Part shown: positions 1-64,000 of the stretch, piece by piece
How the letters are laid out: every line of letters starts with the position of its first letter
How positions within the stretch are numbered: the first letter of the stretch is position 1
Origin: Xanthobacter sp. NM-59
Lineage (GTDB): Bacteria > Pseudomonadota > Alphaproteobacteria > Rhizobiales > Xanthobacteraceae
Direction: 5' to 3'
NCBI RefSeq assembly: GCF_021401125.1
Contig: NZ_JACBFQ010000013.1
Coordinates: 1 to 64,000 of the forward strand
DNA: 64,000 nt
Made by a program: the position numbers and the translations under genes
Notes under the pieces: model-generated
Told to the model about the DNA's origin: nothing
Databases searched by the model: none
What the model saw: only the letters and a program-made list of their open reading frames with translations

Positions 1-1
1 C

Positions 2-322
2 GCCACCTTCGTCCTCTGCGACGAAAACGGCGCCATCCTCCTGCGCACCCTCGGCAACACCCCTGAGGACAAGGCCCACGCCGTCTGCGCAGCAAATGCC
101 ATCAACACCAGGGCGCCTCTCCTCGAGGCCCTGCGCGCCATCCTCACGGGCTCCGAGGCCTCCGGCCGCTGGCTCGATCCCGCCGGCGCCGAGTGCGACC
201 AGGCCGACCCCGGAGCCAAATGGACCCCCTACACCGGCGAAGAGCAGGACATCTGGATCAGCTCCGTCGCCGACATCGCCCGCGAGGCCATCCAAAACGC
301 CGGCGAGACATCTGCCCCCTGA
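2..322 (+). CDS. Unknown protein, C-terminal part (cut by window start)
   Basis: An open frame enters from the left edge and ends in TGA; 106 residues are visible. The middle contains an alternating Ala/Leu helix (residues about 38-48, INTRAPLLEALRAIL) of the type seen in small phage and plasmid proteins, followed by an acidic, Trp-rich tail. The codons are almost all C-ending, like the next three genes and unlike the minus-strand array after 2.4 kb. No function recognised; the start is outside the window. Confidence 0.6.
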   Translation, partial: ATFVLCDENGAILLRTLGNTPEDKAHAVCAANAINTRAPLLEALRAILTGSEASGRWLDPAGAECDQADPGAKWTPYTGEEQDIWISSVADIAREAIQNAGETSAP

Positions 323-351
323 AGCTCCATCACCGCTCCGGAGACACCCTC

Positions 352-447
352 ATGCTCACCATCCTCGCACCCTTCGTCCGCGCCATCTGGAACCGACTCC
401 GAGCCTTCTTCCGCTCTCCCCTCTGGGACTGGATCGACGCTTTCTGA
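352..447 (+). CDS. Small hydrophobic peptide, 31 aa
   Basis: ATG preceded by CCGGAGACACCCTC gives a plausible Shine-Dalgarno sequence 7-8 bases upstream. The peptide is amphipathic and Trp/Phe-rich (MLTILAPFVRAIWNRLRAFF), possibly membrane-associated. It follows the previous stop by 29 bases on the same strand, so it is probably co-transcribed. No family recognised, and the short length keeps confidence low. Confidence 0.4.
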   Translation: MLTILAPFVRAIWNRLRAFFRSPLWDWIDAF

Positions 448-581
448 CAAAACCAAGCCAAGGCCTTCGCGGAAAACCTCACACAGGCCGCCGGCTCCAC
501 GATCGGCGCGCCATCAACCCCATCATTGCGCCACCACCATGGCCGCAGGCGACCGCCCACGGGCCCGCCAGGGAGGCTCCC

Positions 582-1316
582 ATGTCCGAAATCACATACC
601 TCACCCGGAAAGGCGAATGCCCGCCCACAGCCGTCCGCTTCGACGACAAGGGCAAGCCATATTGCGCCATCGACCTCGCATGCCCGCTCTGCGGTGGCTC
701 AGGGCGCACCTCATGGACCCCCGATCCCGTCTGCATCGCATGCGACGGCGAGGGCATCTCAGGACGCGCCGAAAAGGTCGCCCTCTACACACCCGACGAG
801 ATCACACGCCTCAATGCCGCTCTCGCCGAAAAGCGCGCCCGCCAGGACGCCGAGCGCGCCCGAAGCCTCCAAGCCCTCGAGGACACACACGGCCCCATCC
901 TGGAGGCCGCCAGGGCCATCCGCACCGCCAGCCCCTATGCCGACCGCATCCTCAACACCATCGAGCGCACCGCTTCCCTCTCACCCGCCCAGGCCGCCAG
1001 CCTCGAGCGCGCCGTCGCCGAACACCAAGACGCCGGCCCCTCCCAACACCTCGGCGCCGTCGGCGACCGCATCGCCACAACCGCAACCGTCGCCAGCATC
1101 ACGCCCCTCAAGCCACGCTTCCGCAGCAAGGGCCGCACCACCGCATGTGCCGTCACCCTCGCAACCGACGACGGACACCAACTCGTCGCCTTCACCGCCA
1201 CACCCTGCAGCCCCGGGGACCGATTCACAATCTCCGGAACCGTCAAACAGCACAAAACATGGAAAGGAAAAAAACAAACAATCATCAAAAATACAAAAAT
1301 CGCAGCCGTAAAATGA
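582..1316 (+). CDS. Zinc-ribbon protein with DnaJ-like CxxCxG motifs, 244 aa
   Basis: The start was chosen at the ATG after GGGAGGCTCCC. Residues about 34-58 contain two CxxCxGxG-type knuckles (CPLCGGSG and CIACDGEG), as in the zinc-binding centre of DnaJ. An Ala/Arg-rich helical stretch follows, and then a beta-rich C-terminus ending in Lys (TWKGKKQTIIKNTKIAAVK), reminiscent of an OB-like single-strand binding tail (inference only). The length and the single zinc domain do not fit a full DnaJ. Likely a plasmid or phage accessory protein binding nucleic acid. Confidence 0.6.
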   Translation: MSEITYLTRKGECPPTAVRFDDKGKPYCAIDLACPLCGGSGRTSWTPDPVCIACDGEGISGRAEKVALYTPDEITRLNAALAEKRARQDAERARSLQALEDTHGPILEAARAIRTASPYADRILNTIERTASLSPAQAASLERAVAEHQDAGPSQHLGAVGDRIATTATVASITPLKPRFRSKGRTTACAVTLATDDGHQLVAFTATPCSPGDRFTISGTVKQHKTWKGKKQTIIKNTKIAAVK

Positions 1317-1330
1317 GAACTTCTAGACAT

Positions 1331-1385
1331 GAATTGAATATAATTCAAAATTAACACTTGACACGAAGAGAGTAATATATCTAAT
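1331..1385 (+). promoter_or_regulatory. Sigma70-like promoter with upstream inverted repeat
   Basis: An AT-rich gap between two GC-rich genes holds TTGACA at 1358-1363 and TCTAAT at 1380-1385 with a 16-base spacer. Just upstream lies an imperfect palindrome, GAATT-gaatat-AATTC (1331-1346), a plausible operator. It would drive the membrane protein gene at 1443. Confidence 0.55.
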
Positions 1386-1442
1386 GTGAAGATGCCGGGG
1401 GCAGGATGTCCTGCCCCGCCAACGGAACAGGAACTCCTGACC

Positions 1443-1946
1443 ATGGCCTCCAACGTCACCACCCTCAAAGTCCGCGCCCGCAACACCGCCAAGACGACCG
1501 CCGCCCCCACGCGCTCCACAGCCGCCCGCCTCAAGCGCCAGCACGGCGCGGCCGCCGCAACCGGCGCCGTCACCATGATCCTCGTCGCCCTCTCCCTCTC
1601 CCACCTGGCCCACGGTATCGGACTCGTCACCGGCGCCGGCTCCTGGGAACGCTGGGCCATGGCCGCCGGCATCGACCTCGGCTTCGTCGCCCTCGAAATG
1701 AGCCAGCTCTGCGCCGCAACCGAGGCCGTCCGCCGATCCGTCGCCCGCTACGCCGCGCCCGCAATCGTCGGAACCCTCGCCATCAGCGCCGCCCTCAACG
1801 CCCTCGCCTTCGCCGCTGCCGCGATCCCCGGCAGCCCCGCAATGTACGCCGCCGCCGGTCTCGGCATCGTCGTCCCCGCACTCATCTACGCCCTCTCCCG
1901 CATCACCTTCGCTCTCGCCACCGGTGGTGCGCCCCGAGCCGCTTGA
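1443..1946 (+). CDS. Membrane protein with basic N-terminus, 167 aa
   Basis: An N-terminal region of about 37 residues rich in Arg, Lys and Thr is followed by about four hydrophobic segments (near residues 38-56, 70-90, 103-125 and 130-160). ATG 1443 was chosen because AGGAACTC lies upstream; an in-frame GTG at 1386 would add 19 residues. The basic tail would be cytoplasmic. It resembles in layout the small DUF-type membrane proteins of plasmid leading regions, but no family is recognised. Confidence 0.55.
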   Translation: MASNVTTLKVRARNTAKTTAAPTRSTAARLKRQHGAAAATGAVTMILVALSLSHLAHGIGLVTGAGSWERWAMAAGIDLGFVALEMSQLCAATEAVRRSVARYAAPAIVGTLAISAALNALAFAAAAIPGSPAMYAAAGLGIVVPALIYALSRITFALATGGAPRAA

Positions 1947-1950
1947 CCAT

Positions 1951-1979
1951 AAAAAAGGGGCGCCCACCCGGGCGCCCCT
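1951..1979 (-). terminator. Rho-independent terminator for leftward transcription
   Basis: The stem AGGGGCGCCC / GGGCGCCCCT with loop ACCC is flanked on the left by six A residues, so the U-run is on the minus-strand transcript. It is placed to stop leftward transcription coming from the mazEF end of the left arm; it has no U-run for rightward transcripts. Confidence 0.65.
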
Positions 1980-1999
1980 GCCAATTCGAAAGCAACCAC

Positions 2000-2260
2000 A
2001 TGTCCGACGATCCGGCCCCGCGCCTCATCTCCCGCATCGGCCGCGCCATCTATGGCGAAACATGGATGGGCCCACTCAGCCGCGACACCGGTATCCGAAA
2101 ATCAACCATCGACGACTGGGACAAGGGACGATGCGACCCCCCCGCAGGCGTATACAACCGCATCATCCCCATCGCCCAAGCCCAGCTCACACAAGCCCAA
2201 AACCGCGCAGCCGACATCCAAAGCCTCATCCGCGAAATCAAAAACATCACAAGCAAATAG
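2000..2260 (+). CDS. Small helix-turn-helix protein, 86 aa
   Basis: Residues about 10-45 (IGRAIYGETWMGPLSRDTGI then a Thr-Ile-Asp-Asp-Trp recognition helix) fit a one-domain HTH of the kind found in phage and plasmid proteins, which pair an aromatic GetW motif with a short recognition helix. The C-terminus is a helical Gln/Ala-rich tail. No clear Shine-Dalgarno sequence, so the start is uncertain. Likely DNA-binding; target unknown. Confidence 0.5.
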   Translation: MSDDPAPRLISRIGRAIYGETWMGPLSRDTGIRKSTIDDWDKGRCDPPAGVYNRIIPIAQAQLTQAQNRAADIQSLIREIKNITSK

Positions 2261-2408
2261 GTGTCACCACCCCCCGAAACAGGGGTGGGCCCTCCCAGCC
2301 TCGCCACGGCCTCCTGCGGTGAGACGTCGGCCGCCGGCCCTGCCGGGCGACCGCCGCCGGAAGCCTCGGAGGATGCGACCGCCGCCGCGTGCATGCGGCC
2401 CGCCGGCG
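2261..2408. other. Non-coding gap with GC hairpin
   Basis: About 150 bases between convergent genes. A stem of CCACCCC paired with GGGGTGG lies at about 2268-2288 without a U-run on either strand. No credible ORF or promoter was seen in the rest. Confidence 0.4.
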
Positions 2409-2765
2409 TCACGTTCCTGCTCCGGCGTGTCCAAGCAGCCGGCGGACCTCGGCCTCGACCTTCCGCAGCAGGGTCGGCCGCACTGCACCCAGCACCTCGG
2501 CGTGGCGGGCCTCGATGGTGGCGATCTTGCACGGACGGATCACGGACGGCGCCGGCAGGCCGGCCCCCCGGTATGCCTCCCCAAACGGCACATCTCCCGG
2601 CCATGGCCGGTTCTCAGCGCTGGTGATCATCACCACCCAGAGCAGCGCCCCGTCCTCGCCCACGGCGCCATCGGAGACGACGAGAGCCGGCCGGTGCTGC
2701 CGGGTGTGCCTGTCCGTATACGGGAAAGGAACGCGGACCACCGCGCCCCTCTCAAAGCTGGGCAT
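2409..2765 (-). CDS. MazF/PemK-family endoribonuclease toxin
   Basis: The 118 residues begin with the PemK/MazF signature: GAVVRVPFPYTD, a loop, then RPALVVSD, the beta-barrel edge of the family. The length matches the usual 105-120 residues. Members are sequence-specific mRNA interferases neutralised by a cognate antitoxin. The start overlaps the 3' end of the AbrB-type gene by 14 bases, so the two are translationally coupled in antitoxin-toxin order. It is the last gene of the leftward array. Confidence 0.85.
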   Translation of the reverse strand: MPSFERGAVVRVPFPYTDRHTRQHRPALVVSDGAVGEDGALLWVVMITSAENRPWPGDVPFGEAYRGAGLPAPSVIRPCKIATIEARHAEVLGAVRPTLLRKVEAEVRRLLGHAGAGT

Positions 2766-2967
2766 AGGCCTTGCGATCCGCTTCGCTGTCCCACTCGCCG
2801 AACGTGGCGAATGGATCGTCCGCCGGCACCGGCTCGGCCTTGGTGAGGACCACGCGCCCCTCCTCGATGCGGTAGGCGATCGCGTCGCCCTCGCGCAGAT
2901 GAAGAGCCGCCCGCACAGCCTGAGGGATAGTCGTTTGGGCCTTGGATGTGATCTTGCTCGTGATCAT
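2752..2967 (-). CDS. AbrB/MazE-type antitoxin, 71 aa
   Basis: The N-terminus ITSKAQTTIPQAVRAALHL is the SpoVT/AbrB swapped-hairpin DNA-binding motif, with the following GDAIAY and RVVLTK strands. The C-terminus is short and acidic, as expected for toxin wrapping. The start at 2967 was preferred over upstream in-frame Met codons because it leaves the promoter/operator outside the gene. Such antitoxins bind their own operator; a palindromic one lies directly upstream. Confidence 0.85.
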   Translation of the reverse strand: MITSKITSKAQTTIPQAVRAALHLREGDAIAYRIEEGRVVLTKAEPVPADDPFATFGEWDSEADRKAYAQL

Positions 2968-2981
2968 GCTCAGTCCGCTTG

Positions 2982-3024
2982 AAAGGATACTCCTTACTGT
3001 AAGGATCATCCTTTCAAACGTCAA
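2982..3024 (-). promoter_or_regulatory. mazEF promoter with nested palindromic operator
   Basis: On the minus strand TTGACG (3024-3019) and TACAGT (3001-2996) are 17 bases apart. The -10 sits in a perfect palindrome TCCTTAC-T-GTAAGGA (2991-3005), itself framed by AAAGGAT (2982-2988) and ATCCTTT (3008-3014). This is the expected arrangement for autorepression by an AbrB-type antitoxin. Confidence 0.75.
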
Positions 3025-3366
3025 CCGCCGCCTGGCCCTCGCTTGGGCTGCCCAATCCGCCGGAGATAGGCGGGCGGCAGGCTCGACCAGTCGAACTGGT
3101 CCCGAAACTCGCCGCAAACATGATCACGCTGGGTCAGCACATGCCCCGCCCCCAGATCGAGGCTGCACGCCGCGATGCCCAGCACGGCGGTCCGCTCCTG
3201 CTCGGAGACCGGCGCACTCCGCGTGCATTCGCCTGCATGGCTGCCTGAGGCTGCGCCACCAGTCACAGCCCGCGCAGCATAGCCCCAGATCCATGTAAAA
3301 GGCATCCAGAAGTGCTTGGCGCTCACGCATCGCGCGCGCGCTCGCCACATGTCGGTCACGCCCCAT
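3021..3366 (-). pseudogene. Frameshifted zinc-knuckle protein gene
   Basis: The N-terminal half reads in one frame (RQALLDAFYMDLGLCCAGCD then WWR) and the C-terminal half in the next frame (TRSAPVSEQERTAVLGI, later QRDHVCGEF and FDWSSLPPAYLRRIG). Together they resemble a known small phage/plasmid family in which CCAGCDWWR is followed by a CTR-SAPVSG segment and a DHVCGDF...FDWSSLP tail (recalled, not searched). A one-base indel near 3245 explains the break. It could be a decayed gene or a base-calling error in a GC-rich run. A degenerate array motif (TTCCGGCTGAGGGTTGGGG) precedes it. Confidence 0.6.
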
Positions 3367-3631
3367 GGCCGGCCCCAACCCTCAGCCGGAACGTCCGCAC
3401 GATGCGCGGCCGGCCGCTCCTGTCGTGGCCGCGCAGTCGGCCCGGCTCGAACAGGTCCGGCGCCCGGCCGAGAGCCGCCAGGACCTTCTCCATGGCCTTG
3501 AGCGGATGGCCCGACGCCATGCCCGCCCGCGTTGCGATGGCGCCGAGGATCCCGTCGCCCCAGGAGACCGCGCAAAGCCCCTCTTCCGCGAGGACCTCCC
3601 GCGCTGTTTCGGCGATCGTCTTCCGCGCCAT
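3356..3631 (-). CDS. Array protein with paralogue at 13.3 kb, 91 aa
   Basis: Unknown soluble protein with an Ala/Glu-rich N-terminal helix (MARKTIAETAREVLAEEG) and a basic C-terminus. It is nearly identical to the gene at 13280-13570 over about 80 residues; the two diverge only near the C-terminus, where each runs into a different neighbour. The motif TTCCAACTGAGGAGCGGGAC sits directly before the start. It may be a small regulator or modifier; no function assigned. Confidence 0.7.
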   Translation of the reverse strand: MARKTIAETAREVLAEEGLCAVSWGDGILGAIATRAGMASGHPLKAMEKVLAALGRAPDLFEPGRLRGHDRSGRPRIVRTFRLRVGAGHGA

Positions 3632-3643
3632 CCGTCCCGCTCC

Positions 3644-4108
3644 TCAGTTGGAATCCGCCTCGACACCCTTTCGGTCTCTCCGGTCCTGCCCATGGGCGCG
3701 ATCACAGGCGCCCCAAGCGTAGAGAGCGCCCATGGGCAGCAGGACCAGGGCCGCGCCCGCCAGCGCCCCCTCCCAGCCGCCCCGCGCGCCGGCCAGGGCG
3801 CCGGCGCCGGTGAGGGCGACCAGCAGGCCCGTGCCGGGGTGACGCCCATAGTCGGGCAGCCAGCCCATCCCCCGGTTCACCTGGCGCAGGATGCGCAGGG
3901 CGCCACCGGCGCCGGCGGGCGAAAGCAAGAGGACAACCGCGCCCATCAGGCCGAAGACCGGAAGCGCCCCGCCCAAGAGCCCCGTCAGGTGCGCGACCCA
4001 CCCCGGCGCTGGGGCCCGCTCGGCTGCCAGCGCGCACAGCGAGAGCACGCCGATCAGCGCCGCATATCCCATGGCGGCCCGACGCCACGCCGCCAGATCC
4101 CCGATCAT
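3644..4108 (-). CDS. Four-helix membrane protein, 154 aa (family of three)
   Basis: Hydrophobic segments lie near residues 13-30, 43-65, 88-108 and 110-130, with the loop NRGMGWLPDYGRHPGTG between the second and third. Paralogues are at 13583-13888 (internally deleted) and 18682-19152. It ends Asp-Ser-Asn through the junction motif, and is preceded by a variant motif with one extra G (TTCCCAACTGAGGAGCG). Probably an inner membrane protein of unknown role. Confidence 0.7.
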   Translation of the reverse strand: MIGDLAAWRRAAMGYAALIGVLSLCALAAERAPAPGWVAHLTGLLGGALPVFGLMGAVVLLLSPAGAGGALRILRQVNRGMGWLPDYGRHPGTGLLVALTGAGALAGARGGWEGALAGAALVLLPMGALYAWGACDRAHGQDRRDRKGVEADSN

Positions 4109-4144
4109 CGCGCGCTCCTCAGTTGGGAACCGTCGTCCACACGA

Positions 4145-4414
4145 TCAAAACAAGAGCTGCTGCCTCACGGCGTTCCGCGACACGCCGTGGTTTTGGACAT
4201 AGACCTCGGCACGCGTGCCCCTGGTCACATTGACGTAGATTTCCGCCCCCAGGCCGTAGCCGTTCTGCCAGGTCAGAACGTCCCCCACCTCCAGATTCCA
4301 ATCCGTGAGCAGCTCGATGATGGTATAGCCATCATCCGGCGTATCCAGGGCCACCATTCCACGTTGCGGATTCTTCGCCACCACCGTGCCCTTGCGCTCG
4401 CCACCAGACCTCAT
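4145..4414 (-). CDS. Unknown beta-rich protein, 89 aa (paralogue at 16.9 kb)
   Basis: Highly similar to the gene at 16914-17183: both contain KGTVVAKNPQRGMVALDT, GDVLTWQNGYGLG and VYVQNHGVSR, and both end QQLLF. The sequence suggests a small all-beta cold-shock-like or SH3-like barrel (KGTV start, WQNGYG), which is inference. Its stop comes about 20 bases before the next junction motif, so here the motif is purely intergenic. Preceded by the variant TCCATGTAAGGAGC. Confidence 0.7.
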   Translation of the reverse strand: MRSGGERKGTVVAKNPQRGMVALDTPDDGYTIIELLTDWNLEVGDVLTWQNGYGLGAEIYVNVTRGTRAEVYVQNHGVSRNAVRQQLLF

Positions 4415-4424
4415 GTCTAGCTCC

Positions 4425-5105
4425 TTACATGGACGACCCGGGCCCGGTCGAACCCGGGCCCGATGGGGGCGAAAATTCCCCGTCGTCGTCCGGCTCGTCG
4501 TAGGGGCGTAGCCTGGTCTCCTGGGCCTCGGCCAGGGTGAAGGGAACCTCGCGGATCGCCCTGACGGCCGCCTCCACGTCCACGTTCATGCCCTGCCGGG
4601 CCAGCTCCTGAAGGAACAGCTTGGTGGTGACCAGCTGCAGCGGCACCTTGGAGGCCTGCAGGAGCCGCGGCACCTGCAGGTCCTCGTGCAGCACCAGCAC
4701 CGAGCGCACATCGGTCGGCGCCAGCTCCTCGACGAAGTCGCGGACCGCGCGCTCGCCGCCGTCGCGCTGGAGCCGCTTGAGCTTCACCATGGTCTCCGGC
4801 GTCCGCTCGCGGCCGAGCAGCGCGCTGTAGGCGATGCCCTCCACCGTCTCGACCCGCCGCACCGCCTCACCGGAGCGCTCGATCCAGTCCAGGATCTCCC
4901 GCGCATAGGGCTTGTCCGGATGACGGTGGCACGCTTCCATCTCGACCATGTCGACGATGACGATCTGCCGGTTGGTCAGCCGCACCGCGTCCAGAAGATG
5001 GGCCGCGGCCAGCCTCAGGAGAGGACCGGTATCCGCCACCACCACCGGGTCTCGTTGGTCAAGCATCAGCGTCGGCCCCTTCGCCACCTTCGGCAACCTG
5101 ATCAT
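4425..5105 (-). CDS. PIN-domain-like protein, 226 aa
   Basis: VVVADTGPLLRLAAAHLL (residues about 21-38) matches the first strand and acidic residue of PIN nuclease folds; VIVDMVEMEA supplies the second acidic pair, and a late segment (VLVLHEDLQVPRLLQ then LQLVTTKLFLQEL) resembles the end of the fold. PIN proteins are metal-dependent RNases, often toxins. ATG 5105 overlaps the stop of the upstream gene (ATGA), so the pair is coupled as in PIN toxin-antitoxin modules. The N-terminus MIRLP is shared with unrelated array genes, and the C-terminus ends GSSM. Confidence 0.65.
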   Translation of the reverse strand: MIRLPKVAKGPTLMLDQRDPVVVADTGPLLRLAAAHLLDAVRLTNRQIVIVDMVEMEACHRHPDKPYAREILDWIERSGEAVRRVETVEGIAYSALLGRERTPETMVKLKRLQRDGGERAVRDFVEELAPTDVRSVLVLHEDLQVPRLLQASKVPLQLVTTKLFLQELARQGMNVDVEAAVRAIREVPFTLAEAQETRLRPYDEPDDDGEFSPPSGPGSTGPGSSM

Positions 5106-5377
5106 GCCCCGCTCCTTAAGTGGAGAGGCGCGGGCGGCTTTGCCGCGAGGCGCCATTCGTTCATGCGCACGGCTCCGTTGAGGCTCTCGCGGTCCTTCGC
5201 GGGAGCGGACACCAGATCGCCCGACCGGCGAAGAGCCGCAAGCTCGTGCGCGGCCCGGACCATGCCGAGCGCGAACCGGTAGGCGACCTCGCGGGTGGTG
5301 GCCACCTCCTTCCGCCGGACGAACTCCAGGATCGTCTCCGACGTCTGGCCGGGACGCATCTCCACTATCTCGCCCAC
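5102..5377 (-). CDS. Possible partner of the PIN protein, 91 aa
   Basis: The start is a GTG directly behind AAGGAGCGAGAT; the ATG two bases upstream is out of frame and stops at once. Residues about 8-45 (SETILEFVRRKEVATTREVA) look like a short winged-helix or HTH. It overlaps the PIN gene by four bases, consistent with an antitoxin-like or regulatory role; this is context, not a recognised family. Confidence 0.5.
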   Translation of the reverse strand: MGEIVEMRPGQTSETILEFVRRKEVATTREVAYRFALGMVRAAHELAALRRSGDLVSAPAKDRESLNGAVRMNEWRLAAKPPAPLHLRSGA

Positions 5378-5387
5378 ATCTCGCTCC

Positions 5388-5825
5388 TTACTTAGAAGGA
5401 TCGTCGTTGCTAAAGCTCGACCGCAGGCGGGCGGGCTTGGGATAGGACCTCGCGAGAATCTGCCCCGCATACTCCTCGAGAGATGCGCCCGAGCCGATGG
5501 CTCTCCTCTCATCGCCCGCGGTCCACCAGAGCATCTCACGGCACGGCTTCAAGTGTGCTCCGTCGCCAGCGCCGCGCCCGTCTCCAACGTAGTCCTCGGG
5601 CACGATCACAAAGCGAATGTCCACGACATCGACCCCACGAGAAATAAGCTCAAGTGTGCGACGGCGCCCAGCAGGCCATCCACACGGAGCAATCAAGGTG
5701 ACCTGCCTTTCGTCATGACCAGGCTCCCGCCCGTGCTGAATGAGAACAAGCGCAACACGATCTTTAGTGCGGGATGAGAACGGCCCGACATCGATGTCGC
5801 CGATCTGCTCTGCAGAATAGCCCAT
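5388..5825 (-). CDS. Unknown protein, 145 aa
   Basis: ATG with GGAGGTTCCA before it. Mixed alpha/beta composition with a central VDVVDIRFVIVPEDYVGDG strand pair and a Pro/Arg-rich tail; no motif recognised. The C-terminus NDDPSK leads through a TAA into TAAGTAAGGAGCG, a strongly diverged junction. Part of the left-arm cassettes. Confidence 0.6.
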   Translation of the reverse strand: MGYSAEQIGDIDVGPFSSRTKDRVALVLIQHGREPGHDERQVTLIAPCGWPAGRRRTLELISRGVDVVDIRFVIVPEDYVGDGRGAGDGAHLKPCREMLWWTAGDERRAIGSGASLEEYAGQILARSYPKPARLRSSFSNDDPSK

Positions 5826-5836
5826 TGGAACCTCCT

Positions 5837-6373
5837 TCAGAAGGGAGACGGCCCGCAGATGTAGCCTGAAGACCGGTCATTGCCGCCCAGTTCGTCGCCA
5901 GGGCCTGCCAAGGTAATTGCGCCCGCATCGACTTTGCGGAATACGCAGCCCGCATAGGTGCCATTCGGCGCGGCGATACGATCCCTGATCTCGATGGCGC
6001 GCGCCGGCTCGCCACCGAACCAGCCGCAGTCGTCGTAGCCGAGTTCCTGGCACGAAAGCTGGTCCTCCTCATCGACAAGCTGCATGGTGGGCACAAGCCC
6101 GAGATCCAGGGCAGCCGCGATCCGATGCGAACCTTCAAGCGCTACGATCACGCCCTGCGTCTCATCGAGGATTGCCCGGAGAAGCGGAGCGCCGCGCGTC
6201 TTCATCTCCGCCTTGACCTCTTCGAGGTAGGCCGGGTCTACATCGTTGATCGTTACGATGTACTCTATCGTGGGCTGGTGCCGCGATGTGTCGCCGGCGG
6301 TGACGCGCTCGATCTCCGGTCGTTGAGGGGCGGGAGCACCTTCCTCCTCCTTCGGCTTCGGCAACCTGATCAT
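5837..6373 (-). CDS. ParB/Srx-like domain protein, 178 aa
   Basis: The segment GVIVALEGSHRIAAALDLGL (residues about 77-96) is the core of the ParB/sulfiredoxin-like fold, normally binding a nucleotide (GxHR box). ParB N-terminal-type domains of this size are found in plasmid and phage accessory genes, some as CTPases or nucleases. It lacks the HTH of true partition ParB. Begins MIRLP behind TCCATTTGAGGAGGGAGAGG and ends GPSPF. A decayed copy of its central part is at 7282-7472. Confidence 0.65.
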   Translation of the reverse strand: MIRLPKPKEEEGAPAPQRPEIERVTAGDTSRHQPTIEYIVTINDVDPAYLEEVKAEMKTRGAPLLRAILDETQGVIVALEGSHRIAAALDLGLVPTMQLVDEEDQLSCQELGYDDCGWFGGEPARAIEIRDRIAAPNGTYAGCVFRKVDAGAITLAGPGDELGGNDRSSGYICGPSPF

Positions 6374-6404
6374 CCTCTCCCTCCTCAAATGGACGTTTTC
6401 CCGC

Positions 6405-7274
6405 TCAACTTGGACTCGGCCCGCCCCACGGACGTGGCGGCGGTGCATCCTCGACCGTCTCTCCAACGTCGCGCTCCATTTCGGTGGTTAGAACGCGTTC
6501 CTGGCTCGGGTGGCACGAGACGAGGAACGTCATCATCTCGTCGGCATTTCTTCCGACATAGAAACGCACCATCTTTTCATTGAACTCCTGAGCGCGCGCC
6601 GCCGGTATACTCAGCGCATCCATGCCTGCGGTCATCAGAACACCGTTCATCATGAGCCGGGATGTTCTCTTATTGCCGTCGAAGAAAAACTGCTCGCGTG
6701 CTCCGAACAACGAAAAGGCAAGTCCTCGCTCAAACGGGTTCGCCACCTCCGCCTGAAGGGCCTCCACCCCCGAGGCGAATGCAGCATTCAACTCCGGCGC
6801 CCCAGGCACTGTGGGACGAGGAAGGAACCTGCCGGCTTCCCCTAGAGCCACTGCGGGCGTGAAGTGATGCTCCTGGCCCTCGCCACGAAAATGGCCCCAC
6901 TCCAGAGCTTCGTCCCGGGCAACGAGAGCGTGAAGCTCCACAAACGTCGCCTTGTTCAAACGAAATGCGCCGGTGCGCACCATATCCACCAGCCGTTTGG
7001 CGCTCTCTGCCAAATTGACGATCTGGTCCTGGTCCGACAGCTTCCGGCCGCCAACTGTAATCCCGTCGAGCACCGTCTTCACTTCCGGGAATGTGAAGGG
7101 GTTGCCCTCAAGCACAGCCGCATCCCAGACAAACTCGGGCAGCATCCGCCGAAAGCGGAAAAGCACACGATCCGTCGAGAACGTCGGAATGTTGGGAATT
7201 GCTTCCCTGTCCCAACTGAAGCCGAGAGCTTCGAAGAGATCAGCGGACTTCTGGCGCGACATCTTGATCACCAT
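6405..7274 (-). CDS. Fic-domain protein with altered catalytic motif, 289 aa
   Basis: The Fic loop reads EQFFFDGNKRTSRLMMN near residue 190 where active Fic enzymes have HPFx(D/E)GN(G/K)R; the catalytic His position is Gln. An N-terminal LEGN element (DAAVLEGN, about 51-58) resembles the inhibitory helix of class II Fic proteins. Fic enzymes transfer AMP or phosphate groups to target hydroxyls; with His replaced this one is probably inactive or does another reaction. ATG 7274 was chosen; ATG 7262 is possible. C-terminus ends GPSPS. Confidence 0.7.
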   Translation of the reverse strand: MVIKMSRQKSADLFEALGFSWDREAIPNIPTFSTDRVLFRFRRMLPEFVWDAAVLEGNPFTFPEVKTVLDGITVGGRKLSDQDQIVNLAESAKRLVDMVRTGAFRLNKATFVELHALVARDEALEWGHFRGEGQEHHFTPAVALGEAGRFLPRPTVPGAPELNAAFASGVEALQAEVANPFERGLAFSLFGAREQFFFDGNKRTSRLMMNGVLMTAGMDALSIPAARAQEFNEKMVRFYVGRNADEMMTFLVSCHPSQERVLTTEMERDVGETVEDAPPPRPWGGPSPS

Positions 7275-7281
7275 CTTTGAC

Positions 7282-7472
7282 CTACTTCTCGTCTTCATCG
7301 ACAAGCTACATGGTGGGCACAAGCCCGAGATCCAGGGCAGCCGCGATCCGATGCGAACCTTCAAGCGCTACGATCACACCCTGCGTCTCGTCGAGTATGG
7401 CGCGGAGGCGCGGAGCACCGCGCTTCGTCATCTCCGCCTTAACCTCTTCGAGCGAAGTGCGATCGCCATCTT
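7282..7472 (-). pseudogene. Decayed fragment of the ParB-like cassette
   Basis: In one minus-strand frame this reads EEVKAEMTKRGAPRLRAILD, GVIVALEGSHRIAAALDLGL and VPTM, almost identical to the centre of the gene at 5837-6373, but Gln after VPTM has become TAG and a second TAG follows seven codons later. No start codon is in frame. The intact motif TTCCAACTGAGGAGTG still sits immediately upstream, so a cassette has decayed while its junction survived. Confidence 0.75.
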
Positions 7473-7480
7473 TGCACTCC

Positions 7481-7714
7481 TCAGTTGGAACCGCTTGCCG
7501 CGACGGCGGGGATCTCGGCGCTGGCGGCAGCCAGGAGATCCGTCAGCGCGTCCACCTTGCCCGCCTCATCCTCCAGCCAATCCCGCCGCCCCGCCTCATA
7601 GCGGCACAGCGTCTCCAGCCGCTCCCAGCGGCGGCGGAGACAGTTCCGGATCCTTGGCGCCGGCCAGTCCCGAGCTTCCGCCCTGGCCGTCGCATATCCC
7701 AGCTCGTAGCTCAC
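7481..7714 (-). CDS. Small helical protein, GTG start, 77 aa
   Basis: GTG 7714 lies six bases after GAGGAGCGGATC. The protein is predicted mostly helical (YATARAEARDW, RRRWERLETLCRYEAGRR, VDALTDLLAAASAE) and ends Gly-Ser-Asn through the junction motif. No domain recognised; small helical array proteins may be inhibitors or adaptors, which is speculation. Confidence 0.6.
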   Translation of the reverse strand: MSYELGYATARAEARDWPAPRIRNCLRRRWERLETLCRYEAGRRDWLEDEAGKVDALTDLLAAASAEIPAVAASGSN

Positions 7715-7724
7715 GATCCGCTCC

Positions 7725-8612
7725 TCACATGGAAGGCCCGAACGACGACGGGGGAGCGAAACCGCCGCCGTCGTTCTCCGGCTCGTCATCTTCGCACGCG
7801 CGGGCCGGAAGAGCCGGCGTTGCCCCGGCTTCCCGCGCCGCCGTGATGTAGCGTTCCAGCGTCTCCTCGAGACGCTGGAACATCAGCCCGTCGAAGTCGG
7901 CAAATCCCCGGCCCGCTTGCCCGGCTTCCAGGGCACCGATATAGGCCGGCCGGTCCTCGGGCCGCACCGCGATAGGCGGATAGCCTCCCCGGACCAGCAC
8001 CAGGTTCATCAGCAGCCGGGCCGTGCGGCCATTCCCGTCATTGAACGGATGGATGCCGACCAGCCGCCGATGCGCCTCGAAGGCCGCCGGCGGCGTGTTC
8101 CCGGCGTGCTGGAGCCAAGTTGCGAATGCGTGCATCAGGGCGGGTACCTCCATCGGAGACGGAAAGTGGTACACACCAGCGTCCGTGTTCACATAGCGCG
8201 CGGCATCGGCGTAGCGGCCCGCGATCTCGGGCTTCGACTGGGCGACCACCAGTTGATGAAGGTTCCGGATATCGGCCTCACGGAGCGGCTCCGCACGCTG
8301 AGAGCCAATCTCAACCACCCATTCCAAGGCGCGGGCGTGATCCACGGCCTCGAGATGATCCTTCAGCGGCTTCCCGCTGACGGTGATGCCCTTCTCGATC
8401 ACCAGCGCGGTTTCACCGGCGGTAAGCGTGTTCCCCTCCAGGGCGTTCGAAGTGTAGGTGATGTCGATGCGCTGGGCGTGATCGAGATTGTCCAAGCCGC
8501 CGTGGCGCAGAGCGCCCTTCAAGGCGTCCAGCACGCGCTTCTTTTCCTCGAGCGCGTCAGCCCGTCGTGCCACCTCCGCTTCGGTCCCGCTCCTCGGCGG
8601 TAGCCTGATCAT
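7725..8612 (-). CDS. Fic-family protein adenylyltransferase, 295 aa
   Basis: Complete Fic core HPFNDGNGRTAR with His188, plus the N-terminal inhibitory motif TYTSNALEGN (residues 52-61), giving a class II Fic enzyme able to AMPylate or similarly modify Tyr/Ser/Thr of targets using nucleotides. Length is typical for the Fic/DOC family. About 90 percent identical to the gene at 13899-14792. Its first codons (MIRLPPRSGTEAE) include GAGGAGCGGGAC inside the coding sequence, a fossil junction. It ends FGPSM through TCC-ATG-TGA. Confidence 0.9.
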   Translation of the reverse strand: MIRLPPRSGTEAEVARRADALEEKKRVLDALKGALRHGGLDNLDHAQRIDITYTSNALEGNTLTAGETALVIEKGITVSGKPLKDHLEAVDHARALEWVVEIGSQRAEPLREADIRNLHQLVVAQSKPEIAGRYADAARYVNTDAGVYHFPSPMEVPALMHAFATWLQHAGNTPPAAFEAHRRLVGIHPFNDGNGRTARLLMNLVLVRGGYPPIAVRPEDRPAYIGALEAGQAGRGFADFDGLMFQRLEETLERYITAAREAGATPALPARACEDDEPENDGGGFAPPSSFGPSM

Positions 8613-8624
8613 CGTCCTCGCTCC

Positions 8625-8819
8625 TTAGTTGGAGCCGTCGTTGGGGACGCGCTTGCCAGTGACCACATCCACGACCCAAGCCGCGCGTCCGCCGGACTGC
8701 CAATCGGACAATGCGGCGCGAGCAGCGACAAGATCCCCGAAACTCTCCCGGAAACGCGGTTCGCCGCAGTCCCAATCCGATCGCGTGTTATCGAGACCCC
8801 AGATTTCAAACTGCAACAT
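8625..8819 (-). CDS. Small unknown protein, 64 aa
   Basis: ATG follows TTCCAACTGAGGAGCGAGAG. The sequence (MLQFEIWGLDNTRSDWD, then GKRVPNDGSN) is compatible with a compact alpha/beta domain. It ends Gly-Ser-Asn into a TTAGTTGGAGC-type junction (plus strand). No family recognised. Confidence 0.6.
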   Translation of the reverse strand: MLQFEIWGLDNTRSDWDCGEPRFRESFGDLVAARAALSDWQSGGRAAWVVDVVTGKRVPNDGSN

Positions 8820-8943
8820 CTCTCGCTCCTCAGTTGGAACGGATGGAGGACTGGATCTTTTGCTGATCCTAGTGCTCCTCCCACCACGCCCTGCATTCCG
8901 CACGGTGCCAACGGCGCCGGGAACCGGCCTTAAACAGCAGAGG
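8820..8943 (-). other. Gene remnant bounded by a junction motif
   Basis: About 120 bases with no start codon in a usable frame. One frame directly after the upstream gene's TGA reads FKAGSRRRWHRAECRAWWEEH and stops, which looks like a real protein tail without its head. A perfect junction motif closes the segment at 8822-8836. I read it as a cassette reduced by deletion. Confidence 0.4.
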
Positions 8944-9534
8944 TCAGAATGACGGCGAGGGCGACCATCGCACCTCAACCTCCTCATCGGGGCCGTCCAT
9001 CTCTGGCGGATCTGCGGAGATGAAACCGGTCACCACTTCTATCCCCACATCTTTGAGAGCCAGAAGGTGTTCTTCAAGATTTCCAATCATGTTTTTATAT
9101 GACATCTCCGCCCGCTCAAATTCCGATACATATCCGCACGTTGGATACCAATTTTCGTCTTCTTCTGGAGAATAGTAAACCTCGTCAATGCCCATTGTAA
9201 TATCAAGAGTGTTGCCACCCCTCAAATTCTCCAGCTCCGTCATTACCCTGCATGTAAATCTGAAATTATCCATTACAGAACTTGGAGTTTTTATACTGAA
9301 GACAGGGGTGTAAGATGCCTCTATCGACTCTATCTGAGCGCGCAAGTTGTTCAAGATCGCGGTTATGACATCGCCGCGAATGCGAGCAGCAGCCGGCGCA
9401 TTCGAGGTCGCCCTGGCGTCGATCTGCTGAGCTGGTGATGAGCCAGCGACAATCGGAAGCTCATCACGCTGGTCGCCGGCGCCGCAGGCTTCCCGCACGT
9501 CGTCCTTATTCTTCGGCATCCTGACCACCATCAT
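8944..9534 (-). CDS. Unknown acidic protein with AT-rich core, 196 aa
   Basis: ATG 9534 lies behind CCGGGAGAACG. It opens with MMVVRMPK, similar to the MIRLP starts, and ends SPSPSF, similar to the GPSPS ends. The middle (9060-9330) is much richer in A and T than its surroundings and uses rare codons, including ATA and AAA, suggesting recent acquisition between older cassette ends. The core predicts helical segments (NLEEHLLALKDVGIEVV). No domain recognised. Confidence 0.6.
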   Translation of the reverse strand: MMVVRMPKNKDDVREACGAGDQRDELPIVAGSSPAQQIDARATSNAPAAARIRGDVITAILNNLRAQIESIEASYTPVFSIKTPSSVMDNFRFTCRVMTELENLRGGNTLDITMGIDEVYYSPEEDENWYPTCGYVSEFERAEMSYKNMIGNLEEHLLALKDVGIEVVTGFISADPPEMDGPDEEVEVRWSPSPSF

Positions 9535-9604
9535 CGTTCTCCCGGCTCTTCCGCGCACCTTTCGCGGCCGCCTTATCGTGGATCGCGGGTTCGGGATTGT
9601 CCAT
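9506..9604 (-). CDS. Small charged peptide overlapping next start, 32 aa
   Basis: ATG 9604 opens a 32-codon frame (MDNPEPAIHDKAAAKGARKS) that overlaps the start of the 8944-9534 gene by 29 bases. The junction motif is about 35 bases upstream, unusually far; no ATG, GTG or TTG lies nearer in frame. It may be a leader peptide or a chance ORF. Confidence 0.3.
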   Translation of the reverse strand: MDNPEPAIHDKAAAKGARKSRENDDGGQDAEE

Positions 9605-9656
9605 GGAACGACCGGATCGAGGATACGTTCTGATCCGCTCCTCAGTTGGAAAGCCC

Positions 9657-9875
9657 CTACAACTTCTCCGCCGCCTCGACGGTCAGGCCGGGTAGGGTTC
9701 CCACGCCATGCCTCAAGATTTCGATGCGCTCGATCGTATCCCAATGGGGGCCGGCCTCGACCCGGTCATGGATGTCGCCCAGCTCCTCCAGGAAGTGTTC
9801 CACATCCAGCACTCCCGCGTCCGTGCGATAATGCACCACCGCGCGCCACCGGATTTGTCCCATTTTCATCGTCAA
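9657..9875 (-). CDS. Small alpha/beta protein, 72 aa
   Basis: The sequence (VVHYRTDAGVLDVEHFLEEL then HDRVEAGPHWDTIERIEIL) looks like a compact helix-strand domain. The start follows TTCCAGCTGAGGAGCG by about 15 bases; a GTG closer to the motif opens a different, less protein-like frame. The stop TAG precedes the next motif by a few bases, again showing the motif is kept without a coding role. Confidence 0.6.
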   Translation of the reverse strand: MTMKMGQIRWRAVVHYRTDAGVLDVEHFLEELGDIHDRVEAGPHWDTIERIEILRHGVGTLPGLTVEAAEKL

Positions 9876-9887
9876 TTTTCACGCTCC

Positions 9888-10295
9888 TCAGCTGGAACCC
9901 GCATCACCGGCGACGGCCGCGCGATCTGCGCCGGACGCCAGGGCATGCAGGACGGACGACTGGTCCGCCGGCGCGACGCCGCTCGCCGCCAGCACCGCCC
10001 GCAGCCGGGCCTCCAGCCCGTCCATGCCGGGATCGCCCCAGGAAGCCGGCCCGCCACCTTCGGGCGCGGCGGCCTCGAGCCGCCGGATGTTCATCACGAA
10101 CTGCTCGTCGCCCCCGCCGAAGGACACTTCCGCCGCGGCGCCGGGCGCCGGCTCGTTAAGGCCGCCGAGAAATGTGTCATGATAGTTCTCCGGCCCGGCG
10201 AAGCCGATGAGATGTTGGCCCGCGGAGCGAACTTGATCAGCGAACCTGTCGATATCCGGGATGCCGGCAAGCATCCCGGGCTCATTCGATTTCAT
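9888..10295 (-). CDS. Unknown protein sharing a tail with the 12.8 kb gene, 135 aa
   Basis: The C-terminal segment (MDGLEARLRAVLAASGVAPA then DQSSVLHALASGAD) is clearly related to the N-terminal half of the protein at 12813-13268 (MDQLDARLREALDASGVEPA then DQSSILHSLDA). So a shared helical module occurs at different positions in two proteins. Ends Gly-Ser-Ser through TCC-AGC-TGA of a motif variant. Function unknown. Confidence 0.6.
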   Translation of the reverse strand: MKSNEPGMLAGIPDIDRFADQVRSAGQHLIGFAGPENYHDTFLGGLNEPAPGAAAEVSFGGGDEQFVMNIRRLEAAAPEGGGPASWGDPGMDGLEARLRAVLAASGVAPADQSSVLHALASGADRAAVAGDAGSS

Positions 10296-10331
10296 CCTAT
10301 TGCTCCCGTTCCCCTCGCGGCGACCATGACC

Positions 10332-10589
10332 TCATCCGACCCTCGCCAGGGTCTCGACCTGAGCCTTGGCCGCCCACCAGAGCTTGTCGAGGTTATTGAA
10401 CCATGCCTGCTGCGCGCGACCGTGAACCCGGTTGCCGAGTTCCCGGCGCATCGCATCGCTCGCCTTGGCGCATTCGCGGGCCACGGCGGCCCATGCCTGC
10501 ACCGGCCGCTCATTGCTCCGACCGGCAACGATCCGGCCACGAAGGGCAATCGCGTTTTTGTAGAATTCGTCGGCGGCCGTCATCGTCAT
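10332..10589 (-). CDS. Small helical protein, 85 aa
   Basis: ATG 10589 has GGGGCAGG upstream. The protein is mostly helical (MTMTAADEFYKNAIALRGRI, ARECAKASDAMRREL, NNLDKLWWAAKAQVETLARV). It belongs to a short operon led by the promoter at 10603-10643 and lacks the cassette motif, so it is a different transcription unit inside the arm. Confidence 0.55.
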   Translation of the reverse strand: MTMTAADEFYKNAIALRGRIVAGRSNERPVQAWAAVARECAKASDAMRRELGNRVHGRAQQAWFNNLDKLWWAAKAQVETLARVG

Positions 10590-10602
10590 CCTGCCCCTGA
10601 AA

Positions 10603-10643
10603 CGTATCGCCAATGACGATACAGCACAAGCCAGTCACGTCAA
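10603..10643 (-). promoter_or_regulatory. Promoter and operator, copy 1 of 2
   Basis: Minus strand: TTGACG (10643-10638), 16-base spacer, TATCGT (10621-10616). The -10 is part of an inverted repeat CGTATCG...CGATAC (10603-10622). Upstream sequence matches the promoter at 11.85 kb (both carry GTCAAGCC, then GGCGTTACATTAT), so this is a duplicated regulatory unit. In this copy the start codon of a divergent RHH gene would be ATC and no gene follows. Confidence 0.65.
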
Positions 10644-10658
10644 GCCACCGGCGTTACA

Positions 10659-11390
10659 TTATCGAACCAGAGCTGGCATCCGCCCCGAGGCGCGCCACAT
10701 CCACCCGACATCCTCATCCGCCCCGCTCCAGGCTTCAGGGCACGCCCGGAAGCCCATGCGCTCATAGAGGCGCATCAACGCCGAGCGTCGACGCTCGAAG
10801 CGCGCCGCCTCGGCTTTGATGCGGTTCGCATCGCCCTCATACTCAAGGGGGAATGCCTTCAGGATCTGCATGGAGGTGGCGTCGCCCGCGAGCTTCCGGA
10901 CGAAGTCATCCAGGAGCCCCTTCCATGCAATGGGGCGCGCGCCTGGAGCACGGACGATGGAATGGAGATGAACCACGGAACCATAATCCCAAGGTGGGGA
11001 CATCCATTTCAGCTCACCCGCGCGGAGACCCGCGCAGAGAACATTTGCCATGCGACTTTCGAGAGATGACCAGCCGTCGCAATATTCGACAAACGCGTCC
11101 GCGTCGGGTAGCGCCTCCGGGGCCCTCTGTAGCGCTTCGGCATCACACCGCAGGACGGACATGCCGTCCCTCAGCACGTGCAGATACCCGGTCCGCTGCC
11201 GGAACGGATCATCGACATCAAGACGCCACCAGCGCGGGACATAGATGAGGGCCTCAAGATCGTTCTGCCGCAGGATGCAGCTCGGCTTGCGCCGGCCGCA
11301 TTCATTGACCTGCCCCTCTTCCAACCGGGAATAGCCCTCGACGAGCGCGGCATGCTCCTTCTCGCTCGGCCTTGTCCATGATCGCGACAT
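10659..11390 (-). CDS. Unknown protein with GNAT-like C-terminus, 243 aa
   Basis: ATG 11390 is preceded by GGAGTGGACG; upstream in-frame Met codons lack this. The C-terminal FERRRSALMRLYERMGFRAC looks like the last helix-strand of GNAT acetyltransferases, in which R..L..LYERMGF packs beside acetyl-CoA; the N-terminal part shows no clear acetyl-CoA binding loop. Central residues are rich in Trp. Tentative only. Confidence 0.5.
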   Translation of the reverse strand: MSRSWTRPSEKEHAALVEGYSRLEEGQVNECGRRKPSCILRQNDLEALIYVPRWWRLDVDDPFRQRTGYLHVLRDGMSVLRCDAEALQRAPEALPDADAFVEYCDGWSSLESRMANVLCAGLRAGELKWMSPPWDYGSVVHLHSIVRAPGARPIAWKGLLDDFVRKLAGDATSMQILKAFPLEYEGDANRIKAEAARFERRRSALMRLYERMGFRACPEAWSGADEDVGWMWRASGRMPALVR

Positions 11391-11412
11391 CGTCCACTCC
11401 ATAACAGGGCCG

Positions 11413-11505
11413 TCATTCGTCTCTTTCGGACTGGCCGCCCTTATCGCCGCCTTCAACGAGGGCTTCCGCCCCGGCTCGCATCAGCGAGACCAGGTTGAAC
11501 TTCAC
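11413..11505 (-). CDS. Coupled small peptide, 30 aa
   Basis: GTG 11505 overlaps the TGA of the upstream gene (GTGA), giving tight translational coupling. The peptide is MKFNLVSLMRAGAEALVEGG followed by a charged tail. No known family; the overlap is the main support. Confidence 0.45.
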   Translation of the reverse strand: MKFNLVSLMRAGAEALVEGGDKGGQSERDE

Positions 11506-11774
11506 GATGCGTCGCTCAGGTGAACGGCACGGCGGGCTGCGACTTCCAGCCGGTCCCAATGGTCGGTGCCGACAGCGACCCTCTCCGCCTCCGGCGCGCT
11601 TTTCACCCAATCGACGAAGGCCACCGCGTCGCGCAGTTCGTCCCCGCGCCGCGCGCGGCCTTCGAGGGCATTGCCGAGGGAGACCATACGCGTATCGCTT
11701 TCGGCGGACGCCGCCCTTGCCAAGGCCGCCAGGATCACATCGAATTCGTCATTGGTCATCGGGACCAGGATCAT
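11502..11774 (-). CDS. Small helical protein, 90 aa
   Basis: ATG 11774 follows GAGAGGGGAAGAGA. Helical segments NDEFDVILAALARAASAES and ERVAVGTDHWDRLEVAARRA are visible. First gene behind the promoter at 11849-11876, leading a short operon with the next two genes. Confidence 0.6.
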   Translation of the reverse strand: MILVPMTNDEFDVILAALARAASAESDTRMVSLGNALEGRARRGDELRDAVAFVDWVKSAPEAERVAVGTDHWDRLEVAARRAVHLSDAS

Positions 11775-11831
11775 TCTCTTCCCCTCTCGGTTTCGGCAGC
11801 CGGCGCTATTCCGAACGCCCGACGCCCCATT

Positions 11832-11876
11832 GCATCGTATCGCCGCCGACGATACGATGCGGGGCATTGTTGTCAA
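11832..11876 (-). promoter_or_regulatory. Promoter and operator, copy 2 of 2
   Basis: Minus strand: perfect TTGACA (11876-11871), 16-base spacer, TATCGT (11854-11849). The -10 is embedded in a perfect 11-bp inverted repeat GCATCGTATCG-(7)-CGATACGATGC (11832-11860). The divergent RHH gene at 11894 is the natural candidate repressor. Sequence from GTCAAGCC to the ACATTAT box is shared with the 10.6 kb copy. Confidence 0.75.
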
Positions 11877-11893
11877 GCCGGTGGCGTTACATT

Positions 11894-12079
11894 ATGACCG
11901 AGAAGGCGAGCGGGAAGAGCGACAAGCGGCGGAAGACCGCCACCTTGAACCTGCGCATCGACCCGGACCTGAAGGCGCGGGCGGAGGCCGTGGCGGCCGC
12001 CGAGCGCCGCACCGTCACCAACCTCATCGAGACCCTGCTCGACGACTACATGCGCAGACGGGCCCGAACCGCGAAATAG
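11894..12079 (+). CDS. Ribbon-helix-helix regulator, 61 aa
   Basis: Residues about 15-55 (TATLNLRIDPDLKARAEAVA then RRTVTNLIETLLDDYMRR) have the strand-helix-helix pattern of Arc/CopG/ParG-like RHH repressors, with a basic disordered N-terminus. It is the only rightward gene in the left arm and is divergent from a promoter containing a strong palindrome, so it is probably an autoregulator that also controls the two twin promoters. Confidence 0.8.
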   Translation: MTEKASGKSDKRRKTATLNLRIDPDLKARAEAVAAAERRTVTNLIETLLDDYMRRRARTAK

Positions 12080-12106
12080 CCACGCGACAAGCGTGATCAG
12101 GAGCGC

Positions 12107-12199
12107 CTATCGCCGGGCCCGGCCGCCCAGTGCGCTCGCGGAGGCCACGGTCACACCTGCCACGGCCGTTGCGAGGGCGACGAGGCGCAGCCAGGTCAA
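12107..12199 (-). CDS. Small single-pass membrane peptide, TTG start, 30 aa
   Basis: A TTG overlapping the TGA of the HD gene (TTGA) starts a frame reading MTWLRLVALATAVAGVTVAS followed by ALGGRARR, one hydrophobic helix with a basic end. The stop/start overlap argues for coupling. It may be a chance frame, but the same overlap style recurs at 45424. Confidence 0.4.
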   Translation of the reverse strand: MTWLRLVALATAVAGVTVASASALGGRARR

Positions 12200-12846
12200 G
12201 TCCGGCCCGAATTGGAAACCTCAGACGGCGGCGTGTCGAGCATGACGCGCATCCGCTCCATCGCGCCGCCGGGCTGCCCCTCGAAGCGCCGCCGCATGTA
12301 GCCCTCGAGCAGCAGGGCGCGGGCCGGCGCGTAGCGCTCCGCCACCCGTCGCGCGCCGTCCGGAAGGCGCGCGACACGGGCTGGATCGGAATTGTCCGCA
12401 TTGTCCGCCAGCTTGACCCGCAGCGCCCCCAGCGGTGCCGTGCGCGCCAGGTCGCCGATCCAGGCCAGGTAGGCCGTGCCCGCCGGCCGCGTCACGGCGC
12501 AGACCATCTCCACCGCCGCCGGCGACACCCCGGCCGCCAGCAGGCTCTCCGCCGTGGCGCCGGTGTCCTCCAGGGCGTCGTGCAGCCAGGCCGCCTCGAG
12601 CTCGGCCTCGGCCGGCTCCGGCCACCAGGCCGCGAGGAGACCTGCCACGCGCTCCAGGTGGCCCACATAGGGGGCGCCCGCCTTGTCCACCTGCCCGGCA
12701 TGCAGCTGCTCCGCCAGGGAACGCGCACGCGTCACCGCACCAGCACCTGCAACGCTCATGTCCCGCTCCTCGTCGGTCGCATCGCGCGGAAGGCGCGCAT
12801 GCACGGCGTCAATCACCTCCCACGCCCGGTCAGGCAGGGTGTCCAC
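12196..12846 (-). CDS. HD-domain phosphohydrolase, RelA/SpoT-MESH1-like, 216 aa
   Basis: ARSLAEQLHAGQVDKAGAPY, VGHLERVA, AAWLHDALEDTGAT and GAPY-type spacing are diagnostic of HD hydrolases related to SpoT/MESH1, which cleave (p)ppGpp or other nucleotides: His in H-AGQ, HD in LHDALED. GTG 12846 with GGAGGGGGCAAGGGA is used here; ATG 12759 after GAGGAGCGGGAC is an alternative giving 187 residues, closer to the family start. It overlaps the upstream gene. A (p)ppGpp hydrolase on a mobile element may interfere with toxic alarmone defence (inference). Confidence 0.8.
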   Translation of the reverse strand: MDTLPDRAWEVIDAVHARLPRDATDEERDMSVAGAGAVTRARSLAEQLHAGQVDKAGAPYVGHLERVAGLLAAWWPEPAEAELEAAWLHDALEDTGATAESLLAAGVSPAAVEMVCAVTRPAGTAYLAWIGDLARTAPLGALRVKLADNADNSDPARVARLPDGARRVAERYAPARALLLEGYMRRRFEGQPGGAMERMRVMLDTPPSEVSNSGRT

Positions 12847-13268
12847 TCCCTTGCCCCCTCCATTTCCTCCCGCGTCAACCCATATTCCCCTGCCTGGTTT
12901 CCGGTTGCTTTGAAGAAGAACACCGGCGGCGCGTCATCAATCACGTTCATCTGCTCTTGGCCGACATAAGCGCCGCACTCGTCCCAGTACATGATGCACG
13001 AGAGCAGGGATCCGTCGTCGCGGAAAGCTCCGTCAGGCAAACGATAGATGGTCCGTTCGATCGATGCTTCCGCATCCAGCGAATGCAGGATGGACGACTG
13101 GTCGGCGGGCTCTACGCCGCTGGCGTCCAGTGCCTCGCGCAGCCGGGCGTCAAGCTGGTCCATTGTGGGTTCTCCCCAGCTCGCCGACGGCGGCTCCTCG
13201 AACATCATGTCGATCATGCGCTCGTCATCTTCTGAGAGATGCCGGCCCTGATCTCCGTTCTTCTCCAT
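12813..13268 (-). CDS. Unknown protein, 151 aa
   Basis: ATG 13268 follows TTCCACCTGAGGAGGGAGAC. The first part carries the helical module shared with the gene at 9888 (DARLREALDASGVEPADQSS), then a beta-rich part (TIYRLPDGAFRDDGSLLSCI, PPVFFFKATGNQAGEYGL). It is the first gene of the non-motif block to the left. No family recognised. Confidence 0.6.
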   Translation of the reverse strand: MEKNGDQGRHLSEDDERMIDMMFEEPPSASWGEPTMDQLDARLREALDASGVEPADQSSILHSLDAEASIERTIYRLPDGAFRDDGSLLSCIMYWDECGAYVGQEQMNVIDDAPPVFFFKATGNQAGEYGLTREEMEGAREWTPCLTGRGR

Positions 13269-13279
13269 CGTCTCCCTCC

Positions 13280-13570
13280 TCAGGTGGAATGATCTGTCGC
13301 GGCCGCGGCCCCCATCGTCCTCAGCCGGAACGTTCGCACGGTGCGCAGCCGCCCGCTTCTGTCGTGCCCCTGTAGCCGTCCCGGTTCGAAGAGATCCGGC
13401 GCGCGGCCGAGCGCTGCCAGGACTCTTTCCATGACCGCGAGCGGATGGCCCGACGCCATGCCCGCCCGCGTTGCGATGGCGCCGAGGATCCCGTCGCCCC
13501 AGGAGACCGCGCAAAGCCCCTCTTCCGCGAGGACCTCCCGCGCTGTTTCGGCGATCGTCTTCCGCGCCAT
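13280..13570 (-). CDS. Paralogue of the 3.4 kb gene with chimeric tail, 96 aa
   Basis: Near-identical to 3356-3631 for about 80 residues. The last 11 codons (MGAAAATDHST) are not present there; the same 11 codons occur as a free mini-ORF between two motifs at 17194-17229. Here a motif-like TTCCGGCTGAGGACG lies inside the reading frame, so the gene has read through an old junction and captured the neighbour's peptide. Confidence 0.7.
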   Translation of the reverse strand: MARKTIAETAREVLAEEGLCAVSWGDGILGAIATRAGMASGHPLAVMERVLAALGRAPDLFEPGRLQGHDRSGRLRTVRTFRLRTMGAAAATDHST

Positions 13571-13582
13571 CCGTCCCGCTCC

Positions 13583-13888
13583 TCAGTTGGAATCCGCCTC
13601 GACACCCTTTCGGTCTCTCCGGTCCTGCCCATGGGCGCGATCACAGGCGCCCCAAGCGTAGAGAGCGCCCATGGGCAGCAGGACCAGGGCCGCGCCCGCC
13701 AGCGCCCCCTCCCAGCCGCCCCGCGCGCCGGCCAGGGCGCCGGCGCCGGTGAGGGCGACCAGCAGGCCCGTGCCGGGGTGACGCCCATAATCGGGCAGCC
13801 AGCCCATCCCCCGGCGCATCTGGCGCAGGACACGCAGGGGGCCGCTGGCCGCCCGGCGCCACGCCGCCCGATCCCCGCCCCCGTGCAT
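13583..13888 (-). CDS. Internally deleted membrane protein paralogue, 101 aa
   Basis: The last 75 residues are almost identical to 3644-4108 (RGMGWLPDYGRHPGTG to GVEADSN), and the first 12 residues (DRAAWRRAA) match its start, but about 55 residues containing the first two hydrophobic helices are missing. It retains two membrane segments. The start follows TCCATTTAAGGAGGGGACG. Confidence 0.7.
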   Translation of the reverse strand: MHGGGDRAAWRRAASGPLRVLRQMRRGMGWLPDYGRHPGTGLLVALTGAGALAGARGGWEGALAGAALVLLPMGALYAWGACDRAHGQDRRDRKGVEADSN

Positions 13889-13898
13889 CGTCCCCTCC

Positions 13899-14792
13899 TT
13901 AAATGGACGGCCCGAACGATGACGGAGGCGCAAAGCCGCCGCCATCGTCCTCCGGCTCGTCCTCTTCGCACGCGCGCGCCGGAAGGGTGGGCGTTGCCCC
14001 GGCTTCCCTCGCCGCGGTGATGTAGCGGTCCAGAGTCTCGTCGAGACGCTGGAACATCAGCCCGTCGAAGCCGGCAAACCCCTGGCCTGCTTGCCCGGCT
14101 TCAAGCGCACCGATATAGGCCGGCCGGTCCTCAGGCCGCACCGCGATCGGCGCATAGCCTCCCCGGACCAGCACCAGGTTCATCAGCAGCCGGGCGGTGC
14201 GGCCATTCCCGTCATTGAACGGGTGGATGCCGACCAGCCGCCGGTGCGCCTCGAAGGCGACGGACGGCGTGTTCCCGGCGTGCTGGAGCCATGTCGCGAA
14301 TGCGTGCATCAGCGCGGGCACCTCCATCGGAGACGGAAAGTGGTGCACACCGGCGTCCGTGTTCACATACCGCGCCACGTCAGCATAGCGGCCCGCAATG
14401 TCAGGCTTGGACTGGGCAACCACCAACTGATGAAGGTTCCGGATATCTGCCTCCCGGAGAGGCTCAGCACGCTGAGAGCCGATCTCGACGACCCATTCCA
14501 GCGCGCGGGCGTGATCCACGGCCTCGAGATGATCCTTCAGCGGCTTCCCGCTGACGGTGATACCCTTCTCAATCACCAGCGCGGTTTCACCGGCGGTGAG
14601 CGTGTTCCCCTCCAGGGCGTTCGACGTGTAGGTGATGTCGATGCGCTGGGCCTGATCGAGATTGTCCAAGCCGCCGTGGCGCAGATTGCCCTTCAAGGCG
14701 TCCAACACACGCTTCTTGTCCTCGACCGCGCCAGCTAGTCGCGCCACGCCTTGCTCCGCTTCGGTCCCGCTCCTCAGCGGCAGCCTGATCAT
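13899..14792 (-). CDS. Fic-family protein adenylyltransferase, second copy, 297 aa
   Basis: Intact HPFNDGNGRTAR catalytic loop and TYTSNALEGN inhibitory motif, about 90 percent identical to 7725-8612 with differences scattered, so this is not a recent copy. Begins MIRLPLRSGTEAEQ: the codons for Leu-Arg-Ser-Gly are CTGAGGAGCGGG, a perfect internal junction remnant showing that a MIRLP-encoding segment was added in front of an older start. Ends FGPSI through TCC-ATT-TAA. Confidence 0.9.
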   Translation of the reverse strand: MIRLPLRSGTEAEQGVARLAGAVEDKKRVLDALKGNLRHGGLDNLDQAQRIDITYTSNALEGNTLTAGETALVIEKGITVSGKPLKDHLEAVDHARALEWVVEIGSQRAEPLREADIRNLHQLVVAQSKPDIAGRYADVARYVNTDAGVHHFPSPMEVPALMHAFATWLQHAGNTPSVAFEAHRRLVGIHPFNDGNGRTARLLMNLVLVRGGYAPIAVRPEDRPAYIGALEAGQAGQGFAGFDGLMFQRLDETLDRYITAAREAGATPTLPARACEEDEPEDDGGGFAPPSSFGPSI

Positions 14793-14804
14793 CGTCCTTG
14801 CTCC

Positions 14805-15077
14805 TCAGTTGGAAACCGCGAGCGCGGCCTCGCATTCCGTGGCGCAGGCCTCCGCGAGCTCGGTCGAGGCGTTGCCATATTGGTAGCTGCGCAGCGCATG
14901 ACCGGCCCCGCGCGTCGCCTTCTCCAACTGCTCCAGCTTGGCCGCCAGCGCCGACATGAAGGCCGAATATTCCGGATCCAGGTTGTCGCGGGCCTGCATC
15001 CTGCACTGCCCGACGAAATCGGCGACAGAATAGGCCTTGAACCGCTCACCCGTTAGATCGCGCTCCTCCGTCACCAT
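14805..15077 (-). CDS. Small helical protein, 90 aa (paralogue at 19.3 kb)
   Basis: Shares ERFKAYSVADFVGQCRMQAR, DNLDPEYSAFMSALAAK and ATRGAGHALRSYQYGNASTE with 19325-19594. The N-terminal codons MVTEERD contain GGAGGAGCGCG, another internal junction remnant. Ends Val-Ser-Asn. Probably a helical bundle; function unknown. Confidence 0.7.
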   Translation of the reverse strand: MVTEERDLTGERFKAYSVADFVGQCRMQARDNLDPEYSAFMSALAAKLEQLEKATRGAGHALRSYQYGNASTELAEACATECEAALAVSN

Positions 15078-15087
15078 GATCTGCTCC

Positions 15088-16257
15088 TCAGTTGGAGGCC
15101 GAGGCTTCGCTTTCTGCCTGCCGCGCCTCCCAAGTTGCCACTAAAAAGGTCGCCATGGCACCGGCGAGATTGACCGCCAGCTCTGCGTGACGAGGCTGGG
15201 GACGAGCCCGCTTAGGTCCCGGGCTGTGAGCATCACTCAGCTTGTTGCGCAGAGCGCCTAGCGACTCCACGACAGATTGGCAGCTCCCGAGGATCTGCTT
15301 GAAAATCTGCTCTGTATGATCGTCGGGGGCTAGTTTGAGCACCTTCGACAATTTGCGATAGAGCACGGGAAGGTCATCGGTCTCTTGCCATGTGCTACCG
15401 GCTTGGTCGAGAATCCATTTGCACACGTCCTCAAGAAGCGTTCGCGCGAGAGTGATGGCGCCGGCCGGTTCAGTGCCTCGCCTTGCCATTGCGGCCGTCC
15501 ATCGCGCATGGACTTGGGTTGGATCGAATGCGGCTAGCGCGGCTGATATGCTCTCATCGGCCGGAGTGCCTACAGGAAGCGGAAGAACCCGGTAAATGGG
15601 GCATCCAGAGATCCGCCCAGCCTGAAGAAGGGTAAAGCCATCATGTCGTAGAAGCTCATCGATCCTGCCTGCGGTCTCGGCTTGAGGAGATCCTGTCCGC
15701 GCCTCAGGAGACGTGACAGCTTCGAGAAACCTGCAAAAAAGAGCACGGGAACACTTTAACAGACCAATTGCTTCGAGATGCGCCGGTTCAATCCGGTCAC
15801 ACTGGAACGCTTGGCGCGTGAGGTACTCCTCCATCGTTCGATCTTCTCGCGAGGATGGCGCTGGCATGGAGTTGATGGGCCAGAGTCTTCGAAGCAATTC
15901 AATTTCATCAATATCTAATGCCACCGGCACATCCTGAAAGATGGCTAAAATCCGCCTTCTCGTGAGGGACGTGATTTCTGGTCCACTTACTTCATCAAGC
16001 TTTGCCAGCTGCTCAGAAACAAAAAAGTGCTCGTGCTCATCGGCGTATAGACGCGCTGCCGCCGCGAGTTCCCCTGGAGAAAGCGCCATAAGGCGCTTGT
16101 GCGCATATTTGTACTTGCTGCCGAAAGCCTCGTCTTCACCTCCGTCAGCAAGACGAAGGCGGACGCATAAAGCGGGCACATCATATGCCTTCGCTTCAGC
16201 GATCGCACTGGCGAGGGCCTCGCGAAGTTCCTTCACCATCGCAGCGATCGTCGACAT
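15088..16257 (-). CDS. Abi-C-type abortive infection protein, 389 aa
   Basis: The C-terminal third has the Abi-C signature: LARTLLEDVCKWILDQ, LPVLYRKLSKVLKLAPDDHT, then SLGALRNKLSDAHSPG and HAELAVNLAGAMATFLVATW. In this family (PF14355, recalled) the domain is found in phage-exclusion proteins and resembles HEPN nucleases; the RNxxxxxH (RNKLSDAH) motif typical of HEPN RNases is present. The N-terminal two thirds have no recognised domain. It is an order larger than most cassettes, yet begins after a tiny ORF and ends Ala-Ser-Asn via the normal junction. Confidence 0.8.
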   Translation of the reverse strand: MSTIAAMVKELREALASAIAEAKAYDVPALCVRLRLADGGEDEAFGSKYKYAHKRLMALSPGELAAAARLYADEHEHFFVSEQLAKLDEVSGPEITSLTRRRILAIFQDVPVALDIDEIELLRRLWPINSMPAPSSREDRTMEEYLTRQAFQCDRIEPAHLEAIGLLKCSRALFCRFLEAVTSPEARTGSPQAETAGRIDELLRHDGFTLLQAGRISGCPIYRVLPLPVGTPADESISAALAAFDPTQVHARWTAAMARRGTEPAGAITLARTLLEDVCKWILDQAGSTWQETDDLPVLYRKLSKVLKLAPDDHTEQIFKQILGSCQSVVESLGALRNKLSDAHSPGPKRARPQPRHAELAVNLAGAMATFLVATWEARQAESEASASN

Positions 16258-16292
16258 CAAGCCTCACAGGTTTTGGCGGGCGGCGCGCTCAC
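16257..16292 (-). CDS. 11-codon leader-like ORF before the Abi gene
   Basis: GTG directly behind GAGGAGTGGTG encodes MSAPPAKTCEA and stops in TGATG overlapping the abi start. The abi ATG itself has only a weak ribosome site, so its translation may depend on this ORF. Similar 10-11 codon ORFs occur at 16483 and 17194. Confidence 0.45.
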   Translation of the reverse strand: MSAPPAKTCEA

Positions 16293-16301
16293 CACCACTC
16301 C

Positions 16302-16472
16302 TCAGTTGGACCGCGCATGCGCCCTGTAGAGCGCCGCGGCGAATGCCCTCTCCCGGTATAGGCTGCGCAGGAACGCGCCCTCGGGGCTCGACCAGAGCAG
16401 CAGCGCCCCGCGACCGCCCAGGGCGACCAGCGCCGCCGCCAGCATCGGCATGACCCAGCTCATGTTCCCCAT
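16302..16472 (-). CDS. Single-pass membrane protein, 56 aa
   Basis: ATG after TTCCAACTGAGGAGGAGATC. One hydrophobic segment (SWVMPMLAAALVALGGRGAL), then a basic helical tail (RSLYRERAFAAALYR) ending Arg-Ser-Asn. Small inner membrane peptides of this type occur among superinfection exclusion and toxin proteins, but nothing specific is recognised. Confidence 0.6.
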   Translation of the reverse strand: MGNMSWVMPMLAAALVALGGRGALLLWSSPEGAFLRSLYRERAFAAALYRAHARSN

Positions 16473-16482
16473 GATCTCCTCC

Positions 16483-16515
16483 TCAGTTGGAAATTAAACG
16501 TAGCCGGCGCGACAT
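16483..16515 (-). CDS. 10-codon ORF ending in the junction motif
   Basis: ATG TCG CGC ... TCC AAC TGA encodes MSRRLRLISN. It starts four bases after the stop of the preceding gene and ends in the normal motif. No Shine-Dalgarno sequence is evident; it may be only a spacer. Confidence 0.25.
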   Translation of the reverse strand: MSRRLRLISN

Positions 16516-16518
16516 CGC

Positions 16519-16878
16519 CTAGCACTCGTCCAATGAGCCAGCGACTTTACCGAAGCTGACCTGGTAGCTGGTGGTGACGCCGCCGACGGTTTCCTTAATG
16601 GTCGCGGTGCGTCCCTTCGCATAATGATGGACCTCGCAGGGGACGTTCACCGCCTCCAGGCCCACCGGCCCCGCCCAGTCGCTACCGACCAGGAAGAGCG
16701 TGGGGCCTATCGGGTCCAGGATCAGGCGCTCAATGCGAAACGCCGGCTTGGCACCCTCCCACCCAACCGACAGCGTCAAGTGCCCGTCCCTGGCAAGATG
16801 AAATCCGCCCTTGGAGAAACCGCCGGCCCGGCCATGCAGATGCTCGTATGGAACCTCTGCCTCATCCATCTCGCTCAT
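16519..16878 (-). CDS. Unknown beta-rich protein, 119 aa
   Basis: ATG follows TTCCAACTGAGGAGTGGTC. The strand-rich sequence (LTLSVGWEGAKPAFRIERLI, PTLFLVGSDWAGPVG, TATIKETVGGVTTSYQVSFG) suggests a small beta barrel or sandwich. Stops with TAG well before the next motif. No family recognised. Confidence 0.6.
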   Translation of the reverse strand: MSEMDEAEVPYEHLHGRAGGFSKGGFHLARDGHLTLSVGWEGAKPAFRIERLILDPIGPTLFLVGSDWAGPVGLEAVNVPCEVHHYAKGRTATIKETVGGVTTSYQVSFGKVAGSLDEC

Positions 16879-16913
16879 GACCACTCCTCAGTTGGAAGCC
16901 GACGTTCACACGA

Positions 16914-17183
16914 TCAGAACAAGAGCTGCTGCCTCACGGCCTCCCGCGACACGCCGTGATTTTGGACGTAGACCTGGGCGCGCGTCCCCTTGGTCACATT
17001 GACATAGGTTTCCAATCCGAGGCCGTAACCGTTCTGCCAGGTCAGAACGTCCCCCATCTCCAGATCCCAATCCACGAGCAGCTCGATGATGGTATAGCCA
17101 TCATCTTCGGTATCCAGGGCCACCATTCCACGCTGCGGATTCTTCGCCACCACCGTGCCCTTGCGATCACCGCCCTGCCTCAT
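16914..17183 (-). CDS. Unknown beta-rich protein, 89 aa (paralogue of 4.1 kb gene)
   Basis: About 85 percent identical to 4145-4414, same length and ends. Even the roughly 20 bases between its stop and the following motif are conserved between the copies (TCGTGTG), so gene and junction were duplicated together. Preceded by TTCCAACTGAGGAGCGAGAC. Confidence 0.7.
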   Translation of the reverse strand: MRQGGDRKGTVVAKNPQRGMVALDTEDDGYTIIELLVDWDLEMGDVLTWQNGYGLGLETYVNVTKGTRAQVYVQNHGVSREAVRQQLLF

Positions 17184-17193
17184 GTCTCGCTCC

Positions 17194-17229
17194 TCAGTTG
17201 GAATGATCTGTCGCGGCCGCGGCCCCCAT
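17194..17229 (-). CDS. 11-codon ORF between two motifs
   Basis: Encodes MGAAAATDHSN and is bounded by TTCCGGCTGAGGACG before and TTCCAACTGAGGAGCG after. The same 36 bases with one change form the 3' end of the gene at 13280. The smallest cassette in the array; whether it is translated is unknown. Confidence 0.35.
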   Translation of the reverse strand: MGAAAATDHSN

Positions 17230-17234
17230 CGTCC

Positions 17235-17318
17235 TCAGCCGGAACGTTCGCACGGGTCGAAGATCCGCGCCACCCGCAGGGCCGCGGCGACGATCTCCGG
17301 GGTGTAAGCCAACTCCAT
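17235..17318 (-). CDS. Small peptide, 27 aa
   Basis: ATG after TTCCAACTGAGGAGCGACGAC-type junction; encodes MELAYTPEIVAAALRVARIF with tail DPCERSG. The last 20 or so bases (GTGCGAACGTTCCGGCTGAGG) are shared with the 13.3 kb copy, where they encode Val-Arg-Thr-Phe-Arg-Leu-Arg in another frame. So the 3' end is a recombinant joint. Confidence 0.45.
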   Translation of the reverse strand: MELAYTPEIVAAALRVARIFDPCERSG

Positions 17319-17329
17319 GTCGTCGCTCC

Positions 17330-17395
17330 TCAGTTGGACGGCCCTTCCAGCCCATTGGACGGACCGGCCCCATCGAGGGTGGCGGCCCCCTTCAT
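17330..17395 (-). CDS. Possible 21-aa peptide with doubled junction
   Basis: ATG behind CCTGGAG encodes MKGAATLDGAGPSNGLEGPSN. The GPSN is repeated because GGTCCGTCCAA and GGGCCGTCCAA occur twice, 24 bases apart, the second in the normal motif. This looks like slippage or recombination at the motif. Weak as a gene. Confidence 0.25.
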   Translation of the reverse strand: MKGAATLDGAGPSNGLEGPSN

Positions 17396-17498
17396 CTCCA
17401 GGTTAAGCCGCGGGATGGTCGCCCCTTGCGCTCATCGGCTAGATCTCCCGCACACGATCGGCAGCGAGCGCCTCTTGTTCCGCGTTCCGCCGCCAGGA
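17396..17498 (-). other. Remnant after the 17.5 kb gene
   Basis: Reading past the TGA of the next gene in the same frame gives SWRRNAEQEALAADRVREI and then TAG, a helical tail that looks like real protein. The TGA may therefore be a mutation shortening the upstream gene, or this is a separate headless fragment. Confidence 0.35.
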
Positions 17499-18458
17499 TC
17501 ACATTCCAGGCCGATCTACGCCGAAAACCTCCTCCTCATCGTCCCCCACGTCTCCGTTAAACTCGACGCGGGGCCCGTCCAAGCCACCTCCGACGCCCAA
17601 CCCCTGCATCTCGATAGCAGGGGCGTAGAGACTGATCAGCGCAGCTGCCGCTTCGTCTTCGGCCTCCCAAGCGCGCTCCGAATTCCCTCCCCATCGGGTA
17701 TAGGCTTCCACGGCCGCCGCCGGCACTTCGATCTCTCGGAGCGACTTGACCTCCCCGAGTTCTTTCTCACGGCTGGCCTCCGCCCTATCCTTCGTCTCTT
17801 TGAGCAACAGGTCCCAATCACCATCTGAAATGTTATAGATGATATTGTTGTGGCCCGGAAATGAGCCGTCAGTCCGCCCGCCGCGCGACTGCACCGTCTC
17901 GAGCGACGGGCACCAGGGGTCAATCTTTATATGGACACCACCGGGCATTCCCAGAGGCCCACTCGGCGTCATTGCCGCCTCTGTCAAATGAAATTCGGCA
18001 TACGCTGTCGACCAGCAGAGAACTCGGCGTACTTCGCATTTCGAACGAAGATATTCGCGGCGAGCCGCCTCGTGCTCCTCCCGTATTTCCTTGGCCTTCT
18101 GGTTGGCTTCCATTCGCGCCGCCGCGAGCGCTTCCACAGCGTCGACACGAAATGCGAGCCGGACCGCTCCTAAGGCACCAAAGTGCGTCGCGCCGGCATT
18201 CACGGCAGCGTCCACTACGGCTGAACGGTTCTGCGGCTCCGGGTCACGGACAATGGGAAGGACTGGATCGAGAATTCCACGATGCAAGACACCAGCTGCG
18301 TTCGTGACGGATGCTTTCACGACCACCCGCCCATCGCCGGGTGTTCCAATCTCAACATCGACTGTCGCACCCATTGCGGTGGTTAGGGTCAAAGAACGCA
18401 AATGCCGCCAAGGCGGCTCCTTCCATCGTTCAACTGAGTTCGATAGGTTAATAGCCAT
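17499..18458 (-). CDS. Unknown protein with coiled-coil segment, 319 aa
   Basis: ATG follows GTCCAACTAGGGAGGAAAT, a motif in which the stop is TAG. Residues about 105-145 (ARMEANQKAKEIREEHEAAR) form a charged helix; the centre is beta-rich (GGVHIKIDPWCPSL, FPGHNNIIYNISDGDWD), and the C-terminus is acidic. Ends RPGM with a possible truncated tail. No family recognised. Confidence 0.65.
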   Translation of the reverse strand: MAINLSNSVERWKEPPWRHLRSLTLTTAMGATVDVEIGTPGDGRVVVKASVTNAAGVLHRGILDPVLPIVRDPEPQNRSAVVDAAVNAGATHFGALGAVRLAFRVDAVEALAAARMEANQKAKEIREEHEAARREYLRSKCEVRRVLCWSTAYAEFHLTEAAMTPSGPLGMPGGVHIKIDPWCPSLETVQSRGGRTDGSFPGHNNIIYNISDGDWDLLLKETKDRAEASREKELGEVKSLREIEVPAAAVEAYTRWGGNSERAWEAEDEAAAALISLYAPAIEMQGLGVGGGLDGPRVEFNGDVGDDEEEVFGVDRPGM

Positions 18459-18467
18459 ATTTCCTCC

Positions 18468-18671
18468 CTAGTTGGACGCTGCAGCGTCCAACATCTTCCG
18501 AAGGCGGGCAGCGCCGTCGCGATAGGCGCCTTCTCGCTCGCGATGCACCTGGATGTCCGCATCGGGACAGGAGCACGCCCGCGCGTCCTCCTCATCCGCC
18601 CAATGGTCCAGCACATCGCGCATCCAGCGCGCGTGCTCGATCTCGTCGGGGCACAGAACCTTCGTCGTCAT
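18468..18671 (-). CDS. Small acidic helical protein, 67 aa
   Basis: ATG after TCCAACTGAGGAGCGAGAG. Helices EIEHARWMRDVLDHWADEED and YRDGAARLRKMLDAAASN; CSCPDADIQ in the middle could bind a metal weakly. Ends Ala-Ser-Asn. Unknown function. Confidence 0.6.
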   Translation of the reverse strand: MTTKVLCPDEIEHARWMRDVLDHWADEEDARACSCPDADIQVHREREGAYRDGAARLRKMLDAAASN

Positions 18672-18681
18672 CTCTCGCTCC

Positions 18682-19152
18682 TCAGTTGGAGTGCTCTTGG
18701 CCCGCTTGGCGGCGCCGATCCTGGCCCTCCGCACGGTCATAGGCGCCCCAGGCGTAGATCGCCCCCAGGAGCACCAGCATCGCGCCCGCGCCGGCGATCG
18801 CCCCCTCCCAGCCACCGCCGCGCGCTCCAGCCACAGCGCCAGCGCCGATGAGGGCGATGAGCAGGCCCGTGCCGGGATGATGCCCATAGTCGGGCAGCCA
18901 GCCCATCCCCCGGCGCACCTGGCGAAGAACACGCAGCGGGCCGGCAGCGGCCACCCGCGAGAGCAACAGCGCGAGCGCGCCCAGAAGCCCGAAGACCGGC
19001 AGCGCCTCGCCGGCCAGGCGGGCCACGGGCCCGCCCCATGCCGGCGAAAGGACGCGCTCCGCCGTCAACTCGCACAGCGCCAGAATGCCGACCAGGGCCG
19101 CATAGCCCGTGGCCGTGCGACGCCGCGCGAGCGGATCTCTGATTCCGTTCAT
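18682..19152 (-). CDS. Four-helix membrane protein, 156 aa
   Basis: Third member of the family at 3644 and 13583, about 60-65 percent identical, with the conserved RRGMGWLPDYGHHPGTGLL loop. Ends His-Ser-Asn. ATG overlaps the stop of the upstream gene (ATGA), unlike its paralogues, which sit behind the motif. Confidence 0.65.
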   Translation of the reverse strand: MNGIRDPLARRRTATGYAALVGILALCELTAERVLSPAWGGPVARLAGEALPVFGLLGALALLLSRVAAAGPLRVLRQVRRGMGWLPDYGHHPGTGLLIALIGAGAVAGARGGGWEGAIAGAGAMLVLLGAIYAWGAYDRAEGQDRRRQAGQEHSN

Positions 19153-19313
19153 GCCCGCCCTTTCATCTGGGCGGGCTTCCCCCGCCGCCGGCGGGCGGGC
19201 ACGGCTACGGCCGCCCGGAGCTTCCCGGCGGCGACGTGGAGGGCGGCGTCCTCCACCTCTTGCCCAAAGTGGGTCCTCAGGACCCCACGGATAAACTGCT
19301 CGGCCTCGTCCAT
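19149..19313 (-). CDS. Small basic protein, 54 aa
   Basis: ATG after TTTCCAAATAGGGAGCGCGA. Encodes MDEAEQFIRGVLRTHFGQEV and then a basic tail VPARRRRGKPAQMKG. The stop overlaps the membrane protein start. A small helical protein of unknown role. Confidence 0.55.
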   Translation of the reverse strand: MDEAEQFIRGVLRTHFGQEVEDAALHVAAGKLRAAVAVPARRRRGKPAQMKGRA

Positions 19314-19324
19314 CGTCGCGCTCC

Positions 19325-19594
19325 CTATTTGGAAACCGCGAGCACGATTTCGCATTCATTGGCGACCGCCTCCGCGAGTTCGGTCGAGGCGTTGCCATGC
19401 TGGTAGCTGCGCAGCGCATGGCCCGCGCCGCGCGTCGCCTTCTCCAACTGCTCCATCTTCGACGCCAGCGCCGACATGAAGGCCGAATATTCCGGGTCGA
19501 GATTGTCGCGGGCCTGCATCCTGCACTGCCCGACGAAATCGGCGACGGAATACGTCTTGAACCGCTCTCCCATCAGATCGCGCCCTTCCGTCAT
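19325..19594 (-). CDS. Small helical protein, 89 aa (paralogue at 14.8 kb)
   Basis: About 85 percent identical to 14805-15077. Ends Val-Ser-Lys because the motif here reads TCC-AAA-TAG. ATG follows TCCAACTGAGGAGCGAGGGC. Starts MTEGRD where the paralogue has MVTEERD. Confidence 0.7.
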   Translation of the reverse strand: MTEGRDLMGERFKTYSVADFVGQCRMQARDNLDPEYSAFMSALASKMEQLEKATRGAGHALRSYQHGNASTELAEAVANECEIVLAVSK

Positions 19595-19606
19595 CGCCCT
19601 CGCTCC

Positions 19607-19834
19607 TCAGTTGGAAACTGGTTGAACCGGCTCAGCAGCCGGCTGCGTGTCGTCGCCCAGAGCCGGCCCGTACCGGACGGACATGACCTGCTCGCACCAG
19701 GTGGTATGCCCGGTGCTGTCGTGATGACGCGCCGCCAGCGCCAGGGCGTTCTTGCCGTGCCAGCGCGCGTCCGCGCCGCCGCAGTGGTAGCAGCCGGACA
19801 TCGCGCTGGTGATCCCCGCTCGCCTCTCCCGCAT
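19607..19834 (-). CDS. Zinc-knuckle protein, 75 aa
   Basis: CYHCGGADARWHGKNAL followed by HHDSTGHTTWCEQ resembles a short C2H2-type zinc site (CxxC then H...H). Such mini zinc fingers are common in actinophage and plasmid small proteins. ATG 19834 has GAGGAGCGCGAGGGGC upstream. Ends Val-Ser-Asn. Confidence 0.6.
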   Translation of the reverse strand: MRERRAGITSAMSGCYHCGGADARWHGKNALALAARHHDSTGHTTWCEQVMSVRYGPALGDDTQPAAEPVQPVSN

Positions 19835-19857
19835 CGCCCCTCGCGCTCCTCATCAGC

Positions 19858-20499
19858 TCAGCCATTGCCCTCTCCTTCTCCGCCCTGCAGGTCCTCGGCC
19901 TCCAGGGCGGCCAGCTCAGCCCTGAGATCATCGCCGAAATTGTAGAGCGTCGATTTGCTCACCCCGACCAGCGGCGCGATCTGCGCGAAGGACAGCCCAT
20001 TCCGCATATGCTCCACCACCGCCGCGCGCACCTCAGCCGTCATCGGCGAGCGCCGACCCGGCAACTTCCCGCGCTCGCGGGCCGCCGCGAGCCCAGCTTT
20101 GGTCCGCTCGACGATCATGTCTCTCTCAAGCTGAGCAAACACACCGATCATGTGGTACATCGCCTTTCCGAAGGCATTGGATGTATCGATGCTTTCCGTG
20201 AGCGACACTAATTCTGCGCCCTTCTGGCGCACCAAATCCGCAGTCTGGATCAATTCAGATAGATTGCGGCCAAGCCTATCAATTTTCCACACGACCAGCT
20301 TGGCCCCAGGCCGGAGCGCTTTGAAGGCCGCCTTGAGGCCGGGCCTTCCAGCCACGCTCGCACCACTCGCCGCCTCATCGGCAAATATGCGATCGCGCTC
20401 GACGCCATAACGCGTCAGCGCGTCTAGCTGTAAATCCAAGCGCTGATCGTCCGTTGAAACCCGGGCGTAGCCATACATGGCCGACGGCTTCTTTCTCAT
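19858..20499 (-). CDS. Serine recombinase (resolvase/invertase family), 213 aa
   Basis: YGYARVSTDDQRLDLQLDAL carries the nucleophilic Ser; VWKIDRLGRNLSELIQ, LTESIDTSNAFGKAMYHM and LERDMIVERTKAGLAAARER complete the catalytic domain, and AQIAPLVGVSKSTLYNF is the C-terminal HTH. Size fits Tn3-type resolvases and DNA invertases. It lies first in the left arm, directly beside the direct repeats at 20534-20602, its probable binding site. It could resolve dimers or rearrange the arms; no transposase accompanies it. Confidence 0.9.
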   Translation of the reverse strand: MRKKPSAMYGYARVSTDDQRLDLQLDALTRYGVERDRIFADEAASGASVAGRPGLKAAFKALRPGAKLVVWKIDRLGRNLSELIQTADLVRQKGAELVSLTESIDTSNAFGKAMYHMIGVFAQLERDMIVERTKAGLAAARERGKLPGRRSPMTAEVRAAVVEHMRNGLSFAQIAPLVGVSKSTLYNFGDDLRAELAALEAEDLQGGEGEGNG

Positions 20500-20533
20500 A
20501 ACCTTTCATAGCACGAGAACAGCCACGCTCAAA

Positions 20534-20602
20534 AATATTTTTGGAATAATTTTTTGGAACACCCATTGACCGCCAATATTTGTTGGAATAGGTTTCTGGA
20601 AC
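20534..20602. repeat. AT-rich divergent centre with two 27-28 bp direct repeats
   Basis: Unit 1 is 20534-20560 and unit 2 is 20575-20602; both read AATATTT..TTGGAATA.. then TGGAAC, with about five differences. They start 41 bases apart, near four helical turns. The GC-poor block separates the divergent arms, so it should hold both arm promoters; a plus-strand TTGACC (20567-20572) is visible with a weak -10. Candidate recombinase site and/or operator. Confidence 0.6.
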
Positions 20603-20620
20603 TCTAAGGCAGGCCGGAAC

Positions 20621-20905
20621 ATGAAAATGCCAAACAGCCAAATCCGACAGTTTCTTGATCTCTCGATTGCGCATCTGAGCCATGAAACTCGCGATCGCCT
20701 CGATCTTGCGGCGATCGGTGAATGGCCTGTCGCAGGCGGCCGGATGCCCTATGGCTTTTTCATCTATGCCCACGAGGAGCCGGATGACGAAATTCCGAAC
20801 GATGTCTGGGCATGCTGCGTGAAGGCACGCGAACTTGGCTGCGAATACATCCTGTTCGACTGCGACGCCGCGATCCTCGCGGACCTGCCCACCTATGACG
20901 ATTGA
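20621..20905 (+). CDS. DUF5983-like protein, 94 aa
   Basis: LDLSIAHLSHETRDRLD, PYGFFIYAHEE, IPNDVWACCVKARELGCEYI and LFDCDAAILADLPTYDD fit the DUF5983 pattern found in integrative elements and phages next to anti-restriction genes (recalled). First gene of the right arm. The stop is part of ATTGAGGAGC, a reduced junction leading to the next ATG. Confidence 0.65.
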   Translation: MKMPNSQIRQFLDLSIAHLSHETRDRLDLAAIGEWPVAGGRMPYGFFIYAHEEPDDEIPNDVWACCVKARELGCEYILFDCDAAILADLPTYDD

Positions 20906-20915
20906 GGAGCTCACA

Positions 20916-21329
20916 ATGTCCTCCAAGACGCCAACTGGCTTCGACGAAGCCATCGCTAACGCCAAGAATCCTGACCATCGGAACTACAGCCCCGCTGTCG
21001 CCCGTCGCATCATGGCCGAGCGCCGCATGTGCACCGCTCTTGTCACCGCAGCGCTCCAGCGCGGGTATGCAGTGTCCGTCAACGATGGAGAAGATTGGGT
21101 GGTGAAGCGGTCGAAGGATAGATCTGCAATTCTGGCCGCGCTGTTCACGACCGACGAAGACACGATCATGCTCCGCAGCGACGATGGCCGCAAAGTCGGC
21201 TGGTTCAGACTGATCTATGGGAACGACGGCTACGACGTGGTGTCCGACTACAGCGACAATAGCCTTTGCGAGGCGATTTGGACCGAAGTCCTCGGCCCCC
21301 TGTCCGACAAGCTGGAGCGGGCCGCCTGA
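20916..21329 (+). CDS. Unknown protein, 137 aa
   Basis: ATG after TTGAGGAGCTCACA. Mixed alpha/beta, with helix (DHRNYSPAVARRIMAERRMC) and strand repeats (GYAVSVNDGEDWVVKRSKD, RKVGWFRLIYGNDGYDVVSD). Resembles small regulatory beta-sandwich proteins of plasmid leading regions, but not recognised. Confidence 0.6.
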   Translation: MSSKTPTGFDEAIANAKNPDHRNYSPAVARRIMAERRMCTALVTAALQRGYAVSVNDGEDWVVKRSKDRSAILAALFTTDEDTIMLRSDDGRKVGWFRLIYGNDGYDVVSDYSDNSLCEAIWTEVLGPLSDKLERAA

Positions 21330-21380
21330 GCGGCCCAACCCAACACCGCAGTCACTTTCAACTACCGCAAGGAGCACGCG

Positions 21381-21530
21381 ATGACCGATCCTCGCGACCC
21401 ACACGCCGACGCGGCGCTCGCCGGCCTCGACGAAACCGCCAATCCCTACGACCTCAACGAGGATGAAACCTCGTTCTGGGCCTGGCAGGACGGTTGGAAC
21501 AGCATCATGGAGAGCGACGATGAGCACTGA
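21381..21530 (+). CDS. Small acidic protein, 49 aa
   Basis: ATG behind AAGGAGCACGCG. Ends with FWAWQDGWNSIMESDDEH; the FWxWxDGW box resembles ribosome modulation factor-like mini proteins of phages (NPYD..ExxxWxxGW). Overlaps the next start by 11 bases. Confidence 0.55.
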   Translation: MTDPRDPHADAALAGLDETANPYDLNEDETSFWAWQDGWNSIMESDDEH

Positions 21531-21849
21531 AGCCGACGTGGTCGCCCTCGTCGCCATCCTGCGCAAACACATCCGCGTCGACGCCAGCGGTCTTGCTCCT
21601 GCGGTGGTGGCGCACTTCATCACGGGCTTCGAGTAAGCCGCCGAGGCGATCCTCGCGACTCAGACCGCAGCCACGCGTCAGGACGCCTTCGTCCAGCGTG
21701 TTGCTGGCACTCCCAAGGATGGAGAGCCCTGCTCGGAGGCTCCCCAGCACCTGCAAAGCTGGACCGATGAAGGCGGGCGCTACGCCGTCGAAGTCCTGCA
21801 CGACCTGATCGACAGTGCCCGCGCTCTGTCGCCGCCGGATTCCAATTGA
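21520..21849 (+). pseudogene. Array gene interrupted by an in-frame TAA
   Basis: From ATG 21520 the frame reads 38 codons (VAHFITGFE), a TAA at 21634-21636, and then continues open for 71 codons (AAEAILATQTAATRQDAFVQ ... LIDSARALSPPDSN) to a normal TCC-AAT-TGA junction. A single change from CAA or GAA would restore one 109-residue protein. Either a recent nonsense mutation or stop readthrough; no second ribosome site is obvious. Confidence 0.7.
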
Positions 21850-21865
21850 AGGAGTGACAGCGGCC

Positions 21866-22132
21866 ATGAACCACGATCAGCGCATCGAAATGCAATTCGA
21901 AGCCCGTGATCTACGGCGCCTGAAGGCCGAAGATCGTTACCTCTCACGCCTCGAAATGCGAGAGGCGGCGGCCGAACCCCTGGTGGGCGAGCTTTGCCGG
22001 GATGGCCTGATCATCCCCTACATCAACGTCAGGAACGCCAAGGGCGTGCCAACCGGCAAGACGCGGGAATTTCCCGGCCCCACTGGCTTCGGGCAGGCCA
22101 TCAGCTTCCTGATCCGCAACAACTACGTCTGA
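21866..22132 (+). CDS. Unknown protein, 88 aa
   Basis: ATG behind GGAGTGACAGCGGCC. N-terminus is Arg/Glu-rich helix (FEARDLRRLKAEDRYLSRLE), followed by IIPYINVRNAKGVPTGKTRE. No domain recognised. Confidence 0.55.
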   Translation: MNHDQRIEMQFEARDLRRLKAEDRYLSRLEMREAAAEPLVGELCRDGLIIPYINVRNAKGVPTGKTREFPGPTGFGQAISFLIRNNYV

Positions 22133-22170
22133 AGCACTCGGCGGCATGGGCGCCGACTTGGAGCGACACG

Positions 22171-22521
22171 ATGAGCAGTTCACACGGCTGGAGCGGAGTG
22201 CAGGCCCGGCACCGGGATGGGCGCGCGGGCGTCATCCGGGAGCGAGCCGGCTGGTGCTGGATCGACCTGCTCATTGAGCGGGAGGGCCACGAAATCGGCT
22301 TGGTCCAGCTCGCTTGCGATGGACCCGACCGGGGCGAAGAGGGATGGGCGTGGCTTTGGGACAAGGGGACCAGCGAAGCCATCTGGCTCCCGCTCGGCGA
22401 GTTTGCCCGAGCCCCCGAACCTGTCAGCCAGCACATCCGGGACCGGCACGCAGAACTCTTTGGCCCCGCGCCGCGGCTACGCCCTGTCGGCCTCACGACC
22501 AGCGCTTCAACTGATGGATGA
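22171..22521 (+). CDS. Unknown Trp-rich protein, 116 aa
   Basis: ATG after TTGGAGCGACACG. Trp-rich alpha/beta sequence (WCWIDLLIEREGHEIGLVQL, EGWAWLWDKGTSEAIWLPLG). The gene ends five bases before the next start through TTCAACTGATGGATGAGACC, a motif whose stop has been lost by one base change, so the protein reads on to Thr-Asp-Gly. Confidence 0.55.
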   Translation: MSSSHGWSGVQARHRDGRAGVIRERAGWCWIDLLIEREGHEIGLVQLACDGPDRGEEGWAWLWDKGTSEAIWLPLGEFARAPEPVSQHIRDRHAELFGPAPRLRPVGLTTSASTDG

Positions 22522-22525
22522 GACC

Positions 22526-22750
22526 ATGCCCGACACTGATTTCACGCCCGATGACCTCGGCACGGACGACGCCATGACCATCGGGATCAAAGTGGTGGAG
22601 ATGGCGAATCGCGTGAAGGCCATGCACACCATGCTTCCCGGTGCCCAGGCGTCCTGGGCCTTCGAGATGGACGGCACCCGGTTTGGCGTCGTCGTGACCG
22701 TCGTCAGCGACGATCCAAACGAGGGAGCAAGATCATGCAGTCGGCTTTGA
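22526..22750 (+). CDS. Small protein, 74 aa
   Basis: ATG after TGGATGAGACC. An acidic N-terminus (MPDTDFTPDDLGTDDAMTIG), a helix, and a strand pair (SWAFEMDGTRFGVVVTVVSD). Overlaps the next gene by 16 bases. Unknown. Confidence 0.5.
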   Translation: MPDTDFTPDDLGTDDAMTIGIKVVEMANRVKAMHTMLPGAQASWAFEMDGTRFGVVVTVVSDDPNEGARSCSRL

Positions 22751-23052
22751 GCCAACGACCCGCCGCCTATAGCCAGCTCGCCGCCGCGCTTCGTGCGTTC
22801 GCCGACGAGCACGGCCTGCCCAACGCGGTCAGTCCATCCGAACTGGCGCGCCTCACATGCGTAGGCGGACGCGATCTGACCGGCAGCCGCCTTCTGATCG
22901 GTCGGATTCTAACCAGCGAGCGCATCGCTTTGAACCGCGAACTGGCGAGGGTCGGGATTTCGGTGACGGCCTACGCTGATGGTCCGGAAGGCACGGGGAA
23001 ACTCGCTCACATCGACGCCGTGCCCGGCGCCAGCCCCTACAATTCCATTTGA
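22735..23052 (+). CDS. Unknown protein, possible DNA-binding fold, 105 aa
   Basis: ATG behind GAGGGAGCAAGATC. Helical N-terminus (SQLAAALRAFADEHGLPNAV), then VGGRDLTGSRLLIGRILTSE, compatible with an HTH-like fold. Ends Asn-Ser-Ile through TTCCATTTGAGGGATG. Confidence 0.5.
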   Translation: MQSALSQRPAAYSQLAAALRAFADEHGLPNAVSPSELARLTCVGGRDLTGSRLLIGRILTSERIALNRELARVGISVTAYADGPEGTGKLAHIDAVPGASPYNSI

Positions 23053-23115
23053 GGGATGATCGCATTTCCGGTGGTGCGCCGCAGGCCCGCCAAAGCCGTA
23101 GAGCGTGGCATTCCG

Positions 23116-23310
23116 CTATCCGCCGGCTTCGCCCTCGGACTTCTCCCTGGCGCCCCTGGCCCGGACGCGTGCACGGATCTCCCGCTCCACTGCGGCCCGC
23201 AGGAAGTCCGCGCGGGACTCGCCCTCGCCCAGCAGCGCGTCCACGCGCTCCAGCGTGCCTTCGGCCAGGCGCGCCGGCGTCTGCTCATAATTGGTTCTGC
23301 GTCGCCCCAT
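23116..23310 (-). CDS. RHH-type repressor, 64 aa, copy A
   Basis: Residues about 8-50 (YEQTPARLAEGTLERVDALL then ESRADFLRAAVEREIRAR) have the strand-helix-helix pattern of CopG-like repressors. It is divergent from the right-arm promoter and upstream of three TGATATCA palindromes, so autorepression and control of the arm is likely. 95 percent identical at DNA level to 25547-25753 apart from its C-terminal tail. Confidence 0.75.
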   Translation of the reverse strand: MGRRRTNYEQTPARLAEGTLERVDALLGEGESRADFLRAAVEREIRARVRARGAREKSEGEAGG

Positions 23311-23555
23311 GCCGATTGCCTTATATGATATCAAATAAGGCGTCAATGATGGCATTTTTCTGATATCATGTATTGACGACATAAATGATATCATCTATTT
23401 ATCACTCAAGGCGGCGGGACACCGCTCCACTCTTGAGGAAACCGAGATGTTTGTGGTCGTCAGATCCTATGGTCGATACGGGCGCGATTTCCTGCACGCA
23501 TGGGACGATCGCTGGGGCACAACTTGCATTGGCGCCGAGAAGCTCTCGATGCGTT
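23175..23555. repeat. 381-bp direct duplication, copy A
   Basis: Matches 25618-25998 without gaps (constant offset 2443 bases) and with few substitutions. It covers the RHH repressor, its operators, the plus-strand promoter and the first 36 codons of the gene at 23447. The two copies bracket 2.4 kb of cassettes, so recombination between them would delete or amplify these genes. Confidence 0.85.
23326..23401 (+). promoter_or_regulatory. Right-arm promoter with three TGATATCA operators, copy A
   Basis: TGATATCA occurs at 23326-23333, 23361-23368 and 23386-23393. The plus-strand promoter is TTGACG (23373-23378), 17-base spacer, TATTTA (23396-23401), with the third palindrome inside the spacer. 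A minus-strand TTGACG lies at 23343-23338 for the repressor gene. Confidence 0.8.
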
Positions 23556-23677
23556 TCGGCACGCTGGAGGCGGCAAACGTCGCAAAATCCCGAGCGGCAT
23601 GTCTTCTCATGTCTGGCGCGTGTGGCACCCTCTTCACTTGGTCGGTTGCCCCCGCCTCCGGCTCCAATTCCAACTGA
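23447..23677 (+). CDS. Unknown protein, 76 aa
   Basis: First rightward gene behind the operator region; ATG after TGAGGAAACCGAG. Sequence MFVVVRSYGRYGRDFLHAWD then LFTWSVAPASGSNSN; alpha/beta. Ends Ser-Asn-Ser-Asn. A 5' copy is at 25890. Confidence 0.6.
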   Translation: MFVVVRSYGRYGRDFLHAWDDRWGTTCIGAEKLSMRFGTLEAANVAKSRAACLLMSGACGTLFTWSVAPASGSNSN

Positions 23678-23689
23678 GGGACAAGACAG

Positions 23690-23908
23690 ATGACGCCCAC
23701 CACCATCATCATCCGCAACGAGCACGGCGCCGAAACTGCCCGCTGGCATGTCGATCACGACCAGCAGGAGCATCGGCAGTTCATGGGCAAGACGTCCTTT
23801 TGGGCGCTCCGCCATTCGCACAGCATGGAGAGCTTGCCCGGCTGGGTCGGCGCCGGCCGGCGCCGGGATGTGGGGGGTGCTCCCGCCTCCGAGCCCGCTT
23901 CCAACTGA
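23690..23908 (+). CDS. Unknown protein, 72 aa
   Basis: ATG after TTCCAACTGAGGGACAAGAC. Beta-strand start (TPTTIIIRNEHGAETARWHV) then His-rich helix; ends Ala-Ser-Asn. No family recognised. Confidence 0.55.
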   Translation: MTPTTIIIRNEHGAETARWHVDHDQQEHRQFMGKTSFWALRHSHSMESLPGWVGAGRRRDVGGAPASEPASN

Positions 23909-23919
23909 GGGACGAGACC

Positions 23920-24129
23920 ATGCAGATCTCCCACTTCACCGATGAACGCATCGCCGAGATCACCGGCCAGCAGTCCCCGATGACCGCGGAGGAGCGCTCG
24001 TTCCTTATCGCGAACACGCCCACGTTCGAGGAGTGCGCAGAGACCGCCGACGAGCTGTCCGCCATGGGCGACGTCGAGCTGATGCGCACCGCCTACAGTG
24101 TGTGGGCCGATTACGCCTCGTGCCTGTGA
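23920..24129 (+). CDS. Small acidic helical protein, 69 aa
   Basis: ATG after TTCCAACTGAGGGACGAGAC. Acidic and helical (ERIAEITGQQSPMTAEERSF, ECAETADELSAMGDVELMRT). An acidic protein of this size could mimic DNA, as known for some anti-restriction proteins, but that is speculation. Its TGA precedes the next motif. Confidence 0.55.
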   Translation: MQISHFTDERIAEITGQQSPMTAEERSFLIANTPTFEECAETADELSAMGDVELMRTAYSVWADYASCL

Positions 24130-24150
24130 ATTCCAACTGAGGGACCGACC

Positions 24151-24480
24151 ATGAAGATGCCTGCGCCCTACTGGACCATGACCTACTCGGCCTCCCGGCG
24201 GGCGCATCATCACCGCTGCCGCGGCTGCAACCGCATCATACAGGATGGCGAGCCCGTCCTCATGGCCCAGGTCGTCGCACGGGGCAGGAGCGGCAGCAAG
24301 ACAGCCTCCATCCACGCGACGTGTGCGGATCGTCCGAGCTTCGGCGGCTATACGGAGCGCGAGTACCTCGAGGCGCACGGAATGGCCTATCTCGCCGCCT
24401 GCGGCTGGAGGGAGGCGGAGCGCTTCATGAGCACCGCTCCCATCAACAAGCCCGGCGAGAAAGTCGCCCATTCCAACTGA
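24151..24480 (+). CDS. Zinc-binding protein, 109 aa
   Basis: HHHRCRGCNRIIQDGEPVLM followed by SIHATCAD resembles a treble-clef site in which CxxC pairs with a later HxxC, as in PARP-type fingers. Ends His-Ser-Asn. Probably binds DNA ends or RNA; function unassigned. Confidence 0.6.
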   Translation: MKMPAPYWTMTYSASRRAHHHRCRGCNRIIQDGEPVLMAQVVARGRSGSKTASIHATCADRPSFGGYTEREYLEAHGMAYLAACGWREAERFMSTAPINKPGEKVAHSN

Positions 24481-24490
24481 GGGAAGAAGA

Positions 24491-24553
24491 ATGACCGAAG
24501 ACCGTGCGTTTGAAATCGTGGCCGCCATCAATTCACGGGCCATTTCCAACTGA
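24491..24553 (+). CDS. 20-codon cassette remnant
   Basis: MTEDRAFEIVAAINSRAISN. The segment EIVAAINS plus Ala recurs in the protein at 27536 (HEIVAAINSWA), so this is probably a deleted copy of that gene keeping start and junction. The motif follows immediately. Confidence 0.45.
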   Translation: MTEDRAFEIVAAINSRAISN

Positions 24554-24564
24554 GGGACAAACAC

Positions 24565-24810
24565 ATGACCGAACAGACCTCCGCCGTGGAGCTGATGTAC
24601 TGGATCGAAACGCGCCGCTGGGAGCGGGAGATCGGCGCCCCTCTCGGACTGTTCAGCGGCCCCCACCCGGCGCGCCGGCCAAATCCGATGCGCCAGCGCG
24701 CGTGCCGGGCCTGCGGCTGCACGGACGACGACTGCTCGGGCTGCATCGGGAGGACGGGATTCGCCTGCCATTGGATCGAGCCCGACCTCTGCAGCGCATG
24801 TTCCAATTGA
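24565..24810 (+). CDS. Zinc-ribbon protein of phage type, 81 aa
   Basis: CRACGCTDDDCSGCIGRTGF then CHWIEPDLCSAC is a Cys-rich module found in many small phage proteins (C-x2-C-x-C ... C-x2-C ... C-H-W ... C-x2-C), recalled. The N-terminus MTEQTSAVELMYWIETRRWE is helical; MTEQT is repeated at 28517. Ends Cys-Ser-Asn. Confidence 0.65.
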   Translation: MTEQTSAVELMYWIETRRWEREIGAPLGLFSGPHPARRPNPMRQRACRACGCTDDDCSGCIGRTGFACHWIEPDLCSACSN

Positions 24811-24819
24811 GGGACGCCG

Positions 24820-25224
24820 ATGGTTGCCTATGGCTTCAAGCCAACCTTCGTGGTCGACATCCAGGAGCGCATCAAGCGCCAGACCATACGCCTTCCGCGC
24901 CGCCGACATGCTCGCCCGGAAGAAAGAGTGCAGCTCTTTCAGGGCATGCGGACCAAGGCGTGTCGAAAGATCATTCCCGATCCCGTCTGCATCGGCGTAG
25001 ACCGGCTTATTATCGACACTAGGTCAGGCAAGCTGGACCATGTGGAAGTGAATGGCATCGTGCTGCCGCTCGGAAGCGACGAACTGGCGGCCTTCGCCCG
25101 CGCTGATGGTTTCGGCCGCTCCGATCTCCCTCCGGTGGAGGTCTTTGGCCGCTGGTGGGCGATGGTGCACGGCCGGGTGCTGCATGAGGACCTGGTGCTG
25201 ATCCGGTGGGAGGACCGGCCTTAG
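24820..25224 (+). CDS. ASCH/PUA-like domain protein, 134 aa
   Basis: FKPTFVVDIQERIKRQTIR, GMRTKACRKIIPDPVCIG, DRLIID and ELAAFARADGF-RSD resemble phage ASCH-domain proteins that bind or modify RNA (family recalled). Ends with VLIRWEDRP and a normal TAG, not with a motif; the arm is interrupted here until 26.02 kb. Confidence 0.65.
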   Translation: MVAYGFKPTFVVDIQERIKRQTIRLPRRRHARPEERVQLFQGMRTKACRKIIPDPVCIGVDRLIIDTRSGKLDHVEVNGIVLPLGSDELAAFARADGFGRSDLPPVEVFGRWWAMVHGRVLHEDLVLIRWEDRP

Positions 25225-25287
25225 TCCATCGAATGCACGAGGGTCACGCAGAGCGCGGCGGCATCGTCCTCTGAAGACGATAGGCGC

Positions 25288-25431
25288 TCAGCCTCCGCTT
25301 CGACCTGACTCGCCTCTCAGCCCCTTGTCGAACAACTGGCGGATCGCCTCCGGACGCGTCGGGATGGGTCGCTGGGCGGCCCGCCATTCGTCAAGGCGCA
25401 GCAGCGCGTCCCGCGTCACCCGGTTTGGCAC
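25288..25431 (-). CDS. RHH-like protein, 47 aa
   Basis: GTG 25431 starts a frame reading MPNRVTRDALLRLDEWRAAQ, RPIPTRPEAIRQLFDKGLRG, a short ribbon-helix-helix (TRPEAIRQLF is the second-helix signature). No good Shine-Dalgarno sequence. Minus-strand and divergent from the arm; may be an extra regulator or a remnant. Confidence 0.5.
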   Translation of the reverse strand: MPNRVTRDALLRLDEWRAAQRPIPTRPEAIRQLFDKGLRGESGRSGG

Positions 25432-25546
25432 TGAGGGCCGAGAGCCATGCCCCTGAGGGAGGGATGACCGGCCAGGGCGAGGGCGTCTGAAGGCGCTTCA
25501 GATGAAACCTGGATAATCTGGATAGTGGGCCACGCGGCAAGCGCGT

Positions 25547-25753
25547 TCAGCCTCCGCCCGGCTCCCCATCCGGGTCCGACGCCCTGGCATCCCGCACCCG
25601 GGCGCGGGAGCGCACGCGGATCTCGCGCTCCACTGCGGCCCGCAGGAAGTCCGCGCGGGACTCGCCCTCGCCCAGCAGCGCGTCCACGCGCTCCAGCGTG
25701 CCTTCGGCCAGGCGCGCCGGCGTCTGCTCATAATTGGTTCTGCGTCGCCCCAT
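25547..25753 (-). CDS. RHH-type repressor, 68 aa, copy B
   Basis: Same protein as copy A for the first 45 residues (YEQTPARLAEGTLERVDALL, DFLRAAVEREIRVR) with a different C-terminal tail (RARVRDARASDPDGEPGGG). Together with its operators it sets a second promoter in the arm. Confidence 0.7.
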   Translation of the reverse strand: MGRRRTNYEQTPARLAEGTLERVDALLGEGESRADFLRAAVEREIRVRSRARVRDARASDPDGEPGGG

Positions 25754-25998
25754 GCCGATTGCCTTATATGATATCAAATAAGGCGTCAATGATGGCATTT
25801 TTCTGATATCATGTATTGACGACATAAATGATATCATCTATTTATCACTCAAGGCGGCGGGACACCGCTCCACTCTTGAGGACACCGAGATGTTTGTGGT
25901 CGTCAGATCCTATGGTCGATACGGGCACGATTTCCTGCACGCATGGGATGATCGCTGGGGCACAACCTGCATTGGCGCCGAGAAGCTCGCGATGCGTT
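25618..25998. repeat. 381-bp direct duplication, copy B
   Basis: See copy A at 23175-23555. Directly after position 25998 the copies differ by a 91-bp deletion that removes the equivalent of 23556-23646. Confidence 0.85.
25769..25844 (+). promoter_or_regulatory. Second right-arm promoter with three TGATATCA operators
   Basis: Palindromes at 25769-25776, 25804-25811 and 25829-25836; promoter TTGACG (25816-25821), spacer 17, TATTTA (25839-25844). It drives the distal half of the right arm. Confidence 0.8.
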
Positions 25999-26045
25999 TG
26001 CCCCCGCCTCCGACTCCAATTCCAACTGAGGGACGAGAACAATGA
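25890..26045 (+). pseudogene. Truncated copy of the 23.4 kb gene
   Basis: The first 36 codons match 23447-23677, then a 91-bp deletion (not divisible by three) joins Met-Arg to an out-of-frame LPPPPTPIPTEGREQ, so translation runs through the junction motif and ends at TGA overlapping the next start (ATGA). Confidence 0.7.
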
Positions 26046-26446
26046 CCGCCTATCGCATCCGTGTATCGCAGGACTTCACCGCTGTTCGGTCGATCGTCAT
26101 CACCGTGGACGCCGACAGCCTGCACGAGGCCATCGAGCAGGTGGAGTCGGGCGCCATCGACACCCCGGACTTCGAGGATGATGGCTGGCAGACGGCGTGG
26201 ACGCTCCGCAGCGAAAGCTGCGATCACGTCGGCGCCTGCGTCGAGACGCTGGACGAGGCAAAGTCCCTTTTCGCCGACGCGCCGAGCGCGGAGACAGCCA
26301 CCATCTACGTTGAGATGGCCCGCGTCTATGCCGACGACGAGATGATCGAGGAGGGCACATACGCGGCCGTCTTGGAGGAGGTCTCGCCGTTCCTGACCGC
26401 CGCCCGCGACGGCGCCCCGGCCACCAGTCCCCAACCTTCCAATTGA
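26042..26446 (+). CDS. Acidic protein, 134 aa
   Basis: ATG after TTCCAACTGAGGGACGAGAA. Repeated strand-helix units (SIVITVDADSLHEAIEQVES, YVEMARVYADDEMIEEGTYA) and high Asp/Glu content. Starts with YRIRVSQDFTAVRSI. May be a DNA mimic or ribosome-associated protein; unproven. Ends Pro-Ser-Asn. Confidence 0.6.
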   Translation: MTAYRIRVSQDFTAVRSIVITVDADSLHEAIEQVESGAIDTPDFEDDGWQTAWTLRSESCDHVGACVETLDEAKSLFADAPSAETATIYVEMARVYADDEMIEEGTYAAVLEEVSPFLTAARDGAPATSPQPSN

Positions 26447-26457
26447 GGGACGAAGCC

Positions 26458-26715
26458 GTGTTCACGCTCATGAAATCGCAGGTCGCGGCCATCCGCAAGA
26501 TGATCAGCTCGGGCACCGGCGACGCGGAGATCGCCGCCTATATGTCGGCTTGCCTGCGGGAGGCCGAAGTCGAGGCTCAAGTGGCCCTGTACGAAGATGA
26601 GATGCGCTATGGGCCGGACGACGAGCACGACGGGATGACCGGCGCCCAGCGCGAATTCAACGATCGGCTGAGCCTCGGCCGCAACGATGCCGGGGAGTGG
26701 CTCGGCTTCATGTGA
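26458..26715 (+). CDS. Small acidic helical protein, GTG start, 85 aa
   Basis: GTG after TCCAATTGAGGGACGAAGCC. Helical (SQVAAIRKMISSGTGDAEIA, EAEVEAQVALYEDEMRYG) with a charged end. The TGA comes 12 bases before the next motif. Unknown. Confidence 0.55.
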   Translation: MFTLMKSQVAAIRKMISSGTGDAEIAAYMSACLREAEVEAQVALYEDEMRYGPDDEHDGMTGAQREFNDRLSLGRNDAGEWLGFM

Positions 26716-26747
26716 AGCCGGCCACCCTTCCAACTGAGGGATGAACG

Positions 26748-26957
26748 ATGAATACTTTCGCCGAAAAATACACCATGCGCAGCCGCTTCTTCCAGCTGCT
26801 CGGTGAGGCCGGACAGATCCTGGCCGATGCCTATTGCGAAGCCGATGCCGAGAACCAGGCCGCGATCAAGGAAATGGCCTTCGAGGCGATGGCTGACTCC
26901 CTGATCGAGCATCACGGCTATCAGCGCGACGAAATCGCAGCGCCCATCGCGCCCTGA
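26748..26957 (+). CDS. Small helical protein, 69 aa
   Basis: ATG after TTCCAACTGAGGGATGAACG. Helices (YTMRSRFFQLLGEAGQILAD, ENQAAIKEMAFEAMADSLIE). Two stops before the next motif, which reads AACAGAGGG and therefore cannot encode the stop. Confidence 0.55.
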   Translation: MNTFAEKYTMRSRFFQLLGEAGQILADAYCEADAENQAAIKEMAFEAMADSLIEHHGYQRDEIAAPIAP

Positions 26958-26984
26958 CCTGACTTCCAACAGAGGGACAAGACC

Positions 26985-27272
26985 ATGACATTCACGCATG
27001 AAGAGGTCGAGCGCTGCAAAGCCGCGATGTCGAAGAAAGGGCCGCTGGAGGCCCTTCGCCTCATCGCCTCGGGTCGGGTGATTGTGGAGCTTACTTATGA
27101 TCGGCGTGACCTTTACGTCGATAGCCTCGACGGCCGGCCCGTCCGCGATCCCGATCAACCCGACCGGAAGATGTTGCTGAGCGGCGCATGGCCGCTTTAT
27201 CGCGCAGGCATGATCGACGAGTTCGGCTTGGTCACCGCCGCTGGGCACCAGACGCTCGCCACGTCCAATTGA
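26985..27272 (+). CDS. Small protein, 95 aa
   Basis: ATG after GAGGGACAAGACC. Helix (HEEVERCKAAMSKKGPLEAL), strands (GRVIVELTYDRRDLYVDSLD) and an RPVRDPDQPDRKMLL loop. Ends Thr-Ser-Asn. Unknown. Confidence 0.55.
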   Translation: MTFTHEEVERCKAAMSKKGPLEALRLIASGRVIVELTYDRRDLYVDSLDGRPVRDPDQPDRKMLLSGAWPLYRAGMIDEFGLVTAAGHQTLATSN

Positions 27273-27281
27273 GGGACACAC

Positions 27282-27524
27282 ATGACCGTCAAGCTCGCCC
27301 GGCCGGATCTTCCGGCCCACCATCCTCAGAACGTTCCGCTCACGGAGTGGACGGACGGCTGGCTGAAGATGAGCGTCTGCGAATACACGGACGCGCTCTA
27401 TCTCGTGGCCCACGATGAGGAAAAGCGCGCCAGGGGCTGGCCCGTGACGCGCGAGGAGATGATCGCGCTCCTGGTCGCCAACGGCAACATCCCCGCCGCC
27501 GGCACCGACTCTAATTTTAACTGA
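27282..27524 (+). CDS. Small protein, 80 aa
   Basis: ATG after TCCAATTGAGGGACACAC. Starts TVKLARPDLPAHHPQNVPLT and ends DSNFN where the motif reads TTT-AAC-TGA; WPVTREEMIALLVANGNIP is helical. Unknown. Confidence 0.55.
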   Translation: MTVKLARPDLPAHHPQNVPLTEWTDGWLKMSVCEYTDALYLVAHDEEKRARGWPVTREEMIALLVANGNIPAAGTDSNFN

Positions 27525-27535
27525 GGGACGAGACC

Positions 27536-28054
27536 ATGCCCAATACCAGTGCAGACCATATGATCGAGCAAGTCGCGAAGGCGATGAGGGCGAAACGTCG
27601 GGAACTCATCGCACGGCCGATTGCTGATATTTGGTCGGAATTGGCCACGACTGCTATTGAGGCCCTGCGGGATTCCCCATCCGTCGATCAGATGCGGGAA
27701 GATCGCGCGCACGAAATCGTGGCCGCGATCAATTCTTGGGCCGCCGTCACCTTGGGCCTCGACGTGTCCATGGGCGGCCTGGAGGGCGTCAGCCTCGCCG
27801 AGATGCTGGAAGCCAAGGAGATCGTGGAAACGAGGAATAGACGCGCCGCGGACGCCGCCGAGGCCAGCGGCGGCAGCTACAGCATCTCCGTGGTGCCGGA
27901 TGATCGCCTGGTCGCCGCAGCCTATTGCCTCGATCACTACCCGACAGGCAACGAGGCCATCCTCTGCGTCCCACGCCCCAGCTTCAACGGCACACATGCC
28001 GCCCTCGGCCTCGTGGCAATCACCCCCGACGATGAGAACGACGACGAAGCGTGA
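27536..28054 (+). CDS. Unknown protein, 172 aa
   Basis: ATG after TTAACTGAGGGACGAGACC. Helical N-terminus (EQVAKAMRAKRRELIARPIA), repeat segment HEIVAAINSWAAVTLGLDVS shared with the remnant at 24491, strand segment GGSYSISVVPDDRLVAAAYC. Largest of the right-arm cassettes. Ends just before a shortened junction (GTGAGGGGCGAGACC). Confidence 0.6.
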   Translation: MPNTSADHMIEQVAKAMRAKRRELIARPIADIWSELATTAIEALRDSPSVDQMREDRAHEIVAAINSWAAVTLGLDVSMGGLEGVSLAEMLEAKEIVETRNRRAADAAEASGGSYSISVVPDDRLVAAAYCLDHYPTGNEAILCVPRPSFNGTHAALGLVAITPDDENDDEA

Positions 28055-28065
28055 GGGGCGAGACC

Positions 28066-28455
28066 ATGACCGACAATTATATTGCGCAACTTCTGCCTCT
28101 TGCGCGGAGCCGCGCCGAGGACCTGGAGCAGATCGCCATCGATGCGGACAGCGACGAGAATTTAGATGCCGCCTCCCGCCAGTCAGCCCGCACGGATGCG
28201 GATGCCGCCTGGGCCGTAGTCGAAGCGGCCGAGCGCAACGATGACTGGCGGCCGATAGCGACTGCGCCGAAGGATGGGACATTCATGCTCGTGTGGAACG
28301 GCAGGCGGCTGCATGTTGCTGCTTTCGATCCCGTCGAGAATGGATGGATCTCGTCCTTCAAGACCGTGACGAAGCGACTGATGGTTGAGCCCAACCCCAC
28401 CCACTGGACCCCGGCCCCTACTCCGCCGAGCCACACCCCGGCTTATTCCAATTGA
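28066..28455 (+). CDS. DUF551-like protein, 129 aa
   Basis: The C-terminal half (DWRPIATAPKDGTFMLVWNG, WISSFKTVTKRLMVEPNPTH then W) fits DUF551, a small domain frequent in phages and prophages. Ends Tyr-Ser-Asn. Helical N-terminus ARSRAEDLEQIAIDADSDEN. Confidence 0.7.
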   Translation: MTDNYIAQLLPLARSRAEDLEQIAIDADSDENLDAASRQSARTDADAAWAVVEAAERNDDWRPIATAPKDGTFMLVWNGRRLHVAAFDPVENGWISSFKTVTKRLMVEPNPTHWTPAPTPPSHTPAYSN

Positions 28456-28516
28456 GGGACGAAGCATGACCGAGCAGTGACGACAAACGCTGCGATCAAG
28501 CCGCAACGACGAGGAC

Positions 28517-28564
28517 ATGACCGAACAGACCCCCGTCGTAGAGCGACACCGAAGAGGAGCGTGA
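28517..28564 (+). CDS. 15-codon cassette remnant
   Basis: MTEQTPVVERHRRGA: the start repeats the MTEQT(S/P).VE opening of the 24565 gene, but the body is missing. It ends at GGAGCGTGA, which supplies the ribosome site of the next gene. A four-codon ORF also starting MTEQ lies at 28466. Confidence 0.4.
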   Translation: MTEQTPVVERHRRGA

Positions 28565-28566
28565 AG

Positions 28567-28872
28567 ATGCCAGTTCCGGACACCACCCGCCAATGGTGCA
28601 CATACCTCATCGAGTGCGGCGACGGCTCCATCTACTGCGGCGTCTCCAACGACGTGGAGCGGCGCATGCACGATCATGGCACGGCTCGCGGCGCCCGGTA
28701 TGTGCGCAGTCACGGCGGGGTGCGCCGGCTCCTGAGGGCGATCGGCATGTCCAGCAAAGAGGAAGCGATGCGCGTCGAGTATCGGCTCAAGCGCGCCAGC
28801 AGGCGCGTGAAAGAAGCTATAGCCACCACTGGCCATGTTCCAGTGAACTGGCTGCGCACCTCCTCCAATTAG
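28567..28872 (+). CDS. GIY-YIG-domain nuclease-like protein, 101 aa
   Basis: CTYLIECGDGSIYCGVSNDV and ERRMHDHGTARGARYVRSHG give the GIY-YIG strand (YLI...IYCGVS), the Arg and the following HG element of UPF0213/YhbQ-like single-domain nucleases. ATG after GGAGCGTGAAG. Last gene of the right arm; ends Ser-Ser-Asn with TAG. Confidence 0.8.
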   Translation: MPVPDTTRQWCTYLIECGDGSIYCGVSNDVERRMHDHGTARGARYVRSHGGVRRLLRAIGMSSKEEAMRVEYRLKRASRRVKEAIATTGHVPVNWLRTSSN

Positions 28873-28896
28873 AAGCCCAGCACCGCGCCAGGGCAG

Positions 28897-28970
28897 CCGG
28901 CGGCTACGCCGGGTGCGTATATTTTATTCGAATAACTTTGACGCACGACCGCCTTTTTCGTATATTTTAT
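28897..28970 (+). promoter_or_regulatory. Protelomerase promoter with duplicated CGTATATTTTAT
   Basis: TTGACG (28938-28943), 17-base spacer, TATATT (28961-28966). The box CGTATATTTTAT occurs at 28916-28927 and again at 28959-28970, 43 bases apart, the second covering the -10, a likely cooperative operator. A short hairpin CCGGCG-gcta-CGCCGG sits just before (28898-28913) and could end right-arm transcription. Confidence 0.75.
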
Positions 28971-28995
28971 GAGCTCTGCATGACGGGAGGCGCGA

Positions 28996-30789
28996 ATGGG
29001 TCGGCGACCCACGATAACCGAAGACATTAATGATTTTCGTTCGCGTCTGGCCGAGGCACATGCCGACCAGAAAGCGGCCGAGGTTCAGGTGGTGGCGAAC
29101 GCGCTTGCGGCTACGTTCGAGGGGGCAACCCTAAAGCAATATGCCTACCGCTATCGTGTAGCTGCGCGCGAGATCCTCGGCGATGACCATCCCGCCCTCG
29201 CTGCCTTGGACACCAAGCAGCTCAGGAAGAAAGGCGACGAGGTCGAAGTCCCCGCCCGCGGAGCAAATGCCGCGCCCTCGCCGCCCGCAGCCGACCATGA
29301 GAAGCTTGCGGGCCGCGCCCTGGAAGGGGCGCCAGGTCCGGCCAAAGACTCTACGCCAGCTGCGGCCAAGGTGTCCCGAGCCGAGCTAAATGCGGCCGGT
29401 CGCAGGCCGAAGCTGCAGAACGCAATCGCAACATTCACGGCCAAGGTGTCCGCGGCCGAGAGCGAGGAGCAAGTCGTCGATCTGTGGGCTCGGGAATTGA
29501 ACAAATACTCCCACCTTACGGACACCACGCGCCTGACATACGTCACCAAATATCGCGACGACATCCGCAAGACTCATGGCGATGACTGCGACCTGCTGCG
29601 CCTCGTCGTCGCCCCGACGGACCTGACGAATTCTGTGACCTCAGCGAGAAATGCGGCGATCCTCTCCGAGCATAGGGCCTTGATCGGGATCCGCCACTGG
29701 CGAAAAATCATCCAACGCGCCACCACACTACTTGCCTCAAATGATCCCCTGGACATCGGCATTGGCCTCGTGGTTCTGACCGGACGTCGACCCGTGGAAA
29801 TCTTTGTCTCGGGTGTATTCGAGCGACATCCACTTCCTGGCGGGCAGCTGGGCGCATACGAAAAGTGGCAGGTATTGTTTGCAGGACAGGCCAAGACGCG
29901 AGGGAAAGAAGGGACACGTTTCGGCGAGGCCTATCCGATCCCAGTCCTGGCACCTGCTAGACAGATTATCGAGGCATGGGAACGCCTGCGCGTCCACCCC
30001 AATGCCGAGTCCCGACTGTCCGTAGCCACGACGGACGGCAACGTCAACTACGAGACGATTCGGTGGAGTGAGATGACCGCTGAGGAGTTCAGCCGCGCCC
30101 TGCGAATTTCACTCCGCGACAGGGTCACGTTGCTGTACGCAGACCTCTGGCCGCCGGAAGAGCCCGTAGCTCCGTATCGTTTCCGCTCCCTCTATGTCCA
30201 GGTCGCCTATCGAGTCTTCTGCTCCCAGAGCGTGTCGCTACCTAGCTACATCTGCAAGATCCTCGGCCACGCCAACGAGGGCGGTAAGGGGCTTGAGACC
30301 GCTCACGCGTACATGGACTATTATCTGATCGATGGGGAGGACGACGTGCTTCCGCCGCCGTCTGTCCGGCTACGTCGCACCAAGAATCGTGAGCGGATTG
30401 CCGCGCGCCTCACTGAAATCGGCAAGCTACCGCAGATCTCGGATGCCCAAGACGCCTTCGAGGCAGACGAGGTGGAGTCGGTCGAAGGCGTAGCGCTCCG
30501 TAAGCGCGCCGACACCAGCGAACTACCTCGTCCCGGGCCAGACGATCTCACGCGCACCGCGCTCGCTCGCACCTTGGGGATTCGCGGGCATCACCCAGCC
30601 ATCACGGCCATTTGGGCTACCATTGAGGCGCAGAAGAAACTCGGCGTCAAACAGGCCAGCGTCGACGTCGGCGGCCGGCCCGTGAGCTGGTTCCTGATGC
30701 GGACGGCAAATGGTCAGACGGTGCCGCACATTCACGCATCCTCGCTGCCGGCCTTCCGGGCCTTGCTGGAGAGTCAGCCGCGACAGTAA
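28996..30789 (+). CDS. Protelomerase (hairpin telomere resolvase), 597 aa
   Basis: The core matches TelN/TelK-type protelomerases: VLTGRRPVEI (catalytic Arg near 264), FAGQAKTRGK (Lys300), RFRSLYVQVAYRVF (Arg397), ILGHAN (His425) and AHAYMDYYL (nucleophile probably Tyr439), in family order and spacing. The enzyme cuts a palindromic site in replicated linear DNA and reseals the ends as covalently closed hairpins. Residues about 1-60 and 130-190 form N-terminal DNA-binding regions; a Pro/Ala linker lies at 75-125. ATG follows GGGAGGCGCGA. It implies a linear hairpin-ended replicon. Confidence 0.9.
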   Translation: MGRRPTITEDINDFRSRLAEAHADQKAAEVQVVANALAATFEGATLKQYAYRYRVAAREILGDDHPALAALDTKQLRKKGDEVEVPARGANAAPSPPAADHEKLAGRALEGAPGPAKDSTPAAAKVSRAELNAAGRRPKLQNAIATFTAKVSAAESEEQVVDLWARELNKYSHLTDTTRLTYVTKYRDDIRKTHGDDCDLLRLVVAPTDLTNSVTSARNAAILSEHRALIGIRHWRKIIQRATTLLASNDPLDIGIGLVVLTGRRPVEIFVSGVFERHPLPGGQLGAYEKWQVLFAGQAKTRGKEGTRFGEAYPIPVLAPARQIIEAWERLRVHPNAESRLSVATTDGNVNYETIRWSEMTAEEFSRALRISLRDRVTLLYADLWPPEEPVAPYRFRSLYVQVAYRVFCSQSVSLPSYICKILGHANEGGKGLETAHAYMDYYLIDGEDDVLPPPSVRLRRTKNRERIAARLTEIGKLPQISDAQDAFEADEVESVEGVALRKRADTSELPRPGPDDLTRTALARTLGIRGHHPAITAIWATIEAQKKLGVKQASVDVGGRPVSWFLMRTANGQTVPHIHASSLPAFRALLESQPRQ

Positions 30790-30824
30790 CCACCCCGCCA
30801 GGACCGAGCGGAGCACTCAGTTGA

Positions 30825-31037
30825 GTGGCGATCTTTCTCGCGGCGGGCCTCGCCACTGGCAGCCTCTTGATCGCCCGGTTTATGGCCTCCCGGCCAATCC
30901 GGTTGCGCCGGTTGCGTCAGCTGGCGGTTGGCGGCCCCGACAGGCCATTGCCAATGCCGGGGTCGCCCCCCAATGGTTCTGTGGCGAGGCCCGTCCCCAC
31001 GCTCACGCTGGAGCCGGACATCATAAACATCACTTGA
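30825..31037 (+). CDS. Possible small membrane protein, GTG start, 70 aa
   Basis: GTG opens MAIFLAAGLATGSLLIARFM, one hydrophobic helix, then a Pro/Arg-rich tail. It overlaps the end of the convergent pilin gene by 8 bases. The region has no better minus-strand ORF. Preceded by CACTCA-gt-TGAGTG. Low certainty. Confidence 0.35.
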   Translation: MAIFLAAGLATGSLLIARFMASRPIRLRRLRQLAVGGPDRPLPMPGSPPNGSVARPVPTLTLEPDIINIT

Positions 31038-31266
31038 TCGCGGCGACCTTGGTCGTCAGCGTGCTGAAGATGCTGGTGATTTGCGTCTTCATGCCGGTGT
31101 TGATCGCCACCGTTGCGATGATGCCGGCAACGAGCAGTCCGCCATACTCCACGGCCCCCGCTCCGCCCTGGTCCGCGAAGACCGTCTTCATGTGTCCCAC
31201 CGCGCGCACGATCTTGCGCATCACCGGTTCAGTGATCGCCCCCTGTTGCGCTACCATCAGCATCAT
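31030..31266 (-). CDS. Flp-type pilin-like protein, 78 aa
   Basis: DQGGAGAVEYGGLLVAGIIA is the Flp/Fap pilin pattern (Gly-Ala-x-x-Glu-Tyr before a hydrophobic helix), where cleavage by a TadV/CpaA-type peptidase occurs before the hydrophobic segment. ATG 31266 was chosen because GGAGGAGCAC precedes it; the annotated longer start lacks this. No tad/cpa genes are in the window, so it is an orphan, perhaps a transfer-associated pilin. Confidence 0.7.
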   Translation of the reverse strand: MMLMVAQQGAITEPVMRKIVRAVGHMKTVFADQGGAGAVEYGGLLVAGIIATVAINTGMKTQITSIFSTLTTKVAAIK

Positions 31267-31455
31267 GTGCTCCTCCATGGCCGACATTGGCCGCAGAACA
31301 CTACCCCCCGCGATAACCCAGCGTCAAACGCAATGCCTTTATTGTTCATTTAGTGGCGATTCGCTTGCCATGATCGGCTCAAAATGTATTTTATCGTAGC
31401 TCTGAGCCAATTGTTGGAACAGAAGCGTCTGGTCAAGAAGCGAGGAGCAGCCGAG

Positions 31456-31956
31456 ATGGTGCAGGTGTCGCAACCGCAGCAGATTAAGGTCAATTTCGTC
31501 CAGTTCGAAGACGATAGTCGGGACCTCGCCGTGGGAAATGTCTCGACGTCCTTCATCAGCATCGACTTCACCGCTCGGCGCAACGCCCGCGCCGCCGCGC
31601 CCGAGGCGCCGGCGTACGAGCGTTTCCCGGAGTCGGACTTTCCGCAGGACTATGCCAGCACCGGCCGCAGCGATACCGGGCGGCGCAATGGCAATTCCCT
31701 GCCCACCTATGTCGTGTTCGGCAAGTCGCCGCGAGGGGACGAGATCGAGATCGGCGGGATCTGGGAGCGTACGAACCAGCACGGAGACACCTCGCGCTTC
31801 ATCCGCATCACGGATACCGGCCTGGTCTTCTCCCAATCCGGGCAGCCCGTCCCCGCCCCCGAGTATCGCGGTAACGTCACTCGCTTCTCCGGTGCCGGAA
31901 CGTCATCTGACGACTTGATCCTGACGATCCGTCCGCAGACCGAGCGCAACCGGTAA
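31456..31956 (+). CDS. Unknown protein, 166 aa
   Basis: ATG 31456 chosen behind GAGGAGCAGCCGAG, rather than the upstream ATG at 31384. A disordered Pro/Arg linker sits near residue 45, and the C-terminal half is beta-rich (PTYVVFGKSPRGDEIEIGGI, DTSRFIRITDTGLVFSQSGQ). Possibly single-strand DNA binding or structural; no family recognised. Confidence 0.5.
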   Translation: MVQVSQPQQIKVNFVQFEDDSRDLAVGNVSTSFISIDFTARRNARAAAPEAPAYERFPESDFPQDYASTGRSDTGRRNGNSLPTYVVFGKSPRGDEIEIGGIWERTNQHGDTSRFIRITDTGLVFSQSGQPVPAPEYRGNVTRFSGAGTSSDDLILTIRPQTERNR

Positions 31957-31982
31957 CTGTTAGGTTAAACAGGAGGGTTCCC

Positions 31983-32207
31983 ATGTTGGCCGGGAAACAC
32001 GGTTCCTTCACGATCGAGCCTGTCGTGATCGCTGGCGCGGCTGCCTACTACATGGTGGTCGACGCCAAAGGCTGTCCCGTCGCCCAGGGTTCGCTGTCAC
32101 TGTGCATGGGCGTGCTGGACACGCCCTCGAGCGACGCCGTGCCGGCAGCCACCGTGAAGCCAATCCTGGCAGTTCCACCCGCTTCGGCGCAGCTGACGCT
32201 TTTCTGA
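31983..32207 (+). CDS. Unknown small protein, 74 aa
   Basis: ATG behind AGGAGGGTTCCC. GKHGSFTIEPVVIAGAAAYY then a Val-rich strand; ends ASAQLTLF, resembling the C-terminal hydrophobic motif used by some SSB-interacting proteins, which is only suggestive. A strong terminator follows. Confidence 0.55.
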   Translation: MLAGKHGSFTIEPVVIAGAAAYYMVVDAKGCPVAQGSLSLCMGVLDTPSSDAVPAATVKPILAVPPASAQLTLF

Positions 32208-32227
32208 GGTCAGCGCACCGGTCTTAC

Positions 32228-32264
32228 AAAAAGGGCCGCCGGAGCCATCCAGCGGCCCTTTTTT
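32228..32264. terminator. Bidirectional terminator
   Basis: Stem AAGGGCCGC (32231-32239) and GCGGCCCTT (32252-32260) with A-run on the left and six T on the right, so it can stop both the rightward 31983 gene and the leftward 32286 gene. Confidence 0.8.
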
Positions 32265-32285
32265 GCCAGCACGAGCAGCTCGACC

Positions 32286-33932
32286 TTACAGCGCCAGTGC
32301 GACCGCCGAAGGCACCGGAACCGGAACCGTGCCGGTGATGTCCTGGACTTCGTCCACGAGCCGCTCCACCCGCTCCTTCTGCACCTCTCCAGCCGGAATG
32401 AAGGCGCGCAGCGCGGTGCGCGACTCGTGCTCCACATGCGATCCTGCGGTCAACCACACGTCGGCTTCGGGGTACCTGGCCGCGATTTCACGGACGGCCG
32501 CCGCCAAATCACCAGGCAGATCCTGGGCCACAAACCCCTCCTCCACGAGCAGTCCTGTCGTGTCCTCCCGGGTCGCCACGAAGCAGGAGTCGCCGGCGAA
32601 GGCCTCCACCAGCCTATACACATCCGCAGGCAGCGGACCGGCGGCTGTGAGCGCGTCGCCATGGCAGGTCGTGATGAAAACGCAGTCCTCGGAATTGCGC
32701 GCGAGGGGCGCCAGATGGAGATCCAAGCCCTCGCCGGCGCAAACCTCCTCCGGCGAGCGATGAACCTCTTCCGAACGGACAGCAGACTCCGGGCTTGCGG
32801 AGATTTTCCGGTTCCACCAGACACGGACGCCGTCCACCGTTGCCGGCGTCCATCCCGCGAGGCGCGCGACCGTTTCCGCCGCGGTGCCTGCTGAAGGACG
32901 AGACTCCACCCGATCCGCGCTGGACGCAGGCACCTCGACGTCCAGCGCGGCGAGGACCGGGGCCTCCGCCCAAAGCTCCTCGCCGTTGTCTGGCCTGTCG
33001 GAAGTCCAACGGCTATCGGCATTGTCGACGGCGATGCCCCCATCGTACTCCTCGCGGATCTCCTCCGCATCACCACCGCCGGCCGCCACCCCTCCCTGCT
33101 GCGGCTCTCGAACCTGACTTGCCAGGTCCATTTCTGGCAGTTCGCTGCACTCTTCCGCGCACACGGGTCCAGCACCCGGATGCGCGGATGCGCGGACGCC
33201 TTCGGGCGCCGGCGGCGCCGGATCACGCGCGAGCTCATCGCGAATGGCGGTCACAATCCTTACCAGCAGCTCAAGAAGGGCCTCCAGTGCCCTGCCCTGC
33301 GTCCGCGCAGCTGCGATGAAAGCGTCCGTGCTCAGATCACCGGATGCAGGGACCTCGGACTCCGGCACTAGGCCAGCATCGGAGAAGTTGCCCGCCGCTC
33401 CCGGCACTCCGATTACAGCGAGGAGCCGACGGATATCCGCCGGCGACGGCCGGCCGCGGCCGAGCCTGCTCTGAAAGTCGACGACAGCCTGGCGAATGGT
33501 GATCAGCTCGGCCTCAGGATCGAAGATCGACAGAGCGGGCAGAGGCTCATTGGCCCGTTGCAGACGCATGAGAAGGTGCTGCACACCATCCGACCCGTGC
33601 CGGGCAGCTTCGTCCAGATCGGCGGCGAGCGCGGTGGCGACACCGGACGCCGCGGCGAAAACGTCCGGCCCCATCATGCCGGGGCGCCAGCTCTCGAGGC
33701 AGCTGTCCGCGCCGCTGAGCTTGTAGGCCAGCGCATGCCGGCGGCAGAACTCCACGATACGCTCCGCGCCTCCCGCGGGCGTCACGGTGAGGTCCCCCCC
33801 TGCAGTGACCGCCTCGTCCAACGCCGCCCCCACGTCCTCGCAGCCCCCTTCGAGGACAGCCCTGAACTCCTCCATCGTGCGCGGGGACATCGCCCCACCG
33901 ATGCGCAGTCGGCTCGTGCTGAAATCCGCCAT
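32286..33932 (-). CDS. Unknown large helical protein, 548 aa
   Basis: ATG 33932 has TCGAGGCATAAA before it; the upstream 51 codons lack a ribosome site. Helical N-terminal part (MEEFRAVLEGGCEDVGAALD, ARHGSDGVQHLLMRLQRANE), a Pro/Glu-rich middle, and a C-terminal segment with FAGDSCFVATREDTTGLLVE and DVWLTAGSHVEHESRTALRA. Divergent from the 34048 gene. No domain recognised; size suggests a structural or regulatory transfer component. Confidence 0.55.
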   Translation of the reverse strand: MADFSTSRLRIGGAMSPRTMEEFRAVLEGGCEDVGAALDEAVTAGGDLTVTPAGGAERIVEFCRRHALAYKLSGADSCLESWRPGMMGPDVFAAASGVATALAADLDEAARHGSDGVQHLLMRLQRANEPLPALSIFDPEAELITIRQAVVDFQSRLGRGRPSPADIRRLLAVIGVPGAAGNFSDAGLVPESEVPASGDLSTDAFIAAARTQGRALEALLELLVRIVTAIRDELARDPAPPAPEGVRASAHPGAGPVCAEECSELPEMDLASQVREPQQGGVAAGGGDAEEIREEYDGGIAVDNADSRWTSDRPDNGEELWAEAPVLAALDVEVPASSADRVESRPSAGTAAETVARLAGWTPATVDGVRVWWNRKISASPESAVRSEEVHRSPEEVCAGEGLDLHLAPLARNSEDCVFITTCHGDALTAAGPLPADVYRLVEAFAGDSCFVATREDTTGLLVEEGFVAQDLPGDLAAAVREIAARYPEADVWLTAGSHVEHESRTALRAFIPAGEVQKERVERLVDEVQDITGTVPVPVPSAVALAL

Positions 33933-34047
33933 TTTATGCCTCGATTGTCGTCGACGGGCATGATTCTTAGCACATCCTGGCGGATTGTCGGCGATCGAGT
34001 AGAATGCCTTGCTACCCATGTTGCTTCGCGGTGCGAAGGAGGAACTA

Positions 34048-34416
34048 ATGAACGCGGATTTCGAGGCAGGAGCAGAACAGCTCAAGCAGGATGTGGCGGC
34101 GATCCTATCGAACCCTCACCTGCAGGCGCTTCGGGTGGACGCTCGTATTCGCAGGGTGCTGGAGCTCTATCGTACACACGATGGCTCCACCGTCATCCAA
34201 GGGCACGAGTACAGCGTGGACAATGATGGGTTCGATGTCTCGGTGTCGTGGGGCGACAATCCGGTGCGCCCCGACCACTTTCTGTACCTGATGAACGACT
34301 ACCTGCTCTTCGTGGTGAAGAGTGCTGATGAGCTGGCCGAGACGCGCGTGACTATCGCAGAGGCGCTGCGTGATCCCGCCGTTCTGGAGGAGCTCACCGA
34401 GGTGCTCAGCGCCTAA
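34048..34416 (+). CDS. Unknown protein, 122 aa
   Basis: ATG after AAGGAGGAACTA. Alpha/beta: ILSNPHLQALRVDARIRRVL then HEYSVDNDGFDVSVSWGDNP and a helical end. The only plus-strand gene between minus-strand clusters; probably an immunity or regulatory protein, unassigned. Confidence 0.55.
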   Translation: MNADFEAGAEQLKQDVAAILSNPHLQALRVDARIRRVLELYRTHDGSTVIQGHEYSVDNDGFDVSVSWGDNPVRPDHFLYLMNDYLLFVVKSADELAETRVTIAEALRDPAVLEELTEVLSA

Positions 34417-34452
34417 TCCGTATTGCCGCGCGCAATCACACGCACGTCGTGG

Positions 34453-35013
34453 TCAGCCGATCACCCTGCACACGTTCTCGAGGCCGATTTCCATGCCCAG
34501 GGTGTTCGACAAGATCTGCGCAACGTCCGTGATAAAGAAGGTCATGGTGCCGCCGGCGAAGTACATCCATGGCGAGCCGTGGTGCTGCATCATGCCTCCG
34601 CCCGATGCGGCCTCATGGATGATCAGACCGCCGCGGAACCAAGCGATCACCCCTATCAGGGCGAAGAGGTAGGTCACGGCCATGCGAACCTTATCGCAAT
34701 AGGCGTCGTCGGCCGCCATCGAGTAGCTGAAGAGATCCGCTGTTCCGCCCCCACCATCCACGAACGTGTTCGCGGCCACCCACAACAAGCCGGGGAAGAC
34801 GATCATGCCCCCCCCCAGCACCAGTCGGATGGCGCCGGAACCGAATGTCGGCGGCCGATTGCTCCAACGATTGTCTCCGGCTGCCAGAACATAGAAGTCG
34901 GCCAGGCCGCGGCCGACGATGTAGATTCCCCACAGGCCGGCGAGAATCAGGACCACCTTCACGCCCATGGTGAAGGACGTGGACGCGTTGATGAGCAGGG
35001 TGCCCAGTTCCAT
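34453..35013 (-). CDS. IcmC/DotE-like (TraQ-type) membrane protein, 186 aa
   Basis: ATG 35013 follows GGGGAAGTGGGC. Four hydrophobic segments (VVLILAGLWGIYIVGRGLAD, LVLGGGMIVFPGLLWVAANT, MAVTYLFALIGVIAWFRGGL, YFAGGTMTFFITDVAQILSN) in the internally repeated G...GG-F-P pattern of IcmC/DotE/DotV components of Dot/Icm and I-type conjugation systems. It anchors the inner membrane complex. Assignment by pattern; subfamily uncertain. Confidence 0.6.
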   Translation of the reverse strand: MELGTLLINASTSFTMGVKVVLILAGLWGIYIVGRGLADFYVLAAGDNRWSNRPPTFGSGAIRLVLGGGMIVFPGLLWVAANTFVDGGGGTADLFSYSMAADDAYCDKVRMAVTYLFALIGVIAWFRGGLIIHEAASGGGMMQHHGSPWMYFAGGTMTFFITDVAQILSNTLGMEIGLENVCRVIG

Positions 35014-35024
35014 GCCCACTTCCC

Positions 35025-35423
35025 CTACATCTCTCGTGCCCGCCGCGCGGCGCCCTCGCGCGCGAGGCGGGCACGAGCCTGCGAGTAGTTCCGGCAGGTC
35101 ATAGGATAGTCGGCGGGAAGATCCCACTTGCGCCGATAAGCATCCGGTGTCAGCCCAAGGCGGCGCAAGTGCTTGGTCAGAGCCTTGTACTTGCCTCCCG
35201 TTTCCAGGCAGACGATGTAGTCATCGGCGATTGATTTCTCGATCGGCACTGCGGGAGCAAGGGGGGCACCCATCCGCAGATCGCTCAACGCGTTGTGCAC
35301 GGTCCGGAGCATGTCCGGCAGGTCCTCTCTCTGCACGCAATTGCGACCCACATACGCACTTACGACCTTTGCTGCGAGCTCGACCAACTGATCAGACACC
35401 AGCCCGTCCCCCTTACCGCCCAT
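35025..35423 (-). CDS. MucR/Ros-family transcriptional regulator, 132 aa
   Basis: AVPIEKSIADDYIVCLETGG, KALTKHLRRLGLTPDAYRRK and WDLPADYPMTC is the Ros/MucR zinc-finger signature (Cys ... His..., then YRxKWxLPxDYPMxxxxYxxxR). These bind AT-rich regulatory DNA and act as global repressors in Alphaproteobacteria. ATG 35423 or GTG 35429. It lies between transfer genes and may silence them, as related plasmid regulators do. Confidence 0.85.
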   Translation of the reverse strand: MGGKGDGLVSDQLVELAAKVVSAYVGRNCVQREDLPDMLRTVHNALSDLRMGAPLAPAVPIEKSIADDYIVCLETGGKYKALTKHLRRLGLTPDAYRRKWDLPADYPMTCRNYSQARARLAREGAARRAREM

Positions 35424-35727
35424 TTGCACGGAGTTTGTCCTGCTTCCCGCCGACGATCCTTTGGAGGATCTCCATCTGCTCCTCGAGATCGAGCACGCGC
35501 CGGCTGAGCTGCTCGATGCGCACGTCGCGCGGGTCGCTTTCGACAGCCGGCATCACATAGCCGATGGCCGGCGGCAGCTCTCGCCACGAAAAACCCGGTT
35601 GCCCGGGCCTCGCTCCAGGTTCCGAGACCGGCGGCTGCGCCGCCTCTTCGGCCAGACTAACCTGCGCCGGCGCGGTTCCCAGCGCCGCGCTCAGCAGAAA
35701 CGCCCTGCATACACCCGAGATCCGCAT
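35413..35727 (-). CDS. Secreted periplasmic protein, 104 aa
   Basis: MRISGVCRAFLLSAALGTAP then AQVSLA gives a signal peptide with probable cleavage after ASLA-type site; the rest has a coiled-coil segment (DVRIEQLSRRVLDLEEQMEI). The start overlaps the stop of the M23 gene (TAATG). Likely a periplasmic transfer-system accessory. Confidence 0.6.
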   Translation of the reverse strand: MRISGVCRAFLLSAALGTAPAQVSLAEEAAQPPVSEPGARPGQPGFSWRELPPAIGYVMPAVESDPRDVRIEQLSRRVLDLEEQMEILQRIVGGKQDKLRANGR

Positions 35728-36701
35728 TACTCGCGCTCCAATTCCTTCAGCAGCAGGTGGGCCAGGGCGACGTCGGCGTAGGCTTGGTCACGCAGCGCTG
35801 CGATGGAAGTGCCCTGATGCAGTTCCGCTGCCTCCAGCTTCGCGAGATCCACCAACACGCCACGGCCATCCTGGCCGGCGATTGCCGCTGCGGCGCCCTC
35901 ATTGCCTCCGCGGTCCGCGGCGACGCCGGCGATCGCATTCGCTGCGGCCCCGGTGCCCGTAGTCGAGGCCACACGCGGGTTTTCGAAGGAGGTCTGGTCT
36001 GGCGAACACGTGCGCGGCAGGCTCACCGAGCGCCATCCCCCCATTTGCGGTCCGTAAGCGGCTTTCGCGCCGCCGGAGCCATCCAGCGGGATCTGGTGCG
36101 AAAGAAAGGGCTCCGGATTGACGTAGTACCAGGCGGTCGGCAGCGCTGCTTTGATCTGGTCAGCGCTCAGCGGCGAGGCGCTCTTACCGGACCCCACACG
36201 CCAGACTCGTCCCGCCGCGCCGCTGGCCTGGAGCGCGTCGCCGCGCATCATAGCACCGAGATGCAGATGAACCGGGCAGCCGGGGGCCAGACCAGAGCAG
36301 CCCATGGTGCCGATCTGATCGCCGGCGTTGACGGTTTTGCCCGCTAGGCGATCCATGATCGTTTCCATGTGCATGTAGATGAAGCGCATATCGCCAGCGT
36401 CGACGGTGGCATAATTGCCGGCAGCATCTCCGTGTGACCGGCGAAAGTTCACAGCGCCAGCCGATCCCGAGAGGATCGGATCGCCCTTGCCGACCGAATT
36501 CACGATGTCGATACCCTGGTGCCACCCTTTCGATGCGCGCCCGGTGCGGTCGACGCCATAGGGGCTGACGATCTTCTCGCCGGCGAGCGCGTTCGTGCGA
36601 TGCGTCAGACATGTGGCCGCGAGGGCCGGGCTTACACCGCCCAGCACCACGGCGATGAGCGCGGCACTGGCCGAATGCCGGTGGAGGAGCGTGATCATCA
36701 T
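35727..36701 (-). CDS. M23/LytM-family cell wall peptidase, 324 aa
   Basis: After a signal-like start (MMITLLHRHSASAALIAVVL), GWHQGIDIVNSVGKGDPILS and CPVHLHLGAMM supply the HxxxD and HxH zinc-ligand motifs of LytM domains. Such peptidases open the peptidoglycan for transfer apparatus assembly. The C-terminal third is Ala/Gly-rich and helical. Coupled to the following secreted protein gene. Confidence 0.8.
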   Translation of the reverse strand: MMITLLHRHSASAALIAVVLGGVSPALAATCLTHRTNALAGEKIVSPYGVDRTGRASKGWHQGIDIVNSVGKGDPILSGSAGAVNFRRSHGDAAGNYATVDAGDMRFIYMHMETIMDRLAGKTVNAGDQIGTMGCSGLAPGCPVHLHLGAMMRGDALQASGAAGRVWRVGSGKSASPLSADQIKAALPTAWYYVNPEPFLSHQIPLDGSGGAKAAYGPQMGGWRSVSLPRTCSPDQTSFENPRVASTTGTGAAANAIAGVAADRGGNEGAAAAIAGQDGRGVLVDLAKLEAAELHQGTSIAALRDQAYADVALAHLLLKELERE

Positions 36702-36856
36702 GAGGAGCGAATTTACCCAACTGAAAGGCGGGTTCAAAGGGGGATTTTTCACTTCTTGTCGATAATTTGCCGATAATCTGGCGTCACACTCGCACATTTA
36801 GACATTTTCGGATTTTGCGGCAATCTTCTCAAACACGCTGCCTCGCGAGTTTAGGC

Positions 36857-37011
36857 AAGGGCTCATTGTGAGCCCTACGCCTTTCACCCGTATTCACTAC
36901 CTCTCAGTCAAGAAGGTGTGCTCAAAGTCGGCGTTCAGGATCGCGAACGCAGCCTGCATTGAAGAGCTTATCCGCCATGGTGCCGGTCTCTTCGTGCTTG
37001 GAGCATCCCAA
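36857..37011. other. Spacer with inverted repeat AGGGCTCA/TGAGCCCT
   Basis: Between the M23 gene and the toxin gene. Stem AGGGCTCA-ttg-TGAGCCCT near 36858-36876 without U-run. A plus-strand frame across it overlaps the toxin's 3' end antisense and is probably not a gene. Confidence 0.4.
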
Positions 37012-37698
37012 CTAGATCCGCATCTCGACCTGAAATGCCGGCGAGCCAGACCAGGTCAGCCGGAGCATGGCACCCTGGACGACGGATTGGACGACGTTTG
37101 GCCAGAGCGCGACGACGCAGGTTCCGCCGGCATGGCGCACAGACGGATAGATGATCCCGTTGTGACCAGCGGCCCGCGCCATTTCAGCGACGAGGTTACC
37201 GGCGGGATAGCCGATGCCTGGATCCGGGCTCAGGCATGGATGCAGCGGCTCCTGACGCAGGTCGACGAACGTGCCTGACATACTGGCAATCATCTCGCCG
37301 TATTCTACAACGGCATGGAAGTCGCCGGCATCCGCCAGAGCCTTGGTCAGGTGGTGCCCGACCTCAGCGATGCACGTCTCCACCACCAACGCAGCGTACC
37401 AGGCGCCCCGATCCGCCGGATTGAAGCGCATCGGCTCGCGAGGCTTGGCATAGGCAAAGCTCGCATTGATGAAGTGCGCATGAGGGACGCCATGAACCAG
37501 CTCATCCGACGGCAGCCGGTCGCGGCCCCGCGCCTGCGCGACGAGGCGCCCGCTGGTCGCACCCTCGATCTCGGCTAACTGGGCCAGTTCGTCCTGGTCA
37601 TCGACAAGCGGCAGCATGACCGCTTCACGGAGCCTGGCGCTCGCGACTAGCCGAATGGTTTTAGGGAAGGCTTCCCGCACCAGATACAAAGCCGTCAT
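37012..37698 (-). CDS. RES-domain toxin (NAD-degrading), 228 aa
   Basis: RFNPADRGAWYAALVVETCI then EVGHHL is the RES signature (Arg ... Trp-Tyr-Ala...Glu-Thr ... His), with the second Ser-containing part AHFINASFAYAKPREPMR. RES toxins (ParT/MbcT type) degrade NAD+ or ADP-ribosylate targets. ATG 37698 starts four bases after the antitoxin stop. Confidence 0.85.
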   Translation of the reverse strand: MTALYLVREAFPKTIRLVASARLREAVMLPLVDDQDELAQLAEIEGATSGRLVAQARGRDRLPSDELVHGVPHAHFINASFAYAKPREPMRFNPADRGAWYAALVVETCIAEVGHHLTKALADAGDFHAVVEYGEMIASMSGTFVDLRQEPLHPCLSPDPGIGYPAGNLVAEMARAAGHNGIIYPSVRHAGGTCVVALWPNVVQSVVQGAMLRLTWSGSPAFQVEMRI

Positions 37699-37703
37699 CA
37701 GCC

Positions 37704-38141
37704 TCAGAGCCCGCCGCGCAGTGCATCGATATACTGCCGAACCTCCAGCATGCGGGGAATTCCGCCATCGATCATCGCCCCCACAGGAGTGAGATGGTCG
37801 AAGATCGGCCCGCGGTTTGCAAGCCGCGGCCAGCGATCCGCCATGTCGTCGGCGAACAGCAAATGCAGGCCCTTGAAGACCCCGATCAAGGCGGACGCCC
37901 GGGTCAGCTGGTCCTGGCTGAGCACGCCCTCCCACTTGCCGGCCTTCATGCGGTCCCAGGTACTCTCGGACACACCGAGCAGGGCCGCCCCCTCCGCGTT
38001 GCTGGCTTCCCAGGACGCCACCAAGCGCAGCACCGCCTTGACAGCGGCGCCCGTCAGGCGACGACGATCGTCCTCATTGGCGAAGGTCTGAAGATGGCCG
38101 GAAGCGGCCGGCTGACGCTGCAATGACATCACGCTGCTCAT
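37704..38141 (-). CDS. Xre/MbcA-type antitoxin (DUF2384), 145 aa
   Basis: GAALLGVSESTWDRMKAGKW is the HTH, and RGPIFDHLTPVGAMIDGGIP-MLEVRQYIDALRGG is the DUF2384 toxin-binding tail of ParS/MbcA antitoxins. ATG 38141 used; ATG 38129 is possible. The start lies inside the operator palindrome. Confidence 0.85.
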   Translation of the reverse strand: MSSVMSLQRQPAASGHLQTFANEDDRRRLTGAAVKAVLRLVASWEASNAEGAALLGVSESTWDRMKAGKWEGVLSQDQLTRASALIGVFKGLHLLFADDMADRWPRLANRGPIFDHLTPVGAMIDGGIPRMLEVRQYIDALRGGL

Positions 38142-38189
38142 GATCGCACCCCGTGATGCGATCATGAGCGTCTCAAGGTGCCGCGTCAA
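38136..38189 (-). promoter_or_regulatory. RES/Xre promoter with 13-bp operator arms
   Basis: Minus-strand -35 TTGACG (38189-38184), 17-base spacer, -10 CATGAT (38166-38161). The -10 is within a perfect inverted repeat GCTCATGATCGCA-(8)-TGCGATCATGAGC (38136-38169), the expected autorepression site of the Xre protein. Confidence 0.75.
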
Positions 38190-38198
38190 CAATGTTCC

Positions 38199-38233
38199 CT
38201 TCCGGGCTCCGGCCGGCCCCATGGGGCCGGAAG
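38199..38233. terminator. Stem-loop CCGGCCCCATGGGGCCGG
   Basis: An 18-bp perfect palindrome at 38213-38230 is nested in CTTCCGG/CCGGAAG arms, placed after the stop of the 38240 gene. There is no clear U-run, so it may be a processing or Rho-linked hairpin. Confidence 0.4.
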
Positions 38234-38239
38234 GCTCGC

Positions 38240-38839
38240 TCAGAACCCCCCGAACTTCCCATTGGGCCCCGGCACCACCATCGGCGCCGGCTGGTAGACG
38301 GTGTTGGTGTGGTGGATGTGCTTCTCCACCATTTTCACCTTCGGCTGCGGGTGAGCCTCATCCCACAGCGCCTGCAGCTTCTCGCGCGAGAAGTCGTACA
38401 TCCGCTTGGCATGGCGCCACTCCGGATGCAGCCCCGGCAGCATCCACCCCATCTCGATCCGCAGACGCGCCATCTCAAAGCGGGCGGCAGCCTGGAGATC
38501 CCCCAGATAGCCGCGGGTCCGCTCTTCGCGGCTGTACAGCCGCTCCATATCCTTCGCGAACTGAGCCGCCACCAGGGGGTAGCAAGGCAGTTCTGCCTTC
38601 ATCGCCACGACCATGGCATGAGCCGCAGCATCCCGCTGATCCCAGAGCAGATTGCCGTCAACGCGGCTCAGGGCGTCGAGCCACAGGCCGGCGAAGCTCG
38701 TGGTGAAAGCCTCGCCACCCCGCAGCTGGTCATAGAGGGCAAGGAACCCGGCGGCCCGACGGCGATAGCAGGCCGGATCACCATGACGGGCCAGTTCCTT
38801 CGTGTCGAACCGCTCCAGAACTTTCTGCATCTTGCTCAT
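38240..38839 (-). CDS. Unknown protein in transfer gene cluster, 199 aa
   Basis: ATG 38839 after GAGGGGGCGTGTC. Helical: KVLERFDTKELARHGDPACY, FLALYDQLRGGEAFTTSFAG, AAQFAKDMERLYSREERTRG; ends GPNGKFGGF. Directly follows the DotA-like gene, so it may be a DotA-associated component as in traY-traX regions, not recognised. Confidence 0.5.
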   Translation of the reverse strand: MSKMQKVLERFDTKELARHGDPACYRRRAAGFLALYDQLRGGEAFTTSFAGLWLDALSRVDGNLLWDQRDAAAHAMVVAMKAELPCYPLVAAQFAKDMERLYSREERTRGYLGDLQAAARFEMARLRIEMGWMLPGLHPEWRHAKRMYDFSREKLQALWDEAHPQPKVKMVEKHIHHTNTVYQPAPMVVPGPNGKFGGF

Positions 38840-38939
38840 GACACGCCCCCTCGATTGACTCAAGAATGCCATGCAGCTAACGCATTGTCAATACATGATT
38901 TTTTCATTTTTGCACATGATCTTGGGTTCATGTGGAGGC

Positions 38940-41177
38940 CTACCCGCCCGGATTGCCCCCTCCCGAACCGCCTCCACCCTTCCGGTTGAATTTCGGCATC
39001 CGCAAATTGCCCGTGACCTTCCCGAGTCCACCGGCCACACCCTTGCCGAGGTTCTGCATGCCGCTGCCGAGGCCGCCGCCGACGCCAGCCTGAGCGGACA
39101 CTTGCTGGCCGAACTGCGAGCCCCAGATGGAGTGCACACCCACCTCGATCCAACGCAGCGCGGCGTCGCCCAGCTCGGTCATGAGCGCGCAGGAGTTGGT
39201 CACCACCATGGTGGCCGCCATCACGTACAGGAAGACCGCTCCCGCCGTGACCACGGCCGATGTCACCGCGCCGCCGTCCAGCGGAATCATCAGGGCGAAA
39301 ACCGAGGAGAACAGGGCGTTCAGGATCGCGAACGCCGCGTACATGGCAAGTAGAGACACCACCAGGCCCATGATGATGAGCATGGGCCGTACAAGCAGGC
39401 CGAACAGCAGCAGCCACCCCTGCCGGCTTGCGCCGACCAAGGAGGGTTCCTTCGCAGGATAGAAAAAGCTCAGCAGCCATAGCGGCACAGCGATGAGCGC
39501 CTCGAGGCCATTGATGATCCAGCTCAGCACCGCCCCGAAGAAGTAGAGGATGGGCAAAAGCGGCAACACGCCACCCAGCCAGAAGCCTAGGCCGGCGAAG
39601 ATCATGCCGAGCGAGCTCGCGCCCGCCGAGGTCATCTGCGCGATCCCGCCGATGAACGGAATGTTCCCCAGGACGGAATTGCCGACGAGAGATGCCCCTG
39701 CCGCCACCCCCATCGCCGCGAGGCCCATATCGGCCACGCCAACGCCGATTTGGGTCATGTTCAGCAGGGGATCGCTCCATTGCGTCGTACCCTCGGTGCC
39801 AGTCACCTTCAGTTTATCGTAGACCCAGCGCATGGTCGACGAGACGCCCAAATTCGTGGGCGGCGTCCCGACCTGTTCGGCCGCCAGGGTTGGCGACGGC
39901 GAGGCCATATCCGTGAAGACCGCGTCGAAACTATTCAAACGACCCATGTCGTGCTGATAGAGCGCGTAGATCTGCCCGGTGCTGGCGTCGGCGATCCGCG
40001 GCGTCGAGAGCAGGCTTGCGATGGACGCTGGATCGATGACCGCGGCAAGATTGTCGGGCGCCTTCGGCGTAAACGTCACGCTGTTCACGAGGCTCTGGAA
40101 GCGCTGCGCCATGGCAACGTTCGCGCGCTGCCACGAGATTGCGAACACCCAGCCCGCATTCGTAGTGTCCTCAAGGTACTTATCGGCCGCCGTCTTGATG
40201 TCACCGGAGCGGCTCGTGAGCGCGCCATTCAACGCGTTCCGCAGCGCCGCCTGCGCCGCCCAGGTTGCGGTGGCGATATAATCCTTGATCTGTTCGTCCG
40301 TGTATCCTGGGTTTTTGACCATGTCTGCAAGGTTCTTCGCGTAGGCGTCGATGATGCTCCAGGCTGCGGTGTAGCCACTTGTGACCGCGCTGGTGGCAAT
40401 GGCGTCCATCAACGTCATTGTCGGAACATCGGCGGTCTTGGTGGGCGTGTCCTTTTCAGGCAGGGTCACCGCCTGCGGCGCCAGGTAACGGACATTGCCG
40501 CATAGGCTAGTCGAGCCATTGAAGAAGCCCGAATTGTCCACGAAGGTCTGCTGTGTCGGCGACTGGATGTCGCCGCCGGCGGAGGGCATGCTTTTCCCGC
40601 CAAGGGTCTTACTGACGATGGCGGGGGCCATTTCGACCCTGTAGGCGACGGCGACTTCGTTCAGCCGGTCAGCGCAAACATAGCCCTGGGTCCGCGCGCG
40701 GATCGCGCCAGCGATCGCGGCGCGGATCTTGTAGTCATCCTCGGGCAGGGTTGCGATGTCGGCGTAGCCGTTGCCCGCCATCTTCGGCGCAACCTTGGCC
40801 CACAGATAATCGGCCCCACCCGAGCCCCAGACCAGGATATAGAGGACGATGATCTGGGCGAAGCTAAACCCGCTTTTGATCGGCAGGAGCATCCCCGCAC
40901 CAATGCCGATACGCACGAATGTGAACTTCTTCGCCCGATCGTATTCGGCGTCCGCCATCTCCCAAATCGTCACATAGAGCGTGTAGGTCAGGGCGAGCGC
41001 CGCCACGATGCTAGTGGCGACGTTGAAGACGCCGGCAGCTGTGGCGACCATACCAGCGTCGGCGCAGGTCGTGCCCTTCCACACAGCGTCCACAGTGCAG
41101 CCGATGACCCGGCGCAGCGAGATCAAGCCGTAGTCACTGTCGACCGGCTTAAAGATTTCCGAGAATGTCGCAGACAC
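38940..41177 (-). CDS. DotA/TraY-family type IV secretion membrane protein, 745 aa
   Basis: N-terminal RRVIGCTVDAVWKGTTCADA, later TLYVTIWEMADAEYDRAKKF and repeated hydrophobic helices in the last 250 residues (LVGNSVLGNIPFIGGIAQMT, LGMIFAGLGFWLGGVLPLLP, PLWLLSFFYPAKEPSLV, MLIIMGLVVSLLAMYAAFAI), the architecture of DotA/TraY: one early helix, a large periplasmic region and C-terminal helices. It forms the polytopic inner-membrane part of I-type conjugation systems. Ends in a Gly/Lys-rich tail. Confidence 0.85.
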   Translation of the reverse strand: MSATFSEIFKPVDSDYGLISLRRVIGCTVDAVWKGTTCADAGMVATAAGVFNVATSIVAALALTYTLYVTIWEMADAEYDRAKKFTFVRIGIGAGMLLPIKSGFSFAQIIVLYILVWGSGGADYLWAKVAPKMAGNGYADIATLPEDDYKIRAAIAGAIRARTQGYVCADRLNEVAVAYRVEMAPAIVSKTLGGKSMPSAGGDIQSPTQQTFVDNSGFFNGSTSLCGNVRYLAPQAVTLPEKDTPTKTADVPTMTLMDAIATSAVTSGYTAAWSIIDAYAKNLADMVKNPGYTDEQIKDYIATATWAAQAALRNALNGALTSRSGDIKTAADKYLEDTTNAGWVFAISWQRANVAMAQRFQSLVNSVTFTPKAPDNLAAVIDPASIASLLSTPRIADASTGQIYALYQHDMGRLNSFDAVFTDMASPSPTLAAEQVGTPPTNLGVSSTMRWVYDKLKVTGTEGTTQWSDPLLNMTQIGVGVADMGLAAMGVAAGASLVGNSVLGNIPFIGGIAQMTSAGASSLGMIFAGLGFWLGGVLPLLPILYFFGAVLSWIINGLEALIAVPLWLLSFFYPAKEPSLVGASRQGWLLLFGLLVRPMLIIMGLVVSLLAMYAAFAILNALFSSVFALMIPLDGGAVTSAVVTAGAVFLYVMAATMVVTNSCALMTELGDAALRWIEVGVHSIWGSQFGQQVSAQAGVGGGLGSGMQNLGKGVAGGLGKVTGNLRMPKFNRKGGGGSGGGNPGG

Positions 41178-41184
41178 GAGCGCC

Positions 41185-41260
41185 TCATCGAGCGATTATC
41201 GAGCGTGCAGCGATCATATGGAGTGATGCGATATTTTGTCGAGCAACTCGACGGAGAATC
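41185..41260. promoter_or_regulatory. Control region of the dotA-like gene with ATCGAGCG repeats
   Basis: ATCGAGCG occurs at about 41190, 41201 (in TTATCGAGCG) and 41257, with a further TCGAGCAACTCGA palindrome near 41240. Probably binding sites for one of the nearby Xre or RHH regulators. Confidence 0.45.
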
Positions 41261-41441
41261 GAGCGGTTATGGCCGGATTATTGCTATTTTATCCAGGAAC
41301 TGGATTGAATGCGCACATCGTGCCCATGCTGCACTCACCGCCTTCAGGCCGGTTCCGCCTCTAAACAATACTACGGCAATGCCGCACATTCGTGTGGTGG
41401 ACACGCCACAGGAATTCAAGTGGGACGATGAGCTCGGTTGA
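41205..41441 (+). CDS. Possible ORF, 78 aa
   Basis: GTG start in front of the DotA gene, reading away from it; the last codons encode EFKWDDELG inside the large palindrome. Codon usage is uncertain and no ribosome site is clear. Could be an ORF created by chance in the divergent control region. Confidence 0.25.
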   Translation: MQRSYGVMRYFVEQLDGESSGYGRIIAILSRNWIECAHRAHAALTAFRPVPPLNNTTAMPHIRVVDTPQEFKWDDELG

Positions 41442-41466
41442 CGGCTGTCAACCGAGCTCATCGTCC
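41423..41466. repeat. 44-bp near-perfect palindrome
   Basis: Arms GGACGATGAGCTCGGTTGAC (41423-41442) and its exact complement at 41447-41466, separated by GGCT. No U-run on either side, so not a typical terminator. Length fits the range of protelomerase target sites (about 26-56 bp), but the four-base centre is not symmetric, unlike known telomere sites. Confidence 0.7.
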
Positions 41467-41576
41467 GGACCAAAAATACGGACGGCCATGCCTAGCTCTG
41501 ACATGGCACACCCGAAACAAGCGCATCAGCAGTAATATCTCGCTGACCGTGCGATAGAGTTTGGCCTAGTCGGACG

Positions 41577-41843
41577 TCAAATTGCGTCCGGGGTGCGCTC
41601 ATTTACGGGGCACCGCAGCCGCACCCCCGGCCCCTTCTCGTCCTGCGGTATGAACTCCACGCCGGCCTCTTCAAGGACACGGCGGATCGCATCAAGGTTT
41701 GCTGGGTTCGGGATCCGTCGCCCCTTCTCAAAATGCAGAATGGTGTTCCGCGACAGCTTCGCGCGCTCCATCAGGTCTTCCTGGGCCATTTCGACGAGGG
41801 CTCTCGCAGCCCGGCACTGGTCGCCGGTTATCGGCATTGACAT
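41577..41843 (-). CDS. Xre-family HTH regulator, 88 aa
   Basis: QCRAARALVEMAQEDLMERA then LSRNTILHFEKGRRIPNPAN is the Cro/C1-type HTH, followed by a C-terminal strand unit (AGVEFIPQDEKGPGVRL) common in small Xre repressors. Located upstream of the dotA region, which it may repress. Confidence 0.8.
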   Translation of the reverse strand: MSMPITGDQCRAARALVEMAQEDLMERAKLSRNTILHFEKGRRIPNPANLDAIRRVLEEAGVEFIPQDEKGPGVRLRCPVNERTPDAI

Positions 41844-42087
41844 AAAACTCCCACATTGCAGGTTTGCTTCAAGATAGCGCCAATACGCTCCCCGGGCAAC
41901 GTTGGCGCAAGCGCTTTCCAGCCCCCCCTGGCCACCCTGATTGTGTGCACTAACACGCGAACTCGGCCGCGTCGCGGAAATGTGCCGAATTGACGTTTTA
42001 TATCATAGTTGCACTTTTTGTTGACACGCCTGCCCGCTGGGAGTAAATGTGCAACATCGCACTTTTGGATCACACGAGTGAGCTCCC

Positions 42088-42231
42088 ATGACCACCATCC
42101 ATCTCCTGACCACCGCCCTGGGGACCGTCGCGCTGAGTATCGCGCTGGCGGCCCTGTCCACGCTGGCCGCCCAGGCCCAGCAGAAGGTGAAGCAGCGTAA
42201 GCTGCTACGTGCGCTGCACACCCGGGCGTGA
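42088..42231 (+). CDS. Single-pass membrane peptide, 47 aa
   Basis: MTTIHLLTTALGTVALSIAL is hydrophobic, followed by a Gln/Lys-rich tail (AAQAQQKVKQRKLLRALHT). ATG after GAGTGAGCTCCC. Start of a run of small plus-strand genes. Confidence 0.5.
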   Translation: MTTIHLLTTALGTVALSIALAALSTLAAQAQQKVKQRKLLRALHTRA

Positions 42232-42237
42232 CGGGCC

Positions 42238-42495
42238 ATGCCGGTGCGCCCTTCCCGCCGCTGGGTCGTGATCCGGGGTCGGAAGACCTCGGTTTCCCTC
42301 GAAGACGCGTTCTGGAACGCGCTGACCGAAATCGCAGGAGCACGGGGCATCAGCATCAGCGCCCTCGTGGCGGACATCGACGATATGCGGCCGGATCTCC
42401 ACCAGAACCTGTCGTCTTACCTGCGGGTCAACATCCTCAAGCACTATCAGCGACTTGCGGCGCAAGCCGAGCAAGCCGCGCGGAGCGAAAAATGA
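42238..42495 (+). CDS. RHH_4-type ribbon-helix-helix protein, 85 aa
   Basis: RGRKTSVSLEDAFWNALTEI then RGISISALVADIDDMRPDLH and NLSSYLRVNILKHY matches the alphaproteobacterial RHH_4 family (PF13467, recalled). Its stop overlaps the next start (ATGA). Confidence 0.8.
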   Translation: MPVRPSRRWVVIRGRKTSVSLEDAFWNALTEIAGARGISISALVADIDDMRPDLHQNLSSYLRVNILKHYQRLAAQAEQAARSEK

Positions 42496-42971
42496 GCAAA
42501 ACCGACTGGGAATACACCCCCGGTTCCGACAACTGGATCTTCCGCCCGGTCAGCTCTCGGGCCCGCCAGTGGGCTGTGGACCTGGACGTGGGCGCTCCGG
42601 TGGGCGACGGCACCTATGCAATCGCGCCGGCGGCGGCCGGCGAGATCCTCACCACGCTCCTCGACGAGTCCTTCACGCTTGACCTGGATACCCGCCCGGC
42701 GGGCGCAGCGATCGGTGCCCGCCTCCGAGCGGAGCGGACCCGCGCCGGCATCTCCCAGCAGAGGCTGGGCGCCCGGCTCGGCGTTACCTTTCAGCAGATC
42801 CAAAAATACGAGTCCGGTGCGAACCGCATCTCGCTCGTCACCGCCGACGTCCTGGCGACGATCTTCGCTGTTCCCGTCGCTACGTTTCTCGCCCTCCAGC
42901 AGCCCCGCGGCCACAGCAGCGAGACGTCCACGCAGGTTGAACCCGGAAAGGAAGCGGCCAATGCGCACTGA
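42492..42971 (+). CDS. Xre-family regulator with N-terminal extension, 159 aa
   Basis: The HTH (GARLRAERTRAGISQQRLGA then RLGVTFQQIQKYESGANRIS) is SinR/Cro-like with an alphaproteobacterial FQQIQKYE recognition helix as in PetP-type regulators. The first 65 residues (TDWEYTPGSDNWIFRPVSSR) are a separate region. Coupled to the RHH gene. Confidence 0.75.
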   Translation: MSKTDWEYTPGSDNWIFRPVSSRARQWAVDLDVGAPVGDGTYAIAPAAAGEILTTLLDESFTLDLDTRPAGAAIGARLRAERTRAGISQQRLGARLGVTFQQIQKYESGANRISLVTADVLATIFAVPVATFLALQQPRGHSSETSTQVEPGKEAANAH

Positions 42972-43236
42972 CATGTCTTCCGGTGGCACCTCGGCTGGCT
43001 CAGGGCTCATGATGCTCATCATCCTGTTCATCATCAGCGTGCTGGTGAGTCTTCTCCTGACACACGGGACCGGGCTCGCCGTTGCGGCGGTCCTGGCGGC
43101 CGGCGGCGGCGATATCCTCACCTCCCCCACCCTATCGTGGGCTGGCCTTCTATCCTGTGCGTTGGCTGGCTTTGCAGTGATCGCCTCCTGCGGTCTTGTC
43201 GCGGTGCTCTGGCTGCAGCCGCCCGCCGAGCACTAA
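42961..43236 (+). CDS. Membrane protein, 91 aa
   Basis: Two to three hydrophobic segments (GLMMLIILFIISVLVSLLLT, GLAVAAVLAAGGGDILTSP, GFAVIASCGLVAVLWLQPP). Overlaps the regulator by 11 bases, so coupled. Unknown role. Confidence 0.55.
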   Translation: MRTDMSSGGTSAGSGLMMLIILFIISVLVSLLLTHGTGLAVAAVLAAGGGDILTSPTLSWAGLLSCALAGFAVIASCGLVAVLWLQPPAEH

Positions 43237-43247
43237 GTGGTGTCACC

Positions 43248-43460
43248 ATGGACAACATCCTGGTCCTGCCCCTCCGCAGCGCGTCGAAAGCGCTGCTGAC
43301 GGCTCTGCTGCTGACGGGCTATGCCGCTTTCGTCACGTTGGCCGGCGTAGCGGGAGCCGCCCTCGGCGGGTTTTTTGCCCCCGCCTGGGCTGGGGAGATC
43401 GCCGTCCTGTCGGCTCTCGCGCTTCCTGCACTGGGCGCAACGCGCGCATTATTCACCTGA
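43248..43460 (+). CDS. Membrane protein, 70 aa
   Basis: Two hydrophobic helices (ALLTALLLTGYAAFVTLAGV, GEIAVLSALALPALGATRAL). ATG 12 bases behind the previous stop. Unknown. Confidence 0.55.
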   Translation: MDNILVLPLRSASKALLTALLLTGYAAFVTLAGVAGAALGGFFAPAWAGEIAVLSALALPALGATRALFT

Positions 43461-43482
43461 AGGCCACTTGGAGAAGATGCAG

Positions 43483-43884
43483 ATGACCGACAGCATAGAG
43501 AGCAGCCGCATCGTGCGGATGCGGCTAGCCTGCGGACCGGACGCCGGTCCGCTCAAGGGCTTCGTGGCCCGGGTATCGCTTCCGCTCCTTGAAGGCTTCC
43601 TGGCCGTTCTGGGCGAGCGCAGTCGGTTCGCGGGCGACACCGCAGTCCGGCGCCGGTGCGACGCCATGGCCGCGCTCCGGCGGTTGTGCCTGGTCGAGAC
43701 GGCGGCCGGCGCCATCGAGGTGTCGGTGCAACGCACCAACCCCCGCCTGCCCCCTGACCCTCTGGGCTTCCTGGACACATATGATCCGGATCGCGTGGAG
43801 ATCGATGGTGAGCACCTGGCACGGCTCCGCCTCGCCCTCTCGCTGTTCCGCACACCGGCGGGCAGCGTGATGGCGATCGTGTGA
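43483..43884 (+). CDS. Unknown protein, 133 aa
   Basis: ATG 43483 after GGAGAAGATGCAG; ATG 43477 is also possible. Alpha/beta with Arg-rich helices (RRRCDAMAALRRLCLVETAA) and a strand VEIDGEHLARLRLALSLFRT. Overlaps the exonuclease by four bases (GTGA). Unknown. Confidence 0.5.
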   Translation: MTDSIESSRIVRMRLACGPDAGPLKGFVARVSLPLLEGFLAVLGERSRFAGDTAVRRRCDAMAALRRLCLVETAAGAIEVSVQRTNPRLPPDPLGFLDTYDPDRVEIDGEHLARLRLALSLFRTPAGSVMAIV

Positions 43885-44864
43885 CGGCGGGACCCGAGCA
43901 AATGGATGTGGCGGCCGATCTCGAGGCCATGGCCGCGACGCTGGAGTCCTCCGGCGACTATCGCGTGCTGCGCCGCCTTCGCCCCCGGGCCGGGTTTGCG
44001 CCGATCCCGGCCGGCACGAAGACGTGGCGGGGCTTGATGCTAGACACGGAGACAACAGGCCTTGCCGTCGAGGACGAGATCATCGAGCTGGCGATGATCT
44101 CCTTCAGCTACAGCCGGGACGGGACGATCCATGCGATCCAGGACGGCTTCGAGCGGCTGCGGGAACCCTCCCGGCCGATTCCGCCCGAGGTGACTGAGCT
44201 CACCGGGATCGATGCGGCGACAGTCGCCGGCCAGGCGATCGATCCAGAGGAAGTCGCCGCCTTCGTGGCGGGAGCGGATCTGATCGTCGCGCACAACGCC
44301 GACTTCGACCGCAAGGTGGTGGAGCGGGCCTACCCCGTGTTCAAGGAGAAGCCCTGGGCATGCTCCCTCACGCAGGTTCCATGGAAGGCGGAGGGGTTCG
44401 GCAGCGCAAAGCTGGGCCAGCTGCTGGCCGCCTACGGCTTCTTCCACGATGCGCACCGCGCCGGCGACGACTGCCGGGCGACGATCGAGCTGCTGGCGCG
44501 GCCTCTGCCGAAGTCCGGCACCACGGCCATGTCGAACCTGCTGGCGGCCGCGCGCGCGCCAGGCGCCAGGATCTGGGCCACCAACTCGCCGTATGAGCTG
44601 AAGGACACGTTGAAAGCCCGCGGATACCGCTGGGCGGACGGCGCCAACGGCGGCCGCCGGGCGTGGGTCATTGATGTGGCAGAAGATACGTTCGAGGCTG
44701 AGATGAGCTTCCTCCGGTCGGAGATCTACCGGCGCGAAGACCTTGCCCTGCCTGTTGCCAGGCTAACGGCCTACAACCGGTTTTCGGACCGGATCGAGGC
44801 CGAATCCCAATTCTGGCCACCGTTGGAAAGAATGGGCGCCGGCGGTGCTTATAGAGAGGAGTGA
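43881..44864 (+). CDS. DnaQ-like 3'-5' exonuclease, 327 aa
   Basis: LMLDTETTGLAVEDEIIELA (Exo I, Asp-x-Glu), ADLIVAHNADFDRKVVERAY (Exo II) and HDAHRAGDDCRATIELL (Exo III, HxxxxD) are the DEDDh triad of the epsilon/RNase T family. The C-terminal 110 residues form a separate domain (LKARGYRWADGANGGRRAWV), a KGY-W unit found with DnaQ domains in phage proteins. Probably acts in DNA repair or processing during plasmid replication. GTG start overlaps the previous stop; ATG 43902 is possible. Confidence 0.85.
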   Translation: MTAGPEQMDVAADLEAMAATLESSGDYRVLRRLRPRAGFAPIPAGTKTWRGLMLDTETTGLAVEDEIIELAMISFSYSRDGTIHAIQDGFERLREPSRPIPPEVTELTGIDAATVAGQAIDPEEVAAFVAGADLIVAHNADFDRKVVERAYPVFKEKPWACSLTQVPWKAEGFGSAKLGQLLAAYGFFHDAHRAGDDCRATIELLARPLPKSGTTAMSNLLAAARAPGARIWATNSPYELKDTLKARGYRWADGANGGRRAWVIDVAEDTFEAEMSFLRSEIYRREDLALPVARLTAYNRFSDRIEAESQFWPPLERMGAGGAYREE

Positions 44865-44929
44865 AGAAAAATCGCATTCGGAGATCTGCGCGGGATCTCC
44901 CCGAATAGCCACTCACAAGAGATCGTATT

Positions 44930-45424
44930 TCAACGCCCCGCCCGCAGCCTCCGCCAAACCCATGGCGCCTGAAAATCCGTCGCCCACACACCGACGCCGG
45001 CGGCGCGGGCCTCCTCCTCTTGCGTCACATATTCCTGACTGAACTGCACATAGGCCCGCGCCCATCCAGCGCGGACAAGCGCTTTGCCAATGTCCTCGCC
45101 GCGCACGCGGCAGTGAGCGAGCATGCGCCCGTAGCGGTCCCGGTTGGTGCCCTCACAGGTCACCGTGGCGGATCCGATGAGGTCCGCCAGGTAGAAGGCC
45201 GCCGCACCGCCGCAGCGGACTTGGCTGCCAGTCGCCCGGTTCCTGCAGAGCTGCTGGCTTTCAGGCGCATCGATCCCCAGAAGGCGGACACGCTGCCCGT
45301 GAATGTCGAGCGTGTCCGCGTCAATCACGGAGGCCCGCCCGGCGATCTCCTGCGCCAGCGATGCGGGCACCAGGCCCAGAAGTGCGAGCGCGACCCAGCC
45401 GGCGCACAGAAATGTCCGCTTCAA
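44930..45424 (-). CDS. Secreted thermonuclease-like (SNase) protein, TTG start, 164 aa
   Basis: After a signal sequence (MKRTFLCAGWVALALLGLVP, Ala-rich cleavage site), SVIDADTLDIHGQRVRLLGI, DAPESQQ, GTNRDRYGRMLAHC and VRAGWARAYVQFS contain the SNase metal and Arg/Glu residues. The only in-frame start after the preceding stop is TTG in TTGA overlap with it. Periplasmic or exported nuclease, typical near I-type conjugation genes. Confidence 0.8.
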   Translation of the reverse strand: MKRTFLCAGWVALALLGLVPASLAQEIAGRASVIDADTLDIHGQRVRLLGIDAPESQQLCRNRATGSQVRCGGAAAFYLADLIGSATVTCEGTNRDRYGRMLAHCRVRGEDIGKALVRAGWARAYVQFSQEYVTQEEEARAAGVGVWATDFQAPWVWRRLRAGR

Positions 45425-45747
45425 AGCGCGCTTCCGCCCGCGGCCGTGCCGGCTGCGCACAGGAGCGCGTTCTCCTCCATGTCGCCCAGCATGTCGCCAA
45501 GGCCCGCGGCGCGCAGCTCGGCGGCTGAGGCCCATTGCCCTGCCGCCTCCACTGCGTGGAGAGTGTAGTCGGCCGGATCGTTGTTCTGGTCCCACGAGCG
45601 GATGTGGGCCTCCGCCTGAGCCTCGCTCCCGAACAGCACGGCCGCCGGCTGGCCGGCGGAGTCGACTAGCGTCCAGAAGCCCAGCCCGAGGCAATTACCC
45701 AGGTAAACGCCCCACTCCGGGTGCGTGATCACGAACTGGCGCGCCAT
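45421..45747 (-). CDS. Unknown protein, 108 aa
   Basis: ATG after GAGGAGATCCTGCGC. QFVITHPEWGVYLGNCLGLG, LVDSAGQPAAVLFGSEAQAE, HIRSWD suggests a strand-helix domain; Trp/Gly-rich. Coupled between glycosylase and nuclease. Unknown. Confidence 0.55.
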   Translation of the reverse strand: MARQFVITHPEWGVYLGNCLGLGFWTLVDSAGQPAAVLFGSEAQAEAHIRSWDQNNDPADYTLHAVEAAGQWASAAELRAAGLGDMLGDMEENALLCAAGTAAGGSAL

Positions 45748-45760
45748 GCGCAGGATCTCC

Positions 45761-46405
45761 TCAGGTTCTGATGTTGGCGGTGACCGCGTCGCGGATGTCG
45801 GAGGGCACGTTGAAGAAGCCCAGCTGATCGAAATTGGCCGCCAGGCCCCGCCCAAAAGCGCTGCAACCGCCGTTGGCGGGATGCCGCACGCCGGCCGCCT
45901 CAATCCCGAGACGAGCCAGGTTGCGTTTCGCCGTCTCGCCGACGGCAACCACGGGTCGGCCGGGGAACAGGTCCAGGAGCGCCTCCAGCAGATCCAGGTG
46001 GGCGGACACCTCACCCCACACCATCGTCGCCGTGGGCTCCCCGAACCCGGACAAACGCTCCGGATCGTTCCTGGCGGCCGCCGGATCGCTGGTGCGGACG
46101 GCGCGCATCTGCATGACCGCACTTGCCGGCACCTGCGGCTTGTGGCCAAGCAGGGTCCGCTCGCACGTCATCGCAATGCCGGAGAACCTGGCGCCCTGGT
46201 AGCCTGGGGCTTCTGCCACGAGGATCAGGGCAGCATCGGACAAGCGCTCACCGAGATAGGCCTGGAGGTGGCGGGCCCGCGCAGCCGGTGCTTCGGGATC
46301 CGCATCGATGCCTTTCACCCAGCCGCGATAGGGATTCACGAGCGGTCCGGCCGGCTCTGCGGCCTTCAGCGCCTCCAGGAAGGTGTTCAGCCGGATGCTG
46401 CCCAT
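45761..46405 (-). CDS. Uracil-DNA glycosylase-family protein, 214 aa
   Basis: ALILVAEAPGYQGARFSGIA (motif GxAPGxxGxxxxG, family 4/5-like) and EAAGVRHPANGGCSAFGRGL (His-Pro-Ala/Ser) define the UDG superfamily. Such enzymes remove uracil or modified bases. ATG behind GGAGGGCTGCTGATA. Small UDG-like proteins also occur in phages as defence counter-measures; role here uncertain. Confidence 0.75.
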   Translation of the reverse strand: MGSIRLNTFLEALKAAEPAGPLVNPYRGWVKGIDADPEAPAARARHLQAYLGERLSDAALILVAEAPGYQGARFSGIAMTCERTLLGHKPQVPASAVMQMRAVRTSDPAAARNDPERLSGFGEPTATMVWGEVSAHLDLLEALLDLFPGRPVVAVGETAKRNLARLGIEAAGVRHPANGGCSAFGRGLAANFDQLGFFNVPSDIRDAVTANIRT

Positions 46406-46407
46406 TA

Positions 46408-46830
46408 TCAGCAGCCCTCCGCGGAGCGCCGCGCCGCCCGCCGGGCTGCTTCCGGCGTGGGAAAACCGCCCACGGTCGTGCCGTCGGCGCCAATCGACCG
46501 ATAGGTCCACCAGCCCGGCCGATCGGGGTCCTCCAGGATGTCGCCGACCACTCTGATCGCCTGCACCTTGCGCTGATGTATGTCACGGCCGGCCGGCGTG
46601 ATCTGCCAGGCCTTATAGGTCGCATAGTGGGTCGGGGCCTCCTCCACATGCCCCCGCGCCTCGAGGCGCCGGCAGGCGGCGAGGACCTGGTGCGTCTCCA
46701 GATGCTGAATCCAGCCGTAGCCATAACAGGGCATGACGAGGGTGTTGCGCAGCACGTAGGTCACCAGGACGCTGTTCTTCGTGAGGGCGTCCAGCACGTC
46801 CCGCTCCAGCCGTCGGCCGTCGATCGCCAT
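46408..46830 (-). CDS. Possible winged-helix protein, 140 aa
   Basis: ATG after GGGGAGCTTTGCC. ERDVLDALTKNSVLVTYVLR and QHLETHQVLAACRRLEARGH, then KAWQITPAGRDIHQRK resembles a PadR/MarR-like wing (variant helix, then beta-hairpin). C-terminal RSIGADGTTVGGFPTPEAAR is a separate small unit. Unknown target. Confidence 0.5.
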   Translation of the reverse strand: MAIDGRRLERDVLDALTKNSVLVTYVLRNTLVMPCYGYGWIQHLETHQVLAACRRLEARGHVEEAPTHYATYKAWQITPAGRDIHQRKVQAIRVVGDILEDPDRPGWWTYRSIGADGTTVGGFPTPEAARRAARRSAEGC

Positions 46831-46853
46831 GGCAAAGCTCCCCTGGCCTGCTC

Positions 46854-47357
46854 TCACCACCGCGGAGCGTCGTAGAGCGTGTTTGCCTCCACACCGGCCA
46901 CCTCCACCGTCGGCCGCCCTTCCGCCCACTGGCGGTAGCCGTGGCGTAGCAGGTTGGCGCCGATCGACGGGTTCGCCTGCCAGCTCGCGTCGTACCAGTC
47001 CGCAATGTGCGCGCACGGAACGGTCCTGGAGGTGTCCAGCCCGGGAATGCGCAAGGAGGTGACACCCGTCACCGGCCGCGCTCCCGGCGCCGAGGCGCCG
47101 CAGAGCCACAGCGTTTCGGGGTCCTCGGTCGCCTCTCCCTCCGGCGGCACTTCAGTCACGTGGAAGTGCCGGACGCGCAGGGTGGAGAATTCCAGCTGCT
47201 CGTCCTCATCCTCATGCCAGGGGCACTCGCGCCTGATCGCATCCAGGATGTCTTCTTCCGCGATCTCCTGGCAGTCGATGTGGCCTTCGGCGAAAGCGAG
47301 CACGAGCTCGCCATCCTGGGAATTAAGCACCTTCAGGTTCAGCTCACCGCTCATCAT
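46854..47357 (-). CDS. Unknown protein, 167 aa
   Basis: ATG after AAGGGTGGCC. Acidic N-terminal half (EEDILDAIRRECPWHEDEDE), beta-strands (RVRHFHVTEVPPEGE) and a C-terminal YRQWAEGRPTVEVAGVEANT. No motif recognised. Confidence 0.5.
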   Translation of the reverse strand: MMSGELNLKVLNSQDGELVLAFAEGHIDCQEIAEEDILDAIRRECPWHEDEDEQLEFSTLRVRHFHVTEVPPEGEATEDPETLWLCGASAPGARPVTGVTSLRIPGLDTSRTVPCAHIADWYDASWQANPSIGANLLRHGYRQWAEGRPTVEVAGVEANTLYDAPRW

Positions 47358-47377
47358 GGCCACCCTTAGTTTCGCGT

Positions 47378-47785
47378 TCAGTTGAGTTCCCGCTCGGACA
47401 GAGTCGGCCAAGTCACCTTCCTTAGCAGCGCGGCGAGCTGTTCCATGTCGGCCACAGGGTGTTCATCGCGGCCATCAAGTAGCGCGCCACCCCGTAGTTG
47501 CAGCATCCCTGGAAAGGCGGAGCCAAGATCGCTGTCGGAATATCCGTCGCTCGTATGAGCCGGCACCGCTTGCACAATGGCGACGATTGGGTTGCAGGGG
47601 ACCGCCTTGCCCACTTGCAGCGGAATGTGCTCGCGATCGAAGATCGCATCCTGCCTTCGCACCGCCTCGGCGAATTCCGCAGTGGTGACCTCCACCCCGC
47701 CCACCGTCGAGACCTCGGCAATACGGTCACCGCGATCCCACACCTGGAAACGCCCCTCGCAAATCAGAATTTCATCGTCGCTCAT
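47378..47785 (-). CDS. Unknown protein, 135 aa
   Basis: ATG after AGGAGGACGCA. Beta-rich (ILICEGRFQVWDRGDRIAEV, STVGGVEVTTAEFAEAVRRQ) and a helical end. No family recognised. Confidence 0.5.
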   Translation of the reverse strand: MSDDEILICEGRFQVWDRGDRIAEVSTVGGVEVTTAEFAEAVRRQDAIFDREHIPLQVGKAVPCNPIVAIVQAVPAHTSDGYSDSDLGSAFPGMLQLRGGALLDGRDEHPVADMEQLAALLRKVTWPTLSERELN

Positions 47786-47843
47786 TGCGTCCTCCTGCGT
47801 TTGGTTCGCGAGGGTGGCGGATCTGCTCCGCCGCCCTCTTGCT

Positions 47844-48020
47844 TCAGGCTGCCGTTTTGTCGGCCGCCGCGGCGAACGCCGCCAGGATGGTCAGGACCGA
47901 GGCCATCATCCCCACCGCGACCGCCGCTTCGACGCTGCCCTGCAACAAGCCATAGAGGGCCACGCCCCAAGCCCCGGCGGCACCACCACCCAGTCCGATC
48001 TTCAACGCTCTCATCACCAT
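47844..48020 (-). CDS. Small membrane protein with start inside a hairpin, 58 aa
   Basis: GVALYGLLQGSVEAAVAVGM and VLTILAAFAAAADK give two hydrophobic segments. ATG 48020 (or 48014) with SD CCGGAGA lies inside a perfect 16-bp stem, so ribosome access needs unfolding. Unknown function. Confidence 0.5.
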   Translation of the reverse strand: MVMRALKIGLGGGAAGAWGVALYGLLQGSVEAAVAVGMMASVLTILAAFAAAADKTAA

Positions 48021-48050
48021 TCTCCGGCGCATCATGCGCCGGAGAATGGT
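48016..48050 (-). promoter_or_regulatory. Perfect hairpin covering ribosome site and start
   Basis: Inverted repeat ACCATTCTCCGGCGCA-tca-TGCGCCGGAGAATGGT. On the minus-strand RNA the Shine-Dalgarno CGGAGA and ATG are in the same arm and both paired. No U-run follows, so this looks like translational control rather than termination. Confidence 0.55.
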
Positions 48051-48186
48051 CAGGTGGCAGCTTGCAAGGGACAAATCCGGCCGGGGCCGGAGCCATTCAT
48101 GGACCGCTCTCCAACCACCTACCTCGCGGCCTGGGCGGCGATCGCCGCCCAGGCGCCCTTGACCACGCCGTGACCGGCGCTCACCC
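48051..48186. other. Gap of 136 bases
   Basis: No credible ORF. A repeated GCCTGGGCGGCGATCGCC-type stretch near 48128-48150 and a short hairpin are present. Nothing further seen. Confidence 0.4.
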
Positions 48187-48690
48187 CTAGCGCCCGGGCC
48201 AGGGCCTCGCGGCTGACTCCACCGCCGCCGGCGACACCCCGGACGCCAGCAGGATCTCCGCCGTGGCTCTGGTGTCCTCGCACATGCCCCGGATCGCGGC
48301 GGCGACGGCGGCGCGGATGTCGGGGGGCACGTTGAAGAAGCCCTGGGCCCCGTTGCAGGGGAGCAGTGGCAGCGGAAAGGCATCGCGCAGCACGAAACCG
48401 TGGCGCCCGAAGAACCAGTCGCTGTCCATCTGCGTCACGCAATCGATGATGCGGGCCATGCCCACGATGCCGCCGCGCGGAAGCGCCCTCTCTCTCTCAT
48501 CCTCGAGGTCGATCTCCGCGGTCGAGACGCCGGCATGGACCATGAACCAGCCCCGCCGCTTCGTCGCCCAGTCGCGGTTTTCCACGTCCTTCCCGTCGTG
48601 GAAGATGTGATGGGGATAGGGCTGCCGGATGCTCAGAGCAGGCACCTGGCCGCTGGCGACCTCTTCGGCAAGAACATGAAGATCCACCAC
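48187..48690 (-). CDS. ASCH-domain protein, 167 aa
   Basis: ALSIRQPYPHHIFHDGKDVE, NRDWATKRRGWFMVHAGV and GIVGMARIIDCVTQ are ASCH (PUA-like) core strands, with the NRDW motif seen in nucleic-acid-binding members. The C-terminal region is a linker with a CED-like end (VSPAAVESAARPW). ATG 48690. Likely RNA-binding or base-handling. Confidence 0.75.
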   Translation of the reverse strand: MVDLHVLAEEVASGQVPALSIRQPYPHHIFHDGKDVENRDWATKRRGWFMVHAGVSTAEIDLEDERERALPRGGIVGMARIIDCVTQMDSDWFFGRHGFVLRDAFPLPLLPCNGAQGFFNVPPDIRAAVAAAIRGMCEDTRATAEILLASGVSPAAVESAARPWPGR

Positions 48691-48700
48691 TGGCCGCTCC

Positions 48701-48886
48701 TCATTTAGACGTGGTCGGCTTGCACAGCCACTTGAACTTATAAACGCTGCGCACCACCGTCTCCTGCGTCAGGACCTCCATGGCGCGACCGGCCTCCATG
48801 CACGCCGCTTCGTCCCGGAACGTCGTCGACGAGTATTCCACGTCATTGCCGTATGTAATCATGATGAACATCAGAACCCAATTCAT
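48701..48886 (-). CDS. Small protein with hydrophobic N-terminus, 61 aa
   Basis: ATG 48886 opens MNWVLMFIMITYGNDVEYSS, then a helix and a Lys/Trp-rich end (VYKFKWLCKPTTSK). Upstream in-frame codons (to 48997) are lower quality. Unknown. Confidence 0.4.
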   Translation of the reverse strand: MNWVLMFIMITYGNDVEYSSTTFRDEAACMEAGRAMEVLTQETVVRSVYKFKWLCKPTTSK

Positions 48887-48935
48887 CTTCGTTTTTCCAA
48901 ATGTTTCGTTATCCGACAGTCTCGTCACCAGGCTG

Positions 48936-49304
48936 TCATTCCGCTGCTTCCGGGGTGACAGCCTGCTCGATCGCCTCGACGGCACGAAGAGCACCAATTT
49001 TTAGGGGAGCAGGAAGGCGCGTGAATATTTCTGCAGCGCGAAGAGCGTGTTTATCTGTAATCATTTCAGTCACTCCGGATTCGACTTCCGTATCCGTGGG
49101 CAACAGACTCGAGATAGAGACGCCAAGGGCTTTCGCAGCGCGAATTGCGCTGCTGAGTGACAGCCGGTTAGATCCTTTCTCGTACTTTTGAATTTGCTGA
49201 AAAGTGATCCCAAGGCTCTCCGCGAGCTTTTCTTGACTGCAGCCACTCGCTTGCCGCACGCTGCGCAGGCGAGCACCGATTACCGTATCGAGTTCCGAAG
49301 CCAT
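48936..49304 (-). CDS. Xre-family regulator, 122 aa
   Basis: LRSVRQASGCSQEKLAESLG, ITFQQIQKYEKGSNRLSLSS is a Cro/C1 HTH of the same type as the 42492 gene, with a C-terminal helical tail (LPAPLKIGALRAVEAIEQAV). ATG after AAAGGACATCTG. Confidence 0.75.
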   Translation of the reverse strand: MASELDTVIGARLRSVRQASGCSQEKLAESLGITFQQIQKYEKGSNRLSLSSAIRAAKALGVSISSLLPTDTEVESGVTEMITDKHALRAAEIFTRLPAPLKIGALRAVEAIEQAVTPEAAE

Positions 49305-49326
49305 CAGATGTCCTTTCGTTTGTTCA

Positions 49327-49560
49327 TCAGAGATCGGGTCGTGCTCTTTCATTCTCTCCGGCTCGGCCCTCACCCCACTGGTTTGCAGCCATCTGCTCGA
49401 GACGACGTTGCAGCGCCGCCTCAGCGGCCTTGAGCCTCTCGATCTCCTTGGCAAAGCCCTGGCCTTCGGCCTGCTTCATCGCATCCCGGATGTTCGCGAG
49501 GTCTTCGACGATCCGGGCCCGCCCGGCCGCATGCAGGGTATTCATGTCGATGTCGGCCAT
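49327..49560 (-). CDS. Coiled-coil protein, 77 aa
   Basis: IVEDLANIRDAMKQAEGQGF then KEIERLKAAEAALQRRLEQM is a continuous heptad-like helix. Could dimerise with a neighbour. ATG after AGGGGAGGGACTACAGC-type site. Unknown. Confidence 0.5.
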   Translation of the reverse strand: MADIDMNTLHAAGRARIVEDLANIRDAMKQAEGQGFAKEIERLKAAEAALQRRLEQMAANQWGEGRAGENERARPDL

Positions 49561-49575
49561 GCTGTAGTCCCTCCC

Positions 49576-49800
49576 CTACCGTTGCGCCCAATACCAGGCG
49601 ATCACCGTCGCGCCCGCCGGGATTTCTTTCGGTTCGAGCCGCCGGCATCTCAGGCGGCCCACTATCTTGGAACCGGCGCGTGCCGACCAAAACGCGAGCA
49701 CCTCGTAAGCCGTGCGCCCCTTCGGAGCCTTCAGGTAGATGCCAGGCATCGGCGGAGGTCCGTCCCAGCCGTTGACAGTCAGCGTGACGTCCACAGCCAT
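49576..49800 (-). CDS. Unknown beta-rich protein, 74 aa
   Basis: VDVTLTVNGWDGPPPMPGIY then LKAPKGRTAYEVLAFWSARA and GATVIAWYWAQ. Small beta-barrel; no family recognised. Confidence 0.5.
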   Translation of the reverse strand: MAVDVTLTVNGWDGPPPMPGIYLKAPKGRTAYEVLAFWSARAGSKIVGRLRCRRLEPKEIPAGATVIAWYWAQR

Positions 49801-49803
49801 CCG

Positions 49804-50391
49804 CTACATCCCGGTGCGGGCGCCCGCCGGGCGCGCGACTTGAGGGACCGCGAAGGCAGCTTCCTGCTTCGGTGCCCTGTTGGGGATGTGCATGCCCGCG
49901 TGCTGCAGGATGCGCTCGCGTTCCAGCGTGGGCATGGGAAATGTGTGAGCGGTCTTCGCTTCGATGCTCTTGCTGCCGTCAAGCACCAGGGTGGGCGTGA
50001 TGCGGACAGGGGCCTCATACGGAATGCAGTCCGGCCAGCGCTTGGGCCAGCCGGTGAAGCTGTACCAGAGGCATGGGTCCGCGCTCGCCGCGTCGTGGGT
50101 CTCGTCGAGAATGCGGTAGGCAATTTCCTGGGTGACCACCATTTCCGCCGCGACCGCCCAGCGCGTGACCATGGTGAACTGAGACACCCGCTCCTGCGTT
50201 TCGAGAAGAATCCCGTCCTTGGCGGCACGCTCCCGGGCTGAGCTCGCGACCAGCCAGGTCTTGTTAGGATAGGGGCGTCTCGCCTTGAGATCCGTGCCTT
50301 CGCGCAACACAAGGTCGAATTCGGGAAAGCTGACGTCGATCAGTTGAACCTCCTGGGCCGCCACGGCCTTCGGCGTGAGATGAAGCAGCAT
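49804..50391 (-). CDS. Unknown protein, 195 aa
   Basis: ATG start MLLHLTPKAVAAQEVQLIDV; alternating strands and helices (PSFEFDLVLREGTDLKARRP, MVTRWAVAAEMVVTQEIAYR). Adjacent to the helicase gene. Unknown. Confidence 0.5.
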   Translation of the reverse strand: MLLHLTPKAVAAQEVQLIDVSFPEFDLVLREGTDLKARRPYPNKTWLVASSARERAAKDGILLETQERVSQFTMVTRWAVAAEMVVTQEIAYRILDETHDAASADPCLWYSFTGWPKRWPDCIPYEAPVRITPTLVLDGSKSIEAKTAHTFPMPTLERERILQHAGMHIPNRAPKQEAAFAVPQVARPAGARTGM

Positions 50392-50458
50392 GATGAGGAG
50401 CTCCTGGGCCTAGTGCTGAGTCGGATCGCTGTCGGCAACTTGGTTGACCGCAGTAAGA

Positions 50459-51862
50459 TCACTTCATGAAGTTGTAGAGGGTGGAATTCAGGAAGAGGCG
50501 CCTGCGCGCTCGGGTCGCGGATACGTAAAGCAGGTTGAGGTCTTCCCGATATTTGGTGATCCTGGCTTCGGGCCGCTCTTCGAGATAATCCGCATAGGAG
50601 AACGTCTCGCCCAGCACCACAACGTCCCACTCCAGGCCCTTTGCGCGGTGCATGGTGGTGAGGGTTACCTCTGCCCGCTGCGCTTCGACGGACCGCCGGC
50701 GAAGCTCGTTGAGCCGATCTGCGGTGGTCGCGCCATATCCGGCCACCAGGTTCACGATGGCCTTGATCTCTGTGTCGTCGATCTCCTGCGCGTAGTCGGC
50801 GAGGGAACCGAAGCTCTGGAAGGCCTTGAACTCGCGATCCTCGACCAGATGAAACTGACGCATGAAGAGGTAGAAGGCGTCCAGGATCCGCTCGAGGCGG
50901 TAGCTTTCGAGACCGCCGACGAAATGCAGCGGCGCTCCGGCCCGCTCGATCGCGTGCTCGATGACGCCCGCGTTGGTTCGGGAGAGAAAGGTGTAGGGCC
51001 CCTCGGGGGTTCCCTCGGCATGAACCTCTGAGGGACCGCCGCGGCCGGTGACGCACCTTTGCTCGCCGAACTCGGCGAGGACGGCGTTGGCAGCCGCGGC
51101 GATCTCCGGCCCGAAGCGCCAGCTCTGTGTCAGGGCAAGATCGGCGCCTGTGAACATATCGAGGGCATTCGCCGCGCCGCGGAAGCCGTAGATGGACTGG
51201 TACTCGTCGCCGACGAGTACCAGGGGCAGCTCCTGACGTTGCAGAATGGAAATCGTGATGGGGTTGGCGTCCTGGGCCTCGTCGAAGAGGATGTGCTCGT
51301 AGCGGCCAACGGAATGCCGCTCCATGTCGAACAGCTTCAGGTAGCCGTCGTGAGGCATCGGCACGTCGCGGTTCTCTGGGTCCAGCATCAGCTCCCAGAG
51401 GCGCTCCGCGTAGACAGCGGCGTCCATCTGCTTGCGGCCACGGGCGCAACTGGCCACCGATTGCCCCGGCCAACACAGAAACCGGGTGAGCACTTGGATC
51501 GCCTGAGCCGCGGTGTCGTTTCGGATGTTGAACATGCGGGCAACGTGCACCGCCCGCGGATCGCCAAGCTTGTGCCGATAACGGTCGCCGGTGACACGAA
51601 AGGCCAGTGCGTGGCTGGTGACCGGGCGGACCCAGGGCGGGAAGGTGGCCGAGGCCGCCTTCTGGTTGGCCTTGTTGAAGACGATATAGAGGATCGGCAC
51701 TTGCCGCCGCGCGGCCGAATAGCCGCGCAGCACCGTCGTCTTGCCTGTGCCGGCCCGGGCGCGCACCCGTGTCACCGGGGCCGTGGTCTCGATGACGGCG
51801 CGCTGCTCGCCGGTCCACTCTTTGTTCCGCGGTGCGGCGGTTTCGCCATCCTTGAGCGGCAT
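50459..51862 (-). CDS. UvrD-like superfamily 1 helicase, 467 aa
   Basis: Motif I RVRARAGTGKTTVLRGYSAA, motif II ILFDEAQDANPIT, motif III LVLVGDEYQSIYGFRGA, motif IV YTFLSRTNAGVIEHAIERAG, motif V TTMHRAKGLEWDVVVLGETF and motif VI LLYVSATRARRRLFLN are present. Short for UvrD because 1B/2B insertions are small; similar to Fbh1/RecD-like plasmid helicases. ATG 51862 after GGAGACAAATC. Probably DNA repair or plasmid processing. Confidence 0.85.
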   Translation of the reverse strand: MPLKDGETAAPRNKEWTGEQRAVIETTAPVTRVRARAGTGKTTVLRGYSAARRQVPILYIVFNKANQKAASATFPPWVRPVTSHALAFRVTGDRYRHKLGDPRAVHVARMFNIRNDTAAQAIQVLTRFLCWPGQSVASCARGRKQMDAAVYAERLWELMLDPENRDVPMPHDGYLKLFDMERHSVGRYEHILFDEAQDANPITISILQRQELPLVLVGDEYQSIYGFRGAANALDMFTGADLALTQSWRFGPEIAAAANAVLAEFGEQRCVTGRGGPSEVHAEGTPEGPYTFLSRTNAGVIEHAIERAGAPLHFVGGLESYRLERILDAFYLFMRQFHLVEDREFKAFQSFGSLADYAQEIDDTEIKAIVNLVAGYGATTADRLNELRRRSVEAQRAEVTLTTMHRAKGLEWDVVVLGETFSYADYLEERPEARITKYREDLNLLYVSATRARRRLFLNSTLYNFMK

Positions 51863-51915
51863 GATTTGTCTCCGAGGATGTTGCAGTTCCATCGTCGTGG
51901 CCGGGCCGGCTATCC

Positions 51916-52911
51916 CTATTGAGGGTGCCGGCTATCCGGCGCGGACAGCAGTTCCGCGCGCAGCGCAGCCAGTTCCTCCTTCTTGGCCACATATGTGCTG
52001 ATCAACATCAGCGCCCAGCTCAGCACCCAGAGGACATTGGCAGCCGCGAGCCATAGGCTGAGGCCGAGGGTGGTGCCGGTGCAGGTCTCTGCGCCCCAAT
52101 GGGCACAGCCGTTGAGCGCCAGCCAGAGGCTCACAGTCAGCCCGTTCACGATGAGACCGGCGAGAATCCCTGATAGCGGCTCCCATGCGAGCGCCCACGC
52201 GGCCGCCGAGAGCACTTTCGGAACGACCTCTTCGGGTGTTTGGGCGAGAAGAGCTGGATCCTGCGCAACCGCCCGCCACGCCGGCGGATTATTCTGGAGG
52301 GCCGCGGCGTCATCGGCGCGGACGAGCTGGCGGCCCCGCCACCGATAGGTAAGGATGAAGCGGAGGAGCGCGATGGTGATGCCGGCGAGCCCGATGACGA
52401 TGGTGATGCCGTCGGGAGGCTGCATATCCGGCTCGGTGAGCAGCTGCGCCATTGGCTGGCCGGACGACAGTGCCCAGTACAGGACGGCACCAAGGAATGC
52501 GCCGATGGAAAGGACCCAGAACCCGACATCGAACGTCGCCCGGAATGCGTTCTCCCGGGCGACGGCCGCCCGCACCTGTCCCAGCAGATCCGTGGGCACG
52601 TGCTCCAGCGCACCCTGCCCGCCCTCCTCGACAGCGAGGCGGCACAGCTCCGGAGTGCGGTCAATCACGGGGATCGCGCCCAGCGCTCCGCCCCCCGACA
52701 CCCGCATCGCGGTGGGCAGGAGCTCGGCCCGGAAGGCTTCGGGGACATAAGGTATGGCGAGGCCGTTCTGCTTGACCGCCTCCTCGCAGACGAGAGGGGT
52801 ACGAAGGCCGATAGGGAAGAGCGCAAGATCCAGCCCGTTCCGCCGGACGGCGAGCAAGGCCTCCAGGACGGGCGGCCGGGCGTCCGCGGGCTGGGAACTG
52901 ATTATGTTCAT
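51916..52911 (-). CDS. DUF4116-containing membrane protein, 331 aa
   Basis: Residues about 30-60 and 90-115 carry DUF4116-like repeats (LVCEEAVKQNGLAIPYVPEA, ELCRLAVEEGGQGALEHVPT), found in effector-like proteins of Legionella and relatives. The C-terminal half has several hydrophobic helices (GFWVLSIGAFLGAVLYWALS, LAGITIALLRFILTYRW, LWLAAANVLWVLSWALMLIS). May be an integral inner membrane protein with a repeat-bearing soluble face. Confidence 0.6.
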   Translation of the reverse strand: MNIISSQPADARPPVLEALLAVRRNGLDLALFPIGLRTPLVCEEAVKQNGLAIPYVPEAFRAELLPTAMRVSGGGALGAIPVIDRTPELCRLAVEEGGQGALEHVPTDLLGQVRAAVARENAFRATFDVGFWVLSIGAFLGAVLYWALSSGQPMAQLLTEPDMQPPDGITIVIGLAGITIALLRFILTYRWRGRQLVRADDAAALQNNPPAWRAVAQDPALLAQTPEEVVPKVLSAAAWALAWEPLSGILAGLIVNGLTVSLWLALNGCAHWGAETCTGTTLGLSLWLAAANVLWVLSWALMLISTYVAKKEELAALRAELLSAPDSRHPQ

Positions 52912-53015
52912 GCCGGATCTCCGGTCCGTGGCAGTGATTGGAGTGGAGCGGAGATGGCGTTCAGGATCTCGCCACGCACCGCTTCGAGGTTTGCTGGGAG
53001 GTCGCGAAAAGTCAT
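52908..53015 (-). CDS. Coupled small peptide, 35 aa
   Basis: MTFRDLPANLEAVRGEILNA ISAP tail; its ATG overlaps the preceding stop and its TGA overlaps the next ATG (ATGA on both sides), with AAGGGAGCGCACGA upstream. A link in a chain of coupled genes; unknown function. Confidence 0.45.
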   Translation of the reverse strand: MTFRDLPANLEAVRGEILNAISAPLQSLPRTGDPA

Positions 53016-53320
53016 TCGTGCGCTCCCTTTCTGTAGCCCGAGCCGGCGGGATTACTTCGGGTCCGGCGGATCGAGGGAGACTTGGCGGTATTCAGCGCCA
53101 TGAGTGCGCGACGCGCGATCCATCGCACCGCCCGTACAAGCGCGAGGAGAACGAGGAGCCCTGCGACTAGCATAGAGGCGACGGCCAGCAGGCCGATGAT
53201 GTCCTCGTTGACGGGCAGCGCGGGAACAACCGCTTCGAGTGGTTCGCCGAACGGTGGCATGTTTTCCAGGATATCTTGCAAATTAAAGGTCTTGGTCTCG
53301 TCCAGAACAAGGTGAAGCAT
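53012..53320 (-). CDS. Single-pass membrane protein, 102 aa
   Basis: NEDIIGLLAVASMLVAGLLV is the membrane helix; an acidic N-terminus and basic C-terminus (RSNPAGSGYRKGAHE) suggest N-out/C-in. Unknown. Confidence 0.55.
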   Translation of the reverse strand: MLHLVLDETKTFNLQDILENMPPFGEPLEAVVPALPVNEDIIGLLAVASMLVAGLLVLLALVRAVRWIARRALMALNTAKSPSIRRTRSNPAGSGYRKGAHE

Positions 53321-53337
53321 CGCGACCTCGTCGGGCG

Positions 53338-53772
53338 TCAGGGAAGAAGCAGGAGGAGCGTGGCGCCAACGATGACAAATGGTTGGAGCAGCGCGGCCGG
53401 ACCGAGGAACAGCCCGCAGGCGCTCAGGGCGAAGGTCGGAGCTGCGATGCTGAGGGCAAAGAACAGCCGTCCGGCATCAGGGGGCGGAAAGGCGGCGGCA
53501 GGGATTTCAGGGTGCCACGTTCCGGGTCCGCGCGGCGTAACGCTGTTACGCCGCGCCCGGAGAACCTCTCCGGTCAACACGACACCTCCGCTCAGGGCGA
53601 ACGCAGCCGCGAACATGGGCAGGATGGGCATTCCCACGATTTGCCACAGGCAGATCAGGACGAGCCACGCGACGCCCGCGCCCACGATGCTGCGCACCAA
53701 CGGCCAGCCGAGCCGCGTTAGAGCGATGAGAAGGGGCGCGGAAGCTATGAGGAAGGTGGGCAGGGAGTACAA
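53338..53772 (-). CDS. Membrane protein, TTG start, 144 aa
   Basis: TTG after GGGAGCCTCCA. About four hydrophobic segments (FLIASAPLLIALTRLGWPLV, GAGVAWLVLICLWQIVGMPI, FALSIAAPTFALSACGLFLG, LLQPFVIVGATLLLLLP). Coupled to neighbours in a membrane-gene run. Unknown. Confidence 0.55.
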   Translation of the reverse strand: MYSLPTFLIASAPLLIALTRLGWPLVRSIVGAGVAWLVLICLWQIVGMPILPMFAAAFALSGGVVLTGEVLRARRNSVTPRGPGTWHPEIPAAAFPPPDAGRLFFALSIAAPTFALSACGLFLGPAALLQPFVIVGATLLLLLP

Positions 53773-53782
53773 TGGAGGCTCC

Positions 53783-54022
53783 CTAGTCGGCAGCCGCAGG
53801 GGTCGCGCCTGTGCCGGCCAGAGGAAGCCGCACGCTATTTTCCGGAATCCAGCGACCGTCGACCTGAACCCTGCAGGAACCGGCGTGCCAGTCGACGGTG
53901 AAACCCGATCCATCCCAGCGCTGGGCACAGAGATCTGCCTGCGTGGGTGCTGTCAGAGTCGTGTAAAGCACAGCAATAGACACCGCACAGAATAGTATCG
54001 TCATATAATACATCATGCGCAT
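53783..54022 (-). CDS. Secreted or membrane-anchored small protein, 79 aa
   Basis: MRMMYYMTILFCAVSIAVLY is a signal/anchor; the rest (CAQRWDGSGFTVDWHAGSCR, VQVDGRWIPENSVRL) is a small Cys-containing beta unit. Unknown. Confidence 0.5.
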   Translation of the reverse strand: MRMMYYMTILFCAVSIAVLYTTLTAPTQADLCAQRWDGSGFTVDWHAGSCRVQVDGRWIPENSVRLPLAGTGATPAAAD

Positions 54023-54034
54023 CTTGAGTTGCTC

Positions 54035-54523
54035 CTATTTGCGGGCCGCGGGTCGTTCGCCCGCGTCATGGACCATGATGTTGAGCGCCATCACGACGCC
54101 GCCGGTGACGACGCCGAGGGGCACGAGGAGATAGAGCGGCAGCATCCGCGAGATGCTGAGCCCGATGGGAAGCGCTGCAAGGAGGGTGGCCGCTGCAAGG
54201 GCAGAGGAGCCGCTGAAGGGCCCGCCGGGGCGCTTGCTCCGCCCTGCCCGAAGGGGATCGCTCATGGCGGGCCCACGATCGAACAGGCATGCGGTACGCC
54301 GGACGACGGTTATGAGCGTCGTGGTGACGAGTATTGAGAGGCCCAACATGGCATCGGAGCTGGGCGCCATTCCTAGGTGGATCGCGGTCAGCAGAGCCCA
54401 AGCCGCGCCGGCGGCCGCGCCGGCGACGAGCGGCGGCCAGAACTGAGCGACGAGGCTGGTGAGCCCCACCAGCGCGCTTGTGATATCCAGAAAGGCCCAG
54501 ATGGTCGGGAGTGACTTGACCAT
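54035..54523 (-). CDS. Four-helix membrane protein, 162 aa
   Basis: Hydrophobic segments at about 8-28, 30-48, 58-75 and 110-150 (WAFLDITSALVGLTSLVAQF, GAAAGAAWALLTAIHLG, AATLLAALPIGLSISRMLPL, PLGVVTGGVVMALNIM). Last of the coupled membrane genes before the partition cluster. Unknown. Confidence 0.55.
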   Translation of the reverse strand: MVKSLPTIWAFLDITSALVGLTSLVAQFWPPLVAGAAAGAAWALLTAIHLGMAPSSDAMLGLSILVTTTLITVVRRTACLFDRGPAMSDPLRAGRSKRPGGPFSGSSALAAATLLAALPIGLSISRMLPLYLLVPLGVVTGGVVMALNIMVHDAGERPAARK

Positions 54524-54528
54524 GTGGC

Positions 54529-55059
54529 TCAGCCCTCAAATCCACGCAGCGCGGCGAGCAGGCCCACTTCGGCGACGGCCGGAGCGGATGATGCGGCGGG
54601 CGCCGGTGCCTCCTCTCGCACCGGGGAGCCGGCCGGCGGCGCGCGCAGCTCTCCACCGGACGCCCCGCGGGTAAGGGCCTCAGGCTCGGGCGATGCGGCT
54701 CGGGTGACAGGGATCCGCTTGGATGGAGACGCAGGGGCAAGGGGCGGAGGGATGAAAGGCGGTGGCGCCGCGGCCGCTCGCGCCTGAGCCGCGTCGTCTT
54801 CGGAAAGTTCCGCAAGCAAGGTGCTCGGCATGGTGAGCGGTACCCGCCCGCCATGCTGCCCCCTCACCACGTGGAAGCCGATCAGCATGAGGTCCATCAT
54901 GTAATGGCGCCTCCGGCTGCCGCTGATGCGGGTGGTCAGGAAGCCGTGCAGCTGCCTGTGCTCCGGGATGTTCGTATCGAACGAGAATCCGTAGATCCGC
55001 TCTGCGTCACTGCTGTCGGCGCCACCACGTGCCGCAACCCCTTTGGTCTTTCGGGCCAT
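54529..55059 (-). CDS. ParR/StbB-type partition adaptor, 176 aa
   Basis: Directly downstream of the ParM gene, as parR is in ParMRC cassettes. IYGFSFDTNIPEHRQLHGFL, TTRISGSRRRHYMMDLMLIG gives an RHH-like helix pair near residues 20-60; the rest is a disordered Pro/Ala-rich tail rich in acidic residues at the C-terminus for ParM contact. ATG 55059 chosen (upstream Met lacks ribosome site). Assignment by position plus weak fold match. Confidence 0.6.
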   Translation of the reverse strand: MARKTKGVAARGGADSSDAERIYGFSFDTNIPEHRQLHGFLTTRISGSRRRHYMMDLMLIGFHVVRGQHGGRVPLTMPSTLLAELSEDDAAQARAAAAPPPFIPPPLAPASPSKRIPVTRAASPEPEALTRGASGGELRAPPAGSPVREEAPAPAASSAPAVAEVGLLAALRGFEG

Positions 55060-55135
55060 CGCCTCGCCGTCCCCGCGCTGTCGTTTCATTCTGAACGGCG
55101 GGTCGCCGTTCAGCTTTCAGTCGCCGCCCCTGCGG

Positions 55136-56329
55136 TCAGCCGCTGGTGGCTTTCATGACCTTGAGGATGCCGCGCGCGTTGGCGAACCGCGGCTGGTCCG
55201 GGAAGACCATAAGGTCGGGGTGGAACAGCCCCTCGAGGTGGGACTGCAGGAGAAGCGAGCCTCCGCCGACGTAGATGACGCAGGACAGTGCGCTGCCGTC
55301 CTCCGCGTGCCGGTACACTGCCTCCTGCACCTTGTCAGCGAGCGGCTTCATGGCGCGCTCCACCAGGTCGGAGATGTCCCGCGTTTTGCCGTAGAGCGGC
55401 ACGATGCGCTCCACCAGGCATCGCTCGGGATCCACCACGTTGCGAATAGAGAACTTCGACTTGATGAAACTCTCGAGATCATCACAGGCGTCGAGGCACC
55501 CGGCTTTGATGCTCTCCGACTTCGCCACTGTCAGCGTCGGCGCTTCGCTTAATCGACCGCTCCAGTTGCCGTAAACGATGTCCGTGGTCTTGCCGCCGAC
55601 ATCCACCACCACGAACGCCGGCCCATAGGCGAACCGCTGCGCAAAGTCCTCATTGACGGTGATCGTGCCATCGGCGCGGCAGAGCAGCATTGCGTCGAAA
55701 AATGCGGCAACCCCTTCCGAATACACCCGGTGTTGAGCCACCCGATACGGTGAAGGCTGAGAGCTGAGATCCTCCCGATCCACCAGATGTACGCCCCGCG
55801 CAATGTTCGTCTTCTTCGCCTCGATGAGTGCCGCGTTTTGGGCTCCGTTCACCGGCAGGTAGAAGTCCGAGTAGGGCAAGGTCGTGCCGATGCTGAGCAC
55901 GTCGCCACGCGCGCCGAGAAGGGGCAGGACCTCGTGCAGGGCGTGATGCACCACCACGCGATTGCGCACGCTGGTGGGATAGTCCTGCGTGCGGTTGTCA
56001 CCGGCATCCTCCGTGTTCTTTCCACGCGGCAGGATCGTCACGACCTCCTCAGCTCCATCGGACACGCGATAGGCGTTGGGCGCCTGGGCGCCCGAGCTCT
56101 CGACCTCCACCAGGTCGCGCGCGGTGCGGCTGGGGAAGGAAAATGTGCGGATTTCGCCGCGATCCACGCCGGAGAAGAATGCCACCTTGGTTTCAGAATG
56201 ACCGTCATCGACGGCCACGAGTGCCGGGGGATGCAGCCCTGCAACCTCTGCGGCCGTATCGACCACCTCCATGTCAGCGGGCGTGAGGTCAGCATTGTCA
56301 ATGTTTGCGGTGCTCAACTTCGCCTTCAT
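55136..56329 (-). CDS. ParM/StbA-family actin-like partition protein, 397 aa
   Basis: Phosphate-1 ALVAVDDGHSETKVAFFSGV, phosphate-2 FVVVDVGGKTTDIVYGNW and adenosine motif VIYVGGGSLLLQSHLEG identify the actin-like ParM/StbA fold, including catalytic Asp residues. It polymerises to push plasmid copies apart. Length fits 320-400. The start ATG is 16 bases behind the palindromic site at 56346. Confidence 0.85.
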   Translation of the reverse strand: MKAKLSTANIDNADLTPADMEVVDTAAEVAGLHPPALVAVDDGHSETKVAFFSGVDRGEIRTFSFPSRTARDLVEVESSGAQAPNAYRVSDGAEEVVTILPRGKNTEDAGDNRTQDYPTSVRNRVVVHHALHEVLPLLGARGDVLSIGTTLPYSDFYLPVNGAQNAALIEAKKTNIARGVHLVDREDLSSQPSPYRVAQHRVYSEGVAAFFDAMLLCRADGTITVNEDFAQRFAYGPAFVVVDVGGKTTDIVYGNWSGRLSEAPTLTVAKSESIKAGCLDACDDLESFIKSKFSIRNVVDPERCLVERIVPLYGKTRDISDLVERAMKPLADKVQEAVYRHAEDGSALSCVIYVGGGSLLLQSHLEGLFHPDLMVFPDQPRFANARGILKVMKATSG

Positions 56330-56345
56330 CGCGATCTCCGGTCCG

Positions 56346-56366
56346 GTTCACCGAGGATCGGTGAAC
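56346..56366. promoter_or_regulatory. Operator upstream of parM-like gene
   Basis: Perfect inverted repeat GTTCACCGA-gga-TCGGTGAAC, a likely ParR binding or autoregulatory site. The gap to 56640 is A+T-rich with no gene; scattered GATAATGTGC-type boxes may belong to the centromere. Confidence 0.55.
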
Positions 56367-56655
56367 GGGGCTGCGTCCCAAACATCCAGCGCTTTGCATG
56401 GTGCCCCAAGACCTTGAACAGCAAGGTACCGACACATGGACAAAGCGCACTCAGGTGCACGCAGATACTGAAACTGCGAGCACCACCGATGAAACAGGCA
56501 CATAATGGCACAATAAAGGACTGATGTGAACGATAATGTGCAAACATGCGCAGAATTGACAAATCCCGCATAAAGACGAACGATTTTTGAACTATCATCT
56601 TGTAAAAAAACGATAATCTGAACAGCCGATGGTGCGCATTTGGGACGGATTTCGA
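56367..56655. other. AT-rich intergenic region, candidate centromere
   Basis: About 290 bases without a credible ORF between divergent leftward genes. It contains short repeats such as CATAATGG, GATAATGTGC, AACGATAATC and AACGATTTTT near 56500-56620. In ParM plasmids parC commonly lies upstream of parM, so this is a reasonable place for it; no regular iteron was established. Confidence 0.4.
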
Positions 56656-57717
56656 TTATTCGGAGGGTAATGCCCCCCGATTTCGCTCGGGTGCTTGCCG
56701 GAGCGAGTGCTCTGGCACCTTTTCTCCCCGCCGTTGCATGATCTTGTTCAGCCGATCGATTGTCTTGGCCTTCACGGCAGCAACGGAATCGGCACTCGGC
56801 TGAACGGCTGATGGCCTCTCGGCTCGTCGCCGCCGACCGTAGTGGTGGACAGCCGTCAGCGCACTCGAATGTCCCATGACCGCCGCTACCTCGCCCTTAC
56901 CGGCCTCTAGGGTGGCCTTGGCCTCTGCCGAGAACTGGTGTCGACCGTCATAAAACCGCAGATGCCGCCACTTGCGTTCGATAAGGCCCTGGTCGATCAG
57001 CGATTTAAGAGCCGCTTTCAGCCTAGGTTGGAGTTTGGTTCGCGCAGCATCCCAGGTCCGCCCCTGCATCCAGAGGATCAGCCTTTGCGCTGCCTCCATC
57101 TCGTCGGCGGCGACCTGCTCGCGGTCGATCGTCAGGGTGCGCACTTCGCCATTAGCTCGTAAATCCTTGATATATTTTGAATTTTGCACTCTGAGCACGT
57201 CACCCTCGATAGAGCAGCAGCCCCATTCCTTCGGGCGAAGACCGAGGACCGGCGTGGCAAGAAGAAGATCCCCTGCCATCAGCGCGTATACGGTCCCCAC
57301 TCCGTAGAGGTGATAGGCAATCCGGCGCCGCACTGCCTCTGGCATCTGACGCAGTAACGTATTGTTCCGCCGCGCACTCCCCTCCCCCGATCCTGTCCGC
57401 TGCCGCGATCGCCATGCCCGGTCGATATCCGCCGCGGCTTCCGTGAAAAGCAGTGCGTCCTGCATCGCGCGGAACCGCTCGATCCAGAACTTCAGCGCTG
57501 CGCGGTATTGCCGCCTGCTCGATGGCCTGAGGCCCTCCGTGAGTGCCTCGTAGGCGGCCACCAGTGCCCTCCAGTCGAGGTTCATTCCGCGCGTCTTTAC
57601 CCACTCCACGAACCGCCTCGCCCGCTGCTCGTAGCGCCGTTCCGTGTCCTCGCTCCGCCCGCCTGCGGCGGCACCGCTAAGCGGTGGCGTCGCGTTGCTC
57701 CGGCTATTCGATTTCAT
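56656..57717 (-). CDS. Tyrosine recombinase-like protein, 353 aa
   Basis: GLRPKEWGCCSIEGD (first Arg), RHLRFYDGRHQFSAEAKATL (second box with Arg), AAVMGHSSALTAVHHYGRRR (His and Tyr) correspond to the phage integrase catalytic boxes, though the first box His position is Tyr in FYDGRH. N-terminal SAM-like helices (YEQRARRFVEWVKTRGMNLD). It could be a XerC/D-like dimer resolution or integration enzyme. ATG 57717. Confidence 0.65.
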   Translation of the reverse strand: MKSNSRSNATPPLSGAAAGGRSEDTERRYEQRARRFVEWVKTRGMNLDWRALVAAYEALTEGLRPSSRRQYRAALKFWIERFRAMQDALLFTEAAADIDRAWRSRQRTGSGEGSARRNNTLLRQMPEAVRRRIAYHLYGVGTVYALMAGDLLLATPVLGLRPKEWGCCSIEGDVLRVQNSKYIKDLRANGEVRTLTIDREQVAADEMEAAQRLILWMQGRTWDAARTKLQPRLKAALKSLIDQGLIERKWRHLRFYDGRHQFSAEAKATLEAGKGEVAAVMGHSSALTAVHHYGRRRRAERPSAVQPSADSVAAVKAKTIDRLNKIMQRRGEKVPEHSLRQAPERNRGALPSE

Positions 57718-57882
57718 CTCATAACCTACGTTACCGTCCCCTGCAGGATGTAACACGGGTTTCCGCGCATAAAAAGACGCATAAATGACCAATTATGGTG
57801 ACGATGCGCATTGCTGAGCCGCATTTGATGTCGCATCATGCGGGCATTGCGAATTTGAGTGGTCGGATGGATGGAGATTGTG

Positions 57883-58029
57883 ATGGGGATGCTCGTGAGG
57901 GGCGCCGCGGTGGCGCTGGCACTCATGGTCGCCGGATGCGCTTCGATGAATGCGGTTCAGCGGCAGGTCTCGACGGACGAATTTGTGCGGCAGAAGGTTG
58001 AGGCAGCCGTTCAGCGGAACGGAGGGTGA
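57883..58029 (+). CDS. Small lipoprotein, 48 aa
   Basis: LALMVAGCASMNAVQRQVST has a lipobox (L-M-V-A-G-C) after a hydrophobic stretch; ATG 57883 behind ATGGAGATTGT, alternatives at 57871 and 57889. VirB7-like in size, likely an outer-membrane lipoprotein of the transfer apparatus. Confidence 0.6.
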   Translation: MGMLVRGAAVALALMVAGCASMNAVQRQVSTDEFVRQKVEAAVQRNGG

Positions 58030-58030
58030 A

Positions 58031-58726
58031 ATGGCGCGCAAAGCGATGCGGATGCGAGTGGCATGGACGCCCCGGGAGGATGAGATCCTCTCCGAGCTTG
58101 CGGCCAAGGGAGTCACTGCCCTCGATATTGCGTCCGCGCTTCGACGGCAGTCGATTCCGCGGACGCCGGACTCGGTGTCCAGGCGAGCGGCCGCCCGCGG
58201 AATCGACCTGCGTCCGCGTCTGCGGACATGGTCGGAGGCCCAAACCTCTGCTCTCATCAGGATGTACGGTGAAGGCCTCCCGTTGGCGCAGATCGCGGCC
58301 GCGGTGTCCTTACCGGATCAGGCGATCTCAAAGAGCGGCGTCGCCGGAAAGCTGGATCGGCTTATCACCGAGGGGCGGCTGCAGCGTCGGAGCGAGGCAG
58401 TTCCAGCGGCACGACCGGCTCCCAGGAGCGCGGATAAGGCCCTGGAGCCGACCGACGAGCGGGCCCAGCTAACTCCAGGGCCGGCGGCGGTTGCTCCTAC
58501 TGCGGTGCAGCGTGTTCAAGCGGAGCCGCGGTTCCCGACGTCCGGGGTTTTGTTCAAATTCAGTGGCGAGCGTCAGTGCCGCTGGCCACTGAATGCTCCG
58601 AGCGCGGACATGATGGTGTGCGGTGAACAGACGGTGCCGGGAGAGTCCTGGTGCGCTGTTCATCGGGCCCGGGCCTACGTGCCGGTGGCAGCCCGGGGCG
58701 TGGCGCGCACCGCGGAGCAGAGGTGA
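58031..58726 (+). CDS. GcrA-family regulator with doubled HTH, 231 aa
   Basis: N-terminal TPREDEILSELAAKGVTALD followed by a second HTH (WSEAQTSALIRMYGEGLPLA, QIAAAVSLPDQAISKSGVAG) and the C-terminal GcrA signature FSGERQCRWPLNAPSADMMV then CGEQTVPGESWCAVHRARAYV, where Trp/Cys pairs cooperate with RNA polymerase. GcrA is a cell-cycle transcription co-factor in Caulobacter. The plasmid copy may rewire host transcription. ATG overlaps nothing; the previous lipoprotein stop is one base upstream. Confidence 0.8.
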   Translation: MARKAMRMRVAWTPREDEILSELAAKGVTALDIASALRRQSIPRTPDSVSRRAAARGIDLRPRLRTWSEAQTSALIRMYGEGLPLAQIAAAVSLPDQAISKSGVAGKLDRLITEGRLQRRSEAVPAARPAPRSADKALEPTDERAQLTPGPAAVAPTAVQRVQAEPRFPTSGVLFKFSGERQCRWPLNAPSADMMVCGEQTVPGESWCAVHRARAYVPVAARGVARTAEQR

Positions 58727-59148
58727 TGGGCGCGGACATGGGGAGCAGCAGCGGGCTTCCTCGCGGGGCTCGCTTCTCTGAGGCGATCGAAGAAGCCCGC
58801 CGTATCGCCCATGCACCGGAGCGGCCGGTCATGTTGGGGCCGGAGGATCTGCCGGATGGCATTGCCCCGAGCCGGCCGAGGATGGTGGGCAGCGCCGGTC
58901 GGCGCGCAACGAGCTTGGCGGTCAACCAGATCATCGTCATGGCGCAGGCGGTCACGAGCTACGTGAAGGTGGTGGAGCTGGCCGCAGATTATGTTGCGGC
59001 CCTGGAGGTTTGTCTCGGGTTCAGCAATGTCCCCCTGACCACGGAGACGGCGGCGCGAAGCCTGGCCGCCGACAATGAGGCCGCTGCAGCCCTTGGCCGA
59101 TTGGTCGCGGGGCTGGCGGAGTTGGGCGTCATCACCCTGAAGACCTGA
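58726..59148 (+). CDS. Unknown protein, 140 aa
   Basis: TGATG overlap with the GcrA gene. Helical (SEAIEEARRIAHAPERPVML, AVNQIIVMAQAVTSYVKVVE, EAAAALGRLVAGLAELGVIT). Probably coexpressed; unknown function. Confidence 0.55.
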   Translation: MGADMGSSSGLPRGARFSEAIEEARRIAHAPERPVMLGPEDLPDGIAPSRPRMVGSAGRRATSLAVNQIIVMAQAVTSYVKVVELAADYVAALEVCLGFSNVPLTTETAARSLAADNEAAAALGRLVAGLAELGVITLKT

Positions 59149-59212
59149 AGGAGCAGCAGCAAGTGGATCAGGAACTGCAGTTGGTATTGCTGGTGGAAGG
59201 AGGAAAAGGCAG

Positions 59213-59851
59213 ATGAGCGTTCCCGCTGAATCCGCCGGCCGCGCCGCGCCATCGCCGCGCACGCCCGGCGATGGCGAAGTCGCCCCCCGTGCCCGCCTTT
59301 GGCGGATGGTGAATACCTGTAAGACGGCCCCCGGACGAGACGCGCCGGAGGATCTGTCGATCGAGGAGGCGGCGGGCGACCGGTTTCTCGCGGCACTCCG
59401 GCCGGCGCCGGGCCTGCGCGACGTGGCGCTGCTGGCCTATCAGGCCTCCGATATCCGCGTCTTGTTCGAGACGCTCGAATGCGAACGGGCGACCATCGAT
59501 GCGTTGCTGCGCGAGAATGCATTACTGCGCGCGTCCGTTTGCCCGGAAAACAGCCCGCGGCCGGAGCACGCGTCGATGGAGATCGCTCGAGCGATTTCCA
59601 TCATCCGGGCGATCATGGGGCGGGTGATGCAGCCGGCGGTGGCCCCGAAGTGCCCGGAATTGCAGGGTATCACTCTTGAGGAAATGATCGCGGCGCGCAC
59701 CGTGGTGGCGGCGGCCTGGTCGAAGCGTCTCTCCCAGCTCGGCTTGACCAAGGAAAGCGCCAGAGAACTTCGGTTGCCTACAGACCGCGATCTAGCGGCC
59801 TCCTTCTACCTGGAGAACCGCCCGGCCCCGACAAGCAAGGGAGCTAGATGA
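59213..59851 (+). CDS. Unknown protein, 212 aa
   Basis: ATG after AAGGAGGAAAAGGCAG. Helical middle with a coiled-coil-like stretch ([20 protein letters not shown]) and hydrophobic helix ([19 protein letters not shown]). Overlaps the GapR-like start by four bases. Unknown. Confidence 0.55.
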
Positions 59852-60003
59852 TGTCAGAGGACGAGGTGTCGGTTGCCCCCGCGGGCTTCGCCAAGGAACA
59901 GCTCAAGTCCTTCATCGAGCGCATTGAGCGCCTCGAGGAGGAGAAGAAGGCCATTTCCGACGACATTAAGAATGTGTTCGCCGAAGCCAATGAGAACGAT
60001 TGA
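59848..60003 (+). CDS. GapR (DUF2312)-like N-terminal fragment, 51 aa
   Basis: [20 protein letters not shown] then [16 protein letters not shown] matches the first half of GapR, the alphaproteobacterial dimeric clamp on overtwisted DNA; the second half that forms the rest of the clamp is absent and the gene stops after ANEND. It may be a truncated relic or a dominant inhibitor. Coupled start to the previous gene. Confidence 0.75.
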
Positions 60004-60044
60004 GCTGGGCTCAAGAGACGAATGGCTCAAGGACAGGTGAGTGT

Positions 60045-61406
60045 ATGCTGCCCCTCTTCGTGGAGATCGGACCTCGGTGGGTCGCCGCCGGGGTGCTTGC
60101 GCCTGACGCGGATCAGGCGCCGCGAACCATAACGTTCCCCGCCCGTCTCGTCGCCGGCGCCGCCACGGCGTGGGAAGAGGCTTCGATCGCCGCAGGCCAG
60201 GGCGCACCCAGCCTCTATCGCGTTCTGGGAGGTCTCGTGCGCGTCGGCGGTCCGGCCGTGGCGCCCGGGCGGTTTATCCAACGCACCGGCTCCACCTTGC
60301 CCGTTACACGCGCTACTGCGATGGCGTCGGAAGACGCTCTCCTGGTGTTGACGGCCATGGCGCGGCTTGATGCGGGGTTTCGCACCCATGATCTCGTTTT
60401 GCTGACCACGGATGCGGACCGGGCCTGCAGGATAGCCAGCGCCATCGGGCGTGTAGCCGAGATAGCCGCTCCGGTGCCCGGCACCCGTGAGCACCCGCGA
60501 CCGAACAGCATCCATCACCTGAATGAGCAAAGCCTGGCGGCGATGGTCGAGACCATCAACCAGAAAGCGACACGGCCCGAAAATAGCCGCCTACGCCGCC
60601 CAGCACAGGCCCTGCTCCATTGCGATGGCGGCACACTTTCAACGTTACCTCTATGTCAAGGTGCACAACCGATCCATGTTCCTTCACTTTACGACGATTT
60701 TGAGACAGCATTTACCGCTCGGATTAAGTCCCGCGGCGCCATAGCGGGTGGCGCATCGGAGGCCCTCGCGTCTCGAGCTCATGCAATCTGCGGCACGCCT
60801 GATAGCATTGCAACAAAGCTAATTGACGCGAATGATGTTGTGCTGGCGATTCAAGACGCGGTGTCCGGCGTTTCGCGCGAAGTATCGGATATGTTTACCC
60901 TCCTGCGGAGCTCTTATGACTCGATCCTCGTGACCGGTGCGGACGCGGACATCTACGAGGCGGCCCTCGCGGGGGCGAGGACGTTGCAAGTTGCACACAC
61001 CAAAACTCCCCTGATTGCGTTCTTGGTATATGCGTTACGGACATATGCTAATCACACATCCATGCCATTAGCGCATATCTCGCAGGCTTCCGAGGTTAAG
61101 AACACTGGGGAGCCTGACTCACAGTCACCCCGCCGAAGGCGCAAAAGGATACCGCCCGTTAAGTTCCGGAAGGACACCGGGGAAGTAATCCTTACCCTCC
61201 CTCAGGGCTTTCTGGGGGAGGAAACCGTGTCCGTGTTAAAGGACTTTGCGCGTGGAACGGGGAATTCTCAGGATTCCCTTCCGTTATTACAGCGGCTCAT
61301 TCACATCGTGCCGGCTTCATCGCCTATGCGTGCGCCGAACGTCGCACCGGATGATCGGCTCCCATCCTCCGGTGGAGGCCTTTCCGAGCCCCCTCCAGAC
61401 CATTAG
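60045..61406 (+). CDS. Unknown protein, perhaps actin-like, 453 aa
   Basis: ATG 60045 after GGACAGGTGAGTGT. LPLFVEIGPRWVAAGVLAPD resembles a phosphate-1 strand and SYDSILVTGADADIYEAALA a late glycine-rich adenosine strand; RPAQALLHCDGGTLSTLP could be phosphate-2. These occur in the right order for the ASKHA fold but are divergent. The C-terminal part is Pro/Arg-rich. Alternatively a transfer-associated ATP-binding protein. Confidence 0.45.
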   Translation: MLPLFVEIGPRWVAAGVLAPDADQAPRTITFPARLVAGAATAWEEASIAAGQGAPSLYRVLGGLVRVGGPAVAPGRFIQRTGSTLPVTRATAMASEDALLVLTAMARLDAGFRTHDLVLLTTDADRACRIASAIGRVAEIAAPVPGTREHPRPNSIHHLNEQSLAAMVETINQKATRPENSRLRRPAQALLHCDGGTLSTLPLCQGAQPIHVPSLYDDFETAFTARIKSRGAIAGGASEALASRAHAICGTPDSIATKLIDANDVVLAIQDAVSGVSREVSDMFTLLRSSYDSILVTGADADIYEAALAGARTLQVAHTKTPLIAFLVYALRTYANHTSMPLAHISQASEVKNTGEPDSQSPRRRRKRIPPVKFRKDTGEVILTLPQGFLGEETVSVLKDFARGTGNSQDSLPLLQRLIHIVPASSPMRAPNVAPDDRLPSSGGGLSEPPPDH

Positions 61407-61535
61407 GGATGAAACGTCACGGATTCACCCGTATTGACACCACAAATGTACAGGTTGTTTATTTTTCATCGCGGGTTCTCGGATTTTGTCATTTCGGGAG
61501 TGTCCGCATTTCTACCAAAAGCGAGGCGGCGTGTT

Positions 61536-61916
61536 ATGAGGGGGCTCGACGAGGCTGTTTTCGCGGACACAACAGAGGGCAGGATGGATAGTATCGGGAA
61601 ACATGAATCATCCTCGTCTCGCAACGACTGGGCCTGGGGTGCCGCCATGCAATTCGGCGGATGGTCGTACAGTTCCGCGGACTTCGAAATCGACGAGCGT
61701 GTGTTCCATGCTTCGATTTTCGACACCGGCGAGAACTTCATCTACGATATTGCCGAGCTCCGCATGGGCCGGTATAACGTGTTAAATCAGGGGGTTGCGT
61801 ACTCCCTCGATGAGGCACAGAGCTTCGTGGCCATGGCGGCCTTGGTCGCCACGTCCTCGGTCACGGTTCCTGCGGTTGCGCCATGCCGCGAGGCTGAGTT
61901 CCGGCGTCAGGTGTGA
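61536..61916 (+). CDS. Unknown protein, 126 aa
   Basis: ATG behind GAGGCGGCGTGTT; ATG 61584 after GAGGGCAGG is an alternative. NDWAWGAAMQFGGWSYSSAD then FEIDERVFHASIFDTGENFI, all-beta looking. Unknown. Confidence 0.5.
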   Translation: MRGLDEAVFADTTEGRMDSIGKHESSSSRNDWAWGAAMQFGGWSYSSADFEIDERVFHASIFDTGENFIYDIAELRMGRYNVLNQGVAYSLDEAQSFVAMAALVATSSVTVPAVAPCREAEFRRQV

Positions 61917-61985
61917 TCCGGTCAACGCGCTGCATGAGCGTTGAGTAGAAAGTAAGAACCGTGCTCTGATGGCTCCAGTCCTTTT

Positions 61986-62009
61986 GCCCCGCTTCGGCGG
62001 GGCATTTTT
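61986..62009 (+). terminator. Rho-independent terminator with UUCG loop
   Basis: GCCCCGC-ttcg-GCGGGGC followed by A and five T. Ends transcription of the 61536 gene before the dotC-like gene. Confidence 0.85.
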
Positions 62010-62123
62010 CTTTCCCCCTTAAGCATCGACGCCTGATTTGAAGTGAGCTGCGCAGCGGGTGCCTTCACAGAAAGGCACGGAATTTATGCGAATTTTTCGG
62101 CATAAAACGTCATTATATGGCAC

Positions 62124-62147
62124 GATTGTCGTTTCTGGTTGACAATC
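62124..62147. promoter_or_regulatory. Inverted repeat upstream of dotC
   Basis: GATTGTC-(10)-GACAATC, just after a TATATG-like box at 62114 and 60 bases before the dotC start. Probable operator for the transfer operon. Confidence 0.5.
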
Positions 62148-62205
62148 TTGGCACTTATGGCCCTTTCTAAGGGGACTTTCGCGCGATCGAAGGGGAAGGC
62201 GATCG

Positions 62206-63471
62206 ATGATCCGAACCACCGTGTCCAGCCGCGTGCGACGGCTTCTGGCCGCGCGGAGCGTGCCTGGGCGCTCCATGTTGCTGTTCGGTGCCACGGCCCT
62301 TATGTCGGTCTGGCCCGGTGCCCTGCCGGCATCGGGCCAGATGATGATGTATCCCTATCCGCAGGCGGCCGTGTACGGATATCCGCAAGCGGGGGCGGGA
62401 TATCCGCAAGTAGGGGCGGTGAATCCGATACTGGCGCAGCAGCAGATGCTCCAGCAGCAGCAAGCGCTACGCCAGTACGGGATGGGGCAGCAGAGTCCCG
62501 GCCAGTCGCAGGCGGAGTTCGTATCAGGTACCGCGGCGAACGCTGGTACAGGCACAACACCCGCGTTCGTGGACCCTCCGGGCGGTGTCACGGGCTACAA
62601 TGCCCCGGGTGGAGCGCCGAGCGGCATCCGGGCGGATCTACTGAGCCGCAGCGCGCGCAAGACTGGACTCCGGACTGGCTTCGCTGAGGAGGCCGGACGC
62701 ATCAATCTGGCGCTTGAGCGCACGGCGGCTGCATTCTATGGCCGCTTCGATTTTCGCCGTTTGCTGGTGGATGGTATTGTCATTCCACCCGTGATTACCG
62801 AAGTCCGCCAGGTCGGCCAGCAGCAGAGCGACCGACTGGTACATCTGGCTCAGGGGACGTTTCGCATCGCCGTGCCTGCGCGCATCTCGCTGACGGCTCC
62901 GACATGGCGCGACTATCTCGATGTGCAGCCTCGATCGGTCGCCTCCCGAGGACCGGATCTCCTGCCGCAGAATGAGGCCGAGCGGCGGACCTACGAAGAG
63001 GTCGCCGAGGCCGCACGGGCCGACGGGATCGAGGAGGCTCGCGCTCTGTTCGAGGTGAACCTGGCGCGCCTGGAGCGTGATTTCGCCGGAATGAAGCTTT
63101 ACCACGACTTGGCACGTCGCGGGGCAGTCTCGCTGCCGAAGGTAACCCAGCAGCAACGCGCATTGGCCCTTTCCGATGGCGGCGCGCGCGCTGTGGTGGG
63201 CGCCACCACCGTTGAGCTTGTGGTGACGCCCACCTTTCGTCAGGCAGCGCCCGCTGCCTATCTTGGGCAGCGATCCGTTCCGGCGCGGAGCACGGCTGCG
63301 CCGGCGACGACGAAGGCCGTTCCGGCGCCGATCGCAGCTGCAGTACCGGCGCGGCCGACGGTGAAGCCTGCAGATAGTGTCGCGGCGCCGGATGTCATCC
63401 TCGCGCTCACTCCGGGGGACCAGCAGAGCAAGAAGCTTGCAGAGCTGGCCGCCCGGGTCGCGGCGCAATAG
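62206..63471 (+). CDS. DotC-family type IV secretion lipoprotein/outer membrane protein, 421 aa
   Basis: A signal sequence (LLFGATALMSVWPGALPASG) and a long Gln/Pro/Tyr-rich repeat region (YPYPQAAVYGYPQAGAGYPQ, residues about 45-100) precede the DotC core: GLRTGFAEEAGRINLALERT, FDFRRLLVDGIVIPPVITEV, FRIAVPARISLTAPTWRDYL and MKLYHDLARRGAVSLPKV. DotC forms the outer-membrane core with DotD/DotH; it is larger here (421 vs about 300) because of the repeat region. ATG follows GGGGAAGGCGATCG. Confidence 0.85.
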   Translation: MIRTTVSSRVRRLLAARSVPGRSMLLFGATALMSVWPGALPASGQMMMYPYPQAAVYGYPQAGAGYPQVGAVNPILAQQQMLQQQQALRQYGMGQQSPGQSQAEFVSGTAANAGTGTTPAFVDPPGGVTGYNAPGGAPSGIRADLLSRSARKTGLRTGFAEEAGRINLALERTAAAFYGRFDFRRLLVDGIVIPPVITEVRQVGQQQSDRLVHLAQGTFRIAVPARISLTAPTWRDYLDVQPRSVASRGPDLLPQNEAERRTYEEVAEAARADGIEEARALFEVNLARLERDFAGMKLYHDLARRGAVSLPKVTQQQRALALSDGGARAVVGATTVELVVTPTFRQAAPAAYLGQRSVPARSTAAPATTKAVPAPIAAAVPARPTVKPADSVAAPDVILALTPGDQQSKKLAELAARVAAQ

Positions 63472-63496
63472 AGCCCCCTCCGTTGAGGACCTGAGC

Positions 63497-64000
63497 ATGT
63501 CGAAATGGACTGGCGTGCATGTGGAGCAGCCCGACATGCCTTATGACGTAGGCTCCAAGGAGGAGATCCGGCGGCTCCTAATTGGCTGTGCCAAGCGCGG
63601 GGCGAGCGATATCTACATTGAGCCCGGCCAACCGGTGCTCGTGAAGATCGATGGCGTGCCGGCCGCTATCACGCTGCGCAGGCTGCAGCTCGAGGAAGTG
63701 CGACGCGTCGTGGTGGCGCTGACGGGAAGCGATAGTGTCGAGGCGCGTCTGGCCTCGGCCGCCTCGCAAGACTGCTCGGTGCAATATGACGATCCCCTCG
63801 AGGTGGACGACGCCGGCGACCCGATGCGCTATCGCTTTCGGGTCAACGCGACGCCCGCGTTTTTCGAGGGCGGCGAGGCGGGCCTGCAGATCGTTCTTCG
63901 GTACGTGCGGGACCAACCCCCCACCCCGGAAGAAGTGGAGCTGGAGCCGGAAATCGTCGCGGAATCCGCTCCGCACCAGGGGGCGGTCTTCTTGGCCGGC
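63497..64000 (+). CDS. DotB/PilT-like secretion ATPase, N-terminal part
   Basis: KRGASDIYIEPGQPVLVKID is the start of the PilT/DotB N-terminal PAS-like domain (GASDxHxExxxxVxxRxDG), followed by LEEVRRVVVALTG; the ATPase core with Walker A is beyond the window end. Directly follows DotC as in Dot/Icm systems. It powers assembly and substrate transfer. 168 codons visible. Confidence 0.85.
   Translation, partial: MSKWTGVHVEQPDMPYDVGSKEEIRRLLIGCAKRGASDIYIEPGQPVLVKIDGVPAAITLRRLQLEEVRRVVVALTGSDSVEARLASAASQDCSVQYDDPLEVDDAGDPMRYRFRVNATPAFFEGGEAGLQIVLRYVRDQPPTPEEVELEPEIVAESAPHQGAVFLAG

Follow-up and report, generated by a model that had tools for sequence, protein, structure and literature searches.

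The window analysed here, 64,000 nucleotides from a contig of Xanthobacter sp. NM-59, carries two divergent gene arrays, an AG arm and a GA arm, in which copies of one short repeat, called the joint in the following, recur on the strand of the respective arm (Table 1). In the recombinase heading the AG arm, the resolvase domain PF00239 occupies residues 8-144, and several HTH models match at residues 133-189, all just below the Pfam cut-offs. The direct repeats upstream of its gene start at 20601, 20588, 20559 and 20546, which corresponds to a spacing of 13/29/13.

The contig on which both arms lie measures 137.4 kb; its two ends repeat each other in inverted orientation, matching at 97% over 347 bp, and it carries two protelomerases (ResT/TelK matches with E 5e-32 and 1e-33) and Dot/Icm-like transfer genes. 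The two features by which a hairpin linear plasmid is recognised, a protelomerase and terminal inverted repeats, were both found, and a linear topology is putative. As far as the available part of PMC13293297 describes them, Rhizobiaceae hairpin linear plasmids share these two features as well as parA/parM and a topoisomerase with the Xanthobacter replicon. The motif had 0 sites in five other alphaproteobacterial protelomerase plasmids that were checked, which rules out the joint as a trait of hairpin plasmids and makes linearity local context only. Three named plasmids are typed as non-mobilizable in PLSDB, so that plasmid transfer remains putative despite the transfer genes. No phage structural families were found among the Pfam matches of the proteins scanned, namely 28 contig proteins plus 10 array proteins and four more, a minority of the 190 gene calls.

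Table 1. Features of the two arms and their surroundings (positions in the window; "exact" marks exact copies of the joint)
Feature	Position	Strand	Remark
AG arm, small-gene array	3352..19850	-	joint TTCCAACTGAGGAGCG; recombinase at head
Variant joint TTCCGGCTGAGG	3380..3391	-	cassette A break point
Joint, exact	3642..3653	-	
Joint	4117..4128	-	cassette E 3' boundary, past noncoding tail
Degenerate joint GTCCATGTAAGG	4423..4434	-	cassette E 5' boundary; by eye
Joint, exact	7479..7490	-	
Joint TTCCATGTGAGG	7723..7734	-	Fic cassette 3' boundary
Fic-domain protein cassette, copy 1	7725..8612	-	92% identical to copy 2
Joint CTCCAACTAAGG	8623..8634	-	Fic cassette 5' boundary
Joint, exact	8828..8839	-	
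Orphan joint, exact	9640..9651	-	no start codon 3-17 nt on
Joint	9886..9897	-	
Joint TTCCACCTGAGG	13278..13289	-	mini-cassette end
Variant joint TTCCGGCTGAGG	13319..13330	-	within cassette A, break point
Joint, exact	13581..13592	-	
Degenerate joint GTCCATTTAAGG	13897..13908	-	second Fic cassette 3' boundary; by eye
Fic-domain protein cassette, copy 2	13899..14792	-	
Joint, exact	14803..14814	-	between cassettes C and Fic
Joint	15086..15097	-	cassette C 5' boundary
AbiJ_NTD3 + Abi_C abortive-infection protein cassette	15088..16260	-	homologue in Thalassospira array
Joint	16300..16311	-	
Joint, exact	16481..16492	-	past upstream gene's stop
Joint, exact	16886..16897	-	second cassette E 3' boundary
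Joint, exact	17192..17203	-	second cassette E 5' boundary
Variant joint TTCCGGCTGAGG	17233..17244	-	mini-cassette start
Joint	17328..17339	-	
Joint	18680..18691	-	
Joint, exact	19605..19616	-	second cassette C 5' boundary
Small serine recombinase, AG-arm head	19858..20499	-	Resolvase PF00239 + HTH, Pfam E 2.8e-45
Recombinase upstream site	20536..20601	-	TTCCAG/TTCCAA direct repeats
GA arm, divergent array	21840..28465	+	joint TTCCAACTGAGGGACGA
Joint TTCCAATTGAAG	21840..21851	+	
Joint TTCCATTTGAGG	23043..23054	+	
Joint, exact	23668..23679	+	
Joint, exact	23899..23910	+	
Joint, exact	24131..24142	+	
Joint, exact	24471..24482	+	start of 20-codon ORF
Joint, exact	24544..24555	+	
Joint TTCCAATTGAGG	24801..24812	+	
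Joint, exact	26020..26031	+	
Joint TTCCAATTGAGG	26437..26448	+	
Joint, exact	26728..26739	+	
Joint TTCCAACAGAGG	26964..26975	+	stop lost where upstream gene had already ended
Joint GTCCAATTGAGG	27263..27274	+	
Joint TTTTAACTGAGG	27515..27526	+	
Last joint	28446..28457	+	then 4-codon remnant
Protelomerase (ResT/TelK)	28996..30789	+	adjoins GA arm; replicon context only

Occurrence and architecture of the joint

With up to two mismatches, TTCCAACTGAGG matched 39 times in the window against 3.56 expected, and 0 of 100 shuffles contained as many; 37 of these matches lie in the two arms, each on its arm's own strand, the other two being located at 7210 (+) and 44817 (-), and all 17 exact copies of the repeat are strand-consistent. 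Throughout the 4.96-Mb genome of the strain, all 20 exact TTCCAAYTGAGG sites fall inside the two arms (3642-28457), by which a host-wide start signal is ruled out. The motif stands within 45 nt upstream of 26 of the 50 arm genes at up to two mismatches and of 31 at up to three, compared with 0 and 3, respectively, of the contig's other 140 genes, all called by a simple caller of our own that made no use of the motif. An equal frequency before host genes, which the first-pass annotation had named as evidence against itself, was not observed, and its two consensus forms, coordinates and divergent layout proved correct. It had also described the element as shared by nearly every gene, about 46 in total: "nearly every gene" is too strong in view of the proportions given above, and the number agrees with 46 arm sites (28 + 18) at up to three mismatches, three of which (20459, 12217 and 25425) look spurious.

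Among 14 genomes of the genus, including that of our strain, one other array was found, with 11 sites in genome G008, the remaining 12 genomes having 0 or 1; among 391 genomes of the family, only these two exceeded four matches. A search of genome contigs with TTCCAACTGAGGRRCGA listed 71 stretches with one match each and no array, and the second Xanthobacter array did not come up in this listing, from which near records may be missing; we read these single matches as background, by judgement and without a computed expectation. Viral contigs gave four single matches and no array, and no array was revealed by TCCAAYTGAGGRRNG in 397 genomes of the order. In genome G753, TCCAAYTGAGGRRNG matched 11 times, and five of the ten matches listed lie at most 131 nt from a contig start; these are probably an insertion-sequence end.

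TTCCAAC does not extend the Shine-Dalgarno sequence. The preceding gene usually closes with it at its 3' end, reading TCC-AAC-stop, and the stop of the joint is often in frame with that gene; 37 of 46 sites in the window and 15 of 22 in the related plasmid have a start codon 7-10 nt beyond the core. The element is a gene-end feature as much as a gene-start feature. TTCCAA is evidently kept as nucleotides and not as Ser-Asn: where arm genes have Ser at codon -2, it is encoded by TCC in 36 of 38 cases, compared with 22-24% of Ser codons generally.

In the sequences of two plasmids, each arm retains its own joint form, the AG form accounting for 29 of the 33 joints counted in AG arms and the GA form for 20 of 23 in GA arms, with none crossed (Fisher 3.5e-14 on 49 typical joints). 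Only sites with at most two mismatches and a GAGG-like end entered this count, and seven other dinucleotides (AC three times, GT, TG, AA and CG once each) stand outside the Fisher table. A classical serine-recombinase crossover consists of two half-sites and spans about 26 bp. The joint does not appear to be of this type; as read by eye, Xanthobacter joints have no clear second half, a clear dyad, TTCC-N7-GGAA, being seen only in the form of the alphaproteobacterium G977.

Cassettes and the ends of duplicated blocks

An AbiJ cassette of the same kind is present in the Xanthobacter and the Thalassospira arrays (55% over 175 aa), and the cassettes of the latter include SIR2-like, abortive-infection and toxin-antitoxin genes. 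Within the window, several cassettes are duplicated, and joints evidently bound them. In both copies, 4 of 22 block ends lie at most 6 nt from a joint (null mean 0.03) and 7 of 22 at most 13 nt (0.09 expected), values that 0 of 10,000 slides reached; for these counts, sites at up to three mismatches were taken as found, with nothing dropped or added. In an earlier version of the block test, the three spurious sites had been dropped and three degenerate joints added by eye; with the latter, the counts rise to 6 of 22 and 9 of 22, and since two of them sit at break points already seen, they are biased toward the joint reading. The other 15 block ends, or 13 once the joints added by eye are included, lie away from any joint, both ends of the B comparisons among them.

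Joints and gene ends mostly coincide and cannot be separated by the slide test, only by pairs E and A. In pair E, the two copies remain alike beyond the stop, over a noncoding tail, and diverge at TTCCAACTGAGGAG, and in pair A, the break lies inside an ORF, directly after TTCCGGCTGAGG. In the Fic and C duplicates, both neighbours have changed between the copies. No near-identical arrays were found for comparison, and no cassette movement was seen. The first-pass annotation had suggested a recombination joint as one of three roles for the repeat, and the way in which duplicated cassettes break at it argues for this guess.

The array-head recombinase and its relatives

The head recombinase and four others form one clade (support 98/95), and these five replicons are the only ones known to carry a recombinase of the clade. 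All five clade members have two or more TTCCAA upstream of the gene, compared with 0 of 94 other homologues, and TTCCAA is found at the gene's own end in 3 of 5 and 0 of 94, respectively; as the clade was first noticed by the upstream feature, the 94 other homologues constitute the test. Out of 117 loci entering the comparison, 99 were kept; those dropped were repeats, loci that lacked a match, and loci with less than 150 nt upstream or less than 20 nt downstream. None of 80 viral-contig loci kept (of 573) and none of six loci from five further genomes of the phylum displayed two TTCCAA upstream, where the flank allowed a count. When seven candidates were scored in each of 397 genomes of the order, no close relative at E 1e-60 turned up outside the strain's own genome. 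The upstream site is conserved in X. dioxanivorans and pAtG3_79c, and direct-repeat binding motifs are known from site II of Sin, according to the part of PMC2428073 dealing with it. The earlier idea of a binding site is favoured by the repetition of TTCCAA before the recombinase gene in all five clade members.

The recombinase gene ends in TTCCAAMTRA in Agrobacterium, Thalassospira and G977, and is without a TTCCAA end in both Xanthobacter plasmids. Thalassospira and G977 revealed further, related joints, with eight joints in 20 kb of Thalassospira against 0.37 expected and five in 5 kb of G977 against 0.16 expected, one of the latter within the upstream repeats, both stretches having been chosen after the joints were seen. 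The G977 form, TTCCAACTRACGGAA, has no fused Shine-Dalgarno sequence, and beyond the joint at the recombinase gene end in both replicons, no start followed by at least 40 codons was present in the 50 nt scanned. Of the 46 gene ends in pAtG3_79c, only 4 have TTCCA; three of these belong to genes that directly follow one another, and one of the three is degenerate. Taken at the level of sequence, the joint and the TTCCAA repeats before the recombinase co-occur in one recombinase clade.

A candidate cassette system and its alternatives

We give about even chances to a reading in which the plasmid, besides its transfer genes, carries a recombinase-linked array of gene cassettes and the repeat serves as their joint. 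In such an integron-like platform, the serine recombinase, or short-repeat recombination, would shuffle small genes from joint to joint, and a cassette would begin with GGAGCG or GGGACG, which is the ribosome-binding half of a joint, and reach to its own 3'-end TTCCAAY-TRA. One joint would thus comprise the last codons and the stop of one gene together with the ribosome-binding site of the next, so that any cassette between two joints would be expressed and correctly terminated. The recombinase may bind TTCCAA via its HTH, which has a shared VSKSTLY helix, and may exchange cassettes at the joint, perhaps together with ordinary short-repeat recombination; we infer catalysis by the recombinase at the joint, with a crossover that would lie in the central TRAGG, inside TTCCAACTRAGG.

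The arrays share with integrons a head recombinase and a one-orientation series of mostly unrelated small genes, many with the same 3'-end site. In integrons, IntI is a tyrosine-recombinase integrase and attC sites fold as single strands, whereas the head here is a small serine recombinase, and the joint is about 16 bp long, itself provides stop and ribosome-binding site, and serves two divergent arms. With small serine resolvases and DNA invertases (Tn3/gamma-delta, Sin, Gin/Hin), the recombinase shares the PF00239 fold and the HTH, and its identity to the ten best phage records, of which some are annotated as DNA invertase, is 46-49%; its half-site may resemble Gin/Hin sites. At the joint, no inverted crossover site of the classical kind is apparent, and we know of no small serine resolvase or invertase heading a cassette array. 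Conserved boundary sequences act as recombination joints in the lambdoid nin region, for which no linked serine recombinase is known to us; its junctions differ in being phage-borne and in sequence. Overlapping stop/start motifs (ATGA) between small nonessential nin genes are described in the available part of PMC8022706. The start-associated sequences of cluster K mycobacteriophages, proposed earlier as the nearest analogue, turned out to be a look-alike only: as presented in the part of PMC3203893 at hand, they are a phage-borne, short asymmetric Shine-Dalgarno repeat, the 13-bp GGGATAGGAGCCC, 3-7 bp before many non-structural genes and almost absent from the host, and thus differ from the joint in sequence, start distance and setting, with no link to a recombinase or cassette break points found in that part. 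No description of such a joint or of a serine-recombinase cassette array was noticed among the papers that our literature search listed.

Short-repeat recombination alone, homologous or illegitimate, would make the joint a common boundary and the recombinase a plasmid dimer resolvase at the array head by chance. Break points need only 12-20 shared bases, identical ones would arise without a recombinase, arm-specific joint forms would follow if recombination profited from longer identity within an arm, and plasmid small serine recombinases are common, at least 5000 records matching; we nevertheless consider this explanation unlikely, as it accounts neither for TTCCAA in both the joint and the spaced repeats that set the clade apart from its homologues nor for TTCCAA at the recombinase gene end in three further replicons. 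The start distance and the in-frame stops would also suit a translational coupling in which stop, Shine-Dalgarno sequence and start are fused for reinitiation and TTCCAAC aids termination or ribosome retention. The separate Shine-Dalgarno sequence in G977 and the recombinase-end joints with no gene start in the range scanned speak against this, and equally against the translation enhancer suggested earlier for the TTCCAAC half; the break points of pairs E and A fall on the joint rather than on the end of the gene, the upstream repeats are left unexplained, and we regard coupling as improbable. Least credible to us, at a very low probability, is an operator bound at every junction by the recombinase or another plasmid protein, with the arrays forming one regulon: the repeats 13 nt apart do resemble a protein-binding region and could be autoregulatory, but the sites sit at gene ends within the arrays, and no tie to cassette break points is predicted.

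Returning to the recombinase-linked cassette array, we tentatively propose, at somewhat less than even probability, a separate class of gene capture, a "serine integron", in which a clade of small serine recombinases would recognise TTCCAA, could retain a resident site at its own gene's 3' end and, in plasmids from at least two alphaproteobacterial orders (Hyphomicrobiales and Rhodospirillales), would build divergent, defence-like cassette arrays whose 16-bp joint would unite recombination site, stop and ribosome-binding site. If this is true, plasmids own a cassette system besides integrons, based on an unrelated recombinase class, whose joint renders an inserted gene translatable. Even with short-repeat recombination alone, the arrays would be a readable record of joint-to-joint exchange. 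Given the AbiJ and Fic cassettes of Xanthobacter and the defence-like cassettes of Thalassospira, the arrays could let plasmids gather defence genes and trade them, in which case the joint would offer a handle for finding undescribed ones.

Distribution of the joint and its place between genes

The joint, our name for the short repeat with a TTCCAAC half, a stop and a Shine-Dalgarno half, was traced with TTCCAACTGAGG, which revealed 39 matches with up to two mismatches in the window (3.56 expected). Of these, 37 lie in the two divergent arms and follow the strand of the arm they are in, as TTCCAACTGAGGAGCG in the left arm (minus strand) and TTCCAACTGAGGGACGA in the right arm (plus strand). All 20 exact copies of TTCCAAYTGAGG in the genome (4.96 Mb, 36 contigs) fall within these arrays. 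With gene calls made without knowledge of the motif, a joint lies within 45 nt upstream of 26 of 50 arm genes and none of 140 genes elsewhere on the contig at up to two mismatches, and of 31 of 50 and three of 140 at up to three. The shared element described in the first-pass annotation is thus real and not equally common before other genes, though its presence at "nearly every gene" was overstated. Among 14 genomes of the genus, the array was found in one other, on the Xanthobacter dioxanivorans YN2 plasmid NZ_CP063365.1, with 11 motif sites; here 14 (15 at up to three mismatches) of 19 arm genes carry a joint upstream versus none (one) of 52 others. Five other alphaproteobacterial protelomerase plasmids revealed zero copies of the motif. 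In genome G753, TCCAACTGAGGGAGG occurs within 131 nt of the start of five contigs, probably as the end of an insertion sequence.

At many sites the upstream gene reads in frame into the repeat and terminates there, with TCC AAC as its last codons before the TGA, TAA or TAG. TCC stands at codon -2 in 23 of 50 arm genes versus 6 of 140 other genes of the contig, and in 13 of 19 versus 1 of 52 on the related plasmid. Because 36 of the 38 arm genes with serine at this codon use TCC, which makes up 22-24% of serine codons on the same contigs, conservation acts at the nucleotide and not the amino-acid level. Some joints lie past an already ended upstream gene (e.g., 16481, 16886, 24131), and in TTCCAACAGAGG at 26964 the stop is lost, the upstream gene having ended earlier. 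A start codon follows 7-10 nt after the core at 37 of 46 window sites and 15 of 22 sites of the related plasmid, and therefore the 3' half works as a ribosome-binding site here.

The dinucleotide after the core, counted in both plasmids, is AG at 29 of 33 counted sites of the AG arms (the left arm of the window) and GA at 20 of 23 of the GA arms (the right arm of the window); the two are never crossed between arms, the seven remaining sites showing other letter pairs. The recombinase heads the AG arm in both plasmids. Related cassettes of window and other plasmid occupy arms of the same type (9888/49509, 24151/41918, 14805 and 19325/49933), with the exception of AG-arm gene 49064 of the other plasmid, whose window relative (46408) lies outside the arms. 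Judged by these sequences, exchange seems to happen within arms.

Features of the window, its contig and related replicons
Feature	Coordinates	Description
Cassette A	3356-3631 and 13280-13570	Break within reading frame, directly after variant TTCCGGCTGAGG
Cassette E	4145-4414 and 16914-17183	Likeness past stop through noncoding tail, break at TTCCAACTGAGGAG
AbiJ-like cassette	15088-16260	55% relative over 175 aa in Thalassospira array
Serine recombinase	19858-20499	Resolvase domain; head gene of AG arm
98% repeat	23174-23556 and 25617-25999	Small gene and TATGATATCA palindromes
Remnant frame	24471-24552	20 codons, after a joint
Remnant frame	28446-28560	4 codons, after a joint
ResT/TelK protelomerase	28996-30789	
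Gene pair outside arms	37012-38222	38% and 44% identical to Thalassospira-array RES/MbcA toxin-antitoxin pair
Second ResT/TelK protelomerase	Contig C4, 132193-134601	Outside window
Recombinase gene end, pAtG3_79c		TTCCAAATAAGGCGCG
Recombinase gene end, Thalassospira		TTCCAAATAAGGGACG
Recombinase gene end, G977		TTCCAACTGACGGAA

The window covers bases 1-64000 of a 137,400-bp contig with inverted repeats at its two ends, which match at 97% over 347 bp and at 89% over another 799. Besides two protelomerases it encodes Dot/Icm-like transfer proteins, a pilus-type secretin and ATPase, a topoisomerase, ParA, ParM-like proteins and a Strawberry-notch helicase. With these ends and two protelomerases, the replicon is probably a linear plasmid with hairpin ends that carries pilus genes and transfer genes of Dot/Icm-like type.

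Joints and the ends of duplicated blocks

Self-comparison of the arms uncovered 11 duplicated blocks, giving 22 block ends. Using the sites as found, a joint lies no more than 6 nt away in both copies for four ends (0.03 expected) and no more than 13 nt away for seven (0.09 expected); with three degenerate joints recognised by eye included, the counts rise to six and nine. None of 10,000 random slides reached the observed count, with or without the by-eye joints. The remaining 15 ends (13 with the by-eye joints), both ends of the B comparisons included, lie away from joints. This slide test is blind to the difference between a joint and a gene end, but cassettes E and A, which both break at joint sequence, tell these apart. 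The two copies of the Fic cassette, and likewise those of C, differ in their neighbours on either side, and a mini-cassette of 41 nt, holding a frame of 11 codons, is also duplicated. The joint is very probably a boundary of moved DNA, and of the earlier guesses (translation enhancer, binding site or recombination joint) the last is supported by these block ends. At the informative pairs, the Fic 3' side and the E 5' side, the joint is split between the genes: its 5' half stays with the upstream one and its 3' half with the downstream one, which would place the exchange in the central TRAGG.

By eye, the two remnant frames look like parts of nearby cassettes, as though a deletion between joints had left them behind. 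The TATGATATCA palindromes of the 98% repeat look like a putative operator.

A recombinase clade with TTCCAA repeats

The ten best phage matches of the head recombinase, DNA invertases by annotation in some cases, are 46-49% identical to it. Upstream of it lie TTCCAA-type direct repeats, in two pairs with 13 nt spacing, which are kept in X. dioxanivorans (partly degenerate) and on plasmid pAtG3_79c of Agrobacterium tumefaciens. The latter has a transfer system of the VirB type, and its recombinase shows 78-83% identity, the value varying with the stretch compared. Such repeats also occur on Thalassospira xiamenensis M-5 plasmid NZ_CP004389.1 and on contig C17 of G977, from another family of the class, both with recombinases within 44-48% identity. 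The two pairs lie 29-31 or 10-11 nt apart, so that these spacings differ by about two helical turns. The five members fall together on one side of a branch (support 98/95) in a tree built from 31 recombinases, and all five share an identical HTH helix, VSKSTLY. Among 99 distinct recombinase loci, at least two TTCCAA within 200 nt upstream were found in 5/5 clade members versus 0/94 others, a single one in five of the 94. TTCCAA also stands at the end of the recombinase gene in three of the five versus none of the 94; the two Xanthobacter genes lack it there. At the sequence level, the 5' half of the joint is tied to one recombinase clade.

Beyond the one at the recombinase end, the Thalassospira plasmid carries TTCCAAHTAAGGGA joints at six more minus-strand sites and a single divergent joint, in total eight in 20 kb (0.37 expected). 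Its array genes include a RES/MbcA pair, an abortive-infection protein and a SIR2-like protein, with a catabolic gene block within the array. In G977, TTCCAACTRACGGAA occurs three times, the Shine-Dalgarno being a separate stretch, and no gene start was found in the 50 nt scanned beyond the recombinase-end joint. No other single observation argues as strongly against TTCCAAC as a translation signal, and the corresponding guess is not supported.

Proposed exchange at the joint and known systems

The clade recombinase would recognise TTCCAA, which the clade comparison renders fairly likely; the passages on Sin site II in PMC2428073 offer a precedent for a serine resolvase binding directly repeated motifs. 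That it would also exchange cassettes at the joint is a more tentative proposal, somewhat short of even chances; recounting the block ends with the by-eye joints left out slightly lowers its odds, and likewise those of the cassette-array reading as a whole and of the bolder reading given below. Against exchange by the recombinase, only G977 shows a clear second half-site in the joint, no movement of a cassette was observed, recombination between short repeats could produce identical traces, and we also count against it the PLSDB typing of the three named plasmids (X. dioxanivorans, pAtG3_79c and Thalassospira) as non-mobilizable.

The start-associated sequences of cluster K mycobacteriophages, once proposed as the nearest analogue, look similar, but as described in the relevant passages of PMC3203893 differ from the joint in sequence, place and company. 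Among the open-access papers listed in literature searches, none describing this joint and array system was seen. The array would work like that of an integron, but its head enzyme is of another class, so it is not an integron. We place it with the gene-cassette arrays that have a linked recombinase, a kind already known, as a variant with another enzyme class; on a bolder reading, it would be a novel case, a separate class of platform.
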